Below are positions 1 to 64,000 of a DNA stretch of 64,000 nt, in pieces; the first letter of the stretch is position 1; each line of letters begins with the position of its first letter. Both the position numbers and the translations under genes were made by a program. Source of the DNA: Pyropia yezoensis (Eukaryota; Rhodophyta; Bangiophyceae; Bangiales; Bangiaceae); assembly GCA_009829735.1 (NCBI GenBank), contig CM020618.1, positions 42,422,878 to 42,486,877 of the forward strand. The letters run 5' to 3'. The notes beneath the pieces are model-generated. The model saw only the letters and a list, made by a program, of their open reading frames with translations. It had not been told where the DNA came from and made no database searches.

Positions 1-1691
1 ACATCGCAGTAGTGGCAGTGGAAGCGCTTCTTTGGCATCGTCAGGTTTTGGGTCAGGAGGGGTGGACGGATGGGCAGAGAAGAGGAAGAGGTCGGGGAGG
101 CAAAGCGGGAGAGCAGGAACAAATGAAGAGGGAGAGCACGGTAGAAGCGGTGAGAACCGAGGAGAGGAGGGGGAAGGGAAGAGGGGAGGGCAAGGGACTA
201 GGAAAGAAAAGGAGGAGAAGACTCGAGTGGACGACAGCTTGGTGTAGTGACACCGTAAGGAACAGCAAGGAAGCCTTGGGTGGGTCAACGAACTCAAAAC
301 GGCTGGAGGAGGGCGTCACGGAGACTGCCGCCATATTCGAAGAGAGAACAGCTTGTCGCACACGTGCGCCGCGCGACGACGAGCCTACCAAGCCGCTCGG
401 GGAGGAGAACGACTTACAACATTCAATTTACTTGATCTAATTACCGTCCAGTATTGTACTTACATAATGATGGCGTTCTGCCGACTATCCTTTTGACTTC
501 GGCCGTACGGCCTCCTCCTTGGTCGCCCAGCCTTCACACCACACCAATAGGAGCCGTCTGGCTGCCATCGGCCGCGAAGCATGCTGGGTGTGTTCACGGT
601 GGTGGTCGGTGGGGCGAGGCGCGCCGCCGTCGTCGATGAATGGGGGATGCCGGGAGCGGCCCGGCAGGGGAGGGGCGCAGAGAGGTAGGGGGGGAAGGGT
701 GCGGCGAACAGTGGGGTCCGTAGGAAAGCCCCGCTCCGTGTGCGACCCCGCGCACACGACGTTGGATGAATCGCGAGGGGAGATTGCCACCTTGGACAGT
801 CGTGGGCAGGGGTGGTGGCTGACTAGTCGAGACCACACATGCCCGGGCGGCTTCCTCTGCCTGCCTGGACGGTCGGCGGGAGCGCACCGCGCCGCCGCGC
901 TGTGGGTGGCATGGATGAGACCGCCTCCCCCGCCGTGATGGGGTAATTAACGGGGGGACCGTGTTGGCCGCTCGCGGGGTCGCTGGCGGGCGGACGCGAC
1001 AGGGAACGATGGCTCCACGAGACAGCACCGGGCGCTGCCGCCGCCCGGCCGCCCGGCCGCCCGGCCGCTGGCCGCATGAGCGTGCGGTCGCCCCCCCAGC
1101 TGGCGCACAGTGGCGAGGGCGCCCCCGCGCCGTAGTCGCCGGCCGTTTTGTTGCGGAGGGGCTGCCTTCGCCGCCCCTTCCCACGCACGGAGCACATGGC
1201 CATGGGCGGACGCATGACGGGGTAGGTGGCGGGGAGTGCAGCGAATTCCCGTAGGTCTGGACAGGGTGCGGCGCGGGAAGGTCCAGGCCTTGGGCGACTC
1301 GCCCAATCCCGCCAGAGCTTGTGCGCGGGCACCCGCGCGCAGGGGAGTAACCCCACAACCGTTTCCTTGACCTTCTGCCGCAGGCATTGCGTGCAGGCGG
1401 TTGTGAGCGGCGCACGCCACAGACGGGCGCACCCGTGCCGCCTGACCGCAGCGAAAAACACAAACACCAGAAGAGAAAAAACAGGTATGGTCTGAATCAA
1501 AACTATCACACGTGAAAAGTACAGCGCGGCGGGGGCACACAGAGCGAGATACAACAACAGCGTGCACACACCATCCAAAAACAGAGCCACGAGCTATAAA
1601 ACAAGAGGGGTGTCGGTGCGCTCCCCCCCGAGACCATCTCACTGGCGTCGAGACCGACATACCGAGCATTCCGAACACGCACCCCGCCGCA
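1..1691. other. 3' flank of the DGD gene, no gene recognised
   Basis: No convincing coding sequence is visible; the open frames here are low-complexity Arg/Pro/Ala translations with no recognisable domain. Two composition features stand out. A strongly purine-rich stretch lies at about 60-240 on the plus strand. A short tandem of the 8-mer CCCGGCCG lies at about 1040-1075. The 3' UTR of the galactolipid synthase gene, which ends at 1692 on the minus strand, should lie in the right-hand part of this interval. No tRNA or rRNA was seen. Confidence 0.5.
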
Positions 1692-4600
1692 TCAATACGA
1701 AGGCGGCGGTGGCACGTCCACCCCACCACCACCACGTTCGGGTGTCAGCGGCGACAACGGCTCAGACTTCACGCCCGTCGGCAGACTCCGCGCCGTCCGC
1801 GGCCGGCCGGCCGCACCACCGCCACCGGCCCCGCGCGAGGGCGACGGCACCGCCGCCGCCGGCGAGGCCGACGAAGATGCCGCCGGCGGCGGGGCCGTCG
1901 CCTTGGGCGTCACCCCCCATGGCCCGCCGGCGGGCGGCAGAGGCGAACCGCCAAACCGCAGCGGCCACGCGGGGGCGCGGGCGGGGGTGGCGCCGCCGCC
2001 GCCGCCCCGGGGCTTGGCGAGCAGCCCATTGGCCCGCCGACGCAGCTGGTTGCGTGACCGCCGTAGTGCTTCGGTCGTGGACGGTGACAGCAAGGGGGAC
2101 AGGCGCGGGGAGGGGGTGCCGGTGGGGCCGCCGCCGCTGCTAACGGCAGGCGGCGGCCCTGCCAACGTCCCCGGTGAGGCCATCCCACCAGGCCCCGACC
2201 GCGGGGACGCCCGCGGGGACACCCGCGGCGAGTCGAGCGGTGAGCCCAGCGGCGATACCTGCGGTGACAGCGAGCCGGGCGTCGTGGGCGAAGCGGGCGG
2301 GTCCCGCGGACGCACCCACGCATCCGCGGGCGGGGTGACCAGGTTGCTGCAAATGGTCTTGTGCGTCACAGCCAGCGCCGAATCGACGCGCGACTGTGTC
2401 GCCTTTTCAGGCGGTACAAGCGCGGCCGTGTAAAAGCGCTGCGTCGCCGCCTCCCATGACAGGCGGTACTGCTCATCGGCAGACAGGGGCGCGGGCTGCC
2501 TGGCCAGGCAGTGGCGGAGGAGGTCCGAAAACTCCTCTGCCGTCCGGTAGGTGAAGCAGTTGGTAAAGGTGGAGAAGAAGTCATTGGACGGGTGCTCCAG
2601 GCAGATGACAAACTTGCCCATCGCCAGCGCCTCGGCTGTGGCAGTACATACGACATCCGAGTTGGACGGGTTCACGTACAGCTTGTAGCCGTGCAGCGCG
2701 GGCGCCGCGTGGTCAATCACCTTGCCGTGCACGGTGACGCCGGCGAGCGCCGTCGACCCCGTCACCCGCGCCTTGACGGCGTCCAGGTCTGGGCCCGAGC
2801 CGAAAAAGTCCACCTTAACCTGATCGCCCGTCCGCACGTAGTCCTCTTCGAGCAGCTCCACCAGCGGGAGGTACCCCTTGGTCCACAGCACCTTGCCAAG
2901 GAAGTAGGCACCGAGGGGGAACGCGGGCGGCACGTCTACATCAGCCCCCGCCTCTGTAGCCGACACCTCCGTGGCACCAACAGAACCGCCTGCAACGGTG
3001 GAGGCGGTCGCGGCCACTACAGGTGGACGCGGGCCTGTGACGGCGCTGTCACCCTCATCCCCATTGGAGGATCCCTCCCACCCTTCCGACTCGGCCGCCG
3101 TCGACATGCACCCCAGCGACGCGGTGCGCGCCAGCGCGGCGGCATGTGCCGCGCTGGCCGCCGCCACCGTCCGGCCAATCTGGAGAAACTTGTCCCGCAC
3201 CCCGTGCACGTTGCACGTGACCGAATGGGGCAGCGGCTGTACCGCGTCCGAGAGCTTGATCACCCTATGGCAGTAAGAGCGGCACACCCATTTGTTGAGG
3301 AAGCCAAGGAAGAGGGCGCGGGAGGGGCCAAAGAAGCCATTCATCCGGGCGTACTCAATGTAGTTGGTGTGCACGACGCCAACCACAAAACGGAAGACCG
3401 ACGTCCACATCCGCCCAGCGTGGTGCCACGTGAGGTGCTCGGGCTCCTCAAGTACGCACACATCCTTGACGTCATCAGGGCCAAAGATAGTCGTGATGTC
3501 GCCTAGGGGGAGGATCGACCCAAAGTCCACCGAGTAGACCGACTCGTAAAAGCGAACAGTGAAAAGTCGTTCATCTGCTGACGGCGCGTCAACGGCGGCA
3601 TCCGCAGCAGACGGCGCCGACTCGACGGCACCCAGTGTGGCACCGTTGACCAGCGACGGCGCGGCGGGGGTAGCGGCCCCCGGCGCACCCGCCGCGGCAC
3701 CCACGACCCCACCAGCAATTTCCGGCCCCAACTCCCGCCGCACCCAGCTGTAGATAAACTCGGCCTGCTCGTCCTGGGTCTCAAAAAAGACGCCCTTGGG
3801 GAACACCCGTGCCTGGTCTTCCGCGTTTGGAAGCCACGGAATGACGAGGGACACGCGGTGGCCCTCGCGAGCGAGGTACACCGCCCGCAGCAATGGGTTG
3901 ACCGCCGTCCCGGTCATCCATGGCAAGCCCGCAGTCGTCACAATCGTAATGTCCCGCGGGCCGAGACGGAGGTCGCTTGTCAGTGACGCGTCGAGCGACA
4001 GGCCAGCGACAAACCCTTCGCCACCGTCGGTGGCTACTGCCCCCGGCGGCACGTCGCCGGTGCGGGCGCCCTCCACCTCCGTGCCGGGCACCGGCGCCGC
4101 AACCACCTCGGACGGTGATGCCGCCGCCGTTTGGCGTGAACGTGCCCGGCGCTGGTGCCGCCGCAGCGTCGCGACCGTCGGCCGCCGCGTCACGACGTAC
4201 ATCGAAAAGGCCAGCGCCGCCGCAAATATCTGCCGCATGTCGGGCGTCGCCCCCCGACCGCCGGCAGCGCCGAGAGAGCGTTCAAAGCCCAGCATCGACA
4301 GGCCGCTGAGACCACCTCCCGACGGCACAACCTCCGTGGCCGTCCACGAGCGAGGAGTCCGGTAGTCGGCGGCCGCCGCGGGCGTCACGACGGGTACGGC
4401 CCCGGTGCGGACACCCTGCCGACGGCGAGCCGGCTGCGCGGGGCGCGCCGTTGACGACGGGGGGGTGGAGTGAACGCCCGCGTGGGGGGTGCCGTCGGGC
4501 CCGCCATCGCCGGCCGATGATGGCAGCACCGCCACGGGTTGCATGCCACCACCGCCACCGACACCGTTCGCCGAGTCTCTCCTCACCAGAAAAGGCGCGG

Positions 4601-6197
4601 CGTCCTCGGCACCCTCCCCTACAGGCACAGGGGGCGGCCAAAAGAGGGGCATGGCCGACCCTGCGCCGGGCGTGGTGCCCCCACTGGTCCCACTGCTGCC
4701 GGCTGTTGACCCCAGAAACGCCGACGATGTTTGGCCACCGAGCGGCCCCCCCCCCCCCGCCGCCGCGGCAGCCGCCTCCCGCCGCCCCGCATCCAGAATA
4801 GCGGCCGCCAACGCCGCCACAAACGGGCGCATGCTCGCCGCCCACGAACACGTTTGCGCGCTCAGTGCCGAGTTGAGCTGCACAGGCAGGCCAACGCCAA
4901 CGCCAAAGGCAAGTTCAGCCGACGAACCGCCCGCACGAATGGGCACACCCGCCCACTGGCCGACACCTGGCGAACTGCCGCTGCTCCCCACAGCCCTGAC
5001 GCTGCTGCTGCTAGCGCTAGTGCTCGCACACCAGCCACCCACGCTGCCGAGGCTGCTGCTGCTGGCGCCACACGCGCCCACAGCCAACGAGCTCCGCGCC
5101 GAATCCCACGCCGCTGCCGCCCACGCACTCCCTCCCCCCCCCGCTCCGCCACCCCCGCCGGCTGCAGCGGCTGCCGCCCACAACGCCGCCGCAAAGTCGT
5201 CCAGCCGCACCCCCGCAGTCGCAGCCGCCGCAACTGACGGCGTCCACGAAGCCGACGAAGGCGTCGCCCGGCGGCTCAAACGTCGTCCGCCCCCCCCCCG
5301 CAGCGGGCGGTCACCCTCAAAAAACGCACGCAGCGCTCCACCCGCGCCGCCGCCACCGCCCACCGCCGCACTCGAGCCCCACAGGCCGCCGCCGCCAACC
5401 ACTCCCGGCACGCCGCCCCCCCCTGCGCTGGCCCGCCCCTTCGGGTGCAACGACGCGAGCACCTCTCCCACCGCCGCGGCGGCGCGACTCCGCTCCCCTG
5501 CCGACACGGACCGGCGAAGCGCAGAGCGGAGGCCGTCCTCAACCCCCTCGACCGCCGCCGCCGCCGATGCCAGAGCCGCGTTCACCGCCGCCGCCGCGCT
5601 CGGTGCGCCTGTATCCCCCCCGGGTATCCGCGAGGGGAAGGGCTGGTCCCGCACGCTCGCCGCCGCCGCCGATGTTGTCGATTTCGCTGTCGTTGCTGCT
5701 GCTGATGCCGTGGTCGACGTGGTCGATGCAGTCGTCGTCGTCGACCGGCGCCGCCGCCGCCGGTGGTGGTGGCCGATCAAGGACGGGGACGCTGTGCGGC
5801 GCGGCGGCCAAGAGGAGGCAGGCGTCGTCGTGGCTGTCGTCAACGCAGACGGCACGTCCGACGCGGCGGCCGCGTCCGCAGCAACAACGGCGGCGCCGCC
5901 CCAGGCACGGCAGAGGGTGGCCGAAACGGCCGACGCGGGCGGCGGGGCCGCCGGGTGAGGGGCGCCCAGCCGGGGCGCCCAACCCGGAGTGCCCGCGTCA
6001 GCCAACCCCCAACCACGGTGCATCGGTGGGCGGGGGGGACGCGACGCCGGCCGAGGCCGCCCGAGCGCGGCGAGCAGACCACGCGCGGTAGAGGGGGGGG
6101 GGGGTCGCCGACGGACGGTGGGCGATGGTGCCGACGTGGAGGAGGGGCGGGGCGGGGCGGGGGGAGACCGGGTCTGGGGCGGGCGCCGCTGGTGCAA
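1692..6197 (-). CDS. DGD1: Digalactosyldiacylglycerol synthase (DGD1/DGD2 type, GT4 glycosyltransferase)
   Basis: Transfers galactose from UDP-galactose to monogalactosyldiacylglycerol to make DGDG, a main thylakoid lipid, at the plastid envelope. The family-specific part is residues about 745-1260. It opens with DITIVTTAGLPWMTGTAVNP (nt about 3950), followed by the EEPEHLTWHHAG, GVVHTNYIEYAR and CNVHGVRDKFLQIG blocks, and then SNSDVVCTATAEALAMGK with HPSNDFF near residue 1200, the GT4 donor-site region. These match plant DGD1 closely. Odd features are about 745 residues of Ala/Gly/Ser/Pro-rich sequence before the enzyme domain, two Ala/Pro-rich inserts inside it (about residues 830-875 and 1016-1086), and a 240-residue Ser-Pro tail. 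The true start may be an internal Met, or the 5' part may hold an intron. The ATG at 6197 is simply the longest open choice. The gene diverges from the ABHD12-like gene. Confidence 0.9.
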   Translation of the reverse strand: MHQRRPPQTRSPPAPPRPSSTSAPSPTVRRRPPPPSTARGLLAALGRPRPASRPPRPPMHRGWGLADAGTPGWAPRLGAPHPAAPPPASAVSATLCRAWGGAAVVAADAAAASDVPSALTTATTTPASSWPPRRTASPSLIGHHHRRRRRRSTTTTASTTSTTASAAATTAKSTTSAAAASVRDQPFPSRIPGGDTGAPSAAAAVNAALASAAAAVEGVEDGLRSALRRSVSAGERSRAAAAVGEVLASLHPKGRASAGGGGVPGVVGGGGLWGSSAAVGGGGGAGGALRAFFEGDRPLRGGGGRRLSRRATPSSASWTPSVAAAATAGVRLDDFAAALWAAAAAAGGGGGAGGGGSAWAAAAWDSARSSLAVGACGASSSSLGSVGGWCASTSASSSSVRAVGSSGSSPGVGQWAGVPIRAGGSSAELAFGVGVGLPVQLNSALSAQTCSWAASMRPFVAALAAAILDAGRREAAAAAAGGGGPLGGQTSSAFLGSTAGSSGTSGGTTPGAGSAMPLFWPPPVPVGEGAEDAAPFLVRRDSANGVGGGGGMQPVAVLPSSAGDGGPDGTPHAGVHSTPPSSTARPAQPARRRQGVRTGAVPVVTPAAAADYRTPRSWTATEVVPSGGGLSGLSMLGFERSLGAAGGRGATPDMRQIFAAALAFSMYVVTRRPTVATLRRHQRRARSRQTAAASPSEVVAAPVPGTEVEGARTGDVPPGAVATDGGEGFVAGLSLDASLTSDLRLGPRDITIVTTAGLPWMTGTAVNPLLRAVYLAREGHRVSLVIPWLPNAEDQARVFPKGVFFETQDEQAEFIYSWVRRELGPEIAGGVVGAAAGAPGAATPAAPSLVNGATLGAVESAPSAADAAVDAPSADERLFTVRFYESVYSVDFGSILPLGDITTIFGPDDVKDVCVLEEPEHLTWHHAGRMWTSVFRFVVGVVHTNYIEYARMNGFFGPSRALFLGFLNKWVCRSYCHRVIKLSDAVQPLPHSVTCNVHGVRDKFLQIGRTVAAASAAHAAALARTASLGCMSTAAESEGWEGSSNGDEGDSAVTGPRPPVVAATASTVAGGSVGATEVSATEAGADVDVPPAFPLGAYFLGKVLWTKGYLPLVELLEEDYVRTGDQVKVDFFGSGPDLDAVKARVTGSTALAGVTVHGKVIDHAAPALHGYKLYVNPSNSDVVCTATAEALAMGKFVICLEHPSNDFFSTFTNCFTYRTAEEFSDLLRHCLARQPAPLSADEQYRLSWEAATQRFYTAALVPPEKATQSRVDSALAVTHKTICSNLVTPPADAWVRPRDPPASPTTPGSLSPQVSPLGSPLDSPRVSPRASPRSGPGGMASPGTLAGPPPAVSSGGGPTGTPSPRLSPLLSPSTTEALRRSRNQLRRRANGLLAKPRGGGGGATPARAPAWPLRFGGSPLPPAGGPWGVTPKATAPPPAASSSASPAAAVPSPSRGAGGGGAAGRPRTARSLPTGVKSEPLSPLTPERGGGGVDVPPPPSY

Positions 6198-7336
6198 ACG
6201 ACGTCACGCTACGGCGCGCGCACAACGTGTTGCGGGCAGACGACCACGGCCACCGCCCAAGACGTGGGCCGTACAGCGCGTGGGTTGGGGGGGGGGGATG
6301 TGTCTGCCGGGGTCGCCGCGCACGACCCGCGTGCGGGACCACCTCGTCGGGCGTCGTGGCGGTGGAGGGCGGGGGGGGCGCGTGGTGGGTGCGCGTGTGC
6401 GGCTCTCTGGAAACGGATGGCCGGGCCCAAAGGAGGCCGTCTCCTGCACCCCCCGCCCACGACTGGCGGGTGCGCGTGTGGTGGACAGCGAGCGGCGGTG
6501 TAAAAACGTTGAGGGCGGCACCAATCGGGGCGAGCGCTCCCGCAGCTATTGGCGGCCACAGGCGCGTGTGGCAGAGCAACGGCGAACGACGCTCCGCGTT
6601 GGAGCTCCCTGCCGAGGGGTTTGTGGAAAGGCCGGTGGGGAGGGGGGGGAGGGTGGTGCCTCGGGCGTGGCTGGTGAGTCGACCCCCCCCCCCCCCAAGC
6701 GGCGCGCGCGGTGCGCTCTGCGCCGGCCGCTTGAGCCAGACAGTGACTGAATACATATCCGGACACGGGCGCGCGATGCGGCCGCATCTTGGTGGGCAGC
6801 GAATTGTTGTGGTGGGCACTGTATGAGATTGCACGAGCGGTGTCAGATTGCATCCCAACACGAGGCGGCGCCCCTGTGTACAGTCTGCCTGGCCAGGATC
6901 AGCTCTGAAAAAAGGGGGGGACCACTTCTCTTCAGGAATCCCGTGTCGCACCAATCGTCGGCAATGGGTGGAGACCGTCTCGTCACGACGCTGGCGCGGC
7001 GGCTTGCGTGCACCCGTCACTCCAGCGTCGGCCCTGAGGAGCCATAGCTGCACCCGTCGTGCGCAGGAACACTGCGCCCGCGGCCACCGTCTAGACGGTA
7101 CGTCTTGGCCCGCGACCGCGCGGGCCGCGCGTGGGGGTCGACGCCGGCTGTACTGTAGGTACATCCCCCGCCATCTGCTCATGGAACCAACCCGCCTGTA
7201 CCGTCATCCCGTTGCGTTGCGTCGGCCAGTCTCGATCCGCGCCGGCAAGGCGTGACGTCTCCCCCGCTTCCCCCCCCCTGTCCGGCCGTCCTTCCCGCCC
7301 CCCTCGGCCGCGGGCATTGTGGGCGAGGGGCGCCCC
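6198..7336. other. Divergent intergenic region between DGD and ABHD12-like genes
   Basis: About 1.1 kb separates the two divergent start codons, so both promoters must lie here and may be shared. The DGD-proximal 0.6 kb is G-rich on the plus strand with several runs of 7-11 identical bases. The part around 6740-7050 is less GC-rich. I see no clear TATA box in a convincing position and no credible ORF; the long open frames are arginine/proline-rich shadows. Confidence 0.5.
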
Positions 7337-8794
7337 ATGGACGGCCGCGGCGTCCCCCCGCCTTCTCCCCCCACCGAATCGCTGTGGAGCTGGCTTCTCC
7401 CCCCAGTCGCGGCGTCGGCCGCCCTCACCGCCACGGCGGTGCTGCTGCTGGCGCGGTCCCCCCCGCTGCAGCGGGCGCTACTATTTGGCCACGTTGCGCG
7501 GTTCCCCCGCTGGCTGGTTGACCACACCGCCCTGGGCGCCGCGGGCCTGGCCACATCGGCCCGCAATGTAACGTGCGTAACGCCCGCTGGGGCGGTGCTG
7601 AGGGGGTGGCACCTCGCCCCGCCGGGGCCGCCGTTTCCGCCCCCGCCCCCACACTTGGCCGCCGAACGACCGCACGCCCTTCATGGTTCTGGTCAAGGTG
7701 GTGGCGGCGACGGCGGCTGCTGTGCAGACGACCCATTGGCTTCTGCCACCTGGACCGCCGCCGTCGATGCACATTTCGATGCCCGCCTGGCCGCTGACAC
7801 CCACACACCCGTCTTTGTGTTTTTCCACGGCAACGGAGGCACGCGGGGCACCCCCCCGGGGCGCGTCCACTTTCTCCGAACCCTCGCTGCCCACGCCCAC
7901 GCGCACGTGGTCGCATTCGACCTGGGCGGCTACGCCGACAGTACCGCCGCGCCCGCGGCGGCGGCGCCATCCGCCCCCCCCCCGCCCCCCCCGCCGCCTC
8001 TGACCACCGGCGCGCGCTGCTGGTGGACCGCACGTGGGGCGGTCGCCGCCGCCGCCGCTCGCGCCGCCGGCTACCTCTTCCCCGTGGGGCCGACGCCCGC
8101 GTCGGTGGCCGCCGATGCGGTAGCGGTGGTGGACACGTGGCTGGCGCCGCGGGTGGGCGGCGCCGCCGGCGTGCGGGCGCGGGTCATCCCGTACGGCCAC
8201 AGCCTGGGGAGTGTGGCGGCGCTGGCGGCGGCGGCAGGTGTTGCCGCCGTCAACGGTACGGTGGGGTGGGGCGGGGGCGACCCGGCGGCGTCGCCGCAGC
8301 GGCAGCGGCAGCGCCGCCGCCGGGTTGCGGGGGTGGTACTATCCGCGCCGATTGCCAACCTGCCCGACGCGGCGGCGACGCACTTCTTGTCGGCGCCCCT
8401 GCGGGCGCTGCCAGGGGTGTGGGGCGCGCTAGCGCCGGTGGTGGCGGCCGCCACCGACGGGCGGATGGACAATGAGGCGGCGGTCGCGGCAGTGGCGGCA
8501 GACTTGCCCCTGCTGGTCGTCCACGGCCGCGCCGACCGGGTCGTGCCCGCGTCCCACGGGCGCCGGGTGGCGGCCGCGGCGGTCGCAGCGCGCAGCGGTC
8601 GCGGGAGACGGGGCGGGTGGGACACTGCCGCCGATGCGGACGCGGTGCCCGCCGCACCCGTGCGGCTGGTGCTCACTGATGCGCCACACAATGCCAATTA
8701 CGCGGCGGGGAACTATTTTCCAGAGCTGACCGCCTGGCTCGATGACGTCATGGCGCCAGCGCGAGAGGCAGGGGGCAGGAGGCGGAGGGGTTGA
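7337..8794 (+). CDS. ABHD12-like alpha/beta-hydrolase (serine hydrolase)
   Basis: A 485-residue alpha/beta-hydrolase of the ABHD12/ABHD13 type, a family that hydrolyses monoacylglycerols and lysophospholipids at membranes. The ATG at 7337 is the first ATG in frame; the upstream codons are open but lack an ATG. Residues about 17-40 form a hydrophobic segment, probably a signal anchor. The oxyanion-type HGNGG starts at residue 164. The nucleophile elbow GHSLG has its Ser at 289. The acid is Asp 400 in HGRADRVVP and the base is His 451 in APHNANY, so the triad is complete. Gly/Pro/Ala-rich stretches between the core blocks make it longer than animal ABHD12 (about 400 aa). It is divergent from the DGDG synthase, so a lipid-remodelling role is plausible, but the substrate cannot be read from sequence. 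Confidence 0.85.
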   Translation: MDGRGVPPPSPPTESLWSWLLPPVAASAALTATAVLLLARSPPLQRALLFGHVARFPRWLVDHTALGAAGLATSARNVTCVTPAGAVLRGWHLAPPGPPFPPPPPHLAAERPHALHGSGQGGGGDGGCCADDPLASATWTAAVDAHFDARLAADTHTPVFVFFHGNGGTRGTPPGRVHFLRTLAAHAHAHVVAFDLGGYADSTAAPAAAAPSAPPPPPPPPLTTGARCWWTARGAVAAAAARAAGYLFPVGPTPASVAADAVAVVDTWLAPRVGGAAGVRARVIPYGHSLGSVAALAAAAGVAAVNGTVGWGGGDPAASPQRQRQRRRRVAGVVLSAPIANLPDAAATHFLSAPLRALPGVWGALAPVVAAATDGRMDNEAAVAAVAADLPLLVVHGRADRVVPASHGRRVAAAAVAARSGRGRRGGWDTAADADAVPAAPVRLVLTDAPHNANYAAGNYFPELTAWLDDVMAPAREAGGRRRRG

Positions 8795-9726
8795 CACCTT
8801 CGCAGGTTGCATCAGACATGGTCAGAGGGGGCTGCCTGTGGGTGGAGCAGCAGCGTACTGGCCCGGCAGCTCGGGTGGCTGCCGACTGAGTGGGAGGGGG
8901 GCAGCAGTGGAGTGCTGAATGCTGCCGACAGATGGGTAGCGGCTGAGGTGCTCGCGGGCCCTCGAAGCAGCGCGCCTAGCCGTGCCACAATGGCAACCAG
9001 GGGCCACATGCGGGTGCACTTGGAGCGCGAGGCAAGTGAAAGGGCCTTGTCCTGATTGCACACCCAGTATGTTGCAAGCATACCGCGAGTGCGCTGTCCG
9101 TGCCGCCCTCGTGAGCTCGCGGGGCAGCTTGTCAGTGACGGCTCCCAATACCCGGTAGGCCGCCAGCGCAATGCACGACCCGTTATAGAGGAGTCATCAG
9201 ATGTGCCAGTTCAGAGCTAGGAGGTCGCCCGATCATTCGCGCTCACGCAGTCGCGGACGGCGCCGCGCACGCGCCCCCCCTGAGCTCATGCTGCCGTCCT
9301 GCGTCATATCTCCCCACCCTCTCCAGCTTTGCTGCCTGCCCGAGACAGACTGCTTGCCGTCACGACCGGCGACAGCCCACCGCACTCCCTGCATCCCGAC
9401 GTCTGCACCTCAGGCAGGACGACAGCGGATGTACTGTGCTGAACTTTTCGACCTACAGCGACGCCCAGCTCGTGGCGGTTGGCTGCCACCCCCAGCCTCC
9501 GAGACAGAGTGCCTCATCAGCGCGAACGTCGTGGCCAAGCCCACCCATGCACAGTAGAGTCGTGTCCATGTCCCTATTTTTATTACTGGTTCCCCTACGC
9601 GACACGATTGCCACCGACGGGGCAGCGACGGCCACTGCGGTCGGCCACTCGGAAGTGGCCAGCAAAGATAATGCCATCCTCTGCGCCCGAGTCCGCTTCA
9701 CCGCCGGCATAGTGAGAGCTGCCCAT
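8795..9726. other. Intergenic between ABHD12-like and sigma factor 1 (convergent)
   Basis: This region holds the 3' ends of two convergent genes. No RNA gene, repeat or domain-bearing ORF was recognised. The open frame at 9201-9557 and the long plus-strand frame from 9436 are unremarkable or antisense shadows of the sigma gene. Confidence 0.5.
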
Positions 9727-11684
9727 TCAATTGTCGGAGACATACTCACGCAAAACTGCGTTCTTGCCAGGGTGCCGCAGCTTCCGCAGCGCCTTGGCCT
9801 CAATCTGCCGGATCCGCTCCCGTGTGACCGAGAAGACACACCCAATCTCCTCCAGCGTCTTGATCCGACCGTCGTCCAGGCCAAACCGGAACCGGATCAC
9901 GTCGCGCTCCCGCGGAGAGAGAGTGCTCAACACATTGTCCAAATCTTCTCGCAGGAGCGATTTGGTGGCCGCCTCCTCTGGGTTGTCGCCCGACCAGACA
10001 ATGAAGCTGCCGAGTGTAGCACCGCCAGCGTCATCCCCAGACTTCTTACCAATTGGCACGTCCAGGCTGACGGTCGACTGGGACGCGTGAGCGAGGAAGC
10101 GCATCTTGGCAACCGGAAGGTTCAAGCGAGCGCTGATCTCTGCCTCCGTGGGCGAGCGGCCAAGCTCGATAGACAAAAGCTTGGAGGATTTGCGCAGTGC
10201 CGCCAGCGTGTCGTTGACGTGCACAGGGAGCCGGATAGGGCGGCTATGGTCGGCAATCGCCCGCGTGATGGCCTGCCGGATCCACCACGTCGCGTAAGTG
10301 CTGAAGCGGAAGCCCTTCGAGGCATCGTACTTCTCCGCCCCACGGATGAGGCCGATGGAGCCCTCCTGAATCAGGTCCTGGAGCAGCAGGCCCCGGTTCA
10401 GATGCTTCTTGGCAATCGACACAACCAGCCGCAGGTTGGCCGACACCATCCGCTCTTTCGCGCGCAGCCCACACCGCAGCTGCCGCCGCAAGGCCTCCAC
10501 ATCCAGCTCAGTTACGTAGGCCAGCTCTGCCTCCGACGGGAAGCGGTCGTGGTCATTCTTGAACGCTGCTTGCGCGCGCTCCAGCTGAGACAGGCCTGCA
10601 ATCTCCGTAGCCAACTGCACCTCCATCGCGGCACCCAGCAGGTTCTCCGAACCAATCTCCTGGAGGTACGCACGCATCCCATCTTCAGACGTCTGCGACC
10701 GCTTCGTCGTCTTCTTCTTGGCCACCCTCCTCCGGCTCGTAGGGGACCCATCGTCAATAGAGTCGTCATCGTCATCATCGTTCGCCGCCTGCGCTCTCCT
10801 GGTCCGCCGCACCTTACGCTTCACCGGCGCTTTGATAGTCCCAGCAGCAGCAGCCACGGGAGCTGCTGACGGGGCAGCCACGCTCATGCCCGACATGGAC
10901 GTGGACGAAAACAGGGCATCAGGGGCGGGGGCAGCAGGAGCAGCGGGGGTGGGGGCAACCTTCGGGATGAACTGGGTCTCGGGGACAAAGGCGCTCGGGT
11001 CTGCCAGCCGCAGCGCGTTCAGACGCGCGGCCACAGACGGCGTCGTATCGTCCCCATTGACACCAAAAGCATCATCCGGTGTCACAGCAGGTGGGGGTGT
11101 AGCGGGCACGTCCCGCTTGGACGGCAGGACATCCACTGGCACATTCGTCCGCAATGGCCGCGGTTCCGTGTACAACGACACGGCAGACGGGATGCGAACC
11201 AGTTGCTCCAAGACGGCCAGCTCCTCAGCGAGAGAAGGGGAGCTGTTGGAGTGGGTAAAGCTCTGCGCGGCTGGCTCAGTGATGCTCTTCGGAACGGGGC
11301 CCTCGAGAATGACCCGCACCTGCGTTCAGAAACAAAAGTAAGCGGAATCAAGGACCAGGCAAGTGCAGAGAGGCATCGGAAAGGTTAGCACCATATCTAA
11401 ACAGATGCGGCCAACATCACTGCACCATAAACTGCGGATGTACGGCAGGCACAGAACACACAAAGCAAACGACGGCTAGAGAAAGCAGAACGTACCGCCC
11501 GGTTGGAGGACACCCCCGAAGCCAAATGGGCAGCCCGACGCCGATCGGCCGAATCATGGATGTTGCAGGCGCCAGCACGGCGCACCCCCATCGACCGCGA
11601 CGACAATCCAGGGGGAAGCGCCACGAACGCCATCGGCAGCAGTTCCTCTGCAGCGCCAGCTGCTGTCGACGGCCTCGTCGACAT
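9727..11684 (-). CDS. Plastid-type RNA polymerase sigma-70 factor, paralogue 1 (two exons)
   Basis: Nuclear gene for a principal-type sigma factor that directs the bacterial-type plastid RNA polymerase to -35/-10 promoters. Exon 1 is 11684-11496 (63 codons, starts MSTRPS) and exon 2 is 11319-9727 (530 codons plus TGA), 593 aa in all. In exon-2 numbering, region 1.2 begins near 210 (EDGMRAYLQEIG), region 2 covers about 293-358 with DLIQEGSIGLIRG and the -10 helix FSTYATWWIRQAITRAI, region 3 follows, and region 4 is about 463-528 with the HTH VTRERIRQIEAKALRKLRHP. A Lys/Arg- and Asp-rich linker precedes region 1.2. Exon 2 has no ATG at its 5' end; it starts at CAG/GTG, an acceptor site. The exon-1 peptide is Arg/Ala/Ser-rich and conserved in the paralogue, consistent with plastid targeting. 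Tandem duplicate of the 13466-15473 gene. Confidence 0.9.
11320..11495 (-). other. Phase-0 spliceosomal intron of sigma factor 1
   Basis: 176 bp. The donor reads GCG/GTACGT and the acceptor CAG/GTG on the minus strand. Joining the exons gives SNRA-VRVILEGP in frame. The second sigma gene has the same boundaries at the same codon with an unrelated-length intron (238 bp), which supports both predictions. Confidence 0.8.
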
Positions 11685-13465
11685 GATACCGACACGAGGG
11701 CGCGAAATGGGTGATAAAGGATGATGCACTCAGTGGTTAAGGCGAACAATGGGTAGCGGAGGATGCACTCAGTGGTGGAGGGGAAGGGGAAGATAGCGGT
11801 GGCAAAATGACCAGGTAATGGGTACCGGTGGAGGTAGGAGTGGAGGCGGAGGTAGGCGACCAGGTGCAGGTGATGGTGTCAAGGTGACAGCCGTGGGTGT
11901 AGGGAGTCAGCCGTAGGTGGTTGAAGGGGTAGGGACGGGGCAGGCACAGGAATCAACACCACCGAACACAGCTACGTGCGATGAAACAGACACGCAACGG
12001 CTGACGCTGTTGAGTGCGTATCCACCTCAGGCGCAATGGGCGAGACTAACCCAGCACCCACGTCAAGCCCCGAGCCCCCGAACCCACTGCGCTGAATCAA
12101 CACGGAGGGTTACGAGCGGCGGGCACACGCGAGCGGCCGCCAGCTACCTGTTGGGACGCACACGCCCCCGCCCTGCGGGTGCACCGCGCGCCGGACCTGG
12201 CGTGGCAGACAGAGCGAGTCGCTGGAGCCCGCACCCCCGCCCTCGCTGCCCCAGACCAGGGAGGACGCGCCCGCAGCTACGGGTCGGCAGGCCCGCGCAG
12301 TCGGCGGCAGGGCGGCGCGGCGCGGCGCAGCAAGCTCGCAGCCGGTTCGGCCGCACCGCAACCACCCCCCCCCCCCCGCCTAGAGGCCTGTGGGGAGCTC
12401 AGATTGCGGTGCTCAGCGGAAAAGCGAGGTGATGGGGGGGGGAGGGGGCGGGGGAGGGCTTCTGTTGCTCGCGATTGGGGACACGCCGCGACGGCGTGCG
12501 GGGGCCCACGGCGGCGGCAGGGTCGGCGGCGGCGGCGGCGGAGGCGGCGGCGGCGGGGGGGGTGGGCGGCGCGGCGGCGGCCCAATCTCACGGCAACGAA
12601 AAATAACAAATCGCTGGCCCCCCCACCTCGGCCCTCGTCCAGGCGCGTCTCAATCCACGATCGTTGAGCCGTCGACGCGACGGCCCACGAAAAAAGCCGC
12701 CGCCACCGACGTTGCCGCCGCCGCCGCCGCAGAACCCAGCTGGCTGGCAGTCGCGTGCTGCGACCCGCACGTGGGCAGGGCGGCTACCGGAGGGGGGGAT
12801 GGCCAACCACAAGGGCCGACTGCCTGGGCTCGCGCTGCCAGCCGACCACTTCGGCCGCCGGAGGGCTTGCGGCAGCTAAAGTAGCGTCCACAGCGTGACT
12901 GGTGGCCGTTCGATTGGACAAGGGGCCTGAAAGTCCCGCCACCGTGAGGGGATTTTTTCATGCGTGGGAGTCTCGAGGTTTTCTGCCGCTGATTCGGTCA
13001 AAGCGATCGTTTTGCACTTTCGATATTTTGTAAAAAGTACATGGCACGGAGTCACCAAAACTTGCGTGCTGGTTGCCACGATTGGACCATTGGCACTTCT
13101 TTTCATGAGGTCAATGACCTGGCACGACAGCCTCCAGCAGACCATATCCACTGCAAACGCATGGGGTCGGGCACAAAGGATGAGCTTGACACAGTTTCCC
13201 CATGGGTGCTCGCTCGGGTAGCAGCAATGCCGTCATGGCCACCAGTCCTCCGCTCCGCCCAGATAATAAATGCGACAAGCAGGCTTACGCCAGTCCCCTG
13301 GCTACGCACGCACTGTACGTTCGGGGATGTAGAGCAGTACCGTGGCTGGTTGGGCAACGAGTGGGCGGAGATGCCAATCATCACACACAGTCGGCTGAGG
13401 CCGAGGGACATCGAGCATACAGAAGGTTCTACCAAAAATGTTCCCACGCGATGCCGCCGCAGAGT
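11685..13465. other. Spacer between the two sigma-factor genes
   Basis: Contains the 5' region of sigma factor 1 and the 3' end of sigma factor 2. A 15-bp direct repeat, GATGCACTCAGTGGT, occurs near 11723 and 11763. A duplicated block shared with the second sigma gene lies at about 12383-12715. The stretch 12950-13465 is markedly less GC-rich. No other gene was recognised. Confidence 0.5.
12383..12715 (-). repeat. Duplicated block upstream of sigma factor 1
   Basis: About 330 bp that aligns in patches with 15855-16105 upstream of sigma factor 2. The clearest shared segments are GGCCTGTGGGGAGCTCAGAT (12386), a CAATCTC-CGGC segment (about 12590) and CAATCCACGATCGTTG (about 12650), separated by GC-rich sequence that differs in length. 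It starts about 0.7 kb upstream of the sigma 1 ATG. It may be a promoter or 5' UTR remnant of the tandem duplication; the function is unknown. Confidence 0.6.
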
Positions 13466-15473
13466 TTAGTTGTCATAAACATACTCACGCAGCACTGCGT
13501 TCTTGCCAGGGTGCCGCAGCTTCCGCAGGGCCTTGGCCTCAATCTGCCGGATCCGCTCCCGTGTGACCGAGAAGACACACCCAATCTCCTCCAGCGTCTT
13601 GACCCGACCGTCGTCGAGGCCAAACCGGTAACGGATAACGTCGCGCTCCCGCGGCGACAGGGTGTTCAGAACGTTGTTCAGGTCCTCACGCAGCAGCGAC
13701 TTGGTCGCCGCCGCCTCAGGGTCGTCGCCTGACCAGACAATGAAGCTGCCGAGTGTGGCGCATCCCGGGTCGCCACCCGACTTCTTACCAATCGGCATGT
13801 CCAGGCTGACGGTCGACTGCGACGCGTCCGCAAGGAAACGCATCTTGGCTACCGGAAGGTTCGAGCGAGCGCTGATCTCCGCCTCAGTCGGCGCGCGGCC
13901 CAACTCCACGCTCAGCAGCTTCGAGGTCTTACGCAGCGCCGCCAGCGTGTCGTTGACGTGCACAGGGAGCCGGATAGGGCGGCTATGGTCGGCAATCGCC
14001 CGCGTGATGGCCTGCCGGATCCACCACGTCGCGTAAGTGCTGAAGCGGAAGCCCTTCGAGGCATCGTACTTCTCCGCCCCACGGATGAGGCCGATGGAGC
14101 CCTCCTGAATCAGGTCCTGGAGCAGCAGGCCCCGGTTCAGATACTTCTTGGCAATCGACACGACCAGCCGCAGGTTGGCCGACACCATCCGCTCCTTCGC
14201 GCGCAGCCCGCACCGCAGCTGTCTGCGCAGTGCCGCCACGTCCATGTCGGTGACCTCCGCTAGCTCCGCCTCGGTGGGGAACCGGTCGTGATCGCTGCGG
14301 AAAGTTGCTTGCGCGCGCTCCAGCTCGTAAAGCCCGGCAATCTCTGTCGCCAACTGCACCTCCATCGCGGCACCCAGCAGGCTCTCCGAACCAATCTCCT
14401 GGAGATACGCACGCATCCCATCCTCAGATGTCTGCGACCGCTTCTTCGTCTTCTTCTTGACCACCCTCCGCCGGGTTGGGGAGTCATCGTCTTCATCGTC
14501 CGAGTCATCTGCCGCCCGAGCTCTCCGTGTCCGCCGCACCTTACGCTTAACCGGCGCCGCCACCGGTGACTGAATGGTCACAGGCGCAGCAAGGGCGGAC
14601 GCGACTGCCGGTGCGGCCAAGTTCATGTCCGGCATGGACGTGGGCGAAGACAGGGCATCAGGGGCGGGGGCAACGGGGGCAACGGGGGTGGGGGCAACCG
14701 TCGGGATGATCTGGGTCTCAGGGAGAAAGGCGCTCGGGTCTGTCAACCGCAGCGCGTTCAAACGCGCGGCCACTGACGACGTCGCGTCTTCCCCAAAAGC
14801 ATCATCCGGTGTCAGAGCAGGTGGGGGCGTAGCGGGCACGTCCCGCTTGGACGGCAAGACATCCACTGGCACATTCGTCCGCGCCGGCCGCGATTCCGTG
14901 TACAGCGACACGGCAGACGGGATGGAAACCAGCTGCTCGAGGACGGCCAGCTCCTCGGCCAAGCAAGGGGAACTGTTGGAGCGGGCAATGCTCTGCGCGG
15001 CCGGCTCGGCGGCACTCTTTGGGATGGGGCCTTCGAGAATCACCCGCACCTGAGTCAGAGGATGACGAAGGGCATGTACAGACGAGGGACAAGGACAAAA
15101 CGAGCGCGGGAAAGGTAAGTATCAGGTCGTAGTACAAGGCGCAGCAGACACGGTAAACGGCCGTGTATCTCCCTACGCATCGCGAGAGCAACCGTGAGAG
15201 ATGTCCCTCCATTGGAAGGAAACAATGTCGGCACCATGCACTGTCGGTGACAGCAGGCAGTAAACGAGACAGGCAAGGAGAACGTACAGCCCGATTGGAG
15301 GACACCCCCGATGCCCACTGCGCAGCTCGGCGCCGATCGGCCGCATGAAGAGGGCAGGCTCCGCCGCGGCGCACCCCAATCGACCGCGACGGCAGCCCAG
15401 CGGGGAGCGACACAAACGCCATCGGCAGCAGCTCCTCAGCAGCGGCAGCTCCTGCCGACGGCCTCGCCGACAT
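13466..15473 (-). CDS. Plastid-type RNA polymerase sigma-70 factor, paralogue 2 (two exons)
   Basis: Second sigma-70 gene in the same orientation. Exon 1 is 15473-15288 (62 codons, starts MSARPS) and exon 2 is 15049-13466 (527 codons plus TAA or TGA stop), 589 aa in total. The domain order is the same as paralogue 1: basic/acidic linker, region 1.2, region 2 with the TWWIRQAI helix, region 3, and region 4 with the VTRERIRQIEAKAL helix. The exon-1 peptide aligns along its length with paralogue 1 (the EELLPMAFV, SRS-GVRR and ASGVSSNRA blocks). In contrast, residues upstream of MSARPS do not align, which fixes this Met as the likely start. Differences cluster in the linker and in regions 3.2/4, so the two factors may recognise overlapping promoter sets. 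A 205-bp stretch of region 2 is identical to paralogue 1 at every base. Confidence 0.9.
15050..15287 (-). other. Phase-0 spliceosomal intron of sigma factor 2
   Basis: 238 bp. The donor is GCT/GTACGT and the acceptor CAG/GTG on the minus strand. The splice position is identical to that in sigma factor 1 (after the Ala of SNRA, before VRVILEGP). Confidence 0.8.
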
Positions 15474-17169
15474 AATACCCCAAAGGGCAGCCTTCACGAG
15501 CAGACCGACGTCGGCAGCCTACCACACTCGTGCGACAGGCGGCGCGGCCGGGAAAGCCGACCCTCCACCCGCCGTGGGGCACCGAGTTACGGGCAGGACG
15601 TAGGCAAATGCACGGGTACCGGCAAACAGGATGTGCACAAGTCCGTCCACCTCCGTGCTGGTCAACCTGCAAGCAGGCGCGGCGACTCAAGACAGCACGG
15701 TCACCTCCGTGGTCACCCAACCGACCCTGCCAGCAGCAGCGAGAGTGACCACAGCGGAGGTAGCGAGGGGGACGGCAGGCCCACAGTCGCGGCAGAGCGT
15801 GGTGGGACTCAGCGGGTCGGTCGGTGAGGGGGGGGGGCGTCAAACACCCTCCAGAGGCCTGTGGGGAGCTCAGATTGCGGTGCCCAGAGGAAAGGCGAGT
15901 CCAGCAGGGGGGGGGGGCCTCCGCACCGCGCTTTTCGGGACACGACGCGGCCGGCGGCGCCGCGGGGGCGGCCGCGGCGGGGGCACAATCTCGCGGCGAT
16001 GAAAAAGCATATATCCGTGGGCCATGCGCCGCCCTCGCCCAGGCTCCCCAATCCACGATCGTTGCCCCGTCGACGCCGCGGCAACCAAAAAGCCGCCACA
16101 ACAGACACGCTGCGGGGGGGGTGATTCGGGCTTGGTCCCGAGATGTAAACAAGTGTCGAATTGTATGAACACGTGGCTATCTGGTGCACACGTGTGTCAA
16201 AATTTTCAGGGGCCTGGCGGGAAGAGACATCTAAATTTAGGTACAGTACACCACGAGGTGGAGGCACTCGGCCCTCCCCGCCCTCCCCGCCACTGCAACC
16301 GCCGCCGCCGCTGCCACTGCTGCCTTCGCTGCGTCTCTTCCCGCGACTCGAAGCCACGGGCAAGGATGGACTTCGCCCGAGGGCGGATGCATAGTGATTG
16401 TCGGCACGATTGGCCGCTCTCGCCTTCGCCACTGTGTCAGTAGTGAGCGCCCCCGCAGCTGTCGTGCTACGCCCTTCACCCTCATCCTCTCTACCATCTC
16501 CCACGTAGAGAACCAACAGGCGTTGGACAGGGAGCTGCGGCTGCAAAGCGCGGCTCCCCGCCGGATCCCCCTACCAGCGACGTGGCCGCTGTGGCCGCCG
16601 TGACCGCCGTTTGTGCACTGAAACCAATGGCGGCAGCACAAAGAGTGACAGAACAGTGGGCCACCGCCCCCTTACCTCGTTGCCGCCAACTACATCCAAG
16701 AACCTTTGGGTGGCGGACGTCACGGTCATACCCGTCAGAACCCCTGGTGCATCGCTGCCGCTATTCACGTCGGCGGTGATTCCATCGCCACTGTCGCTGC
16801 CACTATCACAGCTACTTCCACCTCATGCGATTACTGTCACGCACGTCAACGGCTCTGGGGTGGGCCAACAGATCCACAAGGATACCGCGCTGATATCTCT
16901 TGTGGCGCTCTGAAATCACCCGCTTCTTCGTTGGCACTTGCCCCGCCCTTCCCACGTGCGATGCGGGCGGCAGCTGCGCGTGGGCGTTGAAGACATCCTC
17001 ACCTCATTGTGCACGCGGCGAGTGGACTCCTACCAGCCGCCGCCGTCGCCACGCTAACAGGGGTCTGTCGGCTGGTGACCGAGAGTTGCTCGGAGGATTT
17101 GATGAGGAACGTCGTTTAACTGCAGCTGGAACAGGATACTTAATTTTATTTGTACCAACTCGGCCGGTA
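15474..17169. other. Region upstream of sigma factor 2, to the transposon boundary
   Basis: Holds the sigma 2 promoter region, including the duplicated block at 15855-16105. A TATATC-type AT-rich word at about 16008-16014 lies inside that block. From about 16240 to 17169 I see no credible ORF or RNA gene. The region ends at the TA dinucleotide that flanks the Tigger-like element. Confidence 0.45.
15855..16105 (-). repeat. Duplicated block upstream of sigma factor 2
   Basis: About 250 bp, the partner of 12383-12715. It starts about 0.4 kb upstream of the sigma 2 ATG. The shared segments keep their order and orientation relative to the genes, but the spacing has changed through expansions of G- and GCC-rich runs. 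Confidence 0.6.
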
Positions 17170-17481
17170 CAGTCATTATTCGACCATATAGCAGGGGTGC
17201 GCCAGCAAGTAGCCCATCTATCTGGGAGTGCCTGCTGTTCCGAGCTGCGGTAACTTTCCTGATTGATAAAAGGTCGTCGATCGTTCGTTCGAATCGGTGG
17301 AGCAGTCGACCCAGGTCGATCGTCAATGACAGGGCGCCTGACCACCTCAGCGCTGGCCACCCTTCTGCGCCTGCACCCCAACCACCCCACGACATGTGCA
17401 AAGCACTTGGCCGTTTTTTGGCACTCTGTGGATGCTCTCCATCTTATGTTACACCGACAGCAAGTGTTTTACGTACCATTT

Positions 17482-20175
17482 TTAGTCCTCCGCTCCAAGC
17501 ACCCCACACTCCTCGTCCACAGTGTCCTCAATCGCGTGCGGGTCCTCCTCCAGACCCAGCCAGCCCTCCACTGCGAGCTCGTTCTCAGCTCTGTCACCGT
17601 CCCCAAAGCAGGTCTGCGACAGGGCACAACCCCCCATCATATCCAGGACCTCGGATACATCCTCCGCAATGGGACGAAGGGAGGCACGGTAGTCGCCGTA
17701 ATCGGCTAAAATGCGCGCCTCCATAGCCAGCGGGAGGACGCTCGCCTTGACCCAGCAGTGCGCAATTACCGCGGGTGATACCGCAGCCCACTCCTCAAGG
17801 ATAATTTCTGCCACGTCCTGAAGGTGCACAGGGGCACCGTCACGCACGCCCAGGATCCGCCGCGGGATCCGCGCCCGTGGGCGCCGCCGACGCATCGTGG
17901 AAGTAGGAAGCGTGGGCGATGGGTGCACCCACACGTTGGGCCTTGCAGCCAATGCCACGTCAGCTGGCGTCGGCCCCGGCAAGCCCCCAATGGCGTCTGC
18001 TGTAAATGAAAACGCTTCAACCGAACCGGGGAGGGGGGGCGGGACGGAAGGCAATATCGCAGGGCCAGATGCAGGGACTAGCGCAGCCCCCAGGGTTGCG
18101 GTGGGGCGCGCAGAGGGTGCCACAGCCCGACCGGGCCGCACGGCCGTGCCCAGATTGGCAATTTGTGGCGAAGATCCAGTCGGAGTTGCCGCAGGCGTTG
18201 CATCACGGCCGGGGGTTGATGGCTCTGCGCCGGGGCCCGCAACTGGGAACTCGAGAGCGCTTCCGACTGCCCGTGCGGATAGATCTGCCGCCGATGCAAG
18301 GCCGTCGGCAATCAAATTCAGGCCTGGCGGCCAGGGCTCCTGACCCTGCGGTTCTTCCGGATCCGCCGAGGATGACGAGGCATGTCCGCTGCTGTCATCG
18401 TCACCCTCACTGCCGCCGTCCGCACCGCCGCCACTGCCCGGCGAAAAGGAGTTTGCGGCAACCGCCGCTGTCAGCCACGCTGTCGGTGCCATGCCGGTCT
18501 CCACAATCCGGGCCAGCGCCGGGACAGCCGTAAGGTCTATCGGCGGGCCCGTCGTCGCCCGCAATGGAAAAGCGGCGACTGGCCCAGTCGCCCCCGGGCT
18601 GGCAAGTCTCGAGTGGGCCGCCGATGGCGACGCCCGGACCACCCCTATCCCATCCGACCCAGCCGCCATTGAAAGATCAGCTGCTCCTGACACCCCAGGC
18701 CACGCCCCCGCCCCCGCACTTGAGTGGCCCAGCGACGCCCCCAAAACTGTTGAGGGCGCGGCGGCAACCGCCGCTCCCGTGTCAGGCGGTCGACCTGACG
18801 GCAGCTCTGCCTCAGCCACCGGCCGTGCAGCGGACACCGCGATGGACGCTGCCCCCCCAGCTGCCGCCGCCTCGGCCGCTATGCGCCGCTGCTTGTCCTC
18901 GTGGGCCCGCAGCACCAGCGAGATCAGCCGTTTCTTGTATTCGCGCTTGACGCACGCGATTGCTCCGGCGTCGAGAGGTTGATGGATGGCGGTCACGTTG
19001 GGGGGAAGACAATAAATCTTTACTTGAGGGTGAGCCAGTTCTGAGTGCGCTCCGCAGTTGTCAACTATGAGGATGACATGGTCGGTTGTTCTTGACCGCA
19101 CAGCGGGAACGAAGACGGTGTTGAACCACTTCTCGTACACGACAGAGTCCATCCACGCCGACTTTTGGCTAAAGTAGGGCAGTGGGCAGCCAGGCCGCGG
19201 CGGCTTGAAACACAACGGAACAGCCGCCGACCCAATAATGGAGATAGGAACCTTGTGGGTGCCTGTCGCGTTACACGCCAACACGAGAGTGACGCGATCC
19301 TTGGCCTTCATCGACTTGGTTCCACTGGCCCGCCGCCGCTGGCCCGCCGCAATGTAGGCACGATTGGGTAGGCAGCGATACTGAAGCCCGGTCTCGTCCA
19401 TATTGTAGATGTTCTTCGGGTCGTAGTTCGCCAGCTCCGCCCGTATCTCAGACATTCGCTCTTCTCCTCGTTTGGCAGCGTCAATGGCCGAGCCACCTTG
19501 CCCCCAAAGCGCCACATTTCGCAGGTGATGACGTTGCGCCCACTTCTGGATGAAGCCCTCCGACGCCTTAAATTCTGCGAGCCCCAGCTCTGCGGCAATC
19601 TCCGCCGCCTTGTTCTCAAGCACCGCCAGCGTGACTGGCAGGTCGCTGCTGGCCATCGTCTGAATGCCATCGAACCAGACGCGCAGAGCCTTATCCACAG
19701 CCTCGTATCGGGATCGGCGCAAGCGCACTGTATCCAGCGCCTCCCCGCTGCGTGCTCGTGCGAGCAGTCGGGCGCGCTCTCGAGGCTCACAGATACGACG
19801 GGCGGTGGCAAGGGAAATAGTTATAGAAAAGCTATCGACCAAACCCCTCATCGTCTTGTGCAGCCCCCGATCGAACAAACGGATGAGCGCAACCTTGTCG
19901 CCCAAAGACAGGGGCGTACGCTCCTTGCGGACATGCCCACCGGCGACGCCAGACGCCGGTGATGTCGCTGGCCGCCTCGCCGCAGCCGCTCGAGCAGGGG
20001 TGACAGGCGGCGCACTCGTCTCGAAGTGGGTAGCCGCAGCTGCGGTGGCCGCTGCGGCGGCCACGCTGACCGCCTGCCGCGTCTCCGGGGTCGCCGTGGG
20101 GAAGATCTCTTTGACGGCTGCCTCGGCGGCGGCGGCAGCTAGGGCGCGCGCGGCGCGGGGGGTGGTAGGCGGCAT
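17482..20175 (-). CDS. Tigger/jerky/CENP-B-like transposase
   Basis: 897 residues starting at ATG 20175. Residues about 88-135 form a first helix-turn-helix (psq-like). Residues about 155-225 resemble the CENP-B/Tc5 second HTH, ending in FIQKWAQRHHL. The DDE_1 catalytic core follows: NMDETGL with Asp 260, LIVDNCGAHS with Asp 372, and HQPLDAGAI with Asp 402, giving a 29-residue D2-D3 gap as in DDD pogo enzymes. The motif W-x-x-VSPAVIAHCW near residue 795 corresponds to the segment that normally follows the core directly. Here about 350 residues of Ala/Pro/Ser-rich sequence are inserted between them (about 428-780). The frame is intact, so the enzyme may be active or domesticated; the surviving ends favour a recent element. 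Confidence 0.9.
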   Translation of the reverse strand: MPPTTPRAARALAAAAAEAAVKEIFPTATPETRQAVSVAAAAATAAAATHFETSAPPVTPARAAAARRPATSPASGVAGGHVRKERTPLSLGDKVALIRLFDRGLHKTMRGLVDSFSITISLATARRICEPRERARLLARARSGEALDTVRLRRSRYEAVDKALRVWFDGIQTMASSDLPVTLAVLENKAAEIAAELGLAEFKASEGFIQKWAQRHHLRNVALWGQGGSAIDAAKRGEERMSEIRAELANYDPKNIYNMDETGLQYRCLPNRAYIAAGQRRRASGTKSMKAKDRVTLVLACNATGTHKVPISIIGSAAVPLCFKPPRPGCPLPYFSQKSAWMDSVVYEKWFNTVFVPAVRSRTTDHVILIVDNCGAHSELAHPQVKIYCLPPNVTAIHQPLDAGAIACVKREYKKRLISLVLRAHEDKQRRIAAEAAAAGGAASIAVSAARPVAEAELPSGRPPDTGAAVAAAPSTVLGASLGHSSAGAGAWPGVSGAADLSMAAGSDGIGVVRASPSAAHSRLASPGATGPVAAFPLRATTGPPIDLTAVPALARIVETGMAPTAWLTAAVAANSFSPGSGGGADGGSEGDDDSSGHASSSSADPEEPQGQEPWPPGLNLIADGLASAADLSARAVGSALEFPVAGPGAEPSTPGRDATPAATPTGSSPQIANLGTAVRPGRAVAPSARPTATLGAALVPASGPAILPSVPPPLPGSVEAFSFTADAIGGLPGPTPADVALAARPNVWVHPSPTLPTSTMRRRRPRARIPRRILGVRDGAPVHLQDVAEIILEEWAAVSPAVIAHCWVKASVLPLAMEARILADYGDYRASLRPIAEDVSEVLDMMGGCALSQTCFGDGDRAENELAVEGWLGLEEDPHAIEDTVDEECGVLGAED

Positions 20176-20568
20176 GGGGACGGGCAGGGGTCCACCTGCG
20201 GTTCAAGTCACTGCAGGGGGCTGGAGGGGGAAGGGTTGGAAACAGGGACCAAAAACAAACGGTATAGGGCTGGGAAGGAGGTTGGACCGGGGTGGGAAGT
20301 GGCACGAAGATGGACAGCAAAAACAACGTTTTTGGAAGGCGGGGGAAGAAAATGCACGAAGAAGAAAAGGGAAAAAACCAGGGTGAGGGGGGAGGTGGGG
20401 GCCGAGCTACAGTATGCATGTACTCGGGAGTGGTCGTGCTCGACGACAGCAGGTGCGCGACGACGGTGGGGCACGGGGACGCTTGCTGCAATCGTGGACG
20501 CTCGGATGGTGATTTTGGCACACCGAGAGCAATCGAGTAATGTCCAGACATCTCCGGCGGTCGATCGT

Positions 20569-20604
20569 TATTCGTTTATATAGTAGGTACTATATAAACG
20601 AATA
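20569..20604. repeat. Perfect 17-bp inverted repeat near the right transposon end
   Basis: Arms TATTCGTTTATATAGTA and its exact complement are separated only by GG. The arm resembles the left subterminal sequence TATTCGACCATATAGCA (17177-17193). This AT-rich palindrome stands out in a GC-rich region and may be a transposase binding site or the edge of an older insertion. Confidence 0.7.
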
Positions 20605-20628
20605 GGGTACAATTGAATAGTTACTGTA

Positions 20629-21117
20629 ACTGGCCACCGGCCCGCGCGGCCGAGGGGCGTTGCTGGCGGTCGGCGGGACAACCAGACGTACGATCGGCGG
20701 GGCCGTCGGCGCCGGCGCCAGCTAGGCGGCTGCGGCCGCTGGCGGTTTTGATACCGCCTGCCTCGCCCCTCTCTCTCTCACACCTCTCCCCGGCCCACTG
20801 CCACTCCCGCCACTACCCTCCCTCCCGGCGTACCAGCTGCTCCTTCGGCGCCGCTTGGCGGCAGCCAGGGCCCCCACGGGGACTGCTACGGGGAGACCGT
20901 GCAGGACGTCGGGATACGGCTTGTGGCAGGGGGCGGCGACACGGGGCGCCGGGTGGAGGGGGGGCCTGTAAGGGCGGCGGCGCGAGCTCCCTCCCGAGCG
21001 CCCTACGCTCGGCAGCGTCCGTCGGCGTGCCCCGCGCTTGCGTGGCGCGCCGACGGCTACCCGTGCTCGTCACGTGTTCTGCGCGTGCTGTGCGTCTTTG
21101 TGCGTGCTGAGTAGGGG
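20629..21117. other. Sequence between the Tigger-like element and the DIRS gag remnant
   Basis: Pyrimidine-rich around 20765-20830, then GC-rich. It could contain the 5' end and leader of the DIRS-like element, but I cannot place a DIRS terminal repeat here. No gene was recognised. Confidence 0.4.
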
Positions 21118-21625
21118 TGAAGAAACCCGCGGGGGCGCTCCTATCCCTGCCGGTGTGGCTTCCACCGAGGACTTGGCGGAGCTACGCGCAGAGATTGCTG
21201 CCCTCACGCGCGCCTTCAAGGCGTTACAAGATGGCGGCACGGCGCAGCCGCAGGTAGTTGCAGCAACTGGCGGCGCCCCTCCTCCGACTCCGTCACTGGC
21301 GGGGCGGACGAAGCGGCAGGTGGACCTGCTGCGGGAGCAGACCCGCCAGCTAACGGCGGCGGAGACGTCGCCGCAGCGGGCCGGGCAAACGGGCGACGGC
21401 CCGCGATCGACCAACCCGGCGGCCGAGCTGACTCCCTCGTTTTCTCCTACGTTTCGGACGATGAGGACGGTCGACCGACCTGCGCGGGTGGTGGTGGTGG
21501 CGGGGGCGGGCCCGCGGGCCACCCCGACGGCCTCGACGACCCGACCGTCCCCGAGCCTGAAGACATCATCGTTGCTTTTAAAATGCCCATGCGTATCCGG
21601 CGCGCCGACGCTCTCCCCGTCCCCT
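21118..21625 (+). pseudogene. gag: DIRS-type retroelement gag, 5' part (interrupted by element A)
   Basis: The first part reads as a plausible coiled coil (ASTEDLAELRAEIAALTRAF, nt about 21159) in one frame. From about 21421 the coding-like frame is the next one, with DDEDG and then EPEDIIVAFKMPMRIRRADA up to 21625. A frameshift therefore lies somewhere in 21350-21420, or the start lies downstream. The second frame continues without a stop into 61533 on the far side of the nested insertion, through a Pro-Phe-Thr-Pro junction. This is the evidence that both fragments were one gene before element A inserted. No ATG is clearly the start. The product would be the capsid-like protein of a DIRS element, judging from the reverse transcriptase that follows at 62.2 kb. 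Confidence 0.65.
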
Positions 21626-21987
21626 TGTAGCAATATGGATGACCGTATTGTGACCCTAATGCAGGGGGACTACTTCTAACCCTTAACTTTCAATTTGGGA
21701 GTCCGTGCTGGTCACGGTATCTATAAGTTACGTATGGCCAGAGGGACTTGCATCTTGGGGTGGGGGGTAGTTAGTAGTGTCTCCGAGGGTTTATAACGTG
21801 GGGGCCGGCGGCGAATCCACCGCCGGCCAAGGTAGAACAACAAACCCCTCCCATTTGGGCTCCCATCTTGGTCCCGTGGCTTGTGCTCCAAGGACAGCAA
21901 CCTTGGCCTCCCGGTGACGTTGGTGCCGATCCCCCTTGGTGAGTGTTCCCTGAGAGTGGACGTGCAACGGATTTCTATTGTGCTACA
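21626..21987 (+). repeat. 5' LTR of element A
   Basis: 362 bp, from TGTAGCAATATGG to CTATTGTGCTACA, with short inverted ends TGTAGCA/TGCTACA. A TATA-like TTTATAAC at 21790-21797 is a candidate promoter. Copies are at 56920-57281, 59043-59404 and 61166-61527. Confidence 0.9.
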
Positions 21988-21988
21988 T

Positions 21989-22006
21989 TGGTGGAGCAGC
22001 AGGGGA
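21989..22006 (+). other. Primer-binding site of element A
   Basis: TGGTGGAGCAGCAGGGGA starts one base after the LTR and begins with TGG, the complement of a tRNA CCA end. The identical 18-mer is found at the same place in elements B and C. The tRNA was not identified. Confidence 0.7.
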
Positions 22007-22212
22007 CGGGTTTCCGTCACCCTTATGGTGACGCCGTCTTCGGCCCTGGCACACGGATAGGGATCCGGTCCTTTTCTTGTACTCGTGGTGTTGCGACCTG
22101 TTCGATTGTGTTGAGTTTTTACCTTTGACTGTGATCTACTGTTACTCTCCCCAATCTACCCCCCCGCTCTCTTATTCGTGGTGATTGTTATGTCGGTTGA
22201 CTGATTGTGACT

Positions 22213-23012
22213 ATGTCTACCCAAGAGACGGGGAACGTTCAAGATGACGGATCGGCGTCGACGCCGACTCCGGAAGTGACTACGGGAACCGGGATCGGGA
22301 ACCCGATCGACAACATTGAGACGCCAATGCTTTCCGGTGCCGGATCGACGTTTGGCACGGCTCGGACGGCAGGAGGCGGGGGCCCGCCTCAACTGTCGTC
22401 GACCGACCTCACTCCGCCGCCTCCCTCACCAGGGGATTCCCTGATGGCATCATTGGCCCGCATCGAGGCCCGGTTTTCCGGACTCGACGCTCGCCAGGAG
22501 CGGACGGAGGACGCGATGGCAGTGTTGATGTCAACACGCCACACGACGGGACCCCGTCGTGTTCCTCCCACACCGGTACGGTTCGAACCGGCCGGACTAC
22601 TTTCGGAGTCCACCAGGGTCAACCCCGGTGTTGCTACTCCTGGACAACCCCCGGACACAAAGGGGTATGGATCCGACTCGTCGGCAGAGTTGGAACGGAG
22701 CCACACGGAGCGATACGCTCGGAGCACCCGAAGCGGACTCCGCGGACACGACCCGGCGGATACTTACGCCGGTGGAGAGTCGGTTATTGGCGGAGGGGGT
22801 ACCCTCTGACAGTATCCCCACGACGAAGGAGGCCAGGCAACTCGGTTTCCCGAGGTGCCGACGCCTGAAGTACCATCTTCAGTGGTGGAAGCTATGACCG
22901 CGCAGGTATCTGCGAGCCTACTGAAGCGGATGGAGTCCGATGAGTTTGCTCACCAACTGGCTAAGCGACTGGATACCCAGGACGCTGACACGGAGATCGT
23001 TAACGAGGTCTT
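22213..23012 (+). pseudogene. gag: Element A gag, 5' segment
   Basis: Starts at ATG 22213 (MSTQETGN) after a 206-nt leader. The N-terminal part is Thr/Pro/Gly-rich, with a short helical stretch (MASLARIEARFSGLDARQER). An in-frame TGA at 22807-22809 breaks it. The frame then reopens (EAMTAQVSASLLKRMESDEF) and runs to the insertion point of element B, where GTC-TT is completed by the C at 32168. A neighbouring frame is also open across 22680-22860, so two compensating frameshifts are an alternative to a simple nonsense change. Together with 32168-33551 it would make a Gag of about 727 residues. Confidence 0.75.
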
Positions 23013-23481
23013 TGTGGCAGTATCGACCCCCAGGTAGGGGGGCAACACGTGCCATGCAAGGGGCGGCAGGCCACTAGCCTGATCCGTTCCTCCCCCTGCA
23101 TTTGGGTCCATATTCCCTAAGTTTGGGATAGTTAGCTTAGTAGTAAATCCAACTTGGATTTGAGGGTTCTCTGCATTTATCGTCTTGAATTTTCGTGTGG
23201 CCCGGTGGGCAGGTGCTGGGGTGGGAGATTCTGAGTGGCGAGATTCTGAGTGGACCCTGGGGGGATAAGGGGAGGGACAGCGGGGCTTGGCCCTGCGTCC
23301 CCGTCCCGACCAAGAAACTGTTGGACCACACACCATCCTCTTGTTTGTCCGTGGGGGGTTTGCCCCACAACAGGGACAGAGTGTGTGCGACTTGCACTTC
23401 CTCCGGTTCCCCCGACACGGGAGGCAGCCCTAGCACACCGCCCCAACTTGGGTGCCGTGTGTGCTTGTGGTTTTTGCCACA
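23013..23481 (+). repeat. 5' LTR of element B
   Basis: 469 bp, with perfect inverted ends TGTGGCA/TGCCACA. It contains small palindromes around CTAAGTTTGGG and CCAACTTGG. No canonical TATA box was found. Confidence 0.9.
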
Positions 23482-23483
23482 TT

Positions 23484-23501
23484 TGGTGGAGCAGCAGGGG
23501 A
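23484..23501 (+). other. Primer-binding site of element B
   Basis: TGGTGGAGCAGCAGGGGA, two bases after the LTR end, identical to that of elements A and C. Confidence 0.7.
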
Positions 23502-23600
23502 CAGAGGTAAACTTTACCTCCGGGTGCACCCGGGTGTAGGGGGCCCTCTGTCTCAGAGGAACGGTGGTCTTGGACCGTGTCATACGGATCGTCAGCCAAC

Positions 23601-25547
23601 ATGGCCAGCTCGGACCCCCCGTCGTCCGAGGAGTACACGGGTGACGCACGTACTTCAGTGCCTTTGAATACTGGTGAGACACAGGTGGGTTTACCTGGGG
23701 TCGCAGAGGGACTAGAGGTCCCTCAAGCCAGCAGGACTGGAAGTACGGGCGGGCAACAGGCCACCCCGACTCAGTCGGGAGTTCACTCGGTTGACACCTC
23801 TGATGTGGGTGGGCCGAAGTCTGGCCACCGCGTGGTATACTCAACGGGAACGTCCCAAGGGGTGAGGACTGTCCCCGCGGGTTCCACTCGGGTTGGAGCC
23901 AACTCTGGCTTGGAGTCGTCGCCAACTAGGCTTTCGGAGGACGGTGGACCTCCGTTGGTCGGCGATGGGCTCGCGCCCATGCCCCCGGTTGAGACCCCTG
24001 AGGAACGTGGTTACCCCTCAGGTGGACTCCCGGAGGCGGACCGAGACTCAACTGGAGTCGTCAATCCACTCCTCGCGGAAACTGTCCGTCGGGAGGCGAC
24101 CAATGTGTTGCGGCAGACTTTGCCGGACCTGGTGGTCACGATGACGAATACTATTCTGAATCAGATTGTGGCGAGTTTGCCAGATGGCCTTAATGTCCAG
24201 ACCGGATTGGGGCTTTCGAGCCCGCAGGCGCAGGGGGAATCCCCCCTTACGCCTATCTCTGGTCGCCCCGAACTGGGGGCGACACCTGTGACTCCCAACG
24301 AGGGAGCCACACCATACTCGGTGGGGCGTACGCCCTTCACGGGGGAGTTCCCCCCGGAAACGCCGGCGGCTACACCAAGCGCGCCGCGCCGGACTACAGG
24401 CACTGAGAGTGAACTTACCCCAGTGCCACAGCGGCTGTTCCCTCAACGTGAGGTGCCGCCCAAGATCCAGGTAGCCAACCCGGTCTACCAGAGGATCTTT
24501 GACTGTGAGACCTACGCCCTCCACAACAAGTTGGTGGCGTATGGTCCTGACCAGGCCCGAGCCATGGGCCGTGCCAAGAAGAATGCACTTCATTCTTTTG
24601 GGCACAAAGCGGAGTGGGACGGAACTCCCCCCCTCCGTGTCTTTGAGTTCCTACGTCGTTTCACAAAAGCCTGTGACGACAATGCCATAAGTGAAGGCAT
24701 GGCTTTTTACATGCTACAGGAGTTTACGAAGGGCGACCTACGGACAGAACTTATGTCCGTCATGCCCAGCTCCTCAAGTGGAGGCGCTGGGGAGGTGACG
24801 TCCTATTTGGAGCTCGTCAACTGGTTGTTGAGAGCCATGGTTGATGAGGCAGCGTTGGCTTCTCAAGTCGAGGAGTTTACGCAAGCCCATCAGGAAGAGG
24901 CGGAGGACGAGTTGTCCTTTGCGGAGCGAGTCCGTAAGCTCAACAATCTTTGTGGGTTTCTTCATCTTCAAGCTGTGGTGAAGAGTCGGTTTGTGGAGGG
25001 ACTCCATTGGTCAGTCCGGATGGAGACCCGGGAGCATAATACTACCCGGGCGACCCTGGCCGAGTTGGCCAGGTTCGCCTATCGCAGAGGCGAGGCCTAC
25101 CGCAAGTTGCGGGAGGAACAACGCCAGGAGCGTCAGGCCGACTTGGCCAAGGAACGGGAGGAGGCGCGCCAGGCCAGAGAGTTGAGAGAGGCACGCCGAA
25201 TCCGCAAGGAGAGGGTGGTAGCTGCCGTGGGAACTTCCCAGGGTATCCCTTTGTCTTCCCCAGTTGGGAAGACCCCTCCCGGACCGGACCATCGGTGTTG
25301 GAACTGCAACTCCGATGGTCACTGGGCATATGATTGCCCCAAGTTGAGTAAACGCATCCAACAACTTGTTAGGAATGCGAGTAAAAAGTCGGCTACGAAC
25401 GAAGTACGTTCACGCCGCGAGGGTGGGTCTCGACCGGTCGTTGCGGTCGCCACACCCTCGGCGGAGGAGGCGGACACGTCGTCCTCGGACTCGTCGTCTT
25501 CCTCCCCGCCCTCAGATTCGGACGCCAAGTCGGCGGGAAACGAATGA
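23601..25547 (+). CDS. gag: Element B Gag
   Basis: 648 residues from ATG 23601 (MASSDPPSS); the codons upstream are open but non-ATG. The N-terminal half is Thr/Pro/Gly-rich and disordered. The capsid-like part follows (VFEFLRRFTKACDDNAISEG near nt 24640, homologous to the VFAFLRRFVKACSDNDVSEG type segment of element C). Then comes a long basic-acidic helix (REEQRQERQADLAKEREEAR), one CCHC zinc knuckle (CWNCNSDGHWAYDC, nt about 25299) and a Ser/Asp-rich tail. The frame is intact. It ends Gly-Asn-Glu-stop inside the -1 frameshift signal that leads into pol. Confidence 0.9.
   Translation: MASSDPPSSEEYTGDARTSVPLNTGETQVGLPGVAEGLEVPQASRTGSTGGQQATPTQSGVHSVDTSDVGGPKSGHRVVYSTGTSQGVRTVPAGSTRVGANSGLESSPTRLSEDGGPPLVGDGLAPMPPVETPEERGYPSGGLPEADRDSTGVVNPLLAETVRREATNVLRQTLPDLVVTMTNTILNQIVASLPDGLNVQTGLGLSSPQAQGESPLTPISGRPELGATPVTPNEGATPYSVGRTPFTGEFPPETPAATPSAPRRTTGTESELTPVPQRLFPQREVPPKIQVANPVYQRIFDCETYALHNKLVAYGPDQARAMGRAKKNALHSFGHKAEWDGTPPLRVFEFLRRFTKACDDNAISEGMAFYMLQEFTKGDLRTELMSVMPSSSSGGAGEVTSYLELVNWLLRAMVDEAALASQVEEFTQAHQEEAEDELSFAERVRKLNNLCGFLHLQAVVKSRFVEGLHWSVRMETREHNTTRATLAELARFAYRRGEAYRKLREEQRQERQADLAKEREEARQARELREARRIRKERVVAAVGTSQGIPLSSPVGKTPPGPDHRCWNCNSDGHWAYDCPKLSKRIQQLVRNASKKSATNEVRSRREGGSRPVVAVATPSAEEADTSSSDSSSSSPPSDSDAKSAGNE
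25535..25541 (+). promoter_or_regulatory. -1 ribosomal frameshift heptamer, element B gag-pol
   Basis: G GGA AAC in the gag frame, followed by GAA and TGA. Slipping back one base reads GGG AAA CGA ATG into the pol frame. It fits the X XXY YYZ rule and is repeated exactly in elements A and C. Confidence 0.7.
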
Positions 25548-27994
25548 CCGTTGGAGCTGGTCGTCCGAAGCTCACAACGGCAGCCTCGGCCAAGTGGGCC
25601 AGGAGGACGAACCAACCGTGCCGGATACTGCGGCGACCTAAGGGAGTCCGCCCACCTCGGGTAGGACTCCCCAAGAACGTAAACCCACGTCGGGTCATCG
25701 CGGTGCTGACGGGTGAGAACTTCCAGGTGGCTGGACGGGTGCAACTTGCCCCCCGCCGTGCATGCTGTACCCGTATCGTACTTGATACCGGGTCAGGAGC
25801 CTCCTTGATACGCAAGTCGCTATTACCAAAGGAGGTGAAGCTCCAACGCTGGAGGTCCAAAGCTGACCATATGATTGACATCAATGGTGGGGTACTTCCC
25901 ATCGTTGGTGCCGTGACCCTACCAACTAGGTTGGGGACCCATGAGGTCGACGTGACCTATGGCGTAGTTGAGAATATATCGGTACCCCTGCTTCTGGGTA
26001 CCCCTTATGTTGTTACACAAGTGCCTTTGATTTGTGGCCCTGAGTACTGGGTCAAGTTGATGAATGGGGAGACTATCCCCATCCTTGGTAAGGGAAAGTC
26101 TGTGGCTCCTGTGACAGTCTCACAGTCGAAGCCTGTTTGCTCTGTGAGGGAAGGGTTTACTGCTACCCTGCTTCTAGCCCGCAAAGTCACGTTGTCCCCC
26201 AACTCGGTGGCGCACGTTGATGTTGTAACTGATTTTACGGGGAACGGGTTGGTGCACCCTCACCCCCGTCTTGCTCGCAAGCACCAAGTGCATGTTGCCC
26301 TTGGCACGATGGACTCCAAAGCCGGAGTCCCGTGGAGGATCCAGGTGATGAACCTGAGCCCGACGCCCAAGTACTTCAAGTCGGGAGCCAAGTTCGGCTA
26401 TATCGACCAACACGAGGGGCCGGTAGTAGCGGTCACCCTCAACGCGGGCGCAAGTAGCGACCCGAAGTCCGGAAAGGAGAAGCATCAAACCAAGTCGGCC
26501 GCCTCTCCTCGACCCCATGTGAACATGGAGGGTGTCCCCCCCAGGTTGAGGGTTCAAGTTGAACGCGTCTTGGACCAATATCACAAGCTGTGGGATGGTC
26601 AATTGGGACTCATGAGAGCCACCCAACACCGGATCGAGTTGAAGCCCGGTGCACCCCCTATACGCCAACAACCGTATAGGGGAGGACCTCGTTCAAGGGC
26701 CCTCGTTAAGGAGCAAGTTGCTCGCATGGAGGCCCTCGATGTGATCGAGGCCAGCAACGCCGAGTGGGCGAGTCCGGTGGTTATCGTCCTCAAAGTTGAT
26801 GGGACCCCCCGGTTTTGTATCGACTACCGTAAGCTCAACGAGAGCACGGTGAAGGACAGTTATCCCCTACCTAGGATGGATGACTGTCTGGACTCTCTGG
26901 GGGAGGCAAACGTGTTCTCTACCCTGGACTGTAACGCGGGGTACTGGCAAATACCCATTGCCCCGGAGGACAGGCATAAAACTACCTTTACCTGTCACTG
27001 TGGTACCTACCAGTGCAAGCGCCTACTGTTTGGTCTGTGTAACGCGCCGGCAACTTTCCAGCGCGCTATGGACATGATTCTGGCCGGAGTACGGTGGCAG
27101 ATCTGTCTTGTGTACCTAGACGATATCATTGTGTTCTCCTGAAGTCCGGAGGAACACATTGGCCATCTTGGCCAGGTGTTCAAGCTACTTGCTGACGCCG
27201 GTGTGTCACTGAGGGCGAGTAAGTGCCACCTCTTTACTCAAGAGGTGGAGTACTTGGGACATGTTGTCCATCCGGGGCGTCTCAGTGTTAACGAAAAGAA
27301 CTTGAGGGCCATTCGTAAGGCTCAGTACCCCCGGACCCAGACCCAGATGAGGAGCTTCCTCGGGATGTGTAACGTGTACCGACGTTTCACCAAGGGCTTC
27401 GCCAAGGTGGCGAAGCCGTTGAATGAGCTAGTGAGCTCAACGCTACCGAAGAACCTGCCTCCCCCAAGTCGGGTGGAGCAGGAATCCTTTGAGACTCTTC
27501 GGGACCTTCTGCTGAAGCCCCCTATCCTGGCTATTCCCAGGTTGGGAGGCCACTACATCCTGGATGTCGACGCTAGCTACGACCAACTTGGTCGTGTGTT
27601 GCTTCAGCAGCAGCCGAACAAGGAGTACTTGCCGGTGGGACACTTTAGTAAGGGGCTGAACTCGGCCGAGAAGAACTACGGAGTCACCGAGTTGGAAGGA
27701 CTCGCAGTGGTGTGGGCGGTGACGTCACTTCGTCACTACCTGGAGGGTGAGAAGTTCCTCATCCGCTGTGACCACCGCGCGTTGCAGTTCATCTTTAAGA
27801 CGGACTGTACGAACACTCGTCTCAACCGGTGGAGGGTGCGACTGGCACCCTTCAACTTTGACATTGAGTACCGACCTGGCAGGCAACATGCCCTTGCCGA
27901 CGGCCTCTCTCGGGTACCTACCGAGGGGCTGGACACTAACCCAGTCGATGAGGACATCCCCAGTCCCCGCATCTCTCAAGGACAATATCCTTGA
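25544..27994 (+). pseudogene. pol: Element B pol: protease, reverse transcriptase, RNase H (broken)
   Basis: Encodes the aspartic protease (VLDTGSGASLI, near residue 79 from 25544), the reverse transcriptase (FCIDYRKLN, TLDCNAGYWQIP and YLDDIIVFS near residue 524) and RNase H (ILDVDAS near residue 672). A TGA at 27140-27142 immediately follows YLDDIIVFS, where relatives have Lys or Arg; a CGA to TGA change explains it. The frame reopens and runs to 27994, where an internal deletion puts the integrase in another frame. Without readthrough the product stops inside the RT. Confidence 0.9.
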
Positions 27995-29300
27995 GAGGGA
28001 GCACAACGCTCCCACGGGTGGACACCTGGGGTCTAGTAAACTGTACCAGACCCTGAGGACCAGGTACTACTGGCCGTCCATGGTGGTGGACATCTACAGT
28101 TGGGTGGCTGCCTGCACAAGTTGTGCACAGAATCGTCTGATGGAACGGCGGCCTAGTACGGCTATGCTATTGTTCCCGGCCAAGGAACCCTTCGCCGCGT
28201 TGGCGATGGACATCCTTGGGCCACTGCCCGTGACAGAGGAGGGCAACCAGTACCTCCTGGTCATCTGTGGCCGCTTCACGAAACTTACGCGAGCGATCCC
28301 ACTGGCAGAGATCACGGCCATGTCGGTCGTGTCAGCCTTCCTAGATCACTGGGTTGCCGCATATGGCATCCCAGATAGTACACTATCGGACAATGGACCG
28401 CAATTTGCGTCTGTACTGTTTCAGGGAGTGCTGCATATGTTGGGGGTTAAGGCAAACTATGCCACCCCCTGCCACCCACAAACTAATGGGCAGGTGGAGC
28501 GCTTCAACAAAACTATTGTTAGGCAGCTACGCCACTATGTGAGTGAGCACGTAAAGACGTGGGACCAATACATTTCTATCCTTACTACTGCCTACAATTC
28601 GCAGGTTCACTCATCTACAGGGGAAGTACCCCTCGCTTTTGTGACCCCCCGTCGCGTGCGGTCTATTGCCGTGCGGCGGTTGCTCCCAACTAGGGAGGAT
28701 GGTGGCAGTACGCCTACTCCTACTGAGAGTAAGGCGGAGCTCACCGCTAGGCTTGAAAACCTCATCCCTAAAGTCAGGGCTGAGATGGACAAAGCACAAA
28801 AGCGCTACAAGCGTACCTTTGACAAAAAGGTGCGCAATGCTAAACATGTCCCCGAGCAGGGTGACTGGGTGCTGGTACACTCGCACACCCCAACTGGGGG
28901 TAAGCTGGTATTCCAGACGAAGGGACCGTACCAGGTCCTTCGTACTGATGGGCGGCGCTTCACCATCGAAAGTGACGATGGGGTCCGCACAGTGAACGGA
29001 CAGGACGTGGTCAAAGTTGCACCACCGCCTGCAGGAGACCCAGCTTGGGCGCGTGCGTTGGAATCGTGGCGCCTCCCCTCACTGCCTGCGGCCAAACAGG
29101 GCCCACAGGAGTACGTGTTCGATAAGTTCATCGACCACGGATGGGATGAAGACACTGACCGCCTCATGTTGAGGGTGCGTTGGTTTGGCTACAAAGCCAA
29201 GGATGATACGTGGGAGTATGTGGAGGACCTTCCCGCTGAGAAGGTCCGGGCGTACTGTGCCCGGAATGAGATAGACCCTAACAGCCCTCCCTCAACGTGA
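27978..29300 (+). pseudogene. pol: Element B pol: integrase and chromodomain
   Basis: Frame 0 relative to the upstream pol frame 2. It starts within the zinc-binding HHCC region (EREHNAPTGGH, CTSCAQN) and continues through the DDE core: MDILGPLPV, LSDNGPQFAS and NGQVERFNK. It ends with a GPY-like segment (KGPYQVLRTDGRRF) and a chromodomain-like module (LMLRVRWFGYKAKDDTWEYV). Comparison with A and C shows that about 75-85 codons between RNase H and the zinc finger are missing here, right at a 10-bp-arm palindrome (27973-27997). Confidence 0.9.
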
Positions 29301-29411
29301 GGGAAGGCCGAGTAACAGTGCCAAGAGAGTGCTTCAAGTCGAAGTGGTACGCAGAGTGGCTTTTAACTACAGCCCTAACCCTCACACTCTCACAACAAAG
29401 GCAGCTGCCAA

Positions 29412-31355
29412 CTAGGCACGCATGCTAGACTCTCCCACTCCACGGCCCTCGCCCTCACGTAGAGGCGAGCGGCGAGACCCACGCCGATAACGGTCTCCAC
29501 TTGTTGGAGGGGGCGGCGGCTCCAAGTCGGAACCGTCGCGTCCCTTACGGTCGCGCAAGTGGCGCCGACCGTGGCCACTCTTCTGCCTGGTCTTGCGCGC
29601 AAGTTTGCGACGCAGACGCTGGACAGACTCCGTCTCCGACGGGGTAGAGGACTCCGAAACGGAATAAGACAACTCGTCTTCCGATACGGAAGGAGAGCGC
29701 CGCGAGTGTCGGCGACGACGGCGAGGAGGCGAGTATGCCCGGCTCGCGCGACGTTTGCCACGCCCAAGTGGGGCTGGCTGGGGCATAATAGCCCCAATGC
29801 GAGCCAACTCGGCTGTCATAAACTCCGCCACCGACTCGCAACTCGCGGTCGCCACTGCAGTACGAACGCGCTCCTCAAGTTGAGGAGTCTCGGAACTCTG
29901 TAGGGTTGCGGTCGACGCGGCCAACCAGGAAATGGTGCGCACCAACGTGGTGATCATCATCTCTGAGGTTAGAGGCGTGGGCGGCAACACCAACTTGGGG
30001 TATACCGTCAGGAGGGTGGCCCCCAAGTTGGGGGACACCGGGGTGGAAGACTCCACGGCCACGCTGATCGGGATGTTCCCGTGAGGTTGGAAAGGAACAG
30101 GAGGAAGCGGAGGGGCCCGCCGAGGTGGCGGTACCCGGGTGTAACTGCGACCCCGACTTGGGGCCCCCGCAGTGGGTTGAGTCATATGGTCATCATAGGA
30201 CGGCACGGCCATAACTATGGGCTTGTCCGGGGGTGGCGCAGTGCGGCGATCCACCCCCGGGGCATACGGGTAGTCCCCGATGCCCAACCCCTCTCGTAGG
30301 ACCACACGGCCGTCGTGAAGTTCACGAGCGACCCACACGAACTGGCGAAGTGCGCCATCGTCCTTGGGCCCACGAGTGGGGCGGCGCAACTTGTGCTCAA
30401 TGCTCTCCCACTCGATAAACTTATGGAGCCGGAGCATCTCCTCAAGTAGAGTGAGTTGTCCTGATGAGCACCCCTCAGCAACTAGCTGAGGGGTGAGCTG
30501 TTCCAAACCTTGGAGGAGCCGGAGGGGGAGATGCCAGAGCATCCCCCGCCGCTGAACACAGGACACCCAGGTCGACATGACCTCGAGGAGCCACTGGGTG
30601 GCCAACATGGCCCACACCAGGTGATCAGGGGCAGCCGTCAACATGACGGAGCCGAAGTGGTCAAGCAACCGTGGCAACAACGCCGGGAACCTGTAGGGGA
30701 CCTCAACTTGAGGCCACCACTCGGGCTTCTTCGGATAGTACTGCTCCTTACTGGCAGCAGACTGTTGAGGAAACTCAAGTTGAGCCGAGGTCACCAAGTA
30801 GGGACCTCGCCGGAAGTCTTTCTCCATCCGCACATCAAAGTGATGAGTGTGCGGATCGGCCTCGTGGAGGTACGGTGGGCGAGTTGCCACAGCGTCCCAA
30901 GTGAAGGTCGGCAAGTCGCCGGGACCCGGGATAGTTCCCCCGCGGTCCACCATGGCCTTGGCACGCTGAACGTCCTCAACCTCCTCATCGTCCAGGAAGG
31001 CAAACTTGTCCGTCCTGAAGCCGGCAGGGAACCCGACCCTACGGGGATACTTCTCCCGTAGGCGGTCCCATACCCGGCCCATTGCTGCGCCAAGTCGGCC
31101 ACAGCGAAGAACAGTCAGCCCCTCCTCATAGAGAGGCCAAGCGGGGTAAAACCACCGCCCCAAGGCCTCACGCGGGACAACTCGTCCCGCCTCCGGGGGA
31201 GACCCCGACGTCAACCCAAAGCCGGGTGACGCGGGAGTCCCGTCCCTCGGAGCGATCGCGGAGCCCCCGCCGGAAGTCCCGGTGGGTGCTGCCCCGTAGG
31301 AGGTGTCCTCCATGCGCTCGTCAAGAGAGTCCGTCTCCACTCCTGGAGTCGCCAT
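29412..31355 (-). CDS. Element B antisense ORF (conserved unknown protein)
   Basis: Intact minus-strand frame between pol and the 3' LTR, convergent with pol (111 bp apart). The ATG at 31355 (MATPGVETD) gives 647 residues; the frame is open up to another Met at 31526. Residues about 215-316 hold the part shared with the antisense ORFs of C and A: YYPKKP, VEVPYRF, LLDHFGSV, then RGMLWHLP followed by two amphipathic helices ending LRLHKFIEW. The C-terminal 100 residues are Arg/Ser-rich (SPPRRRRRHSRRSPS), like an RS or nuclear-localisation region. No known domain was recognised. Plant Tat-lineage Ty3 elements are known to carry antisense ORFs, but I see no evidence of homology to them. Confidence 0.75.
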   Translation of the reverse strand: MATPGVETDSLDERMEDTSYGAAPTGTSGGGSAIAPRDGTPASPGFGLTSGSPPEAGRVVPREALGRWFYPAWPLYEEGLTVLRCGRLGAAMGRVWDRLREKYPRRVGFPAGFRTDKFAFLDDEEVEDVQRAKAMVDRGGTIPGPGDLPTFTWDAVATRPPYLHEADPHTHHFDVRMEKDFRRGPYLVTSAQLEFPQQSAASKEQYYPKKPEWWPQVEVPYRFPALLPRLLDHFGSVMLTAAPDHLVWAMLATQWLLEVMSTWVSCVQRRGMLWHLPLRLLQGLEQLTPQLVAEGCSSGQLTLLEEMLRLHKFIEWESIEHKLRRPTRGPKDDGALRQFVWVARELHDGRVVLREGLGIGDYPYAPGVDRRTAPPPDKPIVMAVPSYDDHMTQPTAGAPSRGRSYTRVPPPRRAPPLPPVPFQPHGNIPISVAVESSTPVSPNLGATLLTVYPKLVLPPTPLTSEMMITTLVRTISWLAASTATLQSSETPQLEERVRTAVATASCESVAEFMTAELARIGAIMPQPAPLGRGKRRASRAYSPPRRRRRHSRRSPSVSEDELSYSVSESSTPSETESVQRLRRKLARKTRQKSGHGRRHLRDRKGRDGSDLEPPPPPTSGDRYRRGSRRSPLREGEGRGVGESSMRA

Positions 31356-31693
31356 GGCTCTCCCCAAGTTGGGGAGAGACGCTCTGGCTATCGCAGCACG
31401 AGACCCGCCTCGAGTTGAGGGGGACTCGGATCGTGGGTATACGGGTGGCCTCCCCAGCGTGGGGCGGCCCAGTGGAAGGTGAAGGGGAGGTGGTGGTGAT
31501 GGTGAAGTGTGAACTGAGGAGAGCAAGCTGCCGAGTGGGCAAGCTTGAGGAGAGGGGCGGTCAACGTGACCGCCTCCACATCCGTGTTACGTACTCGATG
31601 GGGGACAGCAAGTCGCGCCCCCAACGCCGAGACGTGCGTTTACGCACCCCCTCACAGTGCCGACCGGGTCGGTCGGAACTGAGGAGAGGGGAG

Positions 31694-32162
31694 TGTGGCA
31701 GTATTGACCCCCAGGTAGGGGGGCAACACGTGCCATGCAAGGGGCGGCAGGCCACTAGCCTGATCCGTTCCTCCCCCTGCATTTGGGTCCATATTCCCTA
31801 AGTTTGGGATAGTTAGCTTAGTAGTAAATCCAACTTGGATTTGAGGGTTCTCTGCATTTATCGTCTTGAATTTTCGTGTGGCCCGGTGGGCAGGTGCTGG
31901 GGTGGGAGATCCTGAGTGGCGAGATTGTGAGTGGACCCTGGGGGGATAAGGGGAGGGACAGCGGGGCTTGGCCCTGCGTCCCCGTCCCGACCAAGAAACT
32001 GTTGGACCACACACCATCCTCTTGTTTGTCCGTGGGGGGTTTGCCCCACAACAGGGACAGAGTGTGTGCGACTTGCACTTCTTCCGGTTCCCCCGACACG
32101 GGAGGCAGCCCTAGCACACCGCCCCAACTTGGGTGCCGTGTGTGCTTGTGGTTTTTGCCACA
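31694..32162 (+). repeat. 3' LTR of element B
   Basis: 469 bp. Preceded by a purine tract (31681-31693) and followed by GTCTT. It differs from the 5' LTR at about four bases. Confidence 0.9.
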
Positions 32163-32167
32163 GTCTT

Positions 32168-33551
32168 CCGGTCGGTTCTTACTCCGGAACGTTATCGTTT
32201 GGAGGACCGATCTACCACCGTATCGGAATCGATGCGTATTACGTCGCACCGAGCGATTCGCTCTATGCAGACCCTTATGAAGGGAGTCTCTATGTTCGGG
32301 GGCCCCAACGGACGCCCGTTGGCAGTCATCGGCTTCTTGACTAGCTTCAAGGCAGCCGCGGACAAGGCGCTCGTCAACGAGGGGCTGGCCCTGGAGATCC
32401 TCCCGTTCTTTGTTGATGAACGGGTGCGAGGCATTCTTCGCCAGGCATCCCCGATGCCGGGAATGAGGGTCGCGGCCACCCTCATGGATTACCGTGGGAT
32501 TCTCAAGGAGCTGCTGAGCAGTTACCTCAGTGAGGACAAGTGCGAGGACCACTATCGGGCCCTTCGCACTGCCACCGCCCAGTCCTGGGAGGATGAAGAG
32601 ATGTTTGGACGCCGGAACCAAGAGCTCGACTACGAGCTGGGGAAGCTCCTCGGTGAAGGGGAACTACGGGCCATCCTGTTCGCAGGAGTACCCAACTACG
32701 TGCGGATATCCGCACGGGGGGCCAATACGACCCGGACGAACTTCAGTCGACTGATGCATATGTGCAAGTCCCTAGGGGACGCCTACCGGGTTCTACACCC
32801 GGAATGTGCCTTGGCCCCGAAGCCCAAGGGTGAGGGAGGCAAGCCCAGTCTTACCCCGGTACCGAGGCAAGAGAAGGTGGAATGTAAGGCCGCACCAGTA
32901 CTGGTGGCGACCGAACAAACCCCTACGGGCGAGGATGAACCTCTAGTTGACCATCAGGGCCACCTGTTCCTACCGGCGACGCCGGTGATTGATGAGCACG
33001 GTACGGTAGCGTACATTGCTCCGGCGGGGACCCAGTTCCAGGTCAGCGAGGGCACGGGACGTCGCGTCCCGTACGTACGGACTACGGGGTACTCCCCGGT
33101 GACGGGTAACCCTCACCAACCCTTGCCAACATGGGCGGTGCGCACGGAGGCACCCCCGCAGATTGCGGGCCGACCCAACCGGTTGGGGGAGTCCATGTTC
33201 CGGTTGACCCAAGGACCCAAGGCCTACCAGGGAGCAGGCACTCGGGCGCCTGAGGGAGGCAACCGCAGCTACGGGGCTACCCCGATGCGAACTCAAGGGG
33301 GGACCGGCACGTCCGGATGTATGTTGTGTGGGGATCCCCAACACTTGGTGTCTTCCTGCCCACTCATCCCCGAGGAGTCTCGGCGGGCAGCGGCGCAACG
33401 CAAGGCATCCACCGGGGGGTATCCCACCAGAGCACCCGGACCCGCACCGGGTAGGCAGCCAGCTCCGGGTGGAGTACTGGCCGTCGAGGAGGCACCTCCT
33501 CAGCCGGATGTCCCGGCGGACAGCACCCTACGAAGGGCGGGAAACGAGTAA
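32168..33551 (+). CDS. gag: Element A gag, 3' segment
   Basis: Continues the gag frame of 22213-23012 across the element B insertion. It holds the capsid-like core (MKGVSMFGGPNGRPLAVIGF through YVRISARGAN), a Pro/Gly-rich linker and one CCHC knuckle (CMLCGDPQHLVSSC, nt about 33319). It ends Ala-Gly-Asn-Glu-stop at 33549. This segment has no internal stop. Confidence 0.85.
33539..33545 (+). promoter_or_regulatory. -1 ribosomal frameshift heptamer, element A gag-pol
   Basis: G GGA AAC in the gag frame, then GAG TAA. The -1 frame GGG AAA CGA GTA AGA is open and passes in frame through the pol ATG at 33560. Confidence 0.7.
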
Positions 33552-33559
33552 GAGGAAGG

Positions 33560-36500
33560 ATGACCGGGGGGCGCTGGGGTAACCCAAGCAAGCCACCCCG
33601 GAGTACCGCGGGGAAAGCCCCACGGAGAGCGCGGTTGAGCCGACGCCGCATCAACCCCCGGGTACACCTTCCGGCCCCGACGACACGGCGTCAGGGGATT
33701 GATGACCAACCTCCAAGGTTGGGAGGAGAGGACGGGAAGCCCCGTCACGTTGAACCAGCCAAGGGCCCTGTCCAGGATGCCCGAGGAACACCGGGTATCG
33801 GTGTAGGACATGTGCTGTTCACCTTGGAGAACTTCAAGGTGTCAGCCACACTGGGGGCTGACCCCCAGTCGACACGATCGTACTACCCTGTACTGGATAC
33901 AGGGGCTGGACCCAACCTTATCCGGAAGGATACCCTCCCGGACAAGTGGCTTCCGCGAGTCAGAGTGACTCGGGGACCCACCATCAAGGACGCGAATGGT
34001 CGCCTCATTCGTACGACCGCAGCGATGTCGCTGCGGGTTACCATCGGGGAACTCACCACGGCAGTCGACTTCCTGGTGTGTGAGACCCTATCGGTGCCCT
34101 GCATATTGGGATGCACCTTCATCAACGTTCACGTTGATGCAATCCGGCCGGGCCGGAGGACCGTCGAGCTGCAAGAGGCCGACGGGACGAAGCGAGGACA
34201 TACGGCTATCGTCAGGGACCTGACGCTACAAGGGAGCCACGTTAACGTGGCTGAGGTGTACGCAAGCGTCGAGCCGAAGACACTTCGGTTGGCCAAGCGA
34301 ACTCGCTTTGAGCCGTTGTCGGAGACAGTCCTCCCGGTTAACTGTGACCTCGCAGGCATCTGCAGAGTCCGGTCCAACCTGCGGACGTACAAGCGCCATG
34401 GGTTGACCATGGCCAACGGTCTCATAGACCTCCCAGCAGGAGGGTCGTCCCTCCTAGTGATGGCGAACTATCGCCGTAAGGCAGTTACCCTCCCGAAGGG
34501 AACTATCCTCGGGATTGCCGAACTCTACGAAGGAGATATCCTTACCACTGACAAGGAAGGTCAAGTGGAACCACTTGAGGTACTGGCGGCCGCCGAGACC
34601 ACTGAGCGACAGCAACCCGATGACGGGAAGCGTAGCCCATCGGCGGCTCCGGCGGACAGGCCACCAAAGGACCAAGAAGCCTTGAAGGCACTGGCCGAGG
34701 CTGACCTCGACCACCTTCCCCCTTTGGTAGCCGAAGGGGTACGACGAATGCTAAGAAAGCATGACGTCATGTGGACAGGCGGGGCCTTGGGTACCATTGG
34801 GGCAACCCAACATCGTATTGACCTGGTACCAGGCGCACGCCCCGCCCGGTCACAACCGCACCGAGCGGGACCTATGCAACGGGAGATCGTTGATGGAGAA
34901 GTGAAGAGGATGAGCGAAGCGAAGGTGATACGACCTTCGATGTCGGAGTGGGGTGCCCCAGTCGTTATCGTACCGATGAAGGATCAAACCCCTCGGTTTT
35001 GCATCGATTATCGACGCCTCAACTTGGTTACCAAGAAAGACTCATACCCTTTTCCAAGGATGGATGAATGCATCGACTCCCTGGGGGAAGCTACGGTGTT
35101 TACCACCATCGACTGCAATGCCGGATACTGGCAGATCCCGGTGACGGACGAGGATATCCCCAAGACGGCATTCGTCTGTCACAGTGGAGTGTACGAGTTC
35201 CTAAGGATGCCCTTCGGATTGTCCAACGCCCCCGCTACATTCCAGCGGGCTATCGACATTATACTGTCGGGGGTGAAGTGGCGTTACTGCCGAGTCTACC
35301 TTGATGACGTCATCCTCTTCTCGCGGAACATGGATGACCATGTGCAACATGTTGACGAGGTACTCACCCTCTTGAGGGACGCCGGGGTAACCCTGCGTCT
35401 GAAGAAGTGCGCCTTCTTCCAACAGACGGTCGAGTATCTGGGTCACCAGATAACCCCTGGTAAACTAGGGGTACTCGAAGCCAATACCCGGGCACTCCGG
35501 GATGCCCGGTTCCCTAACACCCAGACACAGCTCAAGAGCTTTCTGGGAATGTGCAACGTATACCGACGGTTCGTCAAGGACTTCGCTCGGATAGCCAAAC
35601 CGTTAACGGTTCTTACGAGCAGTACCTTGCCCAAGGTACTCCAACCCCCTTCGCCTAGCGAAGAGGAGGCATTCGAGTCGCTGAAGCGAGCCCTACTATC
35701 CCCACCCGTCCTTGCGTTACCGCACAGACGGGGGACCTTCGTCATCGATGTCGATGCGTGTGATACACAAGTGGGATGCACCCTGTTACAGGGAGAGACG
35801 GTGATCGGTTCCGATAACGTTATCCCGGACCTACGTCCGGTAGGGTACTTCAGCCGGACACTCAACCCGGCTGAGCGTAACTATAGTGCCACCGAGCGTG
35901 AATGCCTCGGAGTTATATGGGCAGTGCAACTGCTCCGTCCATACCTGGAGGGCTCCAGGTTCATCGTGAGGTCCGACCACGAACCCCTACGATGGCTCCT
36001 CAACCTTGGTGACAAGGATTCCGATAGCCATGGGAGGCTAGCCCGATGGAGGCTGAAGATGGCCGAGCACGACTACCGTACCGTGTATAAGGCTGGGTCA
36101 ACCCACCATCTCGGAGACGCATTGTCTCGCCTCGACACCCCGAGCGGGGATACCCGCCCTGTGGACGAGGACATCCCGGTGGTACCGGTGTGCATGGTGG
36201 GTAATGCTACCCAGGGTATGGTTGACCATACCATGGCACACCTTGCGTGCCCATTGACCCTCGCGGACTTCCGCGAGGCACAGGCCAATGACGATGACTG
36301 TAAACGCCATCGTGCTAACCTCCTGGCCGGTACGGCCGGCATCTTCTCCGAGAACGAAGACGGACTCATATACCGGCGGGCACCCGCCGATGGACGACAT
36401 CAAGTCGTGGTTCCCGTGTCCTTACGACAAGCCGTCATGGAACGAGAACACGAGAACCCTACAGCCGGACATCCGGGGGGTTCACGTATGTTCGCAGCAA

Positions 36501-37136
36501 TGCGAAGGTTCTTCTACTGGACAGCAATGGCCGTCGACGTGGTCGACCACGTAAGGGGATGCCACCCCTGTGCACGTAACCGCATGAGTCTACATAGGCA
36601 GGCATCTGCCATGAAGCTATTCCCACCCGATGGGCCCAACGAGCAAGTCGCTATCGACATACTCGGGCCACTTCCCGTAACGGAAGAAGGGAACAGGTAC
36701 ATCCTGGTCATGTCTGACCGCTTTACTAAGCTGTCACGAGCGGCAGCCATCCCGAATGATACGGCATACACGATTATGAACGCAGTGGTTGACCACTGGA
36801 TCAGTGCATACGGAGTCATGAAGCAACTACTCTCCGACAACGGAGCAAACCTTACGTCAGCATTCTGCACTAAGGTCCTGGGCATGTTCGGCATCGAACC
36901 ACGTCGGGCATCCGACTACCACCCGCAAACCAACGGGCAGGTGGAGCGGTTCAACCGCACCATCGTCAAGATGCTACAATGCTACGTGGCCGAGCACACA
37001 AACACTTGGGACAGGCTTCTGTCCGTACTCACCCTGGCATACAATGCCAGGCAACATCGGAGCACGAACATCGCTCCGCTGGAGTGGGTCATGCCACTAG
37101 GCGTCGGTAACCTGACGCTGCCACCAGGCAGGTGCA
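33560..37136 (+). CDS. pol: Element A pol, protease to integrase core (interrupted by element C)
   Basis: Open from the frameshift site to the insertion of element C with no stop. Protease VLDTGAGPNLI (Asp near residue 113 from 33560). Reverse transcriptase FCIDYRRLN (about 482), TIDCNAGYWQIP and YLDDVILFS (about 582). RNase H VIDVDAC (about 730) and TERECLGVIWA. Integrase zinc finger (ending HPCARN) and DDE residues in AIDILGPLPV (about 1033), LSDNGAN (about 1093) and NGQVERFNR (about 1128). The frame is completed by 52921-53510 after one copy of GTGCA, for about 1388 residues. All catalytic residues are present, so A was probably competent before C inserted. Confidence 0.9.
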
Positions 37137-37707
37137 TGTGGTATAAAACTCGATCCTCTCAGACACGTGTCTATATCCCTCGGGGGAAAGGGACAGGTAA
37201 CATAGAAAGGGGAACTACGAGAATGGTATGCCTGTTGCCTCACGTGCCTGCTCGCAGAGCAAACAGATACGCACGGTAGTGCACACGGGGAAGAGGAAAG
37301 CAAACGCGCAGTTGTCTTTTTCCTGAGGGCGCGGGCCAAGGGCGCCTCGCTGTCCCTCTTAACGTGCATCTGGGGGAGCCTCGGCACGTTGGCCAGGTAG
37401 CCCCCCCATAACCCCGAGTGGCCCCGACCCGAGTCTAACCTCGTCAGGTCGGGGGCCACTATCACTACTAATTCTATTCCCACTCACTAATCTCACACTC
37501 AAATTCTCTCAAATCAAGTCCCTCACAAGTCTGCAAAAACCCATCAGCAATCCCTCTCTCACGTGTCGATAGCGTAGTCCACCGCATCCCAGTGCCGGGC
37601 ACGGGCCACGGCCGCCAACCATCACCACACGGCGGGCGTGTTCTGGCACCTGGTGCCCTCTGGTTGTAGTCCCGGGTCGGCGCCAAGTCGGGGCCAGGGA
37701 TGCTACA
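37137..37707 (-). repeat. 3' LTR of element C
   Basis: 571 bp. On the minus strand it runs from TGTAGCATCCC to TTTTATACCACA. It differs from the other LTR only at the third base from its minus-strand end. On the plus strand the LTR begins TGTGGTATAAAA, so an antisense TATA box sits a few bases from its edge and points toward the antisense ORF. Confidence 0.9.
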
Positions 37708-37891
37708 TAGCTCCCTCCCTAGTCCGGCACGTCCTCGGGCCGAACCAGGTGCCACCGTGCACAGCCTCGAGCACGTCCACACCGGTGCCGAGGTCGAGCG
37801 TCTTCACCCTGGTCACGATCACCTGCTCCGGTTCTCTGCCCCCCTTCTCTCCTTCACCTTGGTCCTCGCGTTCCCCCGGAGTCTGGACGTC

Positions 37892-40009
37892 ATGTCCAGT
37901 TCCGAGATCCAAGCTGGGCCCGTGGTTCCGGCGGCGAGTGTTGCGGAGGAGAACTCGGGTAGTCGCGCCCCTCTCCTGCCTCCGGTTCCTCGGGTGTCGA
38001 TGTCGGCGCCGGTCGCCACGGCGGGGACGGATCGGGTTCCCCCGGCTTCTGTGATGCACCCGGTCGAGACCCCCCCGGTGGGTCTCCCGGAGATGCTTCT
38101 TGGGCAGGACCCTCTGGCGGCCCGGCGTTACTCCACGGTGGTCGGCAACGCCGGCGCGGCGCAGTGCCAGCAGGATTGCTTGGACCTCTGGCGCAAGGAA
38201 CTCCAGCGCGGGGTCTTGACAGAGATGGATAAGGCTCGTCTTCACACGGCGGACCAGATGCGCCTGGCACAAGACCGCTCCCAGAGCTTCTCGGGTTCCT
38301 CTTGGGTTGCTCGTCTGGAGGATCTCCCCTTCGCGCTGGTGCTGGATCTGCCCTTGACCGAGCGTCGCGTGTCCGCGTCCGTTCTCCGGTGGCCGGAGGA
38401 GGAAGGGTACGTCCACCGGGCGCTCAAGGTCTGGGACGAGGCGCTCAAGGGGTCGGGGAGCCTGAACTGCGACCCCCGTCCGAGCATGGTCGCTCTGGAG
38501 CCGCCTTTCCTGACCCGGAAGTACTCCAAGTTGTCACCGGCACGGGAGCAAGGCGAGCGACGCGGCCGTCAGCGTGACTTCCTCGTGAGCTGCAACCATC
38601 AGGAGTTCTGGAAGCTGGATAAGGCTAACCGGGCGGCGTACTACCCCAAGATCATCCCGCAGCAGCAGGAAGTCGAGATCCCGGTCGGGTTTGCTCCTTC
38701 CAGCATCCCCTTCACCTGGTACTTCTTGGACGCCTTGACTCAGGCGTCGATCAAGGGCTTTTTCCACTCGATCCCGTACATGATGTACACGTCCGAGATG
38801 ACAGTCTTGGCGGCCAACCACTGGCTTCACGAGGTCTTGGTGTCCAACCGGCTTTGGTTTCTCCCTGACCTCCTGATGGTCTGGATTGTCGACAAGTTGA
38901 CCGTCGACTTCCTGTGCAGCCAGGACGAAGAGTACAAAGGGCTCTTCCAGGCGATGATTGACTTCCGGCGTCTGGTGCCGGTGCATGACCGGAACTTCTT
39001 GAACGCGATTGCCGACCAGAACCGCCCGCGTCGGGATGGCTTCGGTTGGGCGCAGGTGGTCTACCAGTCTTCTCCGGCCAAGGTGCAGCTGGCGACGCCG
39101 CTTCCGGCGTGGCCGCAGCTAGGTAGCTTTCCTGCCCCGGGCGCCCTTGATCTTCTGCCAGTTGGGCCGCCGGTGCAGGAGTCGGGATGGGCCGCGGCGG
39201 TCGGTCAGGCGTCTGCGGCGGCTCCGCTTCCTCCTGTTGCACCTGTCGCCCCGGTGGCCTCGCCTGAACCGTCGCCGGCGCGTTCACGCCCTGTTCCGGC
39301 TGTGCCGGTACTTCAAGCTCCTCCGGCACCGCGCCTGTCTGCGGCGAGTCGGGGGGTGACCGTGCGGTCGCTTACCACTCCGGCCGCTCCGCCTCGGACG
39401 CCTTCTTCCAACGCCGGCGGCGCTGTGCCTCCGCTGGAGTTGGGTACTCCGGTTTCGGGGGCCGTTGTGGACCGTCCGGTGGTGTCATCCTCGGGGCGGT
39501 TCGAGATTTCGGCGCCGACTCTGCGCCTTACCCGCTTCCGGGTGCCTGACTGGTACCTGAACCAAGGTGGCCCGACATGCGACCAGTACGACGTCGGGAT
39601 GATTGAAGACTAGCTGGGTCGTCTTCCGGTGCAGGTTGAGGGCGTCGGGTCTTCCCTGGTGCTGGGCACTTACGCCAGCGTCGTGAACAACGTGGTTGAC
39701 CGGGTGCTTACTTGCGCGGACAGCGGCCAGATGTCGAACAGCCCGGTGGTTGGCGAACTTCTGGCGACCTTGACGCGGCATGGCTTGGCCCAGCAGTGGT
39801 CAGAAACCTTCATTGGCTTCCAGGGGCGCCGACGGGCATATCTGGATGAGCGGGAGCCCCCGGCAACTACCGGTACTACTCCGATGGCGTCATACCGGGA
39901 TGTACCGCGTCCACCGCACTACGTCATCCCGTCTTTCTCCGGTTCCCGTCGTGCCGCGGAGGCAGCGCTGGAGGACACTCCCGCGGCTCAGCGTCCGCGC
40001 CGGGAGTAG
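37892..40009 (+). pseudogene. Element C antisense ORF (conserved unknown protein, one TAG)
   Basis: Antisense to the gag-pol of C, convergent with pol (145 bp apart). The first good ATG is 37892 (MSSSEIQAG); the frame is also open further left into the LTR. Residues about 258-365 carry the shared core: AAYYPKIIP, VEIPVGF, then NRLWFLPDLLMVW and two helices ending FRRLVPV. A Pro/Ala-rich linker follows. A TAG at 39611-39613 (residue 574) interrupts the frame. The same frame continues for 132 codons that hold a second segment resembling the end of the A protein (LTRHGLAQQWSETF versus VIDRQDIADRWSTEV). The TAG is therefore likely a nonsense change or readthrough codon in a longer protein of about 705 residues. 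Confidence 0.7.
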
Positions 40010-40154
40010 TAGTTGGAGGCAAGGAGGGTGAGGGTCTTGGGAGAAGCGAGGAGGGAAGAGGCGGAGAGAAGGGTTGCCCGAGCGGGTGCTTGTTTTCCTT
40101 GATTGTTCCATGCTTGTATTGCGTGTTCTCCTTGATATACCCGTTCCCTTCTTC

Positions 40155-43100
40155 TCAATCCTCTTGTTCCGCATCCGTTGCGGATGAACTCGGCTCGTCC
40201 CGAGGGTCTTGGTTGGCCCCATCCTCTTGGTCCTCCTCCGAGTCCGACTCCAGAATCTTGCCGGCTCTGGCCACTGGAGTGCCCTCTATCCCGTTCCGTC
40301 GCGTGTAGGCACAGACATCCGCGATGGGTAGCCGGTTTGAGGGTTCCCAGGTATCATCTGCCGGGTTAAAACCGAACCAGCGTACTCGCAGGTACAGGCG
40401 TCCGTCTCTCCAGGCATGGTCCACAAACTTGACGTAGACATATTCCCGACCTTCTTCTTGGGATAGCCAGGGTACTGCGGCCCGCTTGCGCCGGGTCAAG
40501 TCCCGTTGGCTTGGCGGTGGAGCTCGGGTGACATGGTCGCTGCTCACGCGGTACGGGGAGCCATCCACGTCTAGAAGAAAGGTCCAACCGTCCGTATTCA
40601 GGATCTCATAAGGTCCATCCGTCTTCGAGTCCAGCTTCCCCCGGGTCTTGCTATGGTTGTCCACAAAAACCCAGTCGCCACCACCCAGTTCCTTGTTCTT
40701 TTCCCGAAGGCCCTTGTCATAGCCCCGCTTGTATCGCTCCTGGGTCTTCGAGATTCACTCCTTGACTCTTGGGAGCAGGAGCTTCAGTTGTTCCAGGAAC
40801 TCATCCTTTGCCTTGGGACCTGACTTCAGTGCAGGCTGGAGACCGTCTGGTATTCTTTCCAGGAAGAAGTTGGTCAGCCGCCTTGGGGTGACAAAGTCGA
40901 GTGGAGCGACTCCCGTTGTCCGGTGAACTCGGGAGTTGTAGGCTAGAGTGAGGACAGCCAGGAGCTCGTCCCAGTCTTCTTGGTGCTCCTCCACGTAGTG
41001 CCGTAGCATGTCCACTAGGGTCCCGTTGAATCGTTCCACCTGGCCGTTCGTTTGCGGGTGGTACGTCGTGGTGTACAAGTTCTTGATGCCCATCAGGTCA
41101 CAGAGTCCTTGGAAGAACAGGGATGCAAACTGGGGACCATTGTCGGTTAAGACGGAGTCTGGAGGGCCGTAGGCAGCTATCCAGTACTCGCAGAAGGCTG
41201 ACGTGACATCCAGAGCCGTGATGGTCCTCAGCGGGATTGCTCGAGTGAACTTGGAGAACCGGTCACAAATGATGAGCAGGTATATGTTGCCACTGGATGT
41301 TTCAGGTAGGGGCCCCAGGATGTCCATGCTTAAGCTTGCAAAGGGCTCCGCCGCAGGGAATAGGCGTAGCTTAGAAGTCTTCTTCCTCTGGGACAACCGG
41401 TTCCTTGCACACGAAACACAAGCCTCCAGGTACTTATGGACGTCACTGGCCATGGTTTCCCAGTAATAGTGTCGTCTCATGGAAGCATACATCCGATTGA
41501 TACCAGGATGTCCGGCCTGGGGAGACGAGTGCTCCAGGCGTAGGATGTCAGCTCGTAGGCCCCGGGGTACGTAGACTTGAGTGGCCCCATCGAAGGGTGA
41601 TACCCGTACTAGGAGTCCGTCCGTAGACTCGGAGAAACGACTGTTCCGGTTCAGGTCCATTTGGTGGCGAAGCTCCAAGCATTGAGGATCCGTCAGTTGG
41701 GCCTCCAGCATCCGGTGAATGGTCACCGGTTGATGAGCTTCAGGTGTCTCATACAGGGGAGCGTGCCAGCCACGTCCGACATTCGGGAGGATGAAGCAAG
41801 GTATTTCCTCCGGGATAGGACCGGTATCGGCTGCAGGAGTCCCCAGCCGGGACATGGTGTCGGCGCAGTGGTGCTCCCTCCCTGCTCTGGTGCACACCTT
41901 GTACTTGAACTCCGAAAGGCGTAGGCGCCACCGGGCGACCCTTCCTTGACTGCTGTCCATGCATAGCAGCCACCTTAGACTGGCGTGATCCGTCCGGATG
42001 AGGAACTCTTGTTCTTCAAGATATGGCCGTAACAGGAAGCAAGCCCAGACGACTCCCAAGCACTCGCGCTCCGTCGTGGAATAGTTCTTCTCGGCTGGAG
42101 TCAAGACGCGACTGTAGTAGCCTATCGGGAGGAAGTGCCCATCAGGTTGCTGCTGGAGTAGTGAGCACCCCACCTGGACGCCACAGGCATCAGTCTCCAG
42201 AACAAACTGGCCCTCCCGCTTGGGTAACGCCAGTACTGGAGTGGTGGTCAGGCGCTTCTTGAGCTCTTCGAAGGCCGCGGTCTGCTTCTCGTCGAACACC
42301 GGGAGTTGTGCGGGAAGCTTCTTGCTGGTAAGCTTGGTCAATGGCCGGGCAATCAGAGCATAGTCCCGTACGAACCGGCGATAGACGTTGCACATACCCA
42401 GGAAGCTCTTGAGTTCCGTCTGGGTTTTGGGTTGCCGTGCATGCCGGAGGGCCTTGATGTTCTTCTCATTGACTCGGAGCTCCCCCGGACTCAGCACATG
42501 CCCCAGATACTCCACCTCAGTCTCAAACAGGTGGCACTTCTCGGCCTTGGGGGTAACTCCAGCCTTGGACAGGAGGGCCAGGACCTCCCGAAGGTGCTCC
42601 AGGTGTTCCGCTGGGGTCTTGGAGAAAACGATAATGTCGTCCAGGTAGACCAAACATGTTCTCCACCTTAGCCCGGACAGGATGATGTCGATGGCTCTTT
42701 GGAAGGTTGCCGGAGCATTGGTGAGACCAAAAGGAAGACGCTTGCACCGGAATAGTCCCAGGTGGCACGTGAAGGTAGTCTTGTCCTTGTCCTCGTCAGC
42801 CAGAGGGATCTGCCTGTACCCGGCATTACAATCCAGCGTCGAGAAGAGGGTGGCATCACCAAGAAAGTCGAGGCAATCATCCATCCGGGGTATCGGGTAT
42901 AAGTCCTTGACTGTCATCTCGTTCAGGCGCCGGTAGTAAACGCAGAAACGGAAGTGACCGCCGGTTTTCGGGACGACTACCACCGGGAAAGCCCACTCGC
43001 CATCAGACGGCTCAATAACATCCATCTTGAGCATCTTGTTAACCTGCTTTTCAATCTCATCCCGGCGATGAGGTCCAGCCCGACATGGTTGCATGTGCAC

Positions 43101-44249
43101 TGGCTTAGCTTCCGGCTTGAGTTGAATCCGGTGTAGAGTGGCGTCCATCTTGCCCAGCTCTCCCGACCACAGGTGCCGATATTCCTGGAGAAGCTTCTCC
43201 AGCGCCTCCTTCAAGTCGGGAAGGAGATTTTCTTGCTTGACCTTCGGCATCCCGGGTGGTGCTTGTTCGGGTTTCGGAGTAGCGCTGCCAGCCTGCTCTT
43301 GTTTCGGAGGTACGTCTAAGGCCGTCAAGTTGGATGCCAGTTCTTGTTGCAGGTTCAGGAGGTCTTCCTTGCTCATAGCACGGGCGGATCCCCGGTAAGG
43401 CTCTGCTGTACCAACTCGGGTGCCCTTGGCGAGGGTTATTGGCTTCCGGCTCACGTTGACGATTAGCACCGAGAACGGGGTGTGCCTTTCTACCTTCTTG
43501 TGATGTCCGTGGGCCAAGTATAACCGGTGTTTCGCCAGAAATTCCTTACGTCCGTAGATCAGGCATTGACCTGCAATCCGGGTCGTTACTTGAACCTTGG
43601 TCTCCGAGCGAGGAGGTAGGAGCACCGGTTTGAAGAGATTCAAGGTAGAGGGTGGGATGCGTTCCCTCTTGCTCTTGGCTACACGAACCTTGGCGTCTAG
43701 ATGCTCCAATACCGGTGACACAAACCCATGGTTGAACTGGACCTTCCCTTCTCCGGGTAGGATGCTCTTGACATGCTGCTTCTGGAAGTCCCAGCCTAGG
43801 ATGAGGGGGACTGGTAGGGTCTTGACTACTAGAAAGGGAAAAAGCATTGGTTCATTGTTGACATAGATGGCGACAGGAAGACGGCCAAGCGGTCGTAGGG
43901 TTTGACCCGAAACGTCGACGATATGGGTCCGGGTAGGCGCTCTCCAGGCATGTCGACGCCAGCCCGGAGGTAACAGGTTCTCAGTGATGAAGCTTGGTCC
44001 AGCTCCCGTGTCAACCACCGGCGTAACAGCTTGGGGGAGGCTATCCCCCACACGCATACGAGCATTAATCTTGAGGTTTTCTTTACGCAGGACGAGCAAT
44101 GTCCCCTTGAACAAACAGGGTGTCCAGGCGGCTACCGGTTGAGCGGGTAACTGCCGTCCCTTCTCCCGGCACGCAAGGGGAGAACAGGTAGAAGTACCCT
44201 GCCGTCGGAGATTCGGGACGACACTTGGGGAGAGCGCCTGCCCTACTCG
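40155..44249 (-). pseudogene. pol: Element C pol, first copy (TGA before chromodomain)
   Basis: Open in the -1 frame from the gag heptamer. Protease VVDTGAGPSFI, reverse transcriptase with TLDCNAGYRQIP and YLDDIIVFS, RNase H VLETDACGVQVG, and integrase with MDILGPLPE, LTDNGPQFAS and NGQVERFNG. A TGA at 40755-40757 falls in the KxxQxRYKR segment, and the same frame then continues to 40155. That continuation carries the GPY-like part (DGPYEILNTDGWTF) and a chromodomain-like module (LYLRVRWFGFNPADDTWEP). The usually invariant Asp of FCVDYRxLN is Tyr here (VYYR, nt about 42935), which is not the catalytic Asp but is unusual. Confidence 0.85.
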
Positions 44250-46002
44250 TTTCCCGGGTCCGAGGAGTCCTTAGAGGTTTCGGTCTCCAGGTCAAAGTCC
44301 GTAGGAGCTTCCCTTGCCAGAGCCTCCGTGATGCTCTGTAGGGTTGCCACTCGGATTGCGTGTACCTGTGCCTGGTCCATCTTGGAGGGTGCTCGCCGGA
44401 CAGCCCAGTTGACCGCCTTTGCAAACACCAGTCCTTGACGCTTGAGTTTCTCCTGGAGGTCCTTGGGAATGGTCGGGCACTGGTAGGACATGTGATCCTC
44501 CTTCTGGCACAGCCAACAAGACCGGAACCGCTGGTTCTTGACTTGCTTGGGGGCGACCAGGGATGGTTGCTCCTTGGAAACGAAGCCGCCCCACTTGTCC
44601 CCTGACCCCATGGGTGAGGCCTCGCCAACTGCGAGTACCGGTACAGGGCTATCACCTCCCTTATATTTGTCGGGTCCGGGCCGAACTCGCGACAACGGCT
44701 TGGGAGTTGATACCATGGGAGCTTGGAGGGCCTTGGCTTGCCGGTACTTGCCCTGGGTGTAGGCCATCAACTGCTGGAAGGTATGTTCTTGATGCTCCTG
44801 GTTGTAGTTCTCCGCATCCACTTGAAGATATTCAGGAAGCCCTTCCGAGAAGATCATCTTGAGCCTGTCCTCAGGGTAAACGTTGCCACAAGCATCGCTC
44901 ATCTCCCGGACACGACGGGCGAGCGCCTCTGGAGTCTCTTGTCTTTCCATGGTTGCCCGGTTCAGCCTGCCGACTGCTTTACGCAGAGAGTCCGCGTCAG
45001 CGTAGTTGGACAGGAGCCAGTTGACCGCCTCCGGATAACTCGCGACGGTACGTCCGACATTGTGTCCGGAAGAGTCTGGTAGAACCTGTGCAAACCGCTG
45101 TTCCGCTTCTCCGGTCATGAAGTTAACCAGGAGGTAGAGAGCCTTGCCCTCGGACACATCGTTGTCACTGCATGCCTTGACAAACCGGCGCAGGAAGGCA
45201 AAGATAAGCGCCGGTCTCTTCCAGGAAAACTTAGGATGTCCCCCGAAGCTCGGCTGCATTCGCCGGTTCAGGGACGCCATCTTCTTGGCCATCTTCCGGG
45301 TGTAACCTTGGTCTTGGTTCTCCAGCCGGTAGTTACCCCAATACGTGACCTTGTTCAGGGTGGCATCTCCCACTTGGTGGGCAGGGAAGTCAAACTCGAC
45401 TAGCCTGCGCCGGGTGGGACCGGGAGATGCATCCCAATCATATCCCTCCTCAGAGCTGGAGGAACTGGTCTCGCTGGTGCTAGAGCGACGGCGATGACGC
45501 CGACGCCTTCGGCTGCTCCGGTTACCGGTCTCGGAGCTCCCCGCCCCATAGGATGCAAGGGGAGAAAAAGCTTGGCCGGTCCCAGGAGTCGAGGTCTCAG
45601 GGAGACCCGTAGAACCAGTCACAACGGTGCCTCTGGCATCGCTAGTGCCCACAGGAAGAGGTGTATACACCCAACTGCCATGTGTGGGTCCAGGAGTAAA
45701 CACACCAGGGGCTATCCCTGGAGGTTGAGGAGTAGAACCGACAGGAGGACGACGTCTGCTGCGAGCGGACTCAAACGCCGTTGACCCCGGGGTGGCTCCA
45801 CAGGAGGAACAGCCGGAGGAACGGGAGCAGGTGGTGCTTGGCCGCCTGTGGACTCCAGTCCGCTACCGGGTGTCACACCCAGGTCTGCTTCACCCGTAGG
45901 GAGAACGCCGGGTTGGGCACCGTCCCCCGCGGTGACCAGGGATGCGTCAAGGGACGCGGGGTCTACCCCTTCGGGCACCGTCGTGCCAGGGAGGGTAGCC
46001 AT
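44243..46002 (-). pseudogene. gag: Element C gag, first copy (one-base frameshift)
   Basis: Same sequence as the second copy (50371-52131), except that one C is missing from a C-run near 45796 (GGCTCCAC instead of GGCTCCCAC). This shifts the N-terminal 65-70 codons out of frame. The change lies about 370 bp from the assembly gap, and consensus error is as likely as mutation. It encodes the capsid-like segment FAFLRRFVKACSDNDVSEG and the CCHC knuckle CWLCQKEDHMSYQC. Confidence 0.75.
44249..44255 (-). promoter_or_regulatory. -1 ribosomal frameshift heptamer, element C (first copy)
   Basis: GGGAAAC followed by GAG TAG on the minus strand. Slipping back one base opens the pol frame (GGG AAA CGA GTA GGG). 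Confidence 0.7.
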
Positions 46003-46163
46003 GTTGGTCTCTTGACAGCCACAGTCCAGTTGCCTGCGTGTCCAAAGATCGCCAGACCACAAGAGAGGGGTTGGAGAGCCAGGAATGGGATTCCCGTGAA
46101 CGGGTGCAAATAACTCCCAAACCACAGAAAAAGACAGAACAGGAACAACCCAACCGCTGCTCC

Positions 46164-46663
46164 NNNNNNNNNNNNNNNNNNNNNNNNNNNNNNNNNNNNN
46201 NNNNNNNNNNNNNNNNNNNNNNNNNNNNNNNNNNNNNNNNNNNNNNNNNNNNNNNNNNNNNNNNNNNNNNNNNNNNNNNNNNNNNNNNNNNNNNNNNNNN
46301 NNNNNNNNNNNNNNNNNNNNNNNNNNNNNNNNNNNNNNNNNNNNNNNNNNNNNNNNNNNNNNNNNNNNNNNNNNNNNNNNNNNNNNNNNNNNNNNNNNNN
46401 NNNNNNNNNNNNNNNNNNNNNNNNNNNNNNNNNNNNNNNNNNNNNNNNNNNNNNNNNNNNNNNNNNNNNNNNNNNNNNNNNNNNNNNNNNNNNNNNNNNN
46501 NNNNNNNNNNNNNNNNNNNNNNNNNNNNNNNNNNNNNNNNNNNNNNNNNNNNNNNNNNNNNNNNNNNNNNNNNNNNNNNNNNNNNNNNNNNNNNNNNNNN
46601 NNNNNNNNNNNNNNNNNNNNNNNNNNNNNNNNNNNNNNNNNNNNNNNNNNNNNNNNNNNNNNN
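46164..46663. other. Assembly gap of exactly 500 N
   Basis: The round length indicates a placeholder of unknown true size. The left edge equals position 52292 of the second copy (leader of C) and the right edge equals position 40531 of the first copy (start of the chromodomain part). Single-base homopolymer differences from the other copy cluster near both edges. Confidence 0.95.
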
Positions 46664-46882
46664 GGTCGCTGCTCACGCGGTACGGGGAGCCATCCACGTC
46701 TAGAAGAAAGGTCCAACCGTCCGTATTCAGGATCTCATAAGGTCCATCCGTCTTCGAGTCCAGCTTCCCCGGGTCTTGCTATGGTTGTCCACAAAAAACC
46801 CAGTCGCCACCACCCAGTTCCTTGTTCTTTTCCCGAAGGCCCTTGTCATAGCCCCGCTTGTATCGCTCCTGGTCTTCGAGAT

Positions 46883-49800
46883 TCACTCCTTGACTCTTGG
46901 GAGCAGGAGCTTCAGTTGTTCCAGGAACTCATCCTTTGCCTTGGGACCTGACTTCAGTGCAGGCTGGAGACCGTCTGGTATTCTTTCCAGGAAGAAGTTG
47001 GTCAGCCGCCTTGGGGTGACAAAGTCGAGTGGAGCGACTCCCGTTGTCCGGTGAACTCGGGAGTTGTAGGCTAGAGTGAGGACAGCCAGGAGCTCGTCCC
47101 AGTCTTCTTGGTGCTCCTCCACGTAGTGCCGTAGCATGTCCACTAGGGTCCCGTTGAATCGTTCCACCTGGCCGTTCGTTTGCGGGTGGTACGTCGTGGT
47201 GTACAAGTTCTTGATGCCCATCAGGTCACAGAGTCCTTGGAAGAACAGGGATGCAAACTGGGGACCATTGTCGGTTAAGACGGAGTCTGGAGGGCCGTAG
47301 GCAGCTATCCAGTACTCGCAGAAGGCTGACGTGACATCCAGAGCCGTGATGGTCCTCAGCGGGATTGCTCGAGTGAACTTGGAGAACCGGTCACAAATGA
47401 TGAGCAGGTATATGTTGCCACTGGATGTTTCAGGTAGGGGCCCCAGGATGTCCATGCTTAAGCTTGCAAAGGGCTCCGCCGCAGGGAATAGGCGTAGCTT
47501 AGAAGTCTTCTTCCTCTGGGACAACCGGTTCCTTGCACACGAAACACAAGCCTCCAGGTACTTATGGACGTCACTGGCCATGGTTTCCCAGTAATAGTGT
47601 CGTCTCATGGAAGCATACATCCGATTGATACCAGGATGTCCGGCCTGGGGAGACGAGTGCTCCAGGCGTAGGATGTCAGCTCGTAGGCCCCGGGGTACGT
47701 AGACTTGAGTGGCCCCATCGAAGGGTGATACCCGTACTAGGAGTCCGTCCGTAGACTCGGAGAAACGACTGTTCCGGTTCAGGTCCATTTGGTGGCGAAG
47801 CTCCAAGCATTGAGGATCCGTCAGTTGGGCCTCCAGCATCCGGTGAATGGTCACCGGTTGATGAGCTTCAGGTGTCTCATACAGGGGAGCGTGCCAGCCA
47901 CGTCCGACATTCGGGAGGATGAAGCAAGGTATTTCCTCCGGGATAGGACCGGTATCGGCTGCAGGAGTCCCCAGCCGGGACATGGTGTCGGCGCAGTGGT
48001 GCTCCCTCCCTGCTCTGGTGCACACCTTGTACTTGAACTCCGAAAGGCGTAGGCGCCACCGGGCGACCCTTCCTTGACTGCTGTCCATGCATAGCAGCCA
48101 CCTTAGACTGGCGTGATCCGTCCGGATGAGGAACTCTTGTTCTTCAAGATATGGCCGTAACAGGAAGCAAGCCCAGACGACTCCCAAGCACTCGCGCTCC
48201 GTCGTGGAATAGTTCTTCTCGGCTGGAGTCAAGACGCGACTGTAGTAGCCTATCGGGAGGAAGTGCCCATCAGGTTGCTGCTGGAGTAGTGAGCACCCCA
48301 CCTGGACGCCACAGGCATCAGTCTCCAGAACAAACTGGCCCTCCCGCTTGGGTAACGCCAGTACTGGAGTGGTGGTCAGGCGCTTCTTGAGCTCTTCGAA
48401 GGCCGCGGTCTGCTTCTCGTCGAACACCGGGAGTTGTGCGGGAAGCTTCTTGCTGGTAAGCTTGGTCAATGGCCGGGCAATCAGAGCATAGTCCCGTACG
48501 AACCGGCGATAGACGTTGCACATACCCAGGAAGCTCTTGAGTTCCGTCTGGGTTTTGGGTTGCCGTGCATGCCGGAGGGCCTTGATGTTCTTCTCATTGA
48601 CTCGGAGCTCCCCCGGACTCAGCACATGCCCCAGATACTCCACCTCAGTCTCAAACAGGTGGCACTTCTCGGCCTTGGGGGTAACTCCAGCCTTGGACAG
48701 GAGGGCCAGGACCTCCCGAAGGTGCTCCAGGTGTTCCGCTGGGGTCTTGGAGAAAACGATAATGTCGTCCAGGTAGACCAAACATGTTCTCCACCTTAGC
48801 CCGGACAGGATGATGTCGATGGCTCTTTGGAAGGTTGCCGGAGCATTGGTGAGACCAAAAGGAAGACGCTTGCACCGGAATAGTCCCAGGTGGCACGTGA
48901 AGGTAGTCTTGTCCTTGTCCTCGTCAGCCAGAGGGATCTGCCTGTACCCGGCATTACAATCCAGCGTCGAGAAGAGGGTGGCATCACCAAGAAAGTCGAG
49001 GCAATCATCCATCCGGGGTATCGGGTATAAGTCCTTGACTGTCATCTCGTTCAGGCGCCGGTAGTAAACGCAGAAACGGAAGTGACCGCCGGTTTTCGGG
49101 ACGACTACCACCGGGAAAGCCCACTCGCCATCAGACGGCTCAATAACATCCATCTTGAGCATCTTGTTAACCTGCTTTTCAATCTCATCCCGGCGATGAG
49201 GTCCAGCCCGACATGGTTGCATGTGCACTGGCTTAGCTTCCGGCTTGAGTTGAATCCGGTGTAGAGTGGCGTCCATCTTGCCCAGCTCTCCCGACCACAG
49301 GTGCCGATATTCCTGGAGAAGCTTCTCCAGCGCCTCCTTCAAGTCGGGAAGGAGATTTTCTTGCTTGACCTTCGGCATCCCGGGTGGTGCTTGTTCGGGT
49401 TTCGGAGTAGCGCTGCCAGCCTGCTCTTGTTTCGGAGGTACGTCTAAGGCCGTCAAGTTGGATGCCAGTTCTTGTTGCAGGTTCAGGAGGTCTTCCTTGC
49501 TCATAGCACGGGCGGATCCCCGGTAAGGCTCTGCTGTACCAACTCGGGTGCCCTTGGCGAGGGTTATTGGCTTCCGGCTCACGTTGACGATTAGCACCGA
49601 GAACGGGGTGTGCCTTTCTACCTTCTTGTGATGTCCGTGGGCCAAGTATAACCGGTGTTTCGCCAGAAATTCCTTACGTCCGTAGATCAGGCATTGACCT
49701 GCAATCCGGGTCGTTACTTGAACCTTGGTCTCCGAGCGAGGAGGTAGGAGCACCGGTTTGAAGAGATTCAAGGTAGAGGGTGGGATGCGTTCCCTCTTGC

Positions 49801-50377
49801 TCTTGGCTACACGAACCTTGGCGTCTAGATGCTCCAATACCGGTGACACAAACCCATGGTTGAACTGGACCTTCCCTTCTCCGGGTAGGATGCTCTTGAC
49901 ATGCTGCTTCTGGAAGTCCCAGCCTAGGATGAGGGGGACTGGTAGGGTCTTGACTACTAGAAAGGGAAAAAGCATTGGTTCATTGTTGACATAGATGGCG
50001 ACAGGAAGACGGCCAAGCGGTCGTAGGGTTTGACCCGAAACGTCGACGATATGGGTCCGGGTAGGCGCTCTCCAGGCATGTCGACGCCAGCCCGGAGGTA
50101 ACAGGTTCTCAGTGATGAAGCTTGGTCCAGCTCCCGTGTCAACCACCGGCGTAACAGCTTGGGGGAGGCTATCCCCCACACGCATACGAGCATTAATCTT
50201 GAGGTTTTCTTTACGCAGGACGAGCAATGTCCCCTTGAACAAACAGGGTGTCCAGGCGGCTACCGGTTGAGCGGGTAACTGCCGTCCCTTCTCCCGGCAC
50301 GCAAGGGGAGAACAGGTAGAAGTACCCTGCCGTCGGAGATTCGGGACGACACTTGGGGAGAGCGCCTGCCCTACTCG
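46883..50377 (-). pseudogene. pol: Element C pol, second copy (TGA before chromodomain)
   Basis: Same reading as the first copy, displaced by 6128 bp, including the TGA (46883-46885), the VYYR variant and all catalytic motifs. The chromodomain continuation (46664-46882) is cut by the gap. It also carries single-base length differences (a C-run, an A-run and a missing G) that break its frame; these look like low-quality sequence at a contig edge. Confidence 0.85.
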
Positions 50378-52131
50378 TTTCCCGGGTCCGAGGAGTCCTT
50401 AGAGGTTTCGGTCTCCAGGTCAAAGTCCGTAGGAGCTTCCCTTGCCAGAGCCTCCGTGATGCTCTGTAGGGTTGCCACTCGGATTGCGTGTACCTGTGCC
50501 TGGTCCATCTTGGAGGGTGCTCGCCGGACAGCCCAGTTGACCGCCTTTGCAAACACCAGTCCTTGACGCTTGAGTTTCTCCTGGAGGTCCTTGGGAATGG
50601 TCGGGCACTGGTAGGACATGTGATCCTCCTTCTGGCACAGCCAACAAGACCGGAACCGCTGGTTCTTGACTTGCTTGGGGGCGACCAGGGATGGTTGCTC
50701 CTTGGAAACGAAGCCGCCCCACTTGTCCCCTGACCCCATGGGTGAGGCCTCGCCAACTGCGAGTACCGGTACAGGGCTATCACCTCCCTTATATTTGTCG
50801 GGTCCGGGCCGAACTCGCGACAACGGCTTGGGAGTTGATACCATGGGAGCTTGGAGGGCCTTGGCTTGCCGGTACTTGCCCTGGGTGTAGGCCATCAACT
50901 GCTGGAAGGTATGTTCTTGATGCTCCTGGTTGTAGTTCTCCGCATCCACTTGAAGATATTCAGGAAGCCCTTCCGAGAAGATCATCTTGAGCCTGTCCTC
51001 AGGGTAAACGTTGCCACAAGCATCGCTCATCTCCCGGACACGACGGGCGAGCGCCTCTGGAGTCTCTTGTCTTTCCATGGTTGCCCGGTTCAGCCTGCCG
51101 ACTGCTTTACGCAGAGAGTCCGCGTCAGCGTAGTTGGACAGGAGCCAGTTGACCGCCTCCGGATAACTCGCGACGGTACGTCCGACATTGTGTCCGGAAG
51201 AGTCTGGTAGAACCTGTGCAAACCGCTGTTCCGCTTCTCCGGTCATGAAGTTAACCAGGAGGTAGAGAGCCTTGCCCTCGGACACATCGTTGTCACTGCA
51301 TGCCTTGACAAACCGGCGCAGGAAGGCAAAGATAAGCGCCGGTCTCTTCCAGGAAAACTTAGGATGTCCCCCGAAGCTCGGCTGCATTCGCCGGTTCAGG
51401 GACGCCATCTTCTTGGCCATCTTCCGGGTGTAACCTTGGTCTTGGTTCTCCAGCCGGTAGTTACCCCAATACGTGACCTTGTTCAGGGTGGCATCTCCCA
51501 CTTGGTGGGCAGGGAAGTCAAACTCGACTAGCCTGCGCCGGGTGGGACCGGGAGATGCATCCCAATCATATCCCTCCTCAGAGCTGGAGGAACTGGTCTC
51601 GCTGGTGCTAGAGCGACGGCGATGACGCCGACGCCTTCGGCTGCTCCGGTTACCGGTCTCGGAGCTCCCCGCCCCATAGGATGCAAGGGGAGAAAAAGCT
51701 TGGCCGGTCCCAGGAGTCGAGGTCTCAGGGAGACCCGTAGAACCAGTCACAACGGTGCCTCTGGCATCGCTAGTGCCCACAGGAAGAGGTGTATACACCC
51801 AACTGCCATGTGTGGGTCCAGGAGTAAACACACCAGGGGCTATCCCTGGAGGTTGAGGAGTAGAACCGACAGGAGGACGACGTCTGCTGCGAGCGGACTC
51901 AAACGCCGTTGACCCCGGGGTGGCTCCCACAGGAGGAACAGCCGGAGGAACGGGAGCAGGTGGTGCTTGGCCGCCTGTGGACTCCAGTCCGCTACCGGGT
52001 GTCACACCCAGGTCTGCTTCACCCGTAGGGAGAACGCCGGGTTGGGCACCGTCCCCCGCGGTGACCAGGGATGCGTCAAGGGACGCGGGGTCTACCCCTT
52101 CGGGCACCGTCGTGCCAGGGAGGGTAGCCAT
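50371..52131 (-). CDS. gag: Element C Gag, second copy (intact)
   Basis: 586 residues from ATG 52131 (MATLPGTTVPEG); an upstream in-frame Met at 52254 is less likely. Pro/Gly/Thr-rich N-terminus, Ser/Arg-rich stretch (RSSRRRRRHRRRSSTSE), capsid-like domain (FAFLRRFVKACSDNDVSEGKA and neighbours), CCHC knuckle CWLCQKEDHMSYQC and an acidic tail ending Gly-Asn-Glu-stop in the frameshift signal. The capsid-like part is clearly related to that of element B. Confidence 0.9.
   Translation of the reverse strand: MATLPGTTVPEGVDPASLDASLVTAGDGAQPGVLPTGEADLGVTPGSGLESTGGQAPPAPVPPAVPPVGATPGSTAFESARSRRRPPVGSTPQPPGIAPGVFTPGPTHGSWVYTPLPVGTSDARGTVVTGSTGLPETSTPGTGQAFSPLASYGAGSSETGNRSSRRRRRHRRRSSTSETSSSSSEEGYDWDASPGPTRRRLVEFDFPAHQVGDATLNKVTYWGNYRLENQDQGYTRKMAKKMASLNRRMQPSFGGHPKFSWKRPALIFAFLRRFVKACSDNDVSEGKALYLLVNFMTGEAEQRFAQVLPDSSGHNVGRTVASYPEAVNWLLSNYADADSLRKAVGRLNRATMERQETPEALARRVREMSDACGNVYPEDRLKMIFSEGLPEYLQVDAENYNQEHQEHTFQQLMAYTQGKYRQAKALQAPMVSTPKPLSRVRPGPDKYKGGDSPVPVLAVGEASPMGSGDKWGGFVSKEQPSLVAPKQVKNQRFRSCWLCQKEDHMSYQCPTIPKDLQEKLKRQGLVFAKAVNWAVRRAPSKMDQAQVHAIRVATLQSITEALAREAPTDFDLETETSKDSSDPGNE
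50377..50383 (-). promoter_or_regulatory. -1 ribosomal frameshift heptamer, element C (second copy)
   Basis: GGGAAAC then GAG TAG. The pol frame is open from here with no ATG for a considerable distance (the pol frame near 50242 begins with TTG, not ATG), so frameshifting is the natural way to express pol. Confidence 0.75.
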
Positions 52132-52322
52132 GTTGGTCTCTTGACAGCCACAGTCCAGTTGCCTGCGTGTCCAAAGATCGCCAGACCACAAGAGAGGGGT
52201 TGGAGAGCCAGGAATGGGATTCCCGTGAACGGGTGCAAATAACTCCCAAACCACAGAAAAAGACAGAACAGGAACAACCCAACCGCTGCTCCCAAATGTC
52301 TCTTCTCAAACACTCTAATCAA

Positions 52323-52340
52323 TCCCCTGCTGCTCCACCA
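52323..52340 (-). other. Primer-binding site of element C
   Basis: TGGTGGAGCAGCAGGGGA on the minus strand, four bases inside the 5' LTR. Identical to the sites of A and B. Confidence 0.7.
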
Positions 52341-52344
52341 AATA

Positions 52345-52915
52345 TGCGGTATAAAACTCGATCCTCTCAGACACGTGTCTATATCCCTCGGGGGAAAGGG
52401 ACAGGTAACATAGAAAGGGGAACTACGAGAATGGTATGCCTGTTGCCTCACGTGCCTGCTCGCAGAGCAAACAGATACGCACGGTAGTGCACACGGGGAA
52501 GAGGAAAGCAAACGCGCAGTTGTCTTTTTCCTGAGGGCGCGGGCCAAGGGCGCCTCGCTGTCCCTCTTAACGTGCATCTGGGGGAGCCTCGGCACGTTGG
52601 CCAGGTAGCCCCCCCATAACCCCGAGTGGCCCCGACCCGAGTCTAACCTCGTCAGGTCGGGGGCCACTATCACTACTAATTCTATTCCCACTCACTAATC
52701 TCACACTCAAATTCTCTCAAATCAAGTCCCTCACAAGTCTGCAAAAACCCATCAGCAATCCCTCTCTCACGTGTCGATAGCGTAGTCCACCGCATCCCAG
52801 TGCCGGGCACGGGCCACGGCCGCCAACCATCACCACACGGCGGGCGTGTTCTGGCACCTGGTGCCCTCTGGTTGTAGTCCCGGGTCGGCGCCAAGTCGGG
52901 GCCAGGGATGCTACA
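52345..52915 (-). repeat. 5' LTR of element C
   Basis: 571 bp, ending CCGCA on the minus strand. Flanked outside by GTGCA. One base different from the 3' LTR. Confidence 0.9.
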
Positions 52916-52920
52916 GTGCA

Positions 52921-53510
52921 CTCGGTATGATAAACCGAGAGGCCGACCGGCCGAACGTATCCACCTAGCTTGGTTGTCCAAGCTATCGTGGATGATTCCT
53001 AAGCTCAAGGGTGCCCTTGACAGAACACAACTTCGATACAAGAAGAACTTCGACGCCCGGCTACGGGTGTGCAACGCAACCCTGGTAACTGGTGACTGGG
53101 TCTATATCAGACACCAGAAGTTCCGAGGGAACAAGCTCATGCAACCGGTCAAGGGACCGTACCAGATCTTACACAGAGATGATCGCTCTGTCATGCTGCT
53201 CTCCGATACGGAGATACAACGCATCAACATCAATGATGTGACACCTGCTCCGAAGCCGGAACAGCCTCAGCCGGTACCGGCCGGGTTGCTAAATGAAGCT
53301 CTTACAACCCACCGGTCAGATGACCCGGTGGGACCGGATGGGATTCCATACCAAGTAGAGAGCGTGGTCGGACACACCGACCCGGACCTACCAGGACCCT
53401 GGTACGTCAAGGTTATGTGGGTCGGATACGACTCACCCACCTCGGAACAGGCGGCAAATATACCCCGCCAACTCCTCATGCCTTACATGAGGCGACGACG
53501 CCTACTGTAA
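52921..53510 (+). CDS. pol: Element A pol, integrase C-terminus and chromodomain-like end
   Basis: Continues the pol frame of 33560-37136 after element C. It contains the RTQLRYKKNFDARLR segment, the GPY-like module (VKGPYQILHRDDRSVML) and a chromodomain-like end (ESVVGHTDPDLPGPWYVKVMWVGYDSP). It ends at TAA 53508-53510. No stop interrupts it. Confidence 0.85.
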
Positions 53511-53963
53511 CAACCCAACCGACAACGACTTCGGCTGTTGGGGGGTGAGGCTATACCTACTAAGTAGGGTGTCACATGGTTACGGCAGACTTAGGTTTCT
53601 AAGTCGAACCAAGCTTAGGTAACTAAGTAGATCCAAGCTTAGGTAACTAAGTAAATCCTGAACCTTAATAAGTTAACTTAAAGGTAAAGGCTAACTCCGG
53701 TGATATCGAAGTAACTAGGGAGCTTACAAGGGAGGATAACCTCCCCAAGCCAAGACACAAAGTAAGGGAGGATGACCTCCCCAGGCAAGAACCATCCGGA
53801 AGAAGTTGGACGGGAGGCAATGCACCACTGAGCCAGAAGGGGTACTCCCCAGGGCAGCAAACAGAGGCAAGCAATGCCCCCAAAGGGGATGAGTTTATAC
53901 TCACTACTACCCGGCCACCATAAGGGCCACCGGGTCCCTCTCCCGTACAAACAATAACACTCC
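53511..53963. repeat. Hairpin-rich spacer between convergent pol and antisense ORF of A
   Basis: Contains three tandem units of about 24 bp, each with a small hairpin: ACTTAGGTTTCTAAGT at about 53589 and CTTAGGTAACTAAG at about 53614 and 53638. CCTACTAAGTAGG lies just upstream. The run 53590-53700 is AT-rich compared with its surroundings. It would be a natural place for transcripts from both sides to end; that role is inference. Confidence 0.6.
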
Positions 53964-56333
53964 TCAGTGGGTAGACCCACTGCCCGAGGGAGGGCACTCA
54001 CGCGTAAGCGCGTATACCTCCGTGCTCCACCGGTCGGCGATGTCTTGACGGTCAATCACCCGAGTTACCTCGGTGCATAGCTGGACGAGGGTGCTGCGGC
54101 CAGCCTCCATGTCCTCCAGAGCTCTCTGGAGGCGGTCAAGCACGCCACCGAAGCAACGCGCTGACCCAACCAGCGCAGCACCTGGGGGGATATCCCCCCA
54201 GCTAACAGAGAGACCCCCACGCATTGCGCGGGTAACAAGGGCGTCAACGCCCTCATACCAGAGACGGGGACTCCCGTCTTGTATGACAGGGGCGGGAGGG
54301 GACACTGGCGCAGCCAGAGGAGCCAGAGGAGCCGACACGGCCACCACCGGAGCCGGTGGCGCCTGATATGAGGCCCGGTAGGACCCCACCGAAGGGGCTC
54401 CACCGTAACCCCGGCGGGGCTCTGCCCGACGACGGGACACCTCACGCTCCCCACCCGCAGAGCCCCACTCTTGGGGACGACGGCCAACCGCCGCCGGTAT
54501 CGGGTTACCGAACCACAGGGCAAGGACCTGAAGAGGGTCATGGATAACCATGGGAATACCCAAGTCAGCAACAGCCTCGGTGGACGCCCACCCATGGCAA
54601 TTGGGCTCACCCGGCTGAGTACGCCGGATACGCAACGAGTGACGAGGCAAGGGGGTAGCCCCAGCCTGCGGGTCCAGATACGGGGGAAGGGCCACCACCC
54701 CAGCCCAGTTCACGGCATCGTGAACAGCCAGCAGGGCTTCGAACTCCCGGGCCAACCCGGTCTTGGCAGCTATCAGGTCCACGCCCAACTGCGCGATGTG
54801 CCGACGGACACCCGTCGGAAGATGAAACAGGCGCCCCTGCCGGCGGACGGACAGCAAGAAGAAGGAAGCCTGCCCGAGGGTAACCTCAAGGGTGAAGGTA
54901 CCCTGCAACGGGTGGACCGGTCGGGAGGCCAACACACTCCCGAAGTATCGGAGACAGGAGCCGGTGTCAAACCGGAAAGCAGGGGCGAGTTCCCACCCCT
55001 CCTGCCATAGCGGCGGGCGCACGGGAGTGTATACCGGCGCACGACCGTTGCCGGTCTGCAACGCACACGTTATATCGGTGCGGAACGCATCCACCATGAC
55101 ACCATGGTTACGTCGCCAGCTCGACGCCGACTTCAAACCCGCCATAGGCTGGTGGGGAGCCGTCAACGACAGATACGGGGATACCCCCGGGTAGTAATCA
55201 AAGTCGGGATACCGACTGGTATCGCCCATCGTCTCCCCATACGCAACCGGCTCCGCCGCCGCCGCAATCCCCCGAGCACTAGCCGGGTATTCAACCTCCC
55301 GCGGCAACGCGGGGGCAATCAGGTCGCATACCCCGAAGGCGGGGTCGAGGTAGACCTCACCCCGTCCCACCCGGGTGCGCCAGAGCTGCGCATGCCGGTC
55401 GTCCGGCTGACTCAGGATCCAATGGTGTTCCACCCGCACCGCGTTCGGCTGGTTGACCAGCCGCACCAACTCCCGCTCCCAACTCGGATCCACCTTAACG
55501 CGCCGGGAGGACTCTCCACGGGGAAGCCGCTGGTGGAAGTCCACCCGCATCCGCCCATCGGACTCCATTGACTCTTGCACAGTCAGGCCGCGAACCCGAG
55601 CCACCAAGTCGAACATCGACATGGCGGGTTGTCCCGCCGCCACGGCGACGCCGCCACCCAACGGGGCAACCCGGGCAGGACCAGGAAGAATCGGGGGCGC
55701 CGGGGGATGCCCCACCGGCAGATGGACCGGTGCCGGAGGGGCACGGGGCCGAGGAGGAAGAAGAAAGGCGGGCGCCCGCCCGGAGTAACTACCGGAGTCC
55801 ACTGCCATCGGTGTAGACCCACCTTGACCACCAGACGCCCGCGGCACCGCGGGCAGAGCAACGCCGCCACCCGAGCCCGACGGGGGCACCTCGGGGGCAG
55901 CAGGGGTAGACCCGTCACCCGCAGCCGCGGATGAACCACCCGGGCGGGCACCCGCGCCGTCTTGACCCGCCGTCCCGGTCGGGGTGCCACCATAACCGCC
56001 CGACACGCCGGCGACGCCGTCTTGAGGTTGAGCCGCGCCGGCACCGGCGACAGGAGCCATCCGGGCCGCCGGAGGAGTAGGGGTAGACGCAGCAGCTACC
56101 CGCGGTTGCCCGCCACCCGACGGAGCCGTCGTGCCGCTGCACACGGACGACAAACCGCCCGGGGCACCGTCCGGAGCCACGCGAACGGTCACCCGGTCGT
56201 CCTCGTCCTCCGACGAGCTCGCTAAGAAGCACTCGGCGGCGGTGGCAAAGACGGGAACGTCTTCCACCATCACCTCTTCCTCCTCCTCAAGCAGGAGGTC
56301 GTCCTCGCCCCCGGGTACCTGGGGGTCCGACAT
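53964..56333 (-). CDS. Element A antisense ORF (conserved unknown protein)
   Basis: Intact 789-codon minus-strand frame between pol and the 3' LTR, starting at ATG 56333 (MSDPQVPGG). Acidic N-terminus (residues about 9-25 and SSSEDEDD near 40), then about 200 residues rich in Pro/Gly/Ala. Residues about 450-545 carry the shared core: FRFDTGSCLRYFGSVL, RRQGRLFHLP, then helices ending VHDAVNW. A C-terminal helical segment ends RQDIADRWSTEVYALTRE, similar to the end of the C protein. A TATA-like TTATAAG lies on the minus strand at 56447-56441, about 105 bp before the ATG, and is kept in the two downstream tandem copies. Function unknown. Confidence 0.75.
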   Translation of the reverse strand: MSDPQVPGGEDDLLLEEEEEVMVEDVPVFATAAECFLASSSEDEDDRVTVRVAPDGAPGGLSSVCSGTTAPSGGGQPRVAAASTPTPPAARMAPVAGAGAAQPQDGVAGVSGGYGGTPTGTAGQDGAGARPGGSSAAAGDGSTPAAPEVPPSGSGGGVALPAVPRASGGQGGSTPMAVDSGSYSGRAPAFLLPPRPRAPPAPVHLPVGHPPAPPILPGPARVAPLGGGVAVAAGQPAMSMFDLVARVRGLTVQESMESDGRMRVDFHQRLPRGESSRRVKVDPSWERELVRLVNQPNAVRVEHHWILSQPDDRHAQLWRTRVGRGEVYLDPAFGVCDLIAPALPREVEYPASARGIAAAAEPVAYGETMGDTSRYPDFDYYPGVSPYLSLTAPHQPMAGLKSASSWRRNHGVMVDAFRTDITCALQTGNGRAPVYTPVRPPLWQEGWELAPAFRFDTGSCLRYFGSVLASRPVHPLQGTFTLEVTLGQASFFLLSVRRQGRLFHLPTGVRRHIAQLGVDLIAAKTGLAREFEALLAVHDAVNWAGVVALPPYLDPQAGATPLPRHSLRIRRTQPGEPNCHGWASTEAVADLGIPMVIHDPLQVLALWFGNPIPAAVGRRPQEWGSAGGEREVSRRRAEPRRGYGGAPSVGSYRASYQAPPAPVVAVSAPLAPLAAPVSPPAPVIQDGSPRLWYEGVDALVTRAMRGGLSVSWGDIPPGAALVGSARCFGGVLDRLQRALEDMEAGRSTLVQLCTEVTRVIDRQDIADRWSTEVYALTRECPPSGSGSTH

Positions 56334-56919
56334 GGTGCAACCGGGGTAGCAGGGGCGCCCCGTGCAGAAAAGCCGAGGCCGGCTCGACCCGGTACAAGCA
56401 ACGCTCGCACGGACGAGCCAGGGAAGCGCGGGTACCCGCGCTTATAACCGCACAGCTCAGTACGAGCGATACGGCAGCGCGGGACGACCCGCGCCAGCCG
56501 AGCTACGGGGGCGCTCCACCCAGGCACCTGGACCGGAGCCACGCCCCCCCCACACGGGGTAACCAGGGGGGTCACCCCCAACCGCCCCCACGCAACGCGG
56601 GCAGTTCCCGCCCCCACTCAATCGTCCACACGAGAGGGGCCCCCATACCACCAGGCACCTGGTGGCGGATCCGCTTGCACCACCCCTCGGAAAGGGGGGT
56701 CGTGAACAGAACCCGCATCGGGAATTTAACGGTCCGGAAAACGGATCGTGTGTGTACCACACAAAGGGGGGCACCCCCCTCAGACAACCTCGAAAAGGGG
56801 TGTCTGTCGCGACGGGGCGCAAAGCCCCACCCGACTGGTAAACGGTCACGCGACCCACTTACATTCGGTAACCCGAATGCAACTCGACCCGAGGACGGGC
56901 CGAATCTAAGGGGGGGATA
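56334..56919. other. Leader of the antisense ORF and purine tract of element A
   Basis: Non-coding on the pol strand. Rich in perfect short hairpins: CCACCAGG/CCTGGTGG at 56648-56665, CATTCGG/CCGAATG at 56862-56879 and GGGGC/GCCCC near 56815. The run AAGGGGGGGATA immediately before TGTAGC is the likely polypurine tract. Confidence 0.6.
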
Positions 56920-57281
56920 TGTAGCAATATGGATGACCGTATTGTGACCCTAATGCAGGGGGACTACTTCTAACCCTTAACTTTCAATTTGGGAGTCCGT
57001 ACTGGTCACGGTATCTTTAAGTTACGTATGACCAGAGGGACTTGCATCTTGGGGTGGAGGGTAGTTAGTAGTGTCTCCGAGGGTTTATAACGTGGGGGCC
57101 GGCGGCGAATCCACCGCCGGCCAAGGTAGAACAACAAACCCCTCCCATTTGGGCTCCCATCTTGGTCCCGTGGCTTGCGCTCCAAGGACAGCAACCTTGG
57201 CCTCCCGGTGACGTTGGTGCCGATCCCCCTTGGTGAGTGTTCCCTGAGAGTGGACGTGCGACGGATTCCTATTGGGCTACA
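56920..57281 (+). repeat. LTR of element A (3' LTR of the full copy)
   Basis: 362 bp, ending CTATTGGGCTACA, one base different from the other ends (CTATTGTGCTACA). It is followed directly by internal sequence equivalent to 55163 of A instead of flanking DNA. Confidence 0.9.
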
Positions 57282-58457
57282 AGCCGTCAACGACAGATAC
57301 GGGGATGCCCCCGGGTAATAATCGAAGTCGGGATACCGACCGGTGTCGCCCACCGTCTCCCCAAACGCAACCGGCTTCGCCACCGCCGCAATCCCCCGTG
57401 CACTAGCCGGGTAGTCAACCTCCCGCGGTAACGCGGGAGCAATCAGGTCGCATACCCCGAAGGCGGGGTCGAGGTAGACCTCACCCCGTCCCACCCGGGT
57501 GCGCCGGAGCTGCGCATGCCGGTCGTCCGGCTGACTCAGTATCCAATGGTGTTCCACCCGCACCGCGTTCGGCTGGTTGACCAGCCGCACCAACTCCCGC
57601 TCCCAACTCGGGTCCACCTTGACGCGCCGGGAGGACTCTCCATGCGGACGCGGCAGGTGGAAGTCCACCCGCATCCGCCCATCGGACTCCATTGACTCTT
57701 GCACAGTCAGGCCGCGAACCCGAGCCACCAAGTCGAACATCGACATGGCGGGTTGTCCCGCCGCCACGGCGACGCCGCCACCCAACGGGGCAACCCGGGC
57801 AGGACCAGGAAGAATCGGGGGCGCCGGGGGATGCCCCACCGGCAGATGGACCGGTGCCGGAGGGGCACGGGGCCGAGGAGGAAGAAGAAAGGCGGGCGCC
57901 CGCCCGGAGTAACTACCGGAGTCCACTGCCATCGGTGTAGACCCACCTTGACCACCAGACGCCCGCGGCACCGCGGGCAGAGCAACGCCGCCACCCGAGC
58001 CCGACGGGGGCACCTCGGGGGCAGCAGCGGTAGACCCGTCACCCGCAGCCGCGGATGAACCACCCGGGCGGGCACCCGCGCCGTCTTGACCCGCCGTCCC
58101 GGTCGGGGTGCCACCATAACCGCCCGACACGCCGGCGACGCCGTCTTGAGGTTGAGCCGCGCCGGCACCGGCGACAGGAGCCATCCGGGCCGCCGGAGGA
58201 GTAGGGGTAGACGCAGCAGCTACCCGCGGTTGCCCGCCACCCGACGGAGCCGTCGTGCCGCTGCACACGGACGACAAACCGCCCGGGGCACCGTCCGGAG
58301 CCACGCGAACGGTCACCCGGTCGTCCTCGTCCTCCGACGAGCTCGCTAAGAAGCACTCGGCGGCGGTGGCAAAGACGGGAACGTCTTCCACCATCACCTC
58401 TTCCTCCTCCTCAAGCAGGAGGTCGTCCTCGCCCCCGGGTACCTGGGGGTCCGACAT
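57006..58457 (-). pseudogene. Truncated antisense ORF, tandem unit 2
   Basis: Keeps the N-terminal half of the A antisense ORF from ATG 58457 (acidic and Pro/Gly-rich parts, and the DYYPG segment) but lacks the shared core. The frame then runs through the junction into antisense LTR sequence and stops at 57006. A frame extension upstream to 58574 also exists. Confidence 0.7.
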
Positions 58458-59042
58458 GGTGCAACCGGGGTAGCAGTGGGGCCCCGTGCAGAAAAGCCGA
58501 GGCCGGCTCGACCCGGTACAGAGAACGCTCGCACGGACGAGCCAGGGAAGCGCGGCACCCGCGCTTATATCCACACAGTTCAGTACGAGCGATACGGCAG
58601 CGCGGGACGACCCGCGCCAGCCGGGCTACGAGGGCGCTCCACCAAGGCACCTGGACCGGAGCCACGCCCCCCCCACACGGGGTAACCAGGGGGGTCACCC
58701 CCAACCGCCCCCACGCAACGCGGGCAGTTCCCGCCCCCACTCAATCGTCCACACGAGAGGGGCCCCCATACCACCAGGCACCTGGTGGCGGATCCGCTTG
58801 CACCACCCCTCGGAAAGGGGGGTCGTGAACAGAACCCGCATCGGGAATTTAACGGTCCGGAAAACGGATCGTGTGTGTACCACACAAAGGGGGGCACCCC
58901 CCTCAGACAACCTCGAAAAGGGGTGTCTGTCGCGACGGGGCGCAAAGCCCCACCCGACTGGTAAACGGTCACGCGACCCACTTACATTCGGTAACCCGAA
59001 TGCAACTCGACCCGAGGACGGGCCGAATCTAAGGGGGGGATA

Positions 59043-59404
59043 TGTAGCAATATGGATGACCGTATTGTGACCCTAATGCAGGGGGACTACTTCTAACCCT
59101 TAACTTTCAATTTGGGAGTCCGTACTGGTCACGGTATCTTTAAGTTACGTATGACCAGAGGGACTTGCATCTTGGGGTGGAGGGTAGTTAGTAGTGTCTC
59201 CGAGGGTTTATAACGTGGGGGCCGGCGGCGAATCCACCGCCGGCCAAGGTAGAACAACAAACCCCTCCCATTTGGGCTCCCATCTTGGTCCCGTGGCTTG
59301 CGCTCCAAGGACAGCAACCTTGGCCTCCCGGTGACGTTGGTGCCGATCCCCCTTGGTGAGTGTTCCCTGAGAGTGGACGTGCGACGGATTCCTATTGGGC
59401 TACA
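59043..59404 (+). repeat. LTR of element A, tandem unit 2
   Basis: 362 bp, with the GGGCTACA end variant as at 56920. Confidence 0.9.
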
Positions 59405-60580
59405 AGCCGTCAACGACAGATACGGGGATGCCCCCGGGTAATAATCGAAGTCGGGATACCGACCGGTGTCGCCCACCGTCTCCCCAAACGCAACCGGCTT
59501 CGCCACCGCCGCAATCCCCCGTGCACTAGCCGGGTAGTCAACCTCCCGCGGTAACGCGGGAGCAATCAGGTCGCATACCCCGAAGGCGGGGTCGAGGTAG
59601 ACCTCACCCCGTCCCACCCGGGTGCGCCGGAGCTGCGCATGCCGGTCGTCCGGCTGACTCAGTATCCAATGGTGTTCCACCCGCACCGCGTTCGGCTGGT
59701 TGACCAGCCGCACCAACTCCCGCTCCCAACTCGGGTCCACCTTGACGCGCCGGGAGGACTCTCCATGCGGACGCGGCAGGTGGAAGTCCACCCGCATCCG
59801 CCCATCGGACTCCATTGACTCTTGCACAGTCAGGCCGCGAACCCGAGCCACCAAGTCGAACATCGACATGGCGGGTTGTCCCGCCGCCACGGCGACGCCG
59901 CCACCCAACGGGGCAACCCGGGCAGGACCAGGAAGAATCGGGGGCGCCGGGGGATGCCCCACCGGCAGATGGACCGGTGCCGGAGGGGCACGGGGCCGAG
60001 GAGGAAGAAGAAAGGCGGGCGCCCGCCCGGAGTAACTACCGGAGTCCACTGCCATCGGTGTAGACCCACCTTGACCACCAGACGCCCGCGGCACCGCGGG
60101 CAGAGCAACGCCGCCACCCGAGCCCGACGGGGGCACCTCGGGGGCAGCAGGGGTAGACCCGTCACCCGCAGCCGCGGATGAACCACCCGGGCGGGCACCC
60201 GCGCCGTCTTGACCCGCCGTCCCGGTCGGGGTGCCACCATAACCGCCCGACACGCCGGCGACGCCGTCTTGAGGTTGAGCCGCGCCGGCACCGGCGACAG
60301 GAGCCATCCGGGCCGCCGGAGGAGTAGGGGTAGACGCAGCAGCTACCCGCGGTTGCCCGCCACCCGACGGAGCCGTCGTGCCGCTGCACACGGACGACAA
60401 ACCGCCCGGGGCACCGTCCGGAGCCACGCGAACGGTCACCCGGTCGTCCTCGTCCTCCGACGAGCTCGCTAAGAAGCACTCGGCGGCGGTGGCAAAGACG
60501 GGAACGTCTTCCACCATCACCTCTTCCTCCTCCTCAAGCAGGAGGTCGTCCTCGCCCCCGGGTACCTGGGGGTCCGACAT
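59129..60580 (-). pseudogene. Truncated antisense ORF, tandem unit 3
   Basis: Near-identical to the unit-2 ORF, with the same LTR fusion and the same loss of the core domain. Confidence 0.7.
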
Positions 60581-61165
60581 GGTGCAACCGGGGTAGCAGT
60601 GGGGCCCCGTGCAGAAAAGCCGAGGCCGGCTCGACCCGGTACAGAGAACGCTCGCACGGACGAGCCAGGGAAGCGCGGCACCCGCGCTTATATCCACACA
60701 GTTCAGTACGAGCGATACGGCAGCGCGGGACGACCCGCGCCAGCCGGGCTACGAGGGCGCTCCACCAAGGCACCTGGACCGGAGCCACGCCCCCCCCACA
60801 CGGGGTAACCAGGGGGGTCACCCCCAACCGCCCCCACGCAACGCGGGCAGTTCCCGCCCCCACTCAATCGTCCACACGAGAGGGGCTCCCCTACCACCAG
60901 ACACCTGGTGGCGGATCCGCTTGCACCACCCCTCGGAAAGGGGGGTCGTGAACAGAACCCGCATCGGGAATTTAACGGTCCGGAAAACGGATCGTGTGTG
61001 TACCACACAAAGGGGGGCACCCCCCTCAGACAACCTCGAAAAGGGGTGTCTGTCGCGACGGGGCGCAAAGCCCCACCCGACTGGTAAACGGTCACGCGAC
61101 CCACTTACATTCGGTAACCCGAATGCAACTCGACCCGAGGACGGGCCGAATCTAAGGGGGGGATA

Positions 61166-61527
61166 TGTAGCAATATGGATGACCGTATTGTGACCCTAAT
61201 GCAGGGGGACTACTTCTAACCCTTAACTTTCAATTTGGGAGTCCGTACTGGTCACGGTATCTTTAAGTTACGTATGACCAGAGGGACTTGCATCTTGGGG
61301 TGGAGGGTAGTTAGTAGTGTCTCCGAGGGTTTATAACGTGGGGGCCGGCGGCGAATCCACCGCCGGCCAAGGTAGAACAACAAACCCCTCCCATTTGGGC
61401 TCCCATCTTGGTCCCGTGGCTTGCGCTCCAAGGACAGCAACCTTGGCCTCCCGGTGACGTTGGTGCCGATCCCCCTTGGTGAGTGTTCCCTGAGAGTGGA
61501 CGTGCGACGGATTCCTATTGTGCTACA
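61166..61527 (+). repeat. Terminal LTR of element A array
   Basis: 362 bp, with the TGTGCTACA end as in the 5' LTR. Followed by TCCCT and then the DIRS gag frame. Confidence 0.9.
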
Positions 61528-61532
61528 TCCCT

Positions 61533-62260
61533 TCACGCCGGCCGACGTGGAGCACGTCACAAATTTCCCCGAGTCCGACCATGACTACGAGGAGGCCAAC
61601 GCCACCTTCGTCGCGGTGACCGGCGCCCAGGATATCGCCAACACCGCGTGCTCTCTCTACCACCAACGCGACAGCCTGACGGCAGGTGCGCTGGAAGCCC
61701 GGCTCGCCTGGCTGGCAGTCGCCACCCGCATCCATTACCGCATCATCTCCGCTCGGTATGGCTACATCGTCGCCAGCAAGAACGAGCCCGGCCTTGCCGA
61801 GCTCTTCCTCGCCACGGACGCCGTGCCGCGCAACCGCGGGCGTGGTGCCGGGTTGCAGAGGTTCCTTAACGCCGTCGCCGCCGACGAGGCCCGTGTGTTC
61901 ACGAAGCGTGCGGCTGAGGTCCGCCTCAACGGCCCCAAGCGCCGCCAGAAGCGACGCCCGGGTAGCGGCTCGGGCGGTGGCGGCGGGGGAGGCGGTTGTG
62001 GAGGCGGCGGCGGTGGCGGCGGTGGTGGCGGCCGCGGCGGCGGGGAGGGCAACCGCAACAAAAATTTCCAAAGAGCTGGCGGTGGCAGACAAGGCGGCAA
62101 GAGAAGCGGCGGCCAGGGCGGAGGCGGCAATCCGGGCGGCGGAGCAGCCGCGAAACTTGCGCATAGCGGTCGCGGCGGCGCAGGCGGAGGCAAACGCGCG
62201 GGCGGCAAAGGCAATGCAGCGGCCGCTGCAGCCGGTGGGGACGCCCGCACGAACTCCTAA
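61533..62260 (+). pseudogene. gag: DIRS-type gag, 3' part
   Basis: Continues the gag frame of 21625 (FTPADVEHVTNF onward). Helical capsid-like region (ALEARLAWLAVATRIHYRI, LQRFLNAVAADEARVF), then a basic and strongly Gly-rich tail (RRQKRRPGS, followed by Gly-repeat tracts at about 61960-62060), a nucleic-acid-binding type of end. Stop TAA at 62258. Overlaps the downstream pol frame. Confidence 0.7.
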
Positions 62261-64000
62261 TGTAAAAGGGGCGAGGCCGACCTTTCGGACAGCCGCCGGG
62301 CCAAGTGCGGGCGGCACCCCGACCAATCAGGGCCCAGATGTGGCGGCGGTGGACCCACCACAGCGGCTGTACCTGCCCGTTCGCGGCGCCATTAGGGCGT
62401 GGCGGGCATTGGGTGCCTCGAGGTGGGTTATTCGAAGCATTTTGGATGGCCCTCAGATTTCGTGGAAGCGGCGGCCGAAGTACCACCGGGCCCGCCCCTT
62501 TTCCGTGGCGCCCAAGGATGTGGCGTTCGCGGAGGCGGAGATGGAGCTCTGCGAGCGACTCGAGAATTGGACCGAGCTGCACGGGTCGGACCGCGAGAGG
62601 CCGGTAGTGATCGACAACGGCTTTGTGACGTGGTCCGCGGGCAAGCAGCGGATCGTCATAGACGTTCGCTACCAGAACAAGGTAGTGGACGACCGGCGCT
62701 TCCGCTACGAGGGGCTCCAGGACCTCGCACCGCAGCTGCGGGTGGGCGACCAGCTGCTCAGCTGCGACGTGAAGGACGCCTACCAGCACATCCCGCTCAG
62801 GCTGACCGACCGTCCGTACTTTGCTTTCCTGTGCCAGGGCAGGGTGTTCCAATGCAACGCCATGCCGTTTGGACCTAAGGTGGCGCCGTACGTGGGGACG
62901 AAGGTGTGCAGGCTTGTCGTGCAAGCCCTCCGCCGGGAGGGCTACAGAGTGATCGCGTACGTCGACGATTTCGGGGGGGGGCCCCCGACGACGCTGACGG
63001 GCGGCGCGACGAAGGAGGCGGCGACGGCCGCGGGCAGGCGCGTCAAAGAGCTGTGTTACTCCCTGGGCCTTCACATACACCCGCTCAAGGGGGTGTGGGA
63101 CGGTACAACATGCCTGCCGTTGCTGGGATTCCTCGTAGACACGGAGAAGCAACTGCTACTGCTACGGCCAGACAGAGCCCGCAAAGTGAGTGGCACGGCG
63201 GGCCGCTTGCTGGCCGGGGCCAAGACTCACCGGCGGTGGGTGCAGTTTTCGGCCCTTCGCAGTTTTTGCGGGACGGCCGTGTCGACGCAGCTGGCGGTAA
63301 CCGAAGCGCGTTACCGCCTGCGGTCCCTCTACACGGCGATGCGCGACTACCGCAACGAGACGGGAGGGCCTGTGCGGCTTGACCGCCAAGCAATGACGGA
63401 TTTGCAATGATGGTGGGGCCTGACGACGCGGGCTCAGCAGGGGCACGCCCTGTGGCCCGCACCGGCCGACGTCACGATGACGACCTATGCGAGCGGCTCG
63501 GGGTGGGGGGCGACGTGGGACGGCCTCGTCCCCGCGCGCGGCTACCACGCCGACTCACGCAAATCACTTCATATCAAGCTCCCCGAGATTGGCTAGGTGC
63601 GGCAGGGCCTGCTCTCCTTTATGGACTTTGTCCGGGAGCCGGGCACCATCGTGCGGCTGCGCACAGACACCAGCGTGGCCATAGAGGTCATCAACGGCGG
63701 GAGCTCACGCTCGCCCGCTCTGATGGACGAGTTCCGCTGCGTCCACGCCATCTGAATCCACCCTGGCCTCCCGATCCGGGCCGAGTACATCCCGTCGGCG
63801 CTCAAGCTCTCGTCGGACCACCTGTCGCGGACCAGGGACTCCACCGTCTGGCCCCTGTCCCGGCCGGCATTCGTGCAGCTGGACCGCCGTTACGGCCCGC
63901 ATACGATCGACCTTTTCGCCACGGCCGAGAACGCTTGCTGCGGGGGACTCTTCTACAAGTTTCCGTCACCGGGGGGGACCGGCGTCCACGATATGTCCGT
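62214..64000 (+). pseudogene. pol: DIRS-type pol: reverse transcriptase and RNase H (degenerate, runs off the window)
   Basis: The pol frame is open from inside gag; the first Met near the overlap is 62214. The reverse transcriptase is of the DIRS type: IDVRYQNKVV, SCDVKDAYQHIPL, CNAMPFGPKVAP and VIAYVDDFGG (nt about 62950). RNase H follows but is damaged: a TGA at 63408-63410, then TYASGSGWGATW where the first catalytic Asp is Tyr (codon 63486), a TAG at 63594 and a TGA at 63753. The DIRS-characteristic RYGPHTIDLFAT follows near 63891. A tyrosine recombinase would be expected beyond the window. This copy cannot make functional RNase H. Confidence 0.85.

What the first reader, a model, noticed from the sequence alone, without database searches (positions are those of the whole stretch)
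29412..56333. A conserved antisense protein family carried by three different Ty3/gypsy elements
Elements A, B and C differ in LTRs, gag and orientation. Each nevertheless has a 650-790-codon ORF on the strand opposite pol, placed between pol and the 3' LTR and ending 111-453 bp from the end of pol (A 53964-56333, B 29412-31355, C 37892-40009). By eye, the proteins share a core. B and C share YYPK, VE[VI]P and a hydrophobic helix. All three share [RN]xLWxLP-like (RLFHLP, MLWHLP, RLWFLP), followed by two helices of similar spacing. A and C also share a C-terminal W-S segment. Conservation of amino acids across families while the DNA has diverged argues for selected protein function. Antisense ORFs are known in plant Tat-lineage Ty3 elements and antisense genes in some retroviruses, but I recognise no known domain here.
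Basis: partly seen in the sequence, partly recalled or inferred. Interest (0 to 1): 0.88.

Follow-up and report, generated by a model that had tools for sequence, protein, structure and literature searches.

The report
Antisense gene family in seaweed retrotransposons
Five families of jumping genes in what appears to be the nori seaweed genome each carry an extra gene written backwards beyond their main genes, and these genes encode related proteins of unknown function with no match in the databases searched; in the three families tested, natural selection has kept the protein intact.

Summary
The genome matches the published Pyropia yezoensis (nori) assembly in contig sizes and GC. Elements B and C are nested in element A; each has a long ORF beyond pol on the opposite strand. 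The proteins share a core (BLASTP A-B 7e-10, B-C 6e-7; A-C only through profiles). The ORFs recur in many genomic copies and are under purifying selection (dN/dS 0.10-0.37; 0.22 in B copies chosen by integrase instead of by this ORF). A's protein has Pyropia vietnamensis relatives (four at 43-51%, one at 30%).

Two further families, D and E, have an antisense ORF in the same place with the same core.

Corrections: the window's C copy stops in frame at codon 574; C's gap to pol is 745 bp; the gags are homologous; the A-C C-terminal similarity is borderline.

No significant Pfam or PDB match and no Transposase_28 in the genome; both AlphaFold models are unusable. Best guess: an old accessory gene of this Ty3 lineage, product probably nuclear, acting on the element's own copies. 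It is a new protein family in a layout known from plant Tat elements. Expression and function are untested.

The parts
53964..56333 (-). antisense ORF of element A, 789 codons; shared core about codons 430-550
29412..31355 (-). antisense ORF of element B, 647 codons; shared core about codons 200-322
37892..39613 (+). antisense ORF of element C; this copy has an in-frame stop at codon 574, other copies read run to codon 706; shared core about codons 245-368
21626..61527 (+). element A, with B and C nested in it; LTR 21626-21988, 3' LTR copies at 56920-57281, 59043-59404, 61166-61527
23013..32162 (+). element B; LTRs 23013-23481 and 31694-32162, 99.1% identical; 5-bp target-site duplication GTCTT
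37137..52915 (-). element C; LTRs about 37137-37707 and 52345-52915, 99.8% identical; 5-bp target-site duplication GTGCA
33560..37135 (+). pol of A, first part (protease, RT, RNase H, integrase); interrupted by C, pol frame resumes in the ORF 52908-53510
25544..29300 (+). pol of B in two ORFs (25544-27142, 27747-29300)
40755..44114 (-). pol of C (downstream copy of the internal duplication)

Best explanation
Shown: families A-E of one Ty3 lineage of this red alga carry, beyond pol and on the other strand, one homologous protein gene; in A, B and C it is kept by purifying selection. Inferred: the gene was present in their common ancestor and serves the element. It is transcribed separately, from a promoter in or near the 3' LTR, as maize Grande GENE23 and HTLV-1 HBZ are. 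Its product is a soluble, largely low-complexity protein with one helical core that enters the nucleus and acts in trans on the element's own DNA or RNA, most likely by regulating transcription or countering host silencing. Odds: homology and selection 0.97; serves the element rather than the host about 0.85; nuclear regulatory role about 0.5.
For: Homology. Same place and strand in all five families whose layout was read: A and C once each in the window, B in 30 of 30 loci, D and E in one locus each. Selection. Copies (capped lists): B 68, A 57, C core 150. Closest pair by BLASTP score is D-E, which also have the closest integrases. No transmembrane-like segment in A-E (all at or below 1.54 on the 19-residue scale; 1.66 in the metagenome relative); 58-68% P, G, A, S, R, Q, E or D. 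B, D and E have strongly basic 40-residue stretches (+10 to +17). The plant GENE23 analogue is nuclear and has its own promoter (PMC7264820, passages).
Against: No transcript, protein, localisation or target was seen; the promoter is assumed. A and C have only weakly basic stretches (+5, +4), so a shared nuclear signal is not shown. LTRs of D and E were not identified. In the tight core, A-B identity (26%) exceeds D-E (24%), so congruence with pol is loose. A profile without B does not find D (29 of 1000 shuffles score as high). No fold: pLDDT 33 and 37.
Confidence: 0.55

Rival explanations
1. The ORFs are a by-product of GC-rich, stop-poor DNA, or belong to an antisense RNA that works without being translated.
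For: Long stop-free runs occur in this GC-rich window; antisense RNAs without coding function are known in LTR elements (PMC7264820 passages; PMC10186651 abstract).
Against: N/S is 0.22-0.50 of a mutation-matched neutral expectation, below all 200 replicates in each of four sets. The protein is conserved between families and in another species. An additional RNA role is not excluded.
Confidence: 0.02
2. Self-recognising anti-silencing factor (in the manner recalled for Arabidopsis VANC proteins): each family's protein binds motifs of its own copies and keeps them from being silenced. This is a narrower form of the best explanation.
For: Inference: strong constraint within a family together with large divergence between families (core 15-26% against integrase 45-64%) is what self-specific recognition would give.
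Against: gag diverges about as much between families (24-28%), so fast divergence needs no special cause; no DNA-binding domain recognised.
Confidence: 0.2
3. A structural or envelope-like protein: part of the particle, or a cell-to-cell movement factor.
For: It sits where env sits; its divergence resembles that of gag.
Against: Antisense orientation; no transmembrane-like segment in A-E and no hydrophobic N-terminal 40 residues above 1.27; no BLASTP similarity to gag or pol better than E 0.38.
Confidence: 0.12
4. A host gene captured by an element, still serving the host in some copies or simply carried along.
For: P. vietnamensis relatives are annotated as ordinary hypothetical proteins.
Against: Shared by five families whose integrases differ at 36-55% of positions and selected in the three families tested. 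The matches found are multi-copy, but those lists are capped and a single-copy host gene was not sought separately.
Confidence: 0.1

Closest known systems
Antisense ORFs (aORF-3R; TRP28/Transposase_28) of plant Tat-lineage Ty3 elements: Retand, maize Grande GENE23, rice RIRE2
   Same: Gene between pol and the 3' LTR, antisense to gag-pol, in most copies and in several families; Grande's product is nuclear and has its own promoter (PMC7264820 passages and section 5; PMC11963269 passages).
   Different: No Transposase_28 (PF04195) match in the whole genome at E up to 1 nor in the proteins scanned; host is a red alga. Kinship too distant for HMMER is not excluded.
Boty element of Botrytis cinerea and Sclerotinia
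   Same: Listed as a non-plant element with such an antisense ORF (PMC7264820 section 5).
   Different: Fungal; its protein was not compared here.
HTLV-1 HBZ and other retroviral antisense genes
   Same: Antisense gene under 3' LTR control that acts on the provirus (PMC10186651 abstract).
   Different: HBZ is a bZIP protein (recalled); no bZIP Pfam match here. Promoter position is not known here.
Pyropia vietnamensis hypothetical proteins MMPV_009242, 008948, 008454, 001347, 008444
   Same: Direct relatives of A's protein: four at 43-51% identity, one at 30%; each aligns to the core wholly or in part.
   Different: Annotated as ordinary genes; their element context was not read here.

Membership tests
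Plant Tat/Retand antisense ORF (TRP28) | ORF between pol and 3' LTR, antisense to pol | tested here: met
   A, B, C with both LTRs in the window; D and E beyond pol, LTR not identified
Plant Tat/Retand antisense ORF (TRP28) | Transposase_28 domain (PF04195) | tested here: not met
   0 matches at E up to 1 in the genome; no match in the proteins
Plant Tat/Retand antisense ORF (TRP28) | Carried by a non-chromovirus Tat-lineage pol | tested here: inconclusive
   B's integrase has a sub-threshold Chromo hit (E 3e-4, 20.9 bits against cut-off 25.1); no pol phylogeny was made
Plant Tat/Retand antisense ORF (TRP28) | Antisense transcript from its own promoter; nuclear protein | not testable with these tools
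   No RNA or localisation data
Retroviral antisense regulator of the HBZ type | bZIP domain | tested here: not met
   No bZIP Pfam match
Env-like additional ORF | Sense orientation and transmembrane segment | tested here: not met
   Antisense; no transmembrane-like segment in A-E
One homologous family across elements A-E | Significant similarity of the core linking all five | tested here: met
   A-B, B-C, B-D, B-E, D-E significant by BLASTP; A-C, A-D, A-E, C-D, C-E are not significant pairwise and rest on profiles; the profile without B does not find D

The most novel reading that the evidence does not exclude
Red-algal Ty3 elements possess an old, lineage-wide, antisense-encoded trans-acting protein, unrelated to the plant Tat (TRP28) one, that recognises the family's own copies and shields them from host silencing. 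The same layout would then have arisen independently in red algae, land plants, fungi and retroviruses, because a convergent 3' promoter gives independent control of a regulator.
Probability: 0.18. Interest if true: 0.82.

Novelty: new variant of a known kind. Interest (0 to 1): 0.63.

Why it matters
Conserved antisense genes in LTR elements are described mainly in flowering-plant Tat elements and in retroviruses, and in plants their function is unknown (PMC7264820, PMC11963269, passages). Here another protein family, without the plant domain, is shared by five Ty3 families of a red alga and is under measurable purifying selection in three. That makes the question of what such genes are for open to comparison across kingdoms. 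48% of the P. yezoensis genome is repeats with LTR elements predominant, and its genes were predicted after repeat masking (PMC7423979, passages), which would hide genes of this kind.

Tried and rejected
Rejected: chance ORFs; a gag-derived or env-like protein; membership of Transposase_28. An apparent sense-orientation copy in L083 proved to be an A element inserted in an E element.

Led nowhere: Pfam scans (a sub-threshold DUF6214 hit in A, E 0.074, taken as chance). Profiles against PDB sequences (none; one hit at E 2.1, taken as chance). AlphaFold2 models with mean pLDDT 33.1 and 36.8; for that reason no fold search was run. Of the 150 RT hits I read eight loci: D, E, six more (L080-L085). 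L083 is an E copy. The other five (L080, L081, L082, L084, L085; pol about 25-33% identical to A-C) belong to a more distant lineage, and no ORF of 150 codons or more there matched the core (best E 0.22). Nested insertions cut several, so absence there is not proven. L086, beside a distant match at G000:C1:30710414, showed no pol in the 2.4 kb read: inconclusive. A scan for polyadenylation-like motifs between pol and ORF was uninformative. C-terminal segments: of 15 pairs, A-Av is strong, A-C and D-E borderline (6 of 500 shuffles each), the rest not above chance. Literature: ten searches of an open-access library listed no paper on antisense ORFs in red-algal elements; most subscription papers are not in it. 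Passages of two likely papers (PMC12477816, PMC8282616) mention none.

Full report
Where the window lies. It is G000:C1:42422878-42486877 of a 107.5-Mb assembly whose three large contigs are 43.59, 34.33 and 29.39 Mb. The published Pyropia yezoensis assembly has scaffolds of 43.6, 34.3 and 29.4 Mbp and 65% GC (PMC7423979, passages), and the only named relatives of the protein are from Pyropia vietnamensis. I therefore take the host to be P. yezoensis (nori); the genome itself is unnamed here.

Anatomy. Self-comparison gives three LTR elements, two nested in the third. B (23013-32162, +) and C (about 37137-52915, -) have 5-bp target-site duplications, GTCTT and GTGCA. A starts at 21626 and ends at 61527 (flanks CCCCT/TCCCT, one mismatch) after a tandem repetition of its last 2.1 kb. 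Each has pol domains and, beyond pol, a long ORF on the other strand: A 53964-56333, B 29412-31355, C from 37892. C's ORF in the window ends at an in-frame stop, codon 574. In 14 of 14 other C copies read, the first stop is at codon 706. These 14 were chosen from the 149 other matches for an open core, so they do not measure how often the ORF is broken; 12 of 14 begin with the same Met.

They are one family. BLASTP gives A-B E 7e-10 over 232 residues and B-C 6e-7 over 166. None of 1000 local shuffles reached these scores; for A-C (E 0.022) 31 did, so A-C directly is not significant. Profile comparison gives A-B E 3e-6, B-C 1e-4, A-C nothing. Profiles built without a family still find it: A 28.8, B 34.9, C 28.1 bits; best shuffles 3.8, 9.6, 7.2.

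Two more families. D (L078) and E (L079) were picked from the RT hits by their different open-frame lengths. They have antisense ORFs of 995 and 880 codons (stop to stop) 156 and 41 bp beyond the pol ORF. Their LTRs were not identified. BLASTP: D-E 9e-19, B-E 4e-7, B-D 7e-6; A-C, A-D, A-E, C-D and C-E are not significant pairwise. The A-C profile finds D at 20.3 and E at 28.2 bits; no shuffle of 2000 each reached that. One leave-out control fails: the profile without B gives D 1.3 bits, and 29 of 1000 shuffles do as well. With E as query, the genome search also gives matches at 25-31% identity in other long frames, two of them with the 724-codon frame length of B and so probably B copies. Integrases of A-E are 45-64% identical, tight ORF cores 15-26%, gags of A-C 24-28%. 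D-E is the closest integrase pair and the highest BLASTP score among the ORFs, although in the tight core A-B (26%) is slightly above D-E (24%). One gene in the common ancestor, evolving about as fast as gag, fits this; no tree was made.

Other species. A's protein has seven hits: two near-identical unnamed proteins (90 and 93%) and five from P. vietnamensis (51, 47, 46, 43 and 30%). B's protein alone found one, 95% identical. A C-plus-B profile found one C protein, 98% identical, and a 611-residue metagenome protein that is 34.5% identical to B over 284 residues. In each search only about 8000 candidates sharing most words were scored.

Selection. B, 30 copies ranked by the ORF itself: dN/dS 0.10, 29 of 30 open. 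In the same loci the integrase end gives 0.29 (24 of 30 used; six with more than 30 gaps dropped), and copies differ by 1.5% in the ORF against 4.5% in the 3' LTR. Ranking by the ORF biases dN down. So I took 18 B loci by integrase hit whose ORF was not in the list: 13 have a nearly full-length ORF, 3 a part, 2 none; 5 of the 13 are intact when read by themselves. With the window copy (14 sequences) dN/dS is 0.22. A: 16 sequences, the window and 15 of the 56 others, all picked among stop-free ones: 0.37. C: 15 sequences, codons 1-573: 0.23. As a control, each copy's changes were placed at random on sites of the same base and CpG state. Observed N/S is 0.26 (B by ORF), 0.22 (B by integrase), 0.50 (A) and 0.30 (C) of the neutral mean, in each case below the lowest of 200 replicates. 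pN/pS is lowest over the core in A (0.17, codons 401-500) and C (0.06, 201-300); in B it is low nearly throughout (0.16 at 201-300, 0.17 at 401-500), and A codons 101-200 are nearly free (0.84). The other five frames carry stops in every copy. One frame of the other strand also has a low ratio (0.21-0.44), because its third positions coincide with the ORF's, but it has a median of 9-25 stops.

Copies. Matches scored, lower bounds: B 68, 64 without a stop; A 57, 40 without; C core 150, 149 without; D 6 close ones, 6 without; E 22 at 92% or more over the 421 residues searched, 21 without. The ORF is opposite to the integrase in 30 of 30 B loci; for A and C this was read only in the window, for D and E in one locus each.

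What the protein is. No significant Pfam or PDB-sequence match and no Transposase_28 in the genome. Between 58 and 68% of residues are P, G, A, S, R, Q, E or D, and there is no transmembrane-like segment in A-E. The core reads as a hydrophobic helix, an L-x-x-LP-like turn and a further stretch that ends in W in most families (alignment). The most basic 40 residues are +10 in B, +17 in D, +12 in E, but only +5 in A and +4 in C. Both AlphaFold models are too weak to use, so the fold is unknown.

How it may work. Position, strand and selection match the plant aORFs, of which Grande's is transcribed from its own promoter and encodes a nuclear protein (PMC7264820, passages). By analogy I infer an accessory gene with a promoter on the 3' side whose product acts in the nucleus on the element's own copies. 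Transcription, localisation and target are not shown.

Compared with the known. The layout is known from plants, a fungus and retroviruses. The protein family, and its presence in a red alga, were not found in ten searches of an open-access library. Because the defining Transposase_28 domain was tested and not met, I do not file it as a Tat/TRP28 ORF; it resembles one in layout.

Noticed in passing
9730-11319 (-) and 13466-15049 (-): Two neighbouring ORFs about 86% identical in DNA; the first has Sigma70 regions 1.2-4, so probably duplicated nuclear genes for plastid sigma factors. The second was not scanned on its own.
   Followed up: partly
55158-61527: The end of element A (start of the antisense ORF plus LTR) is repeated as 2123-bp tandem units, giving two truncated extra copies of the ORF's beginning (57006-58574, 59129-60697).
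   Followed up: partly
40535-46163 and 46664-52292: Element C holds a 99.9% identical direct duplication of its gag-pol part between its LTRs.
   Followed up: no
17485-20175 (-): Long ORF with DDE_1 and Tc5 HTH domains, a DNA transposase; a 97% identical piece lies in L084.
   Followed up: no
61686-63407 (+): ORF with a reverse transcriptase match (RVT_1, E 1.8e-9) just beyond element A.
   Followed up: no
G000:C2:6117750-6118514, C1:8629408-8630172, C1:30710414-30711250: Further distant matches (26-31%) to the D or E core in long frames, perhaps additional families; the stretch beside the third was read without finding pol.
   Followed up: partly
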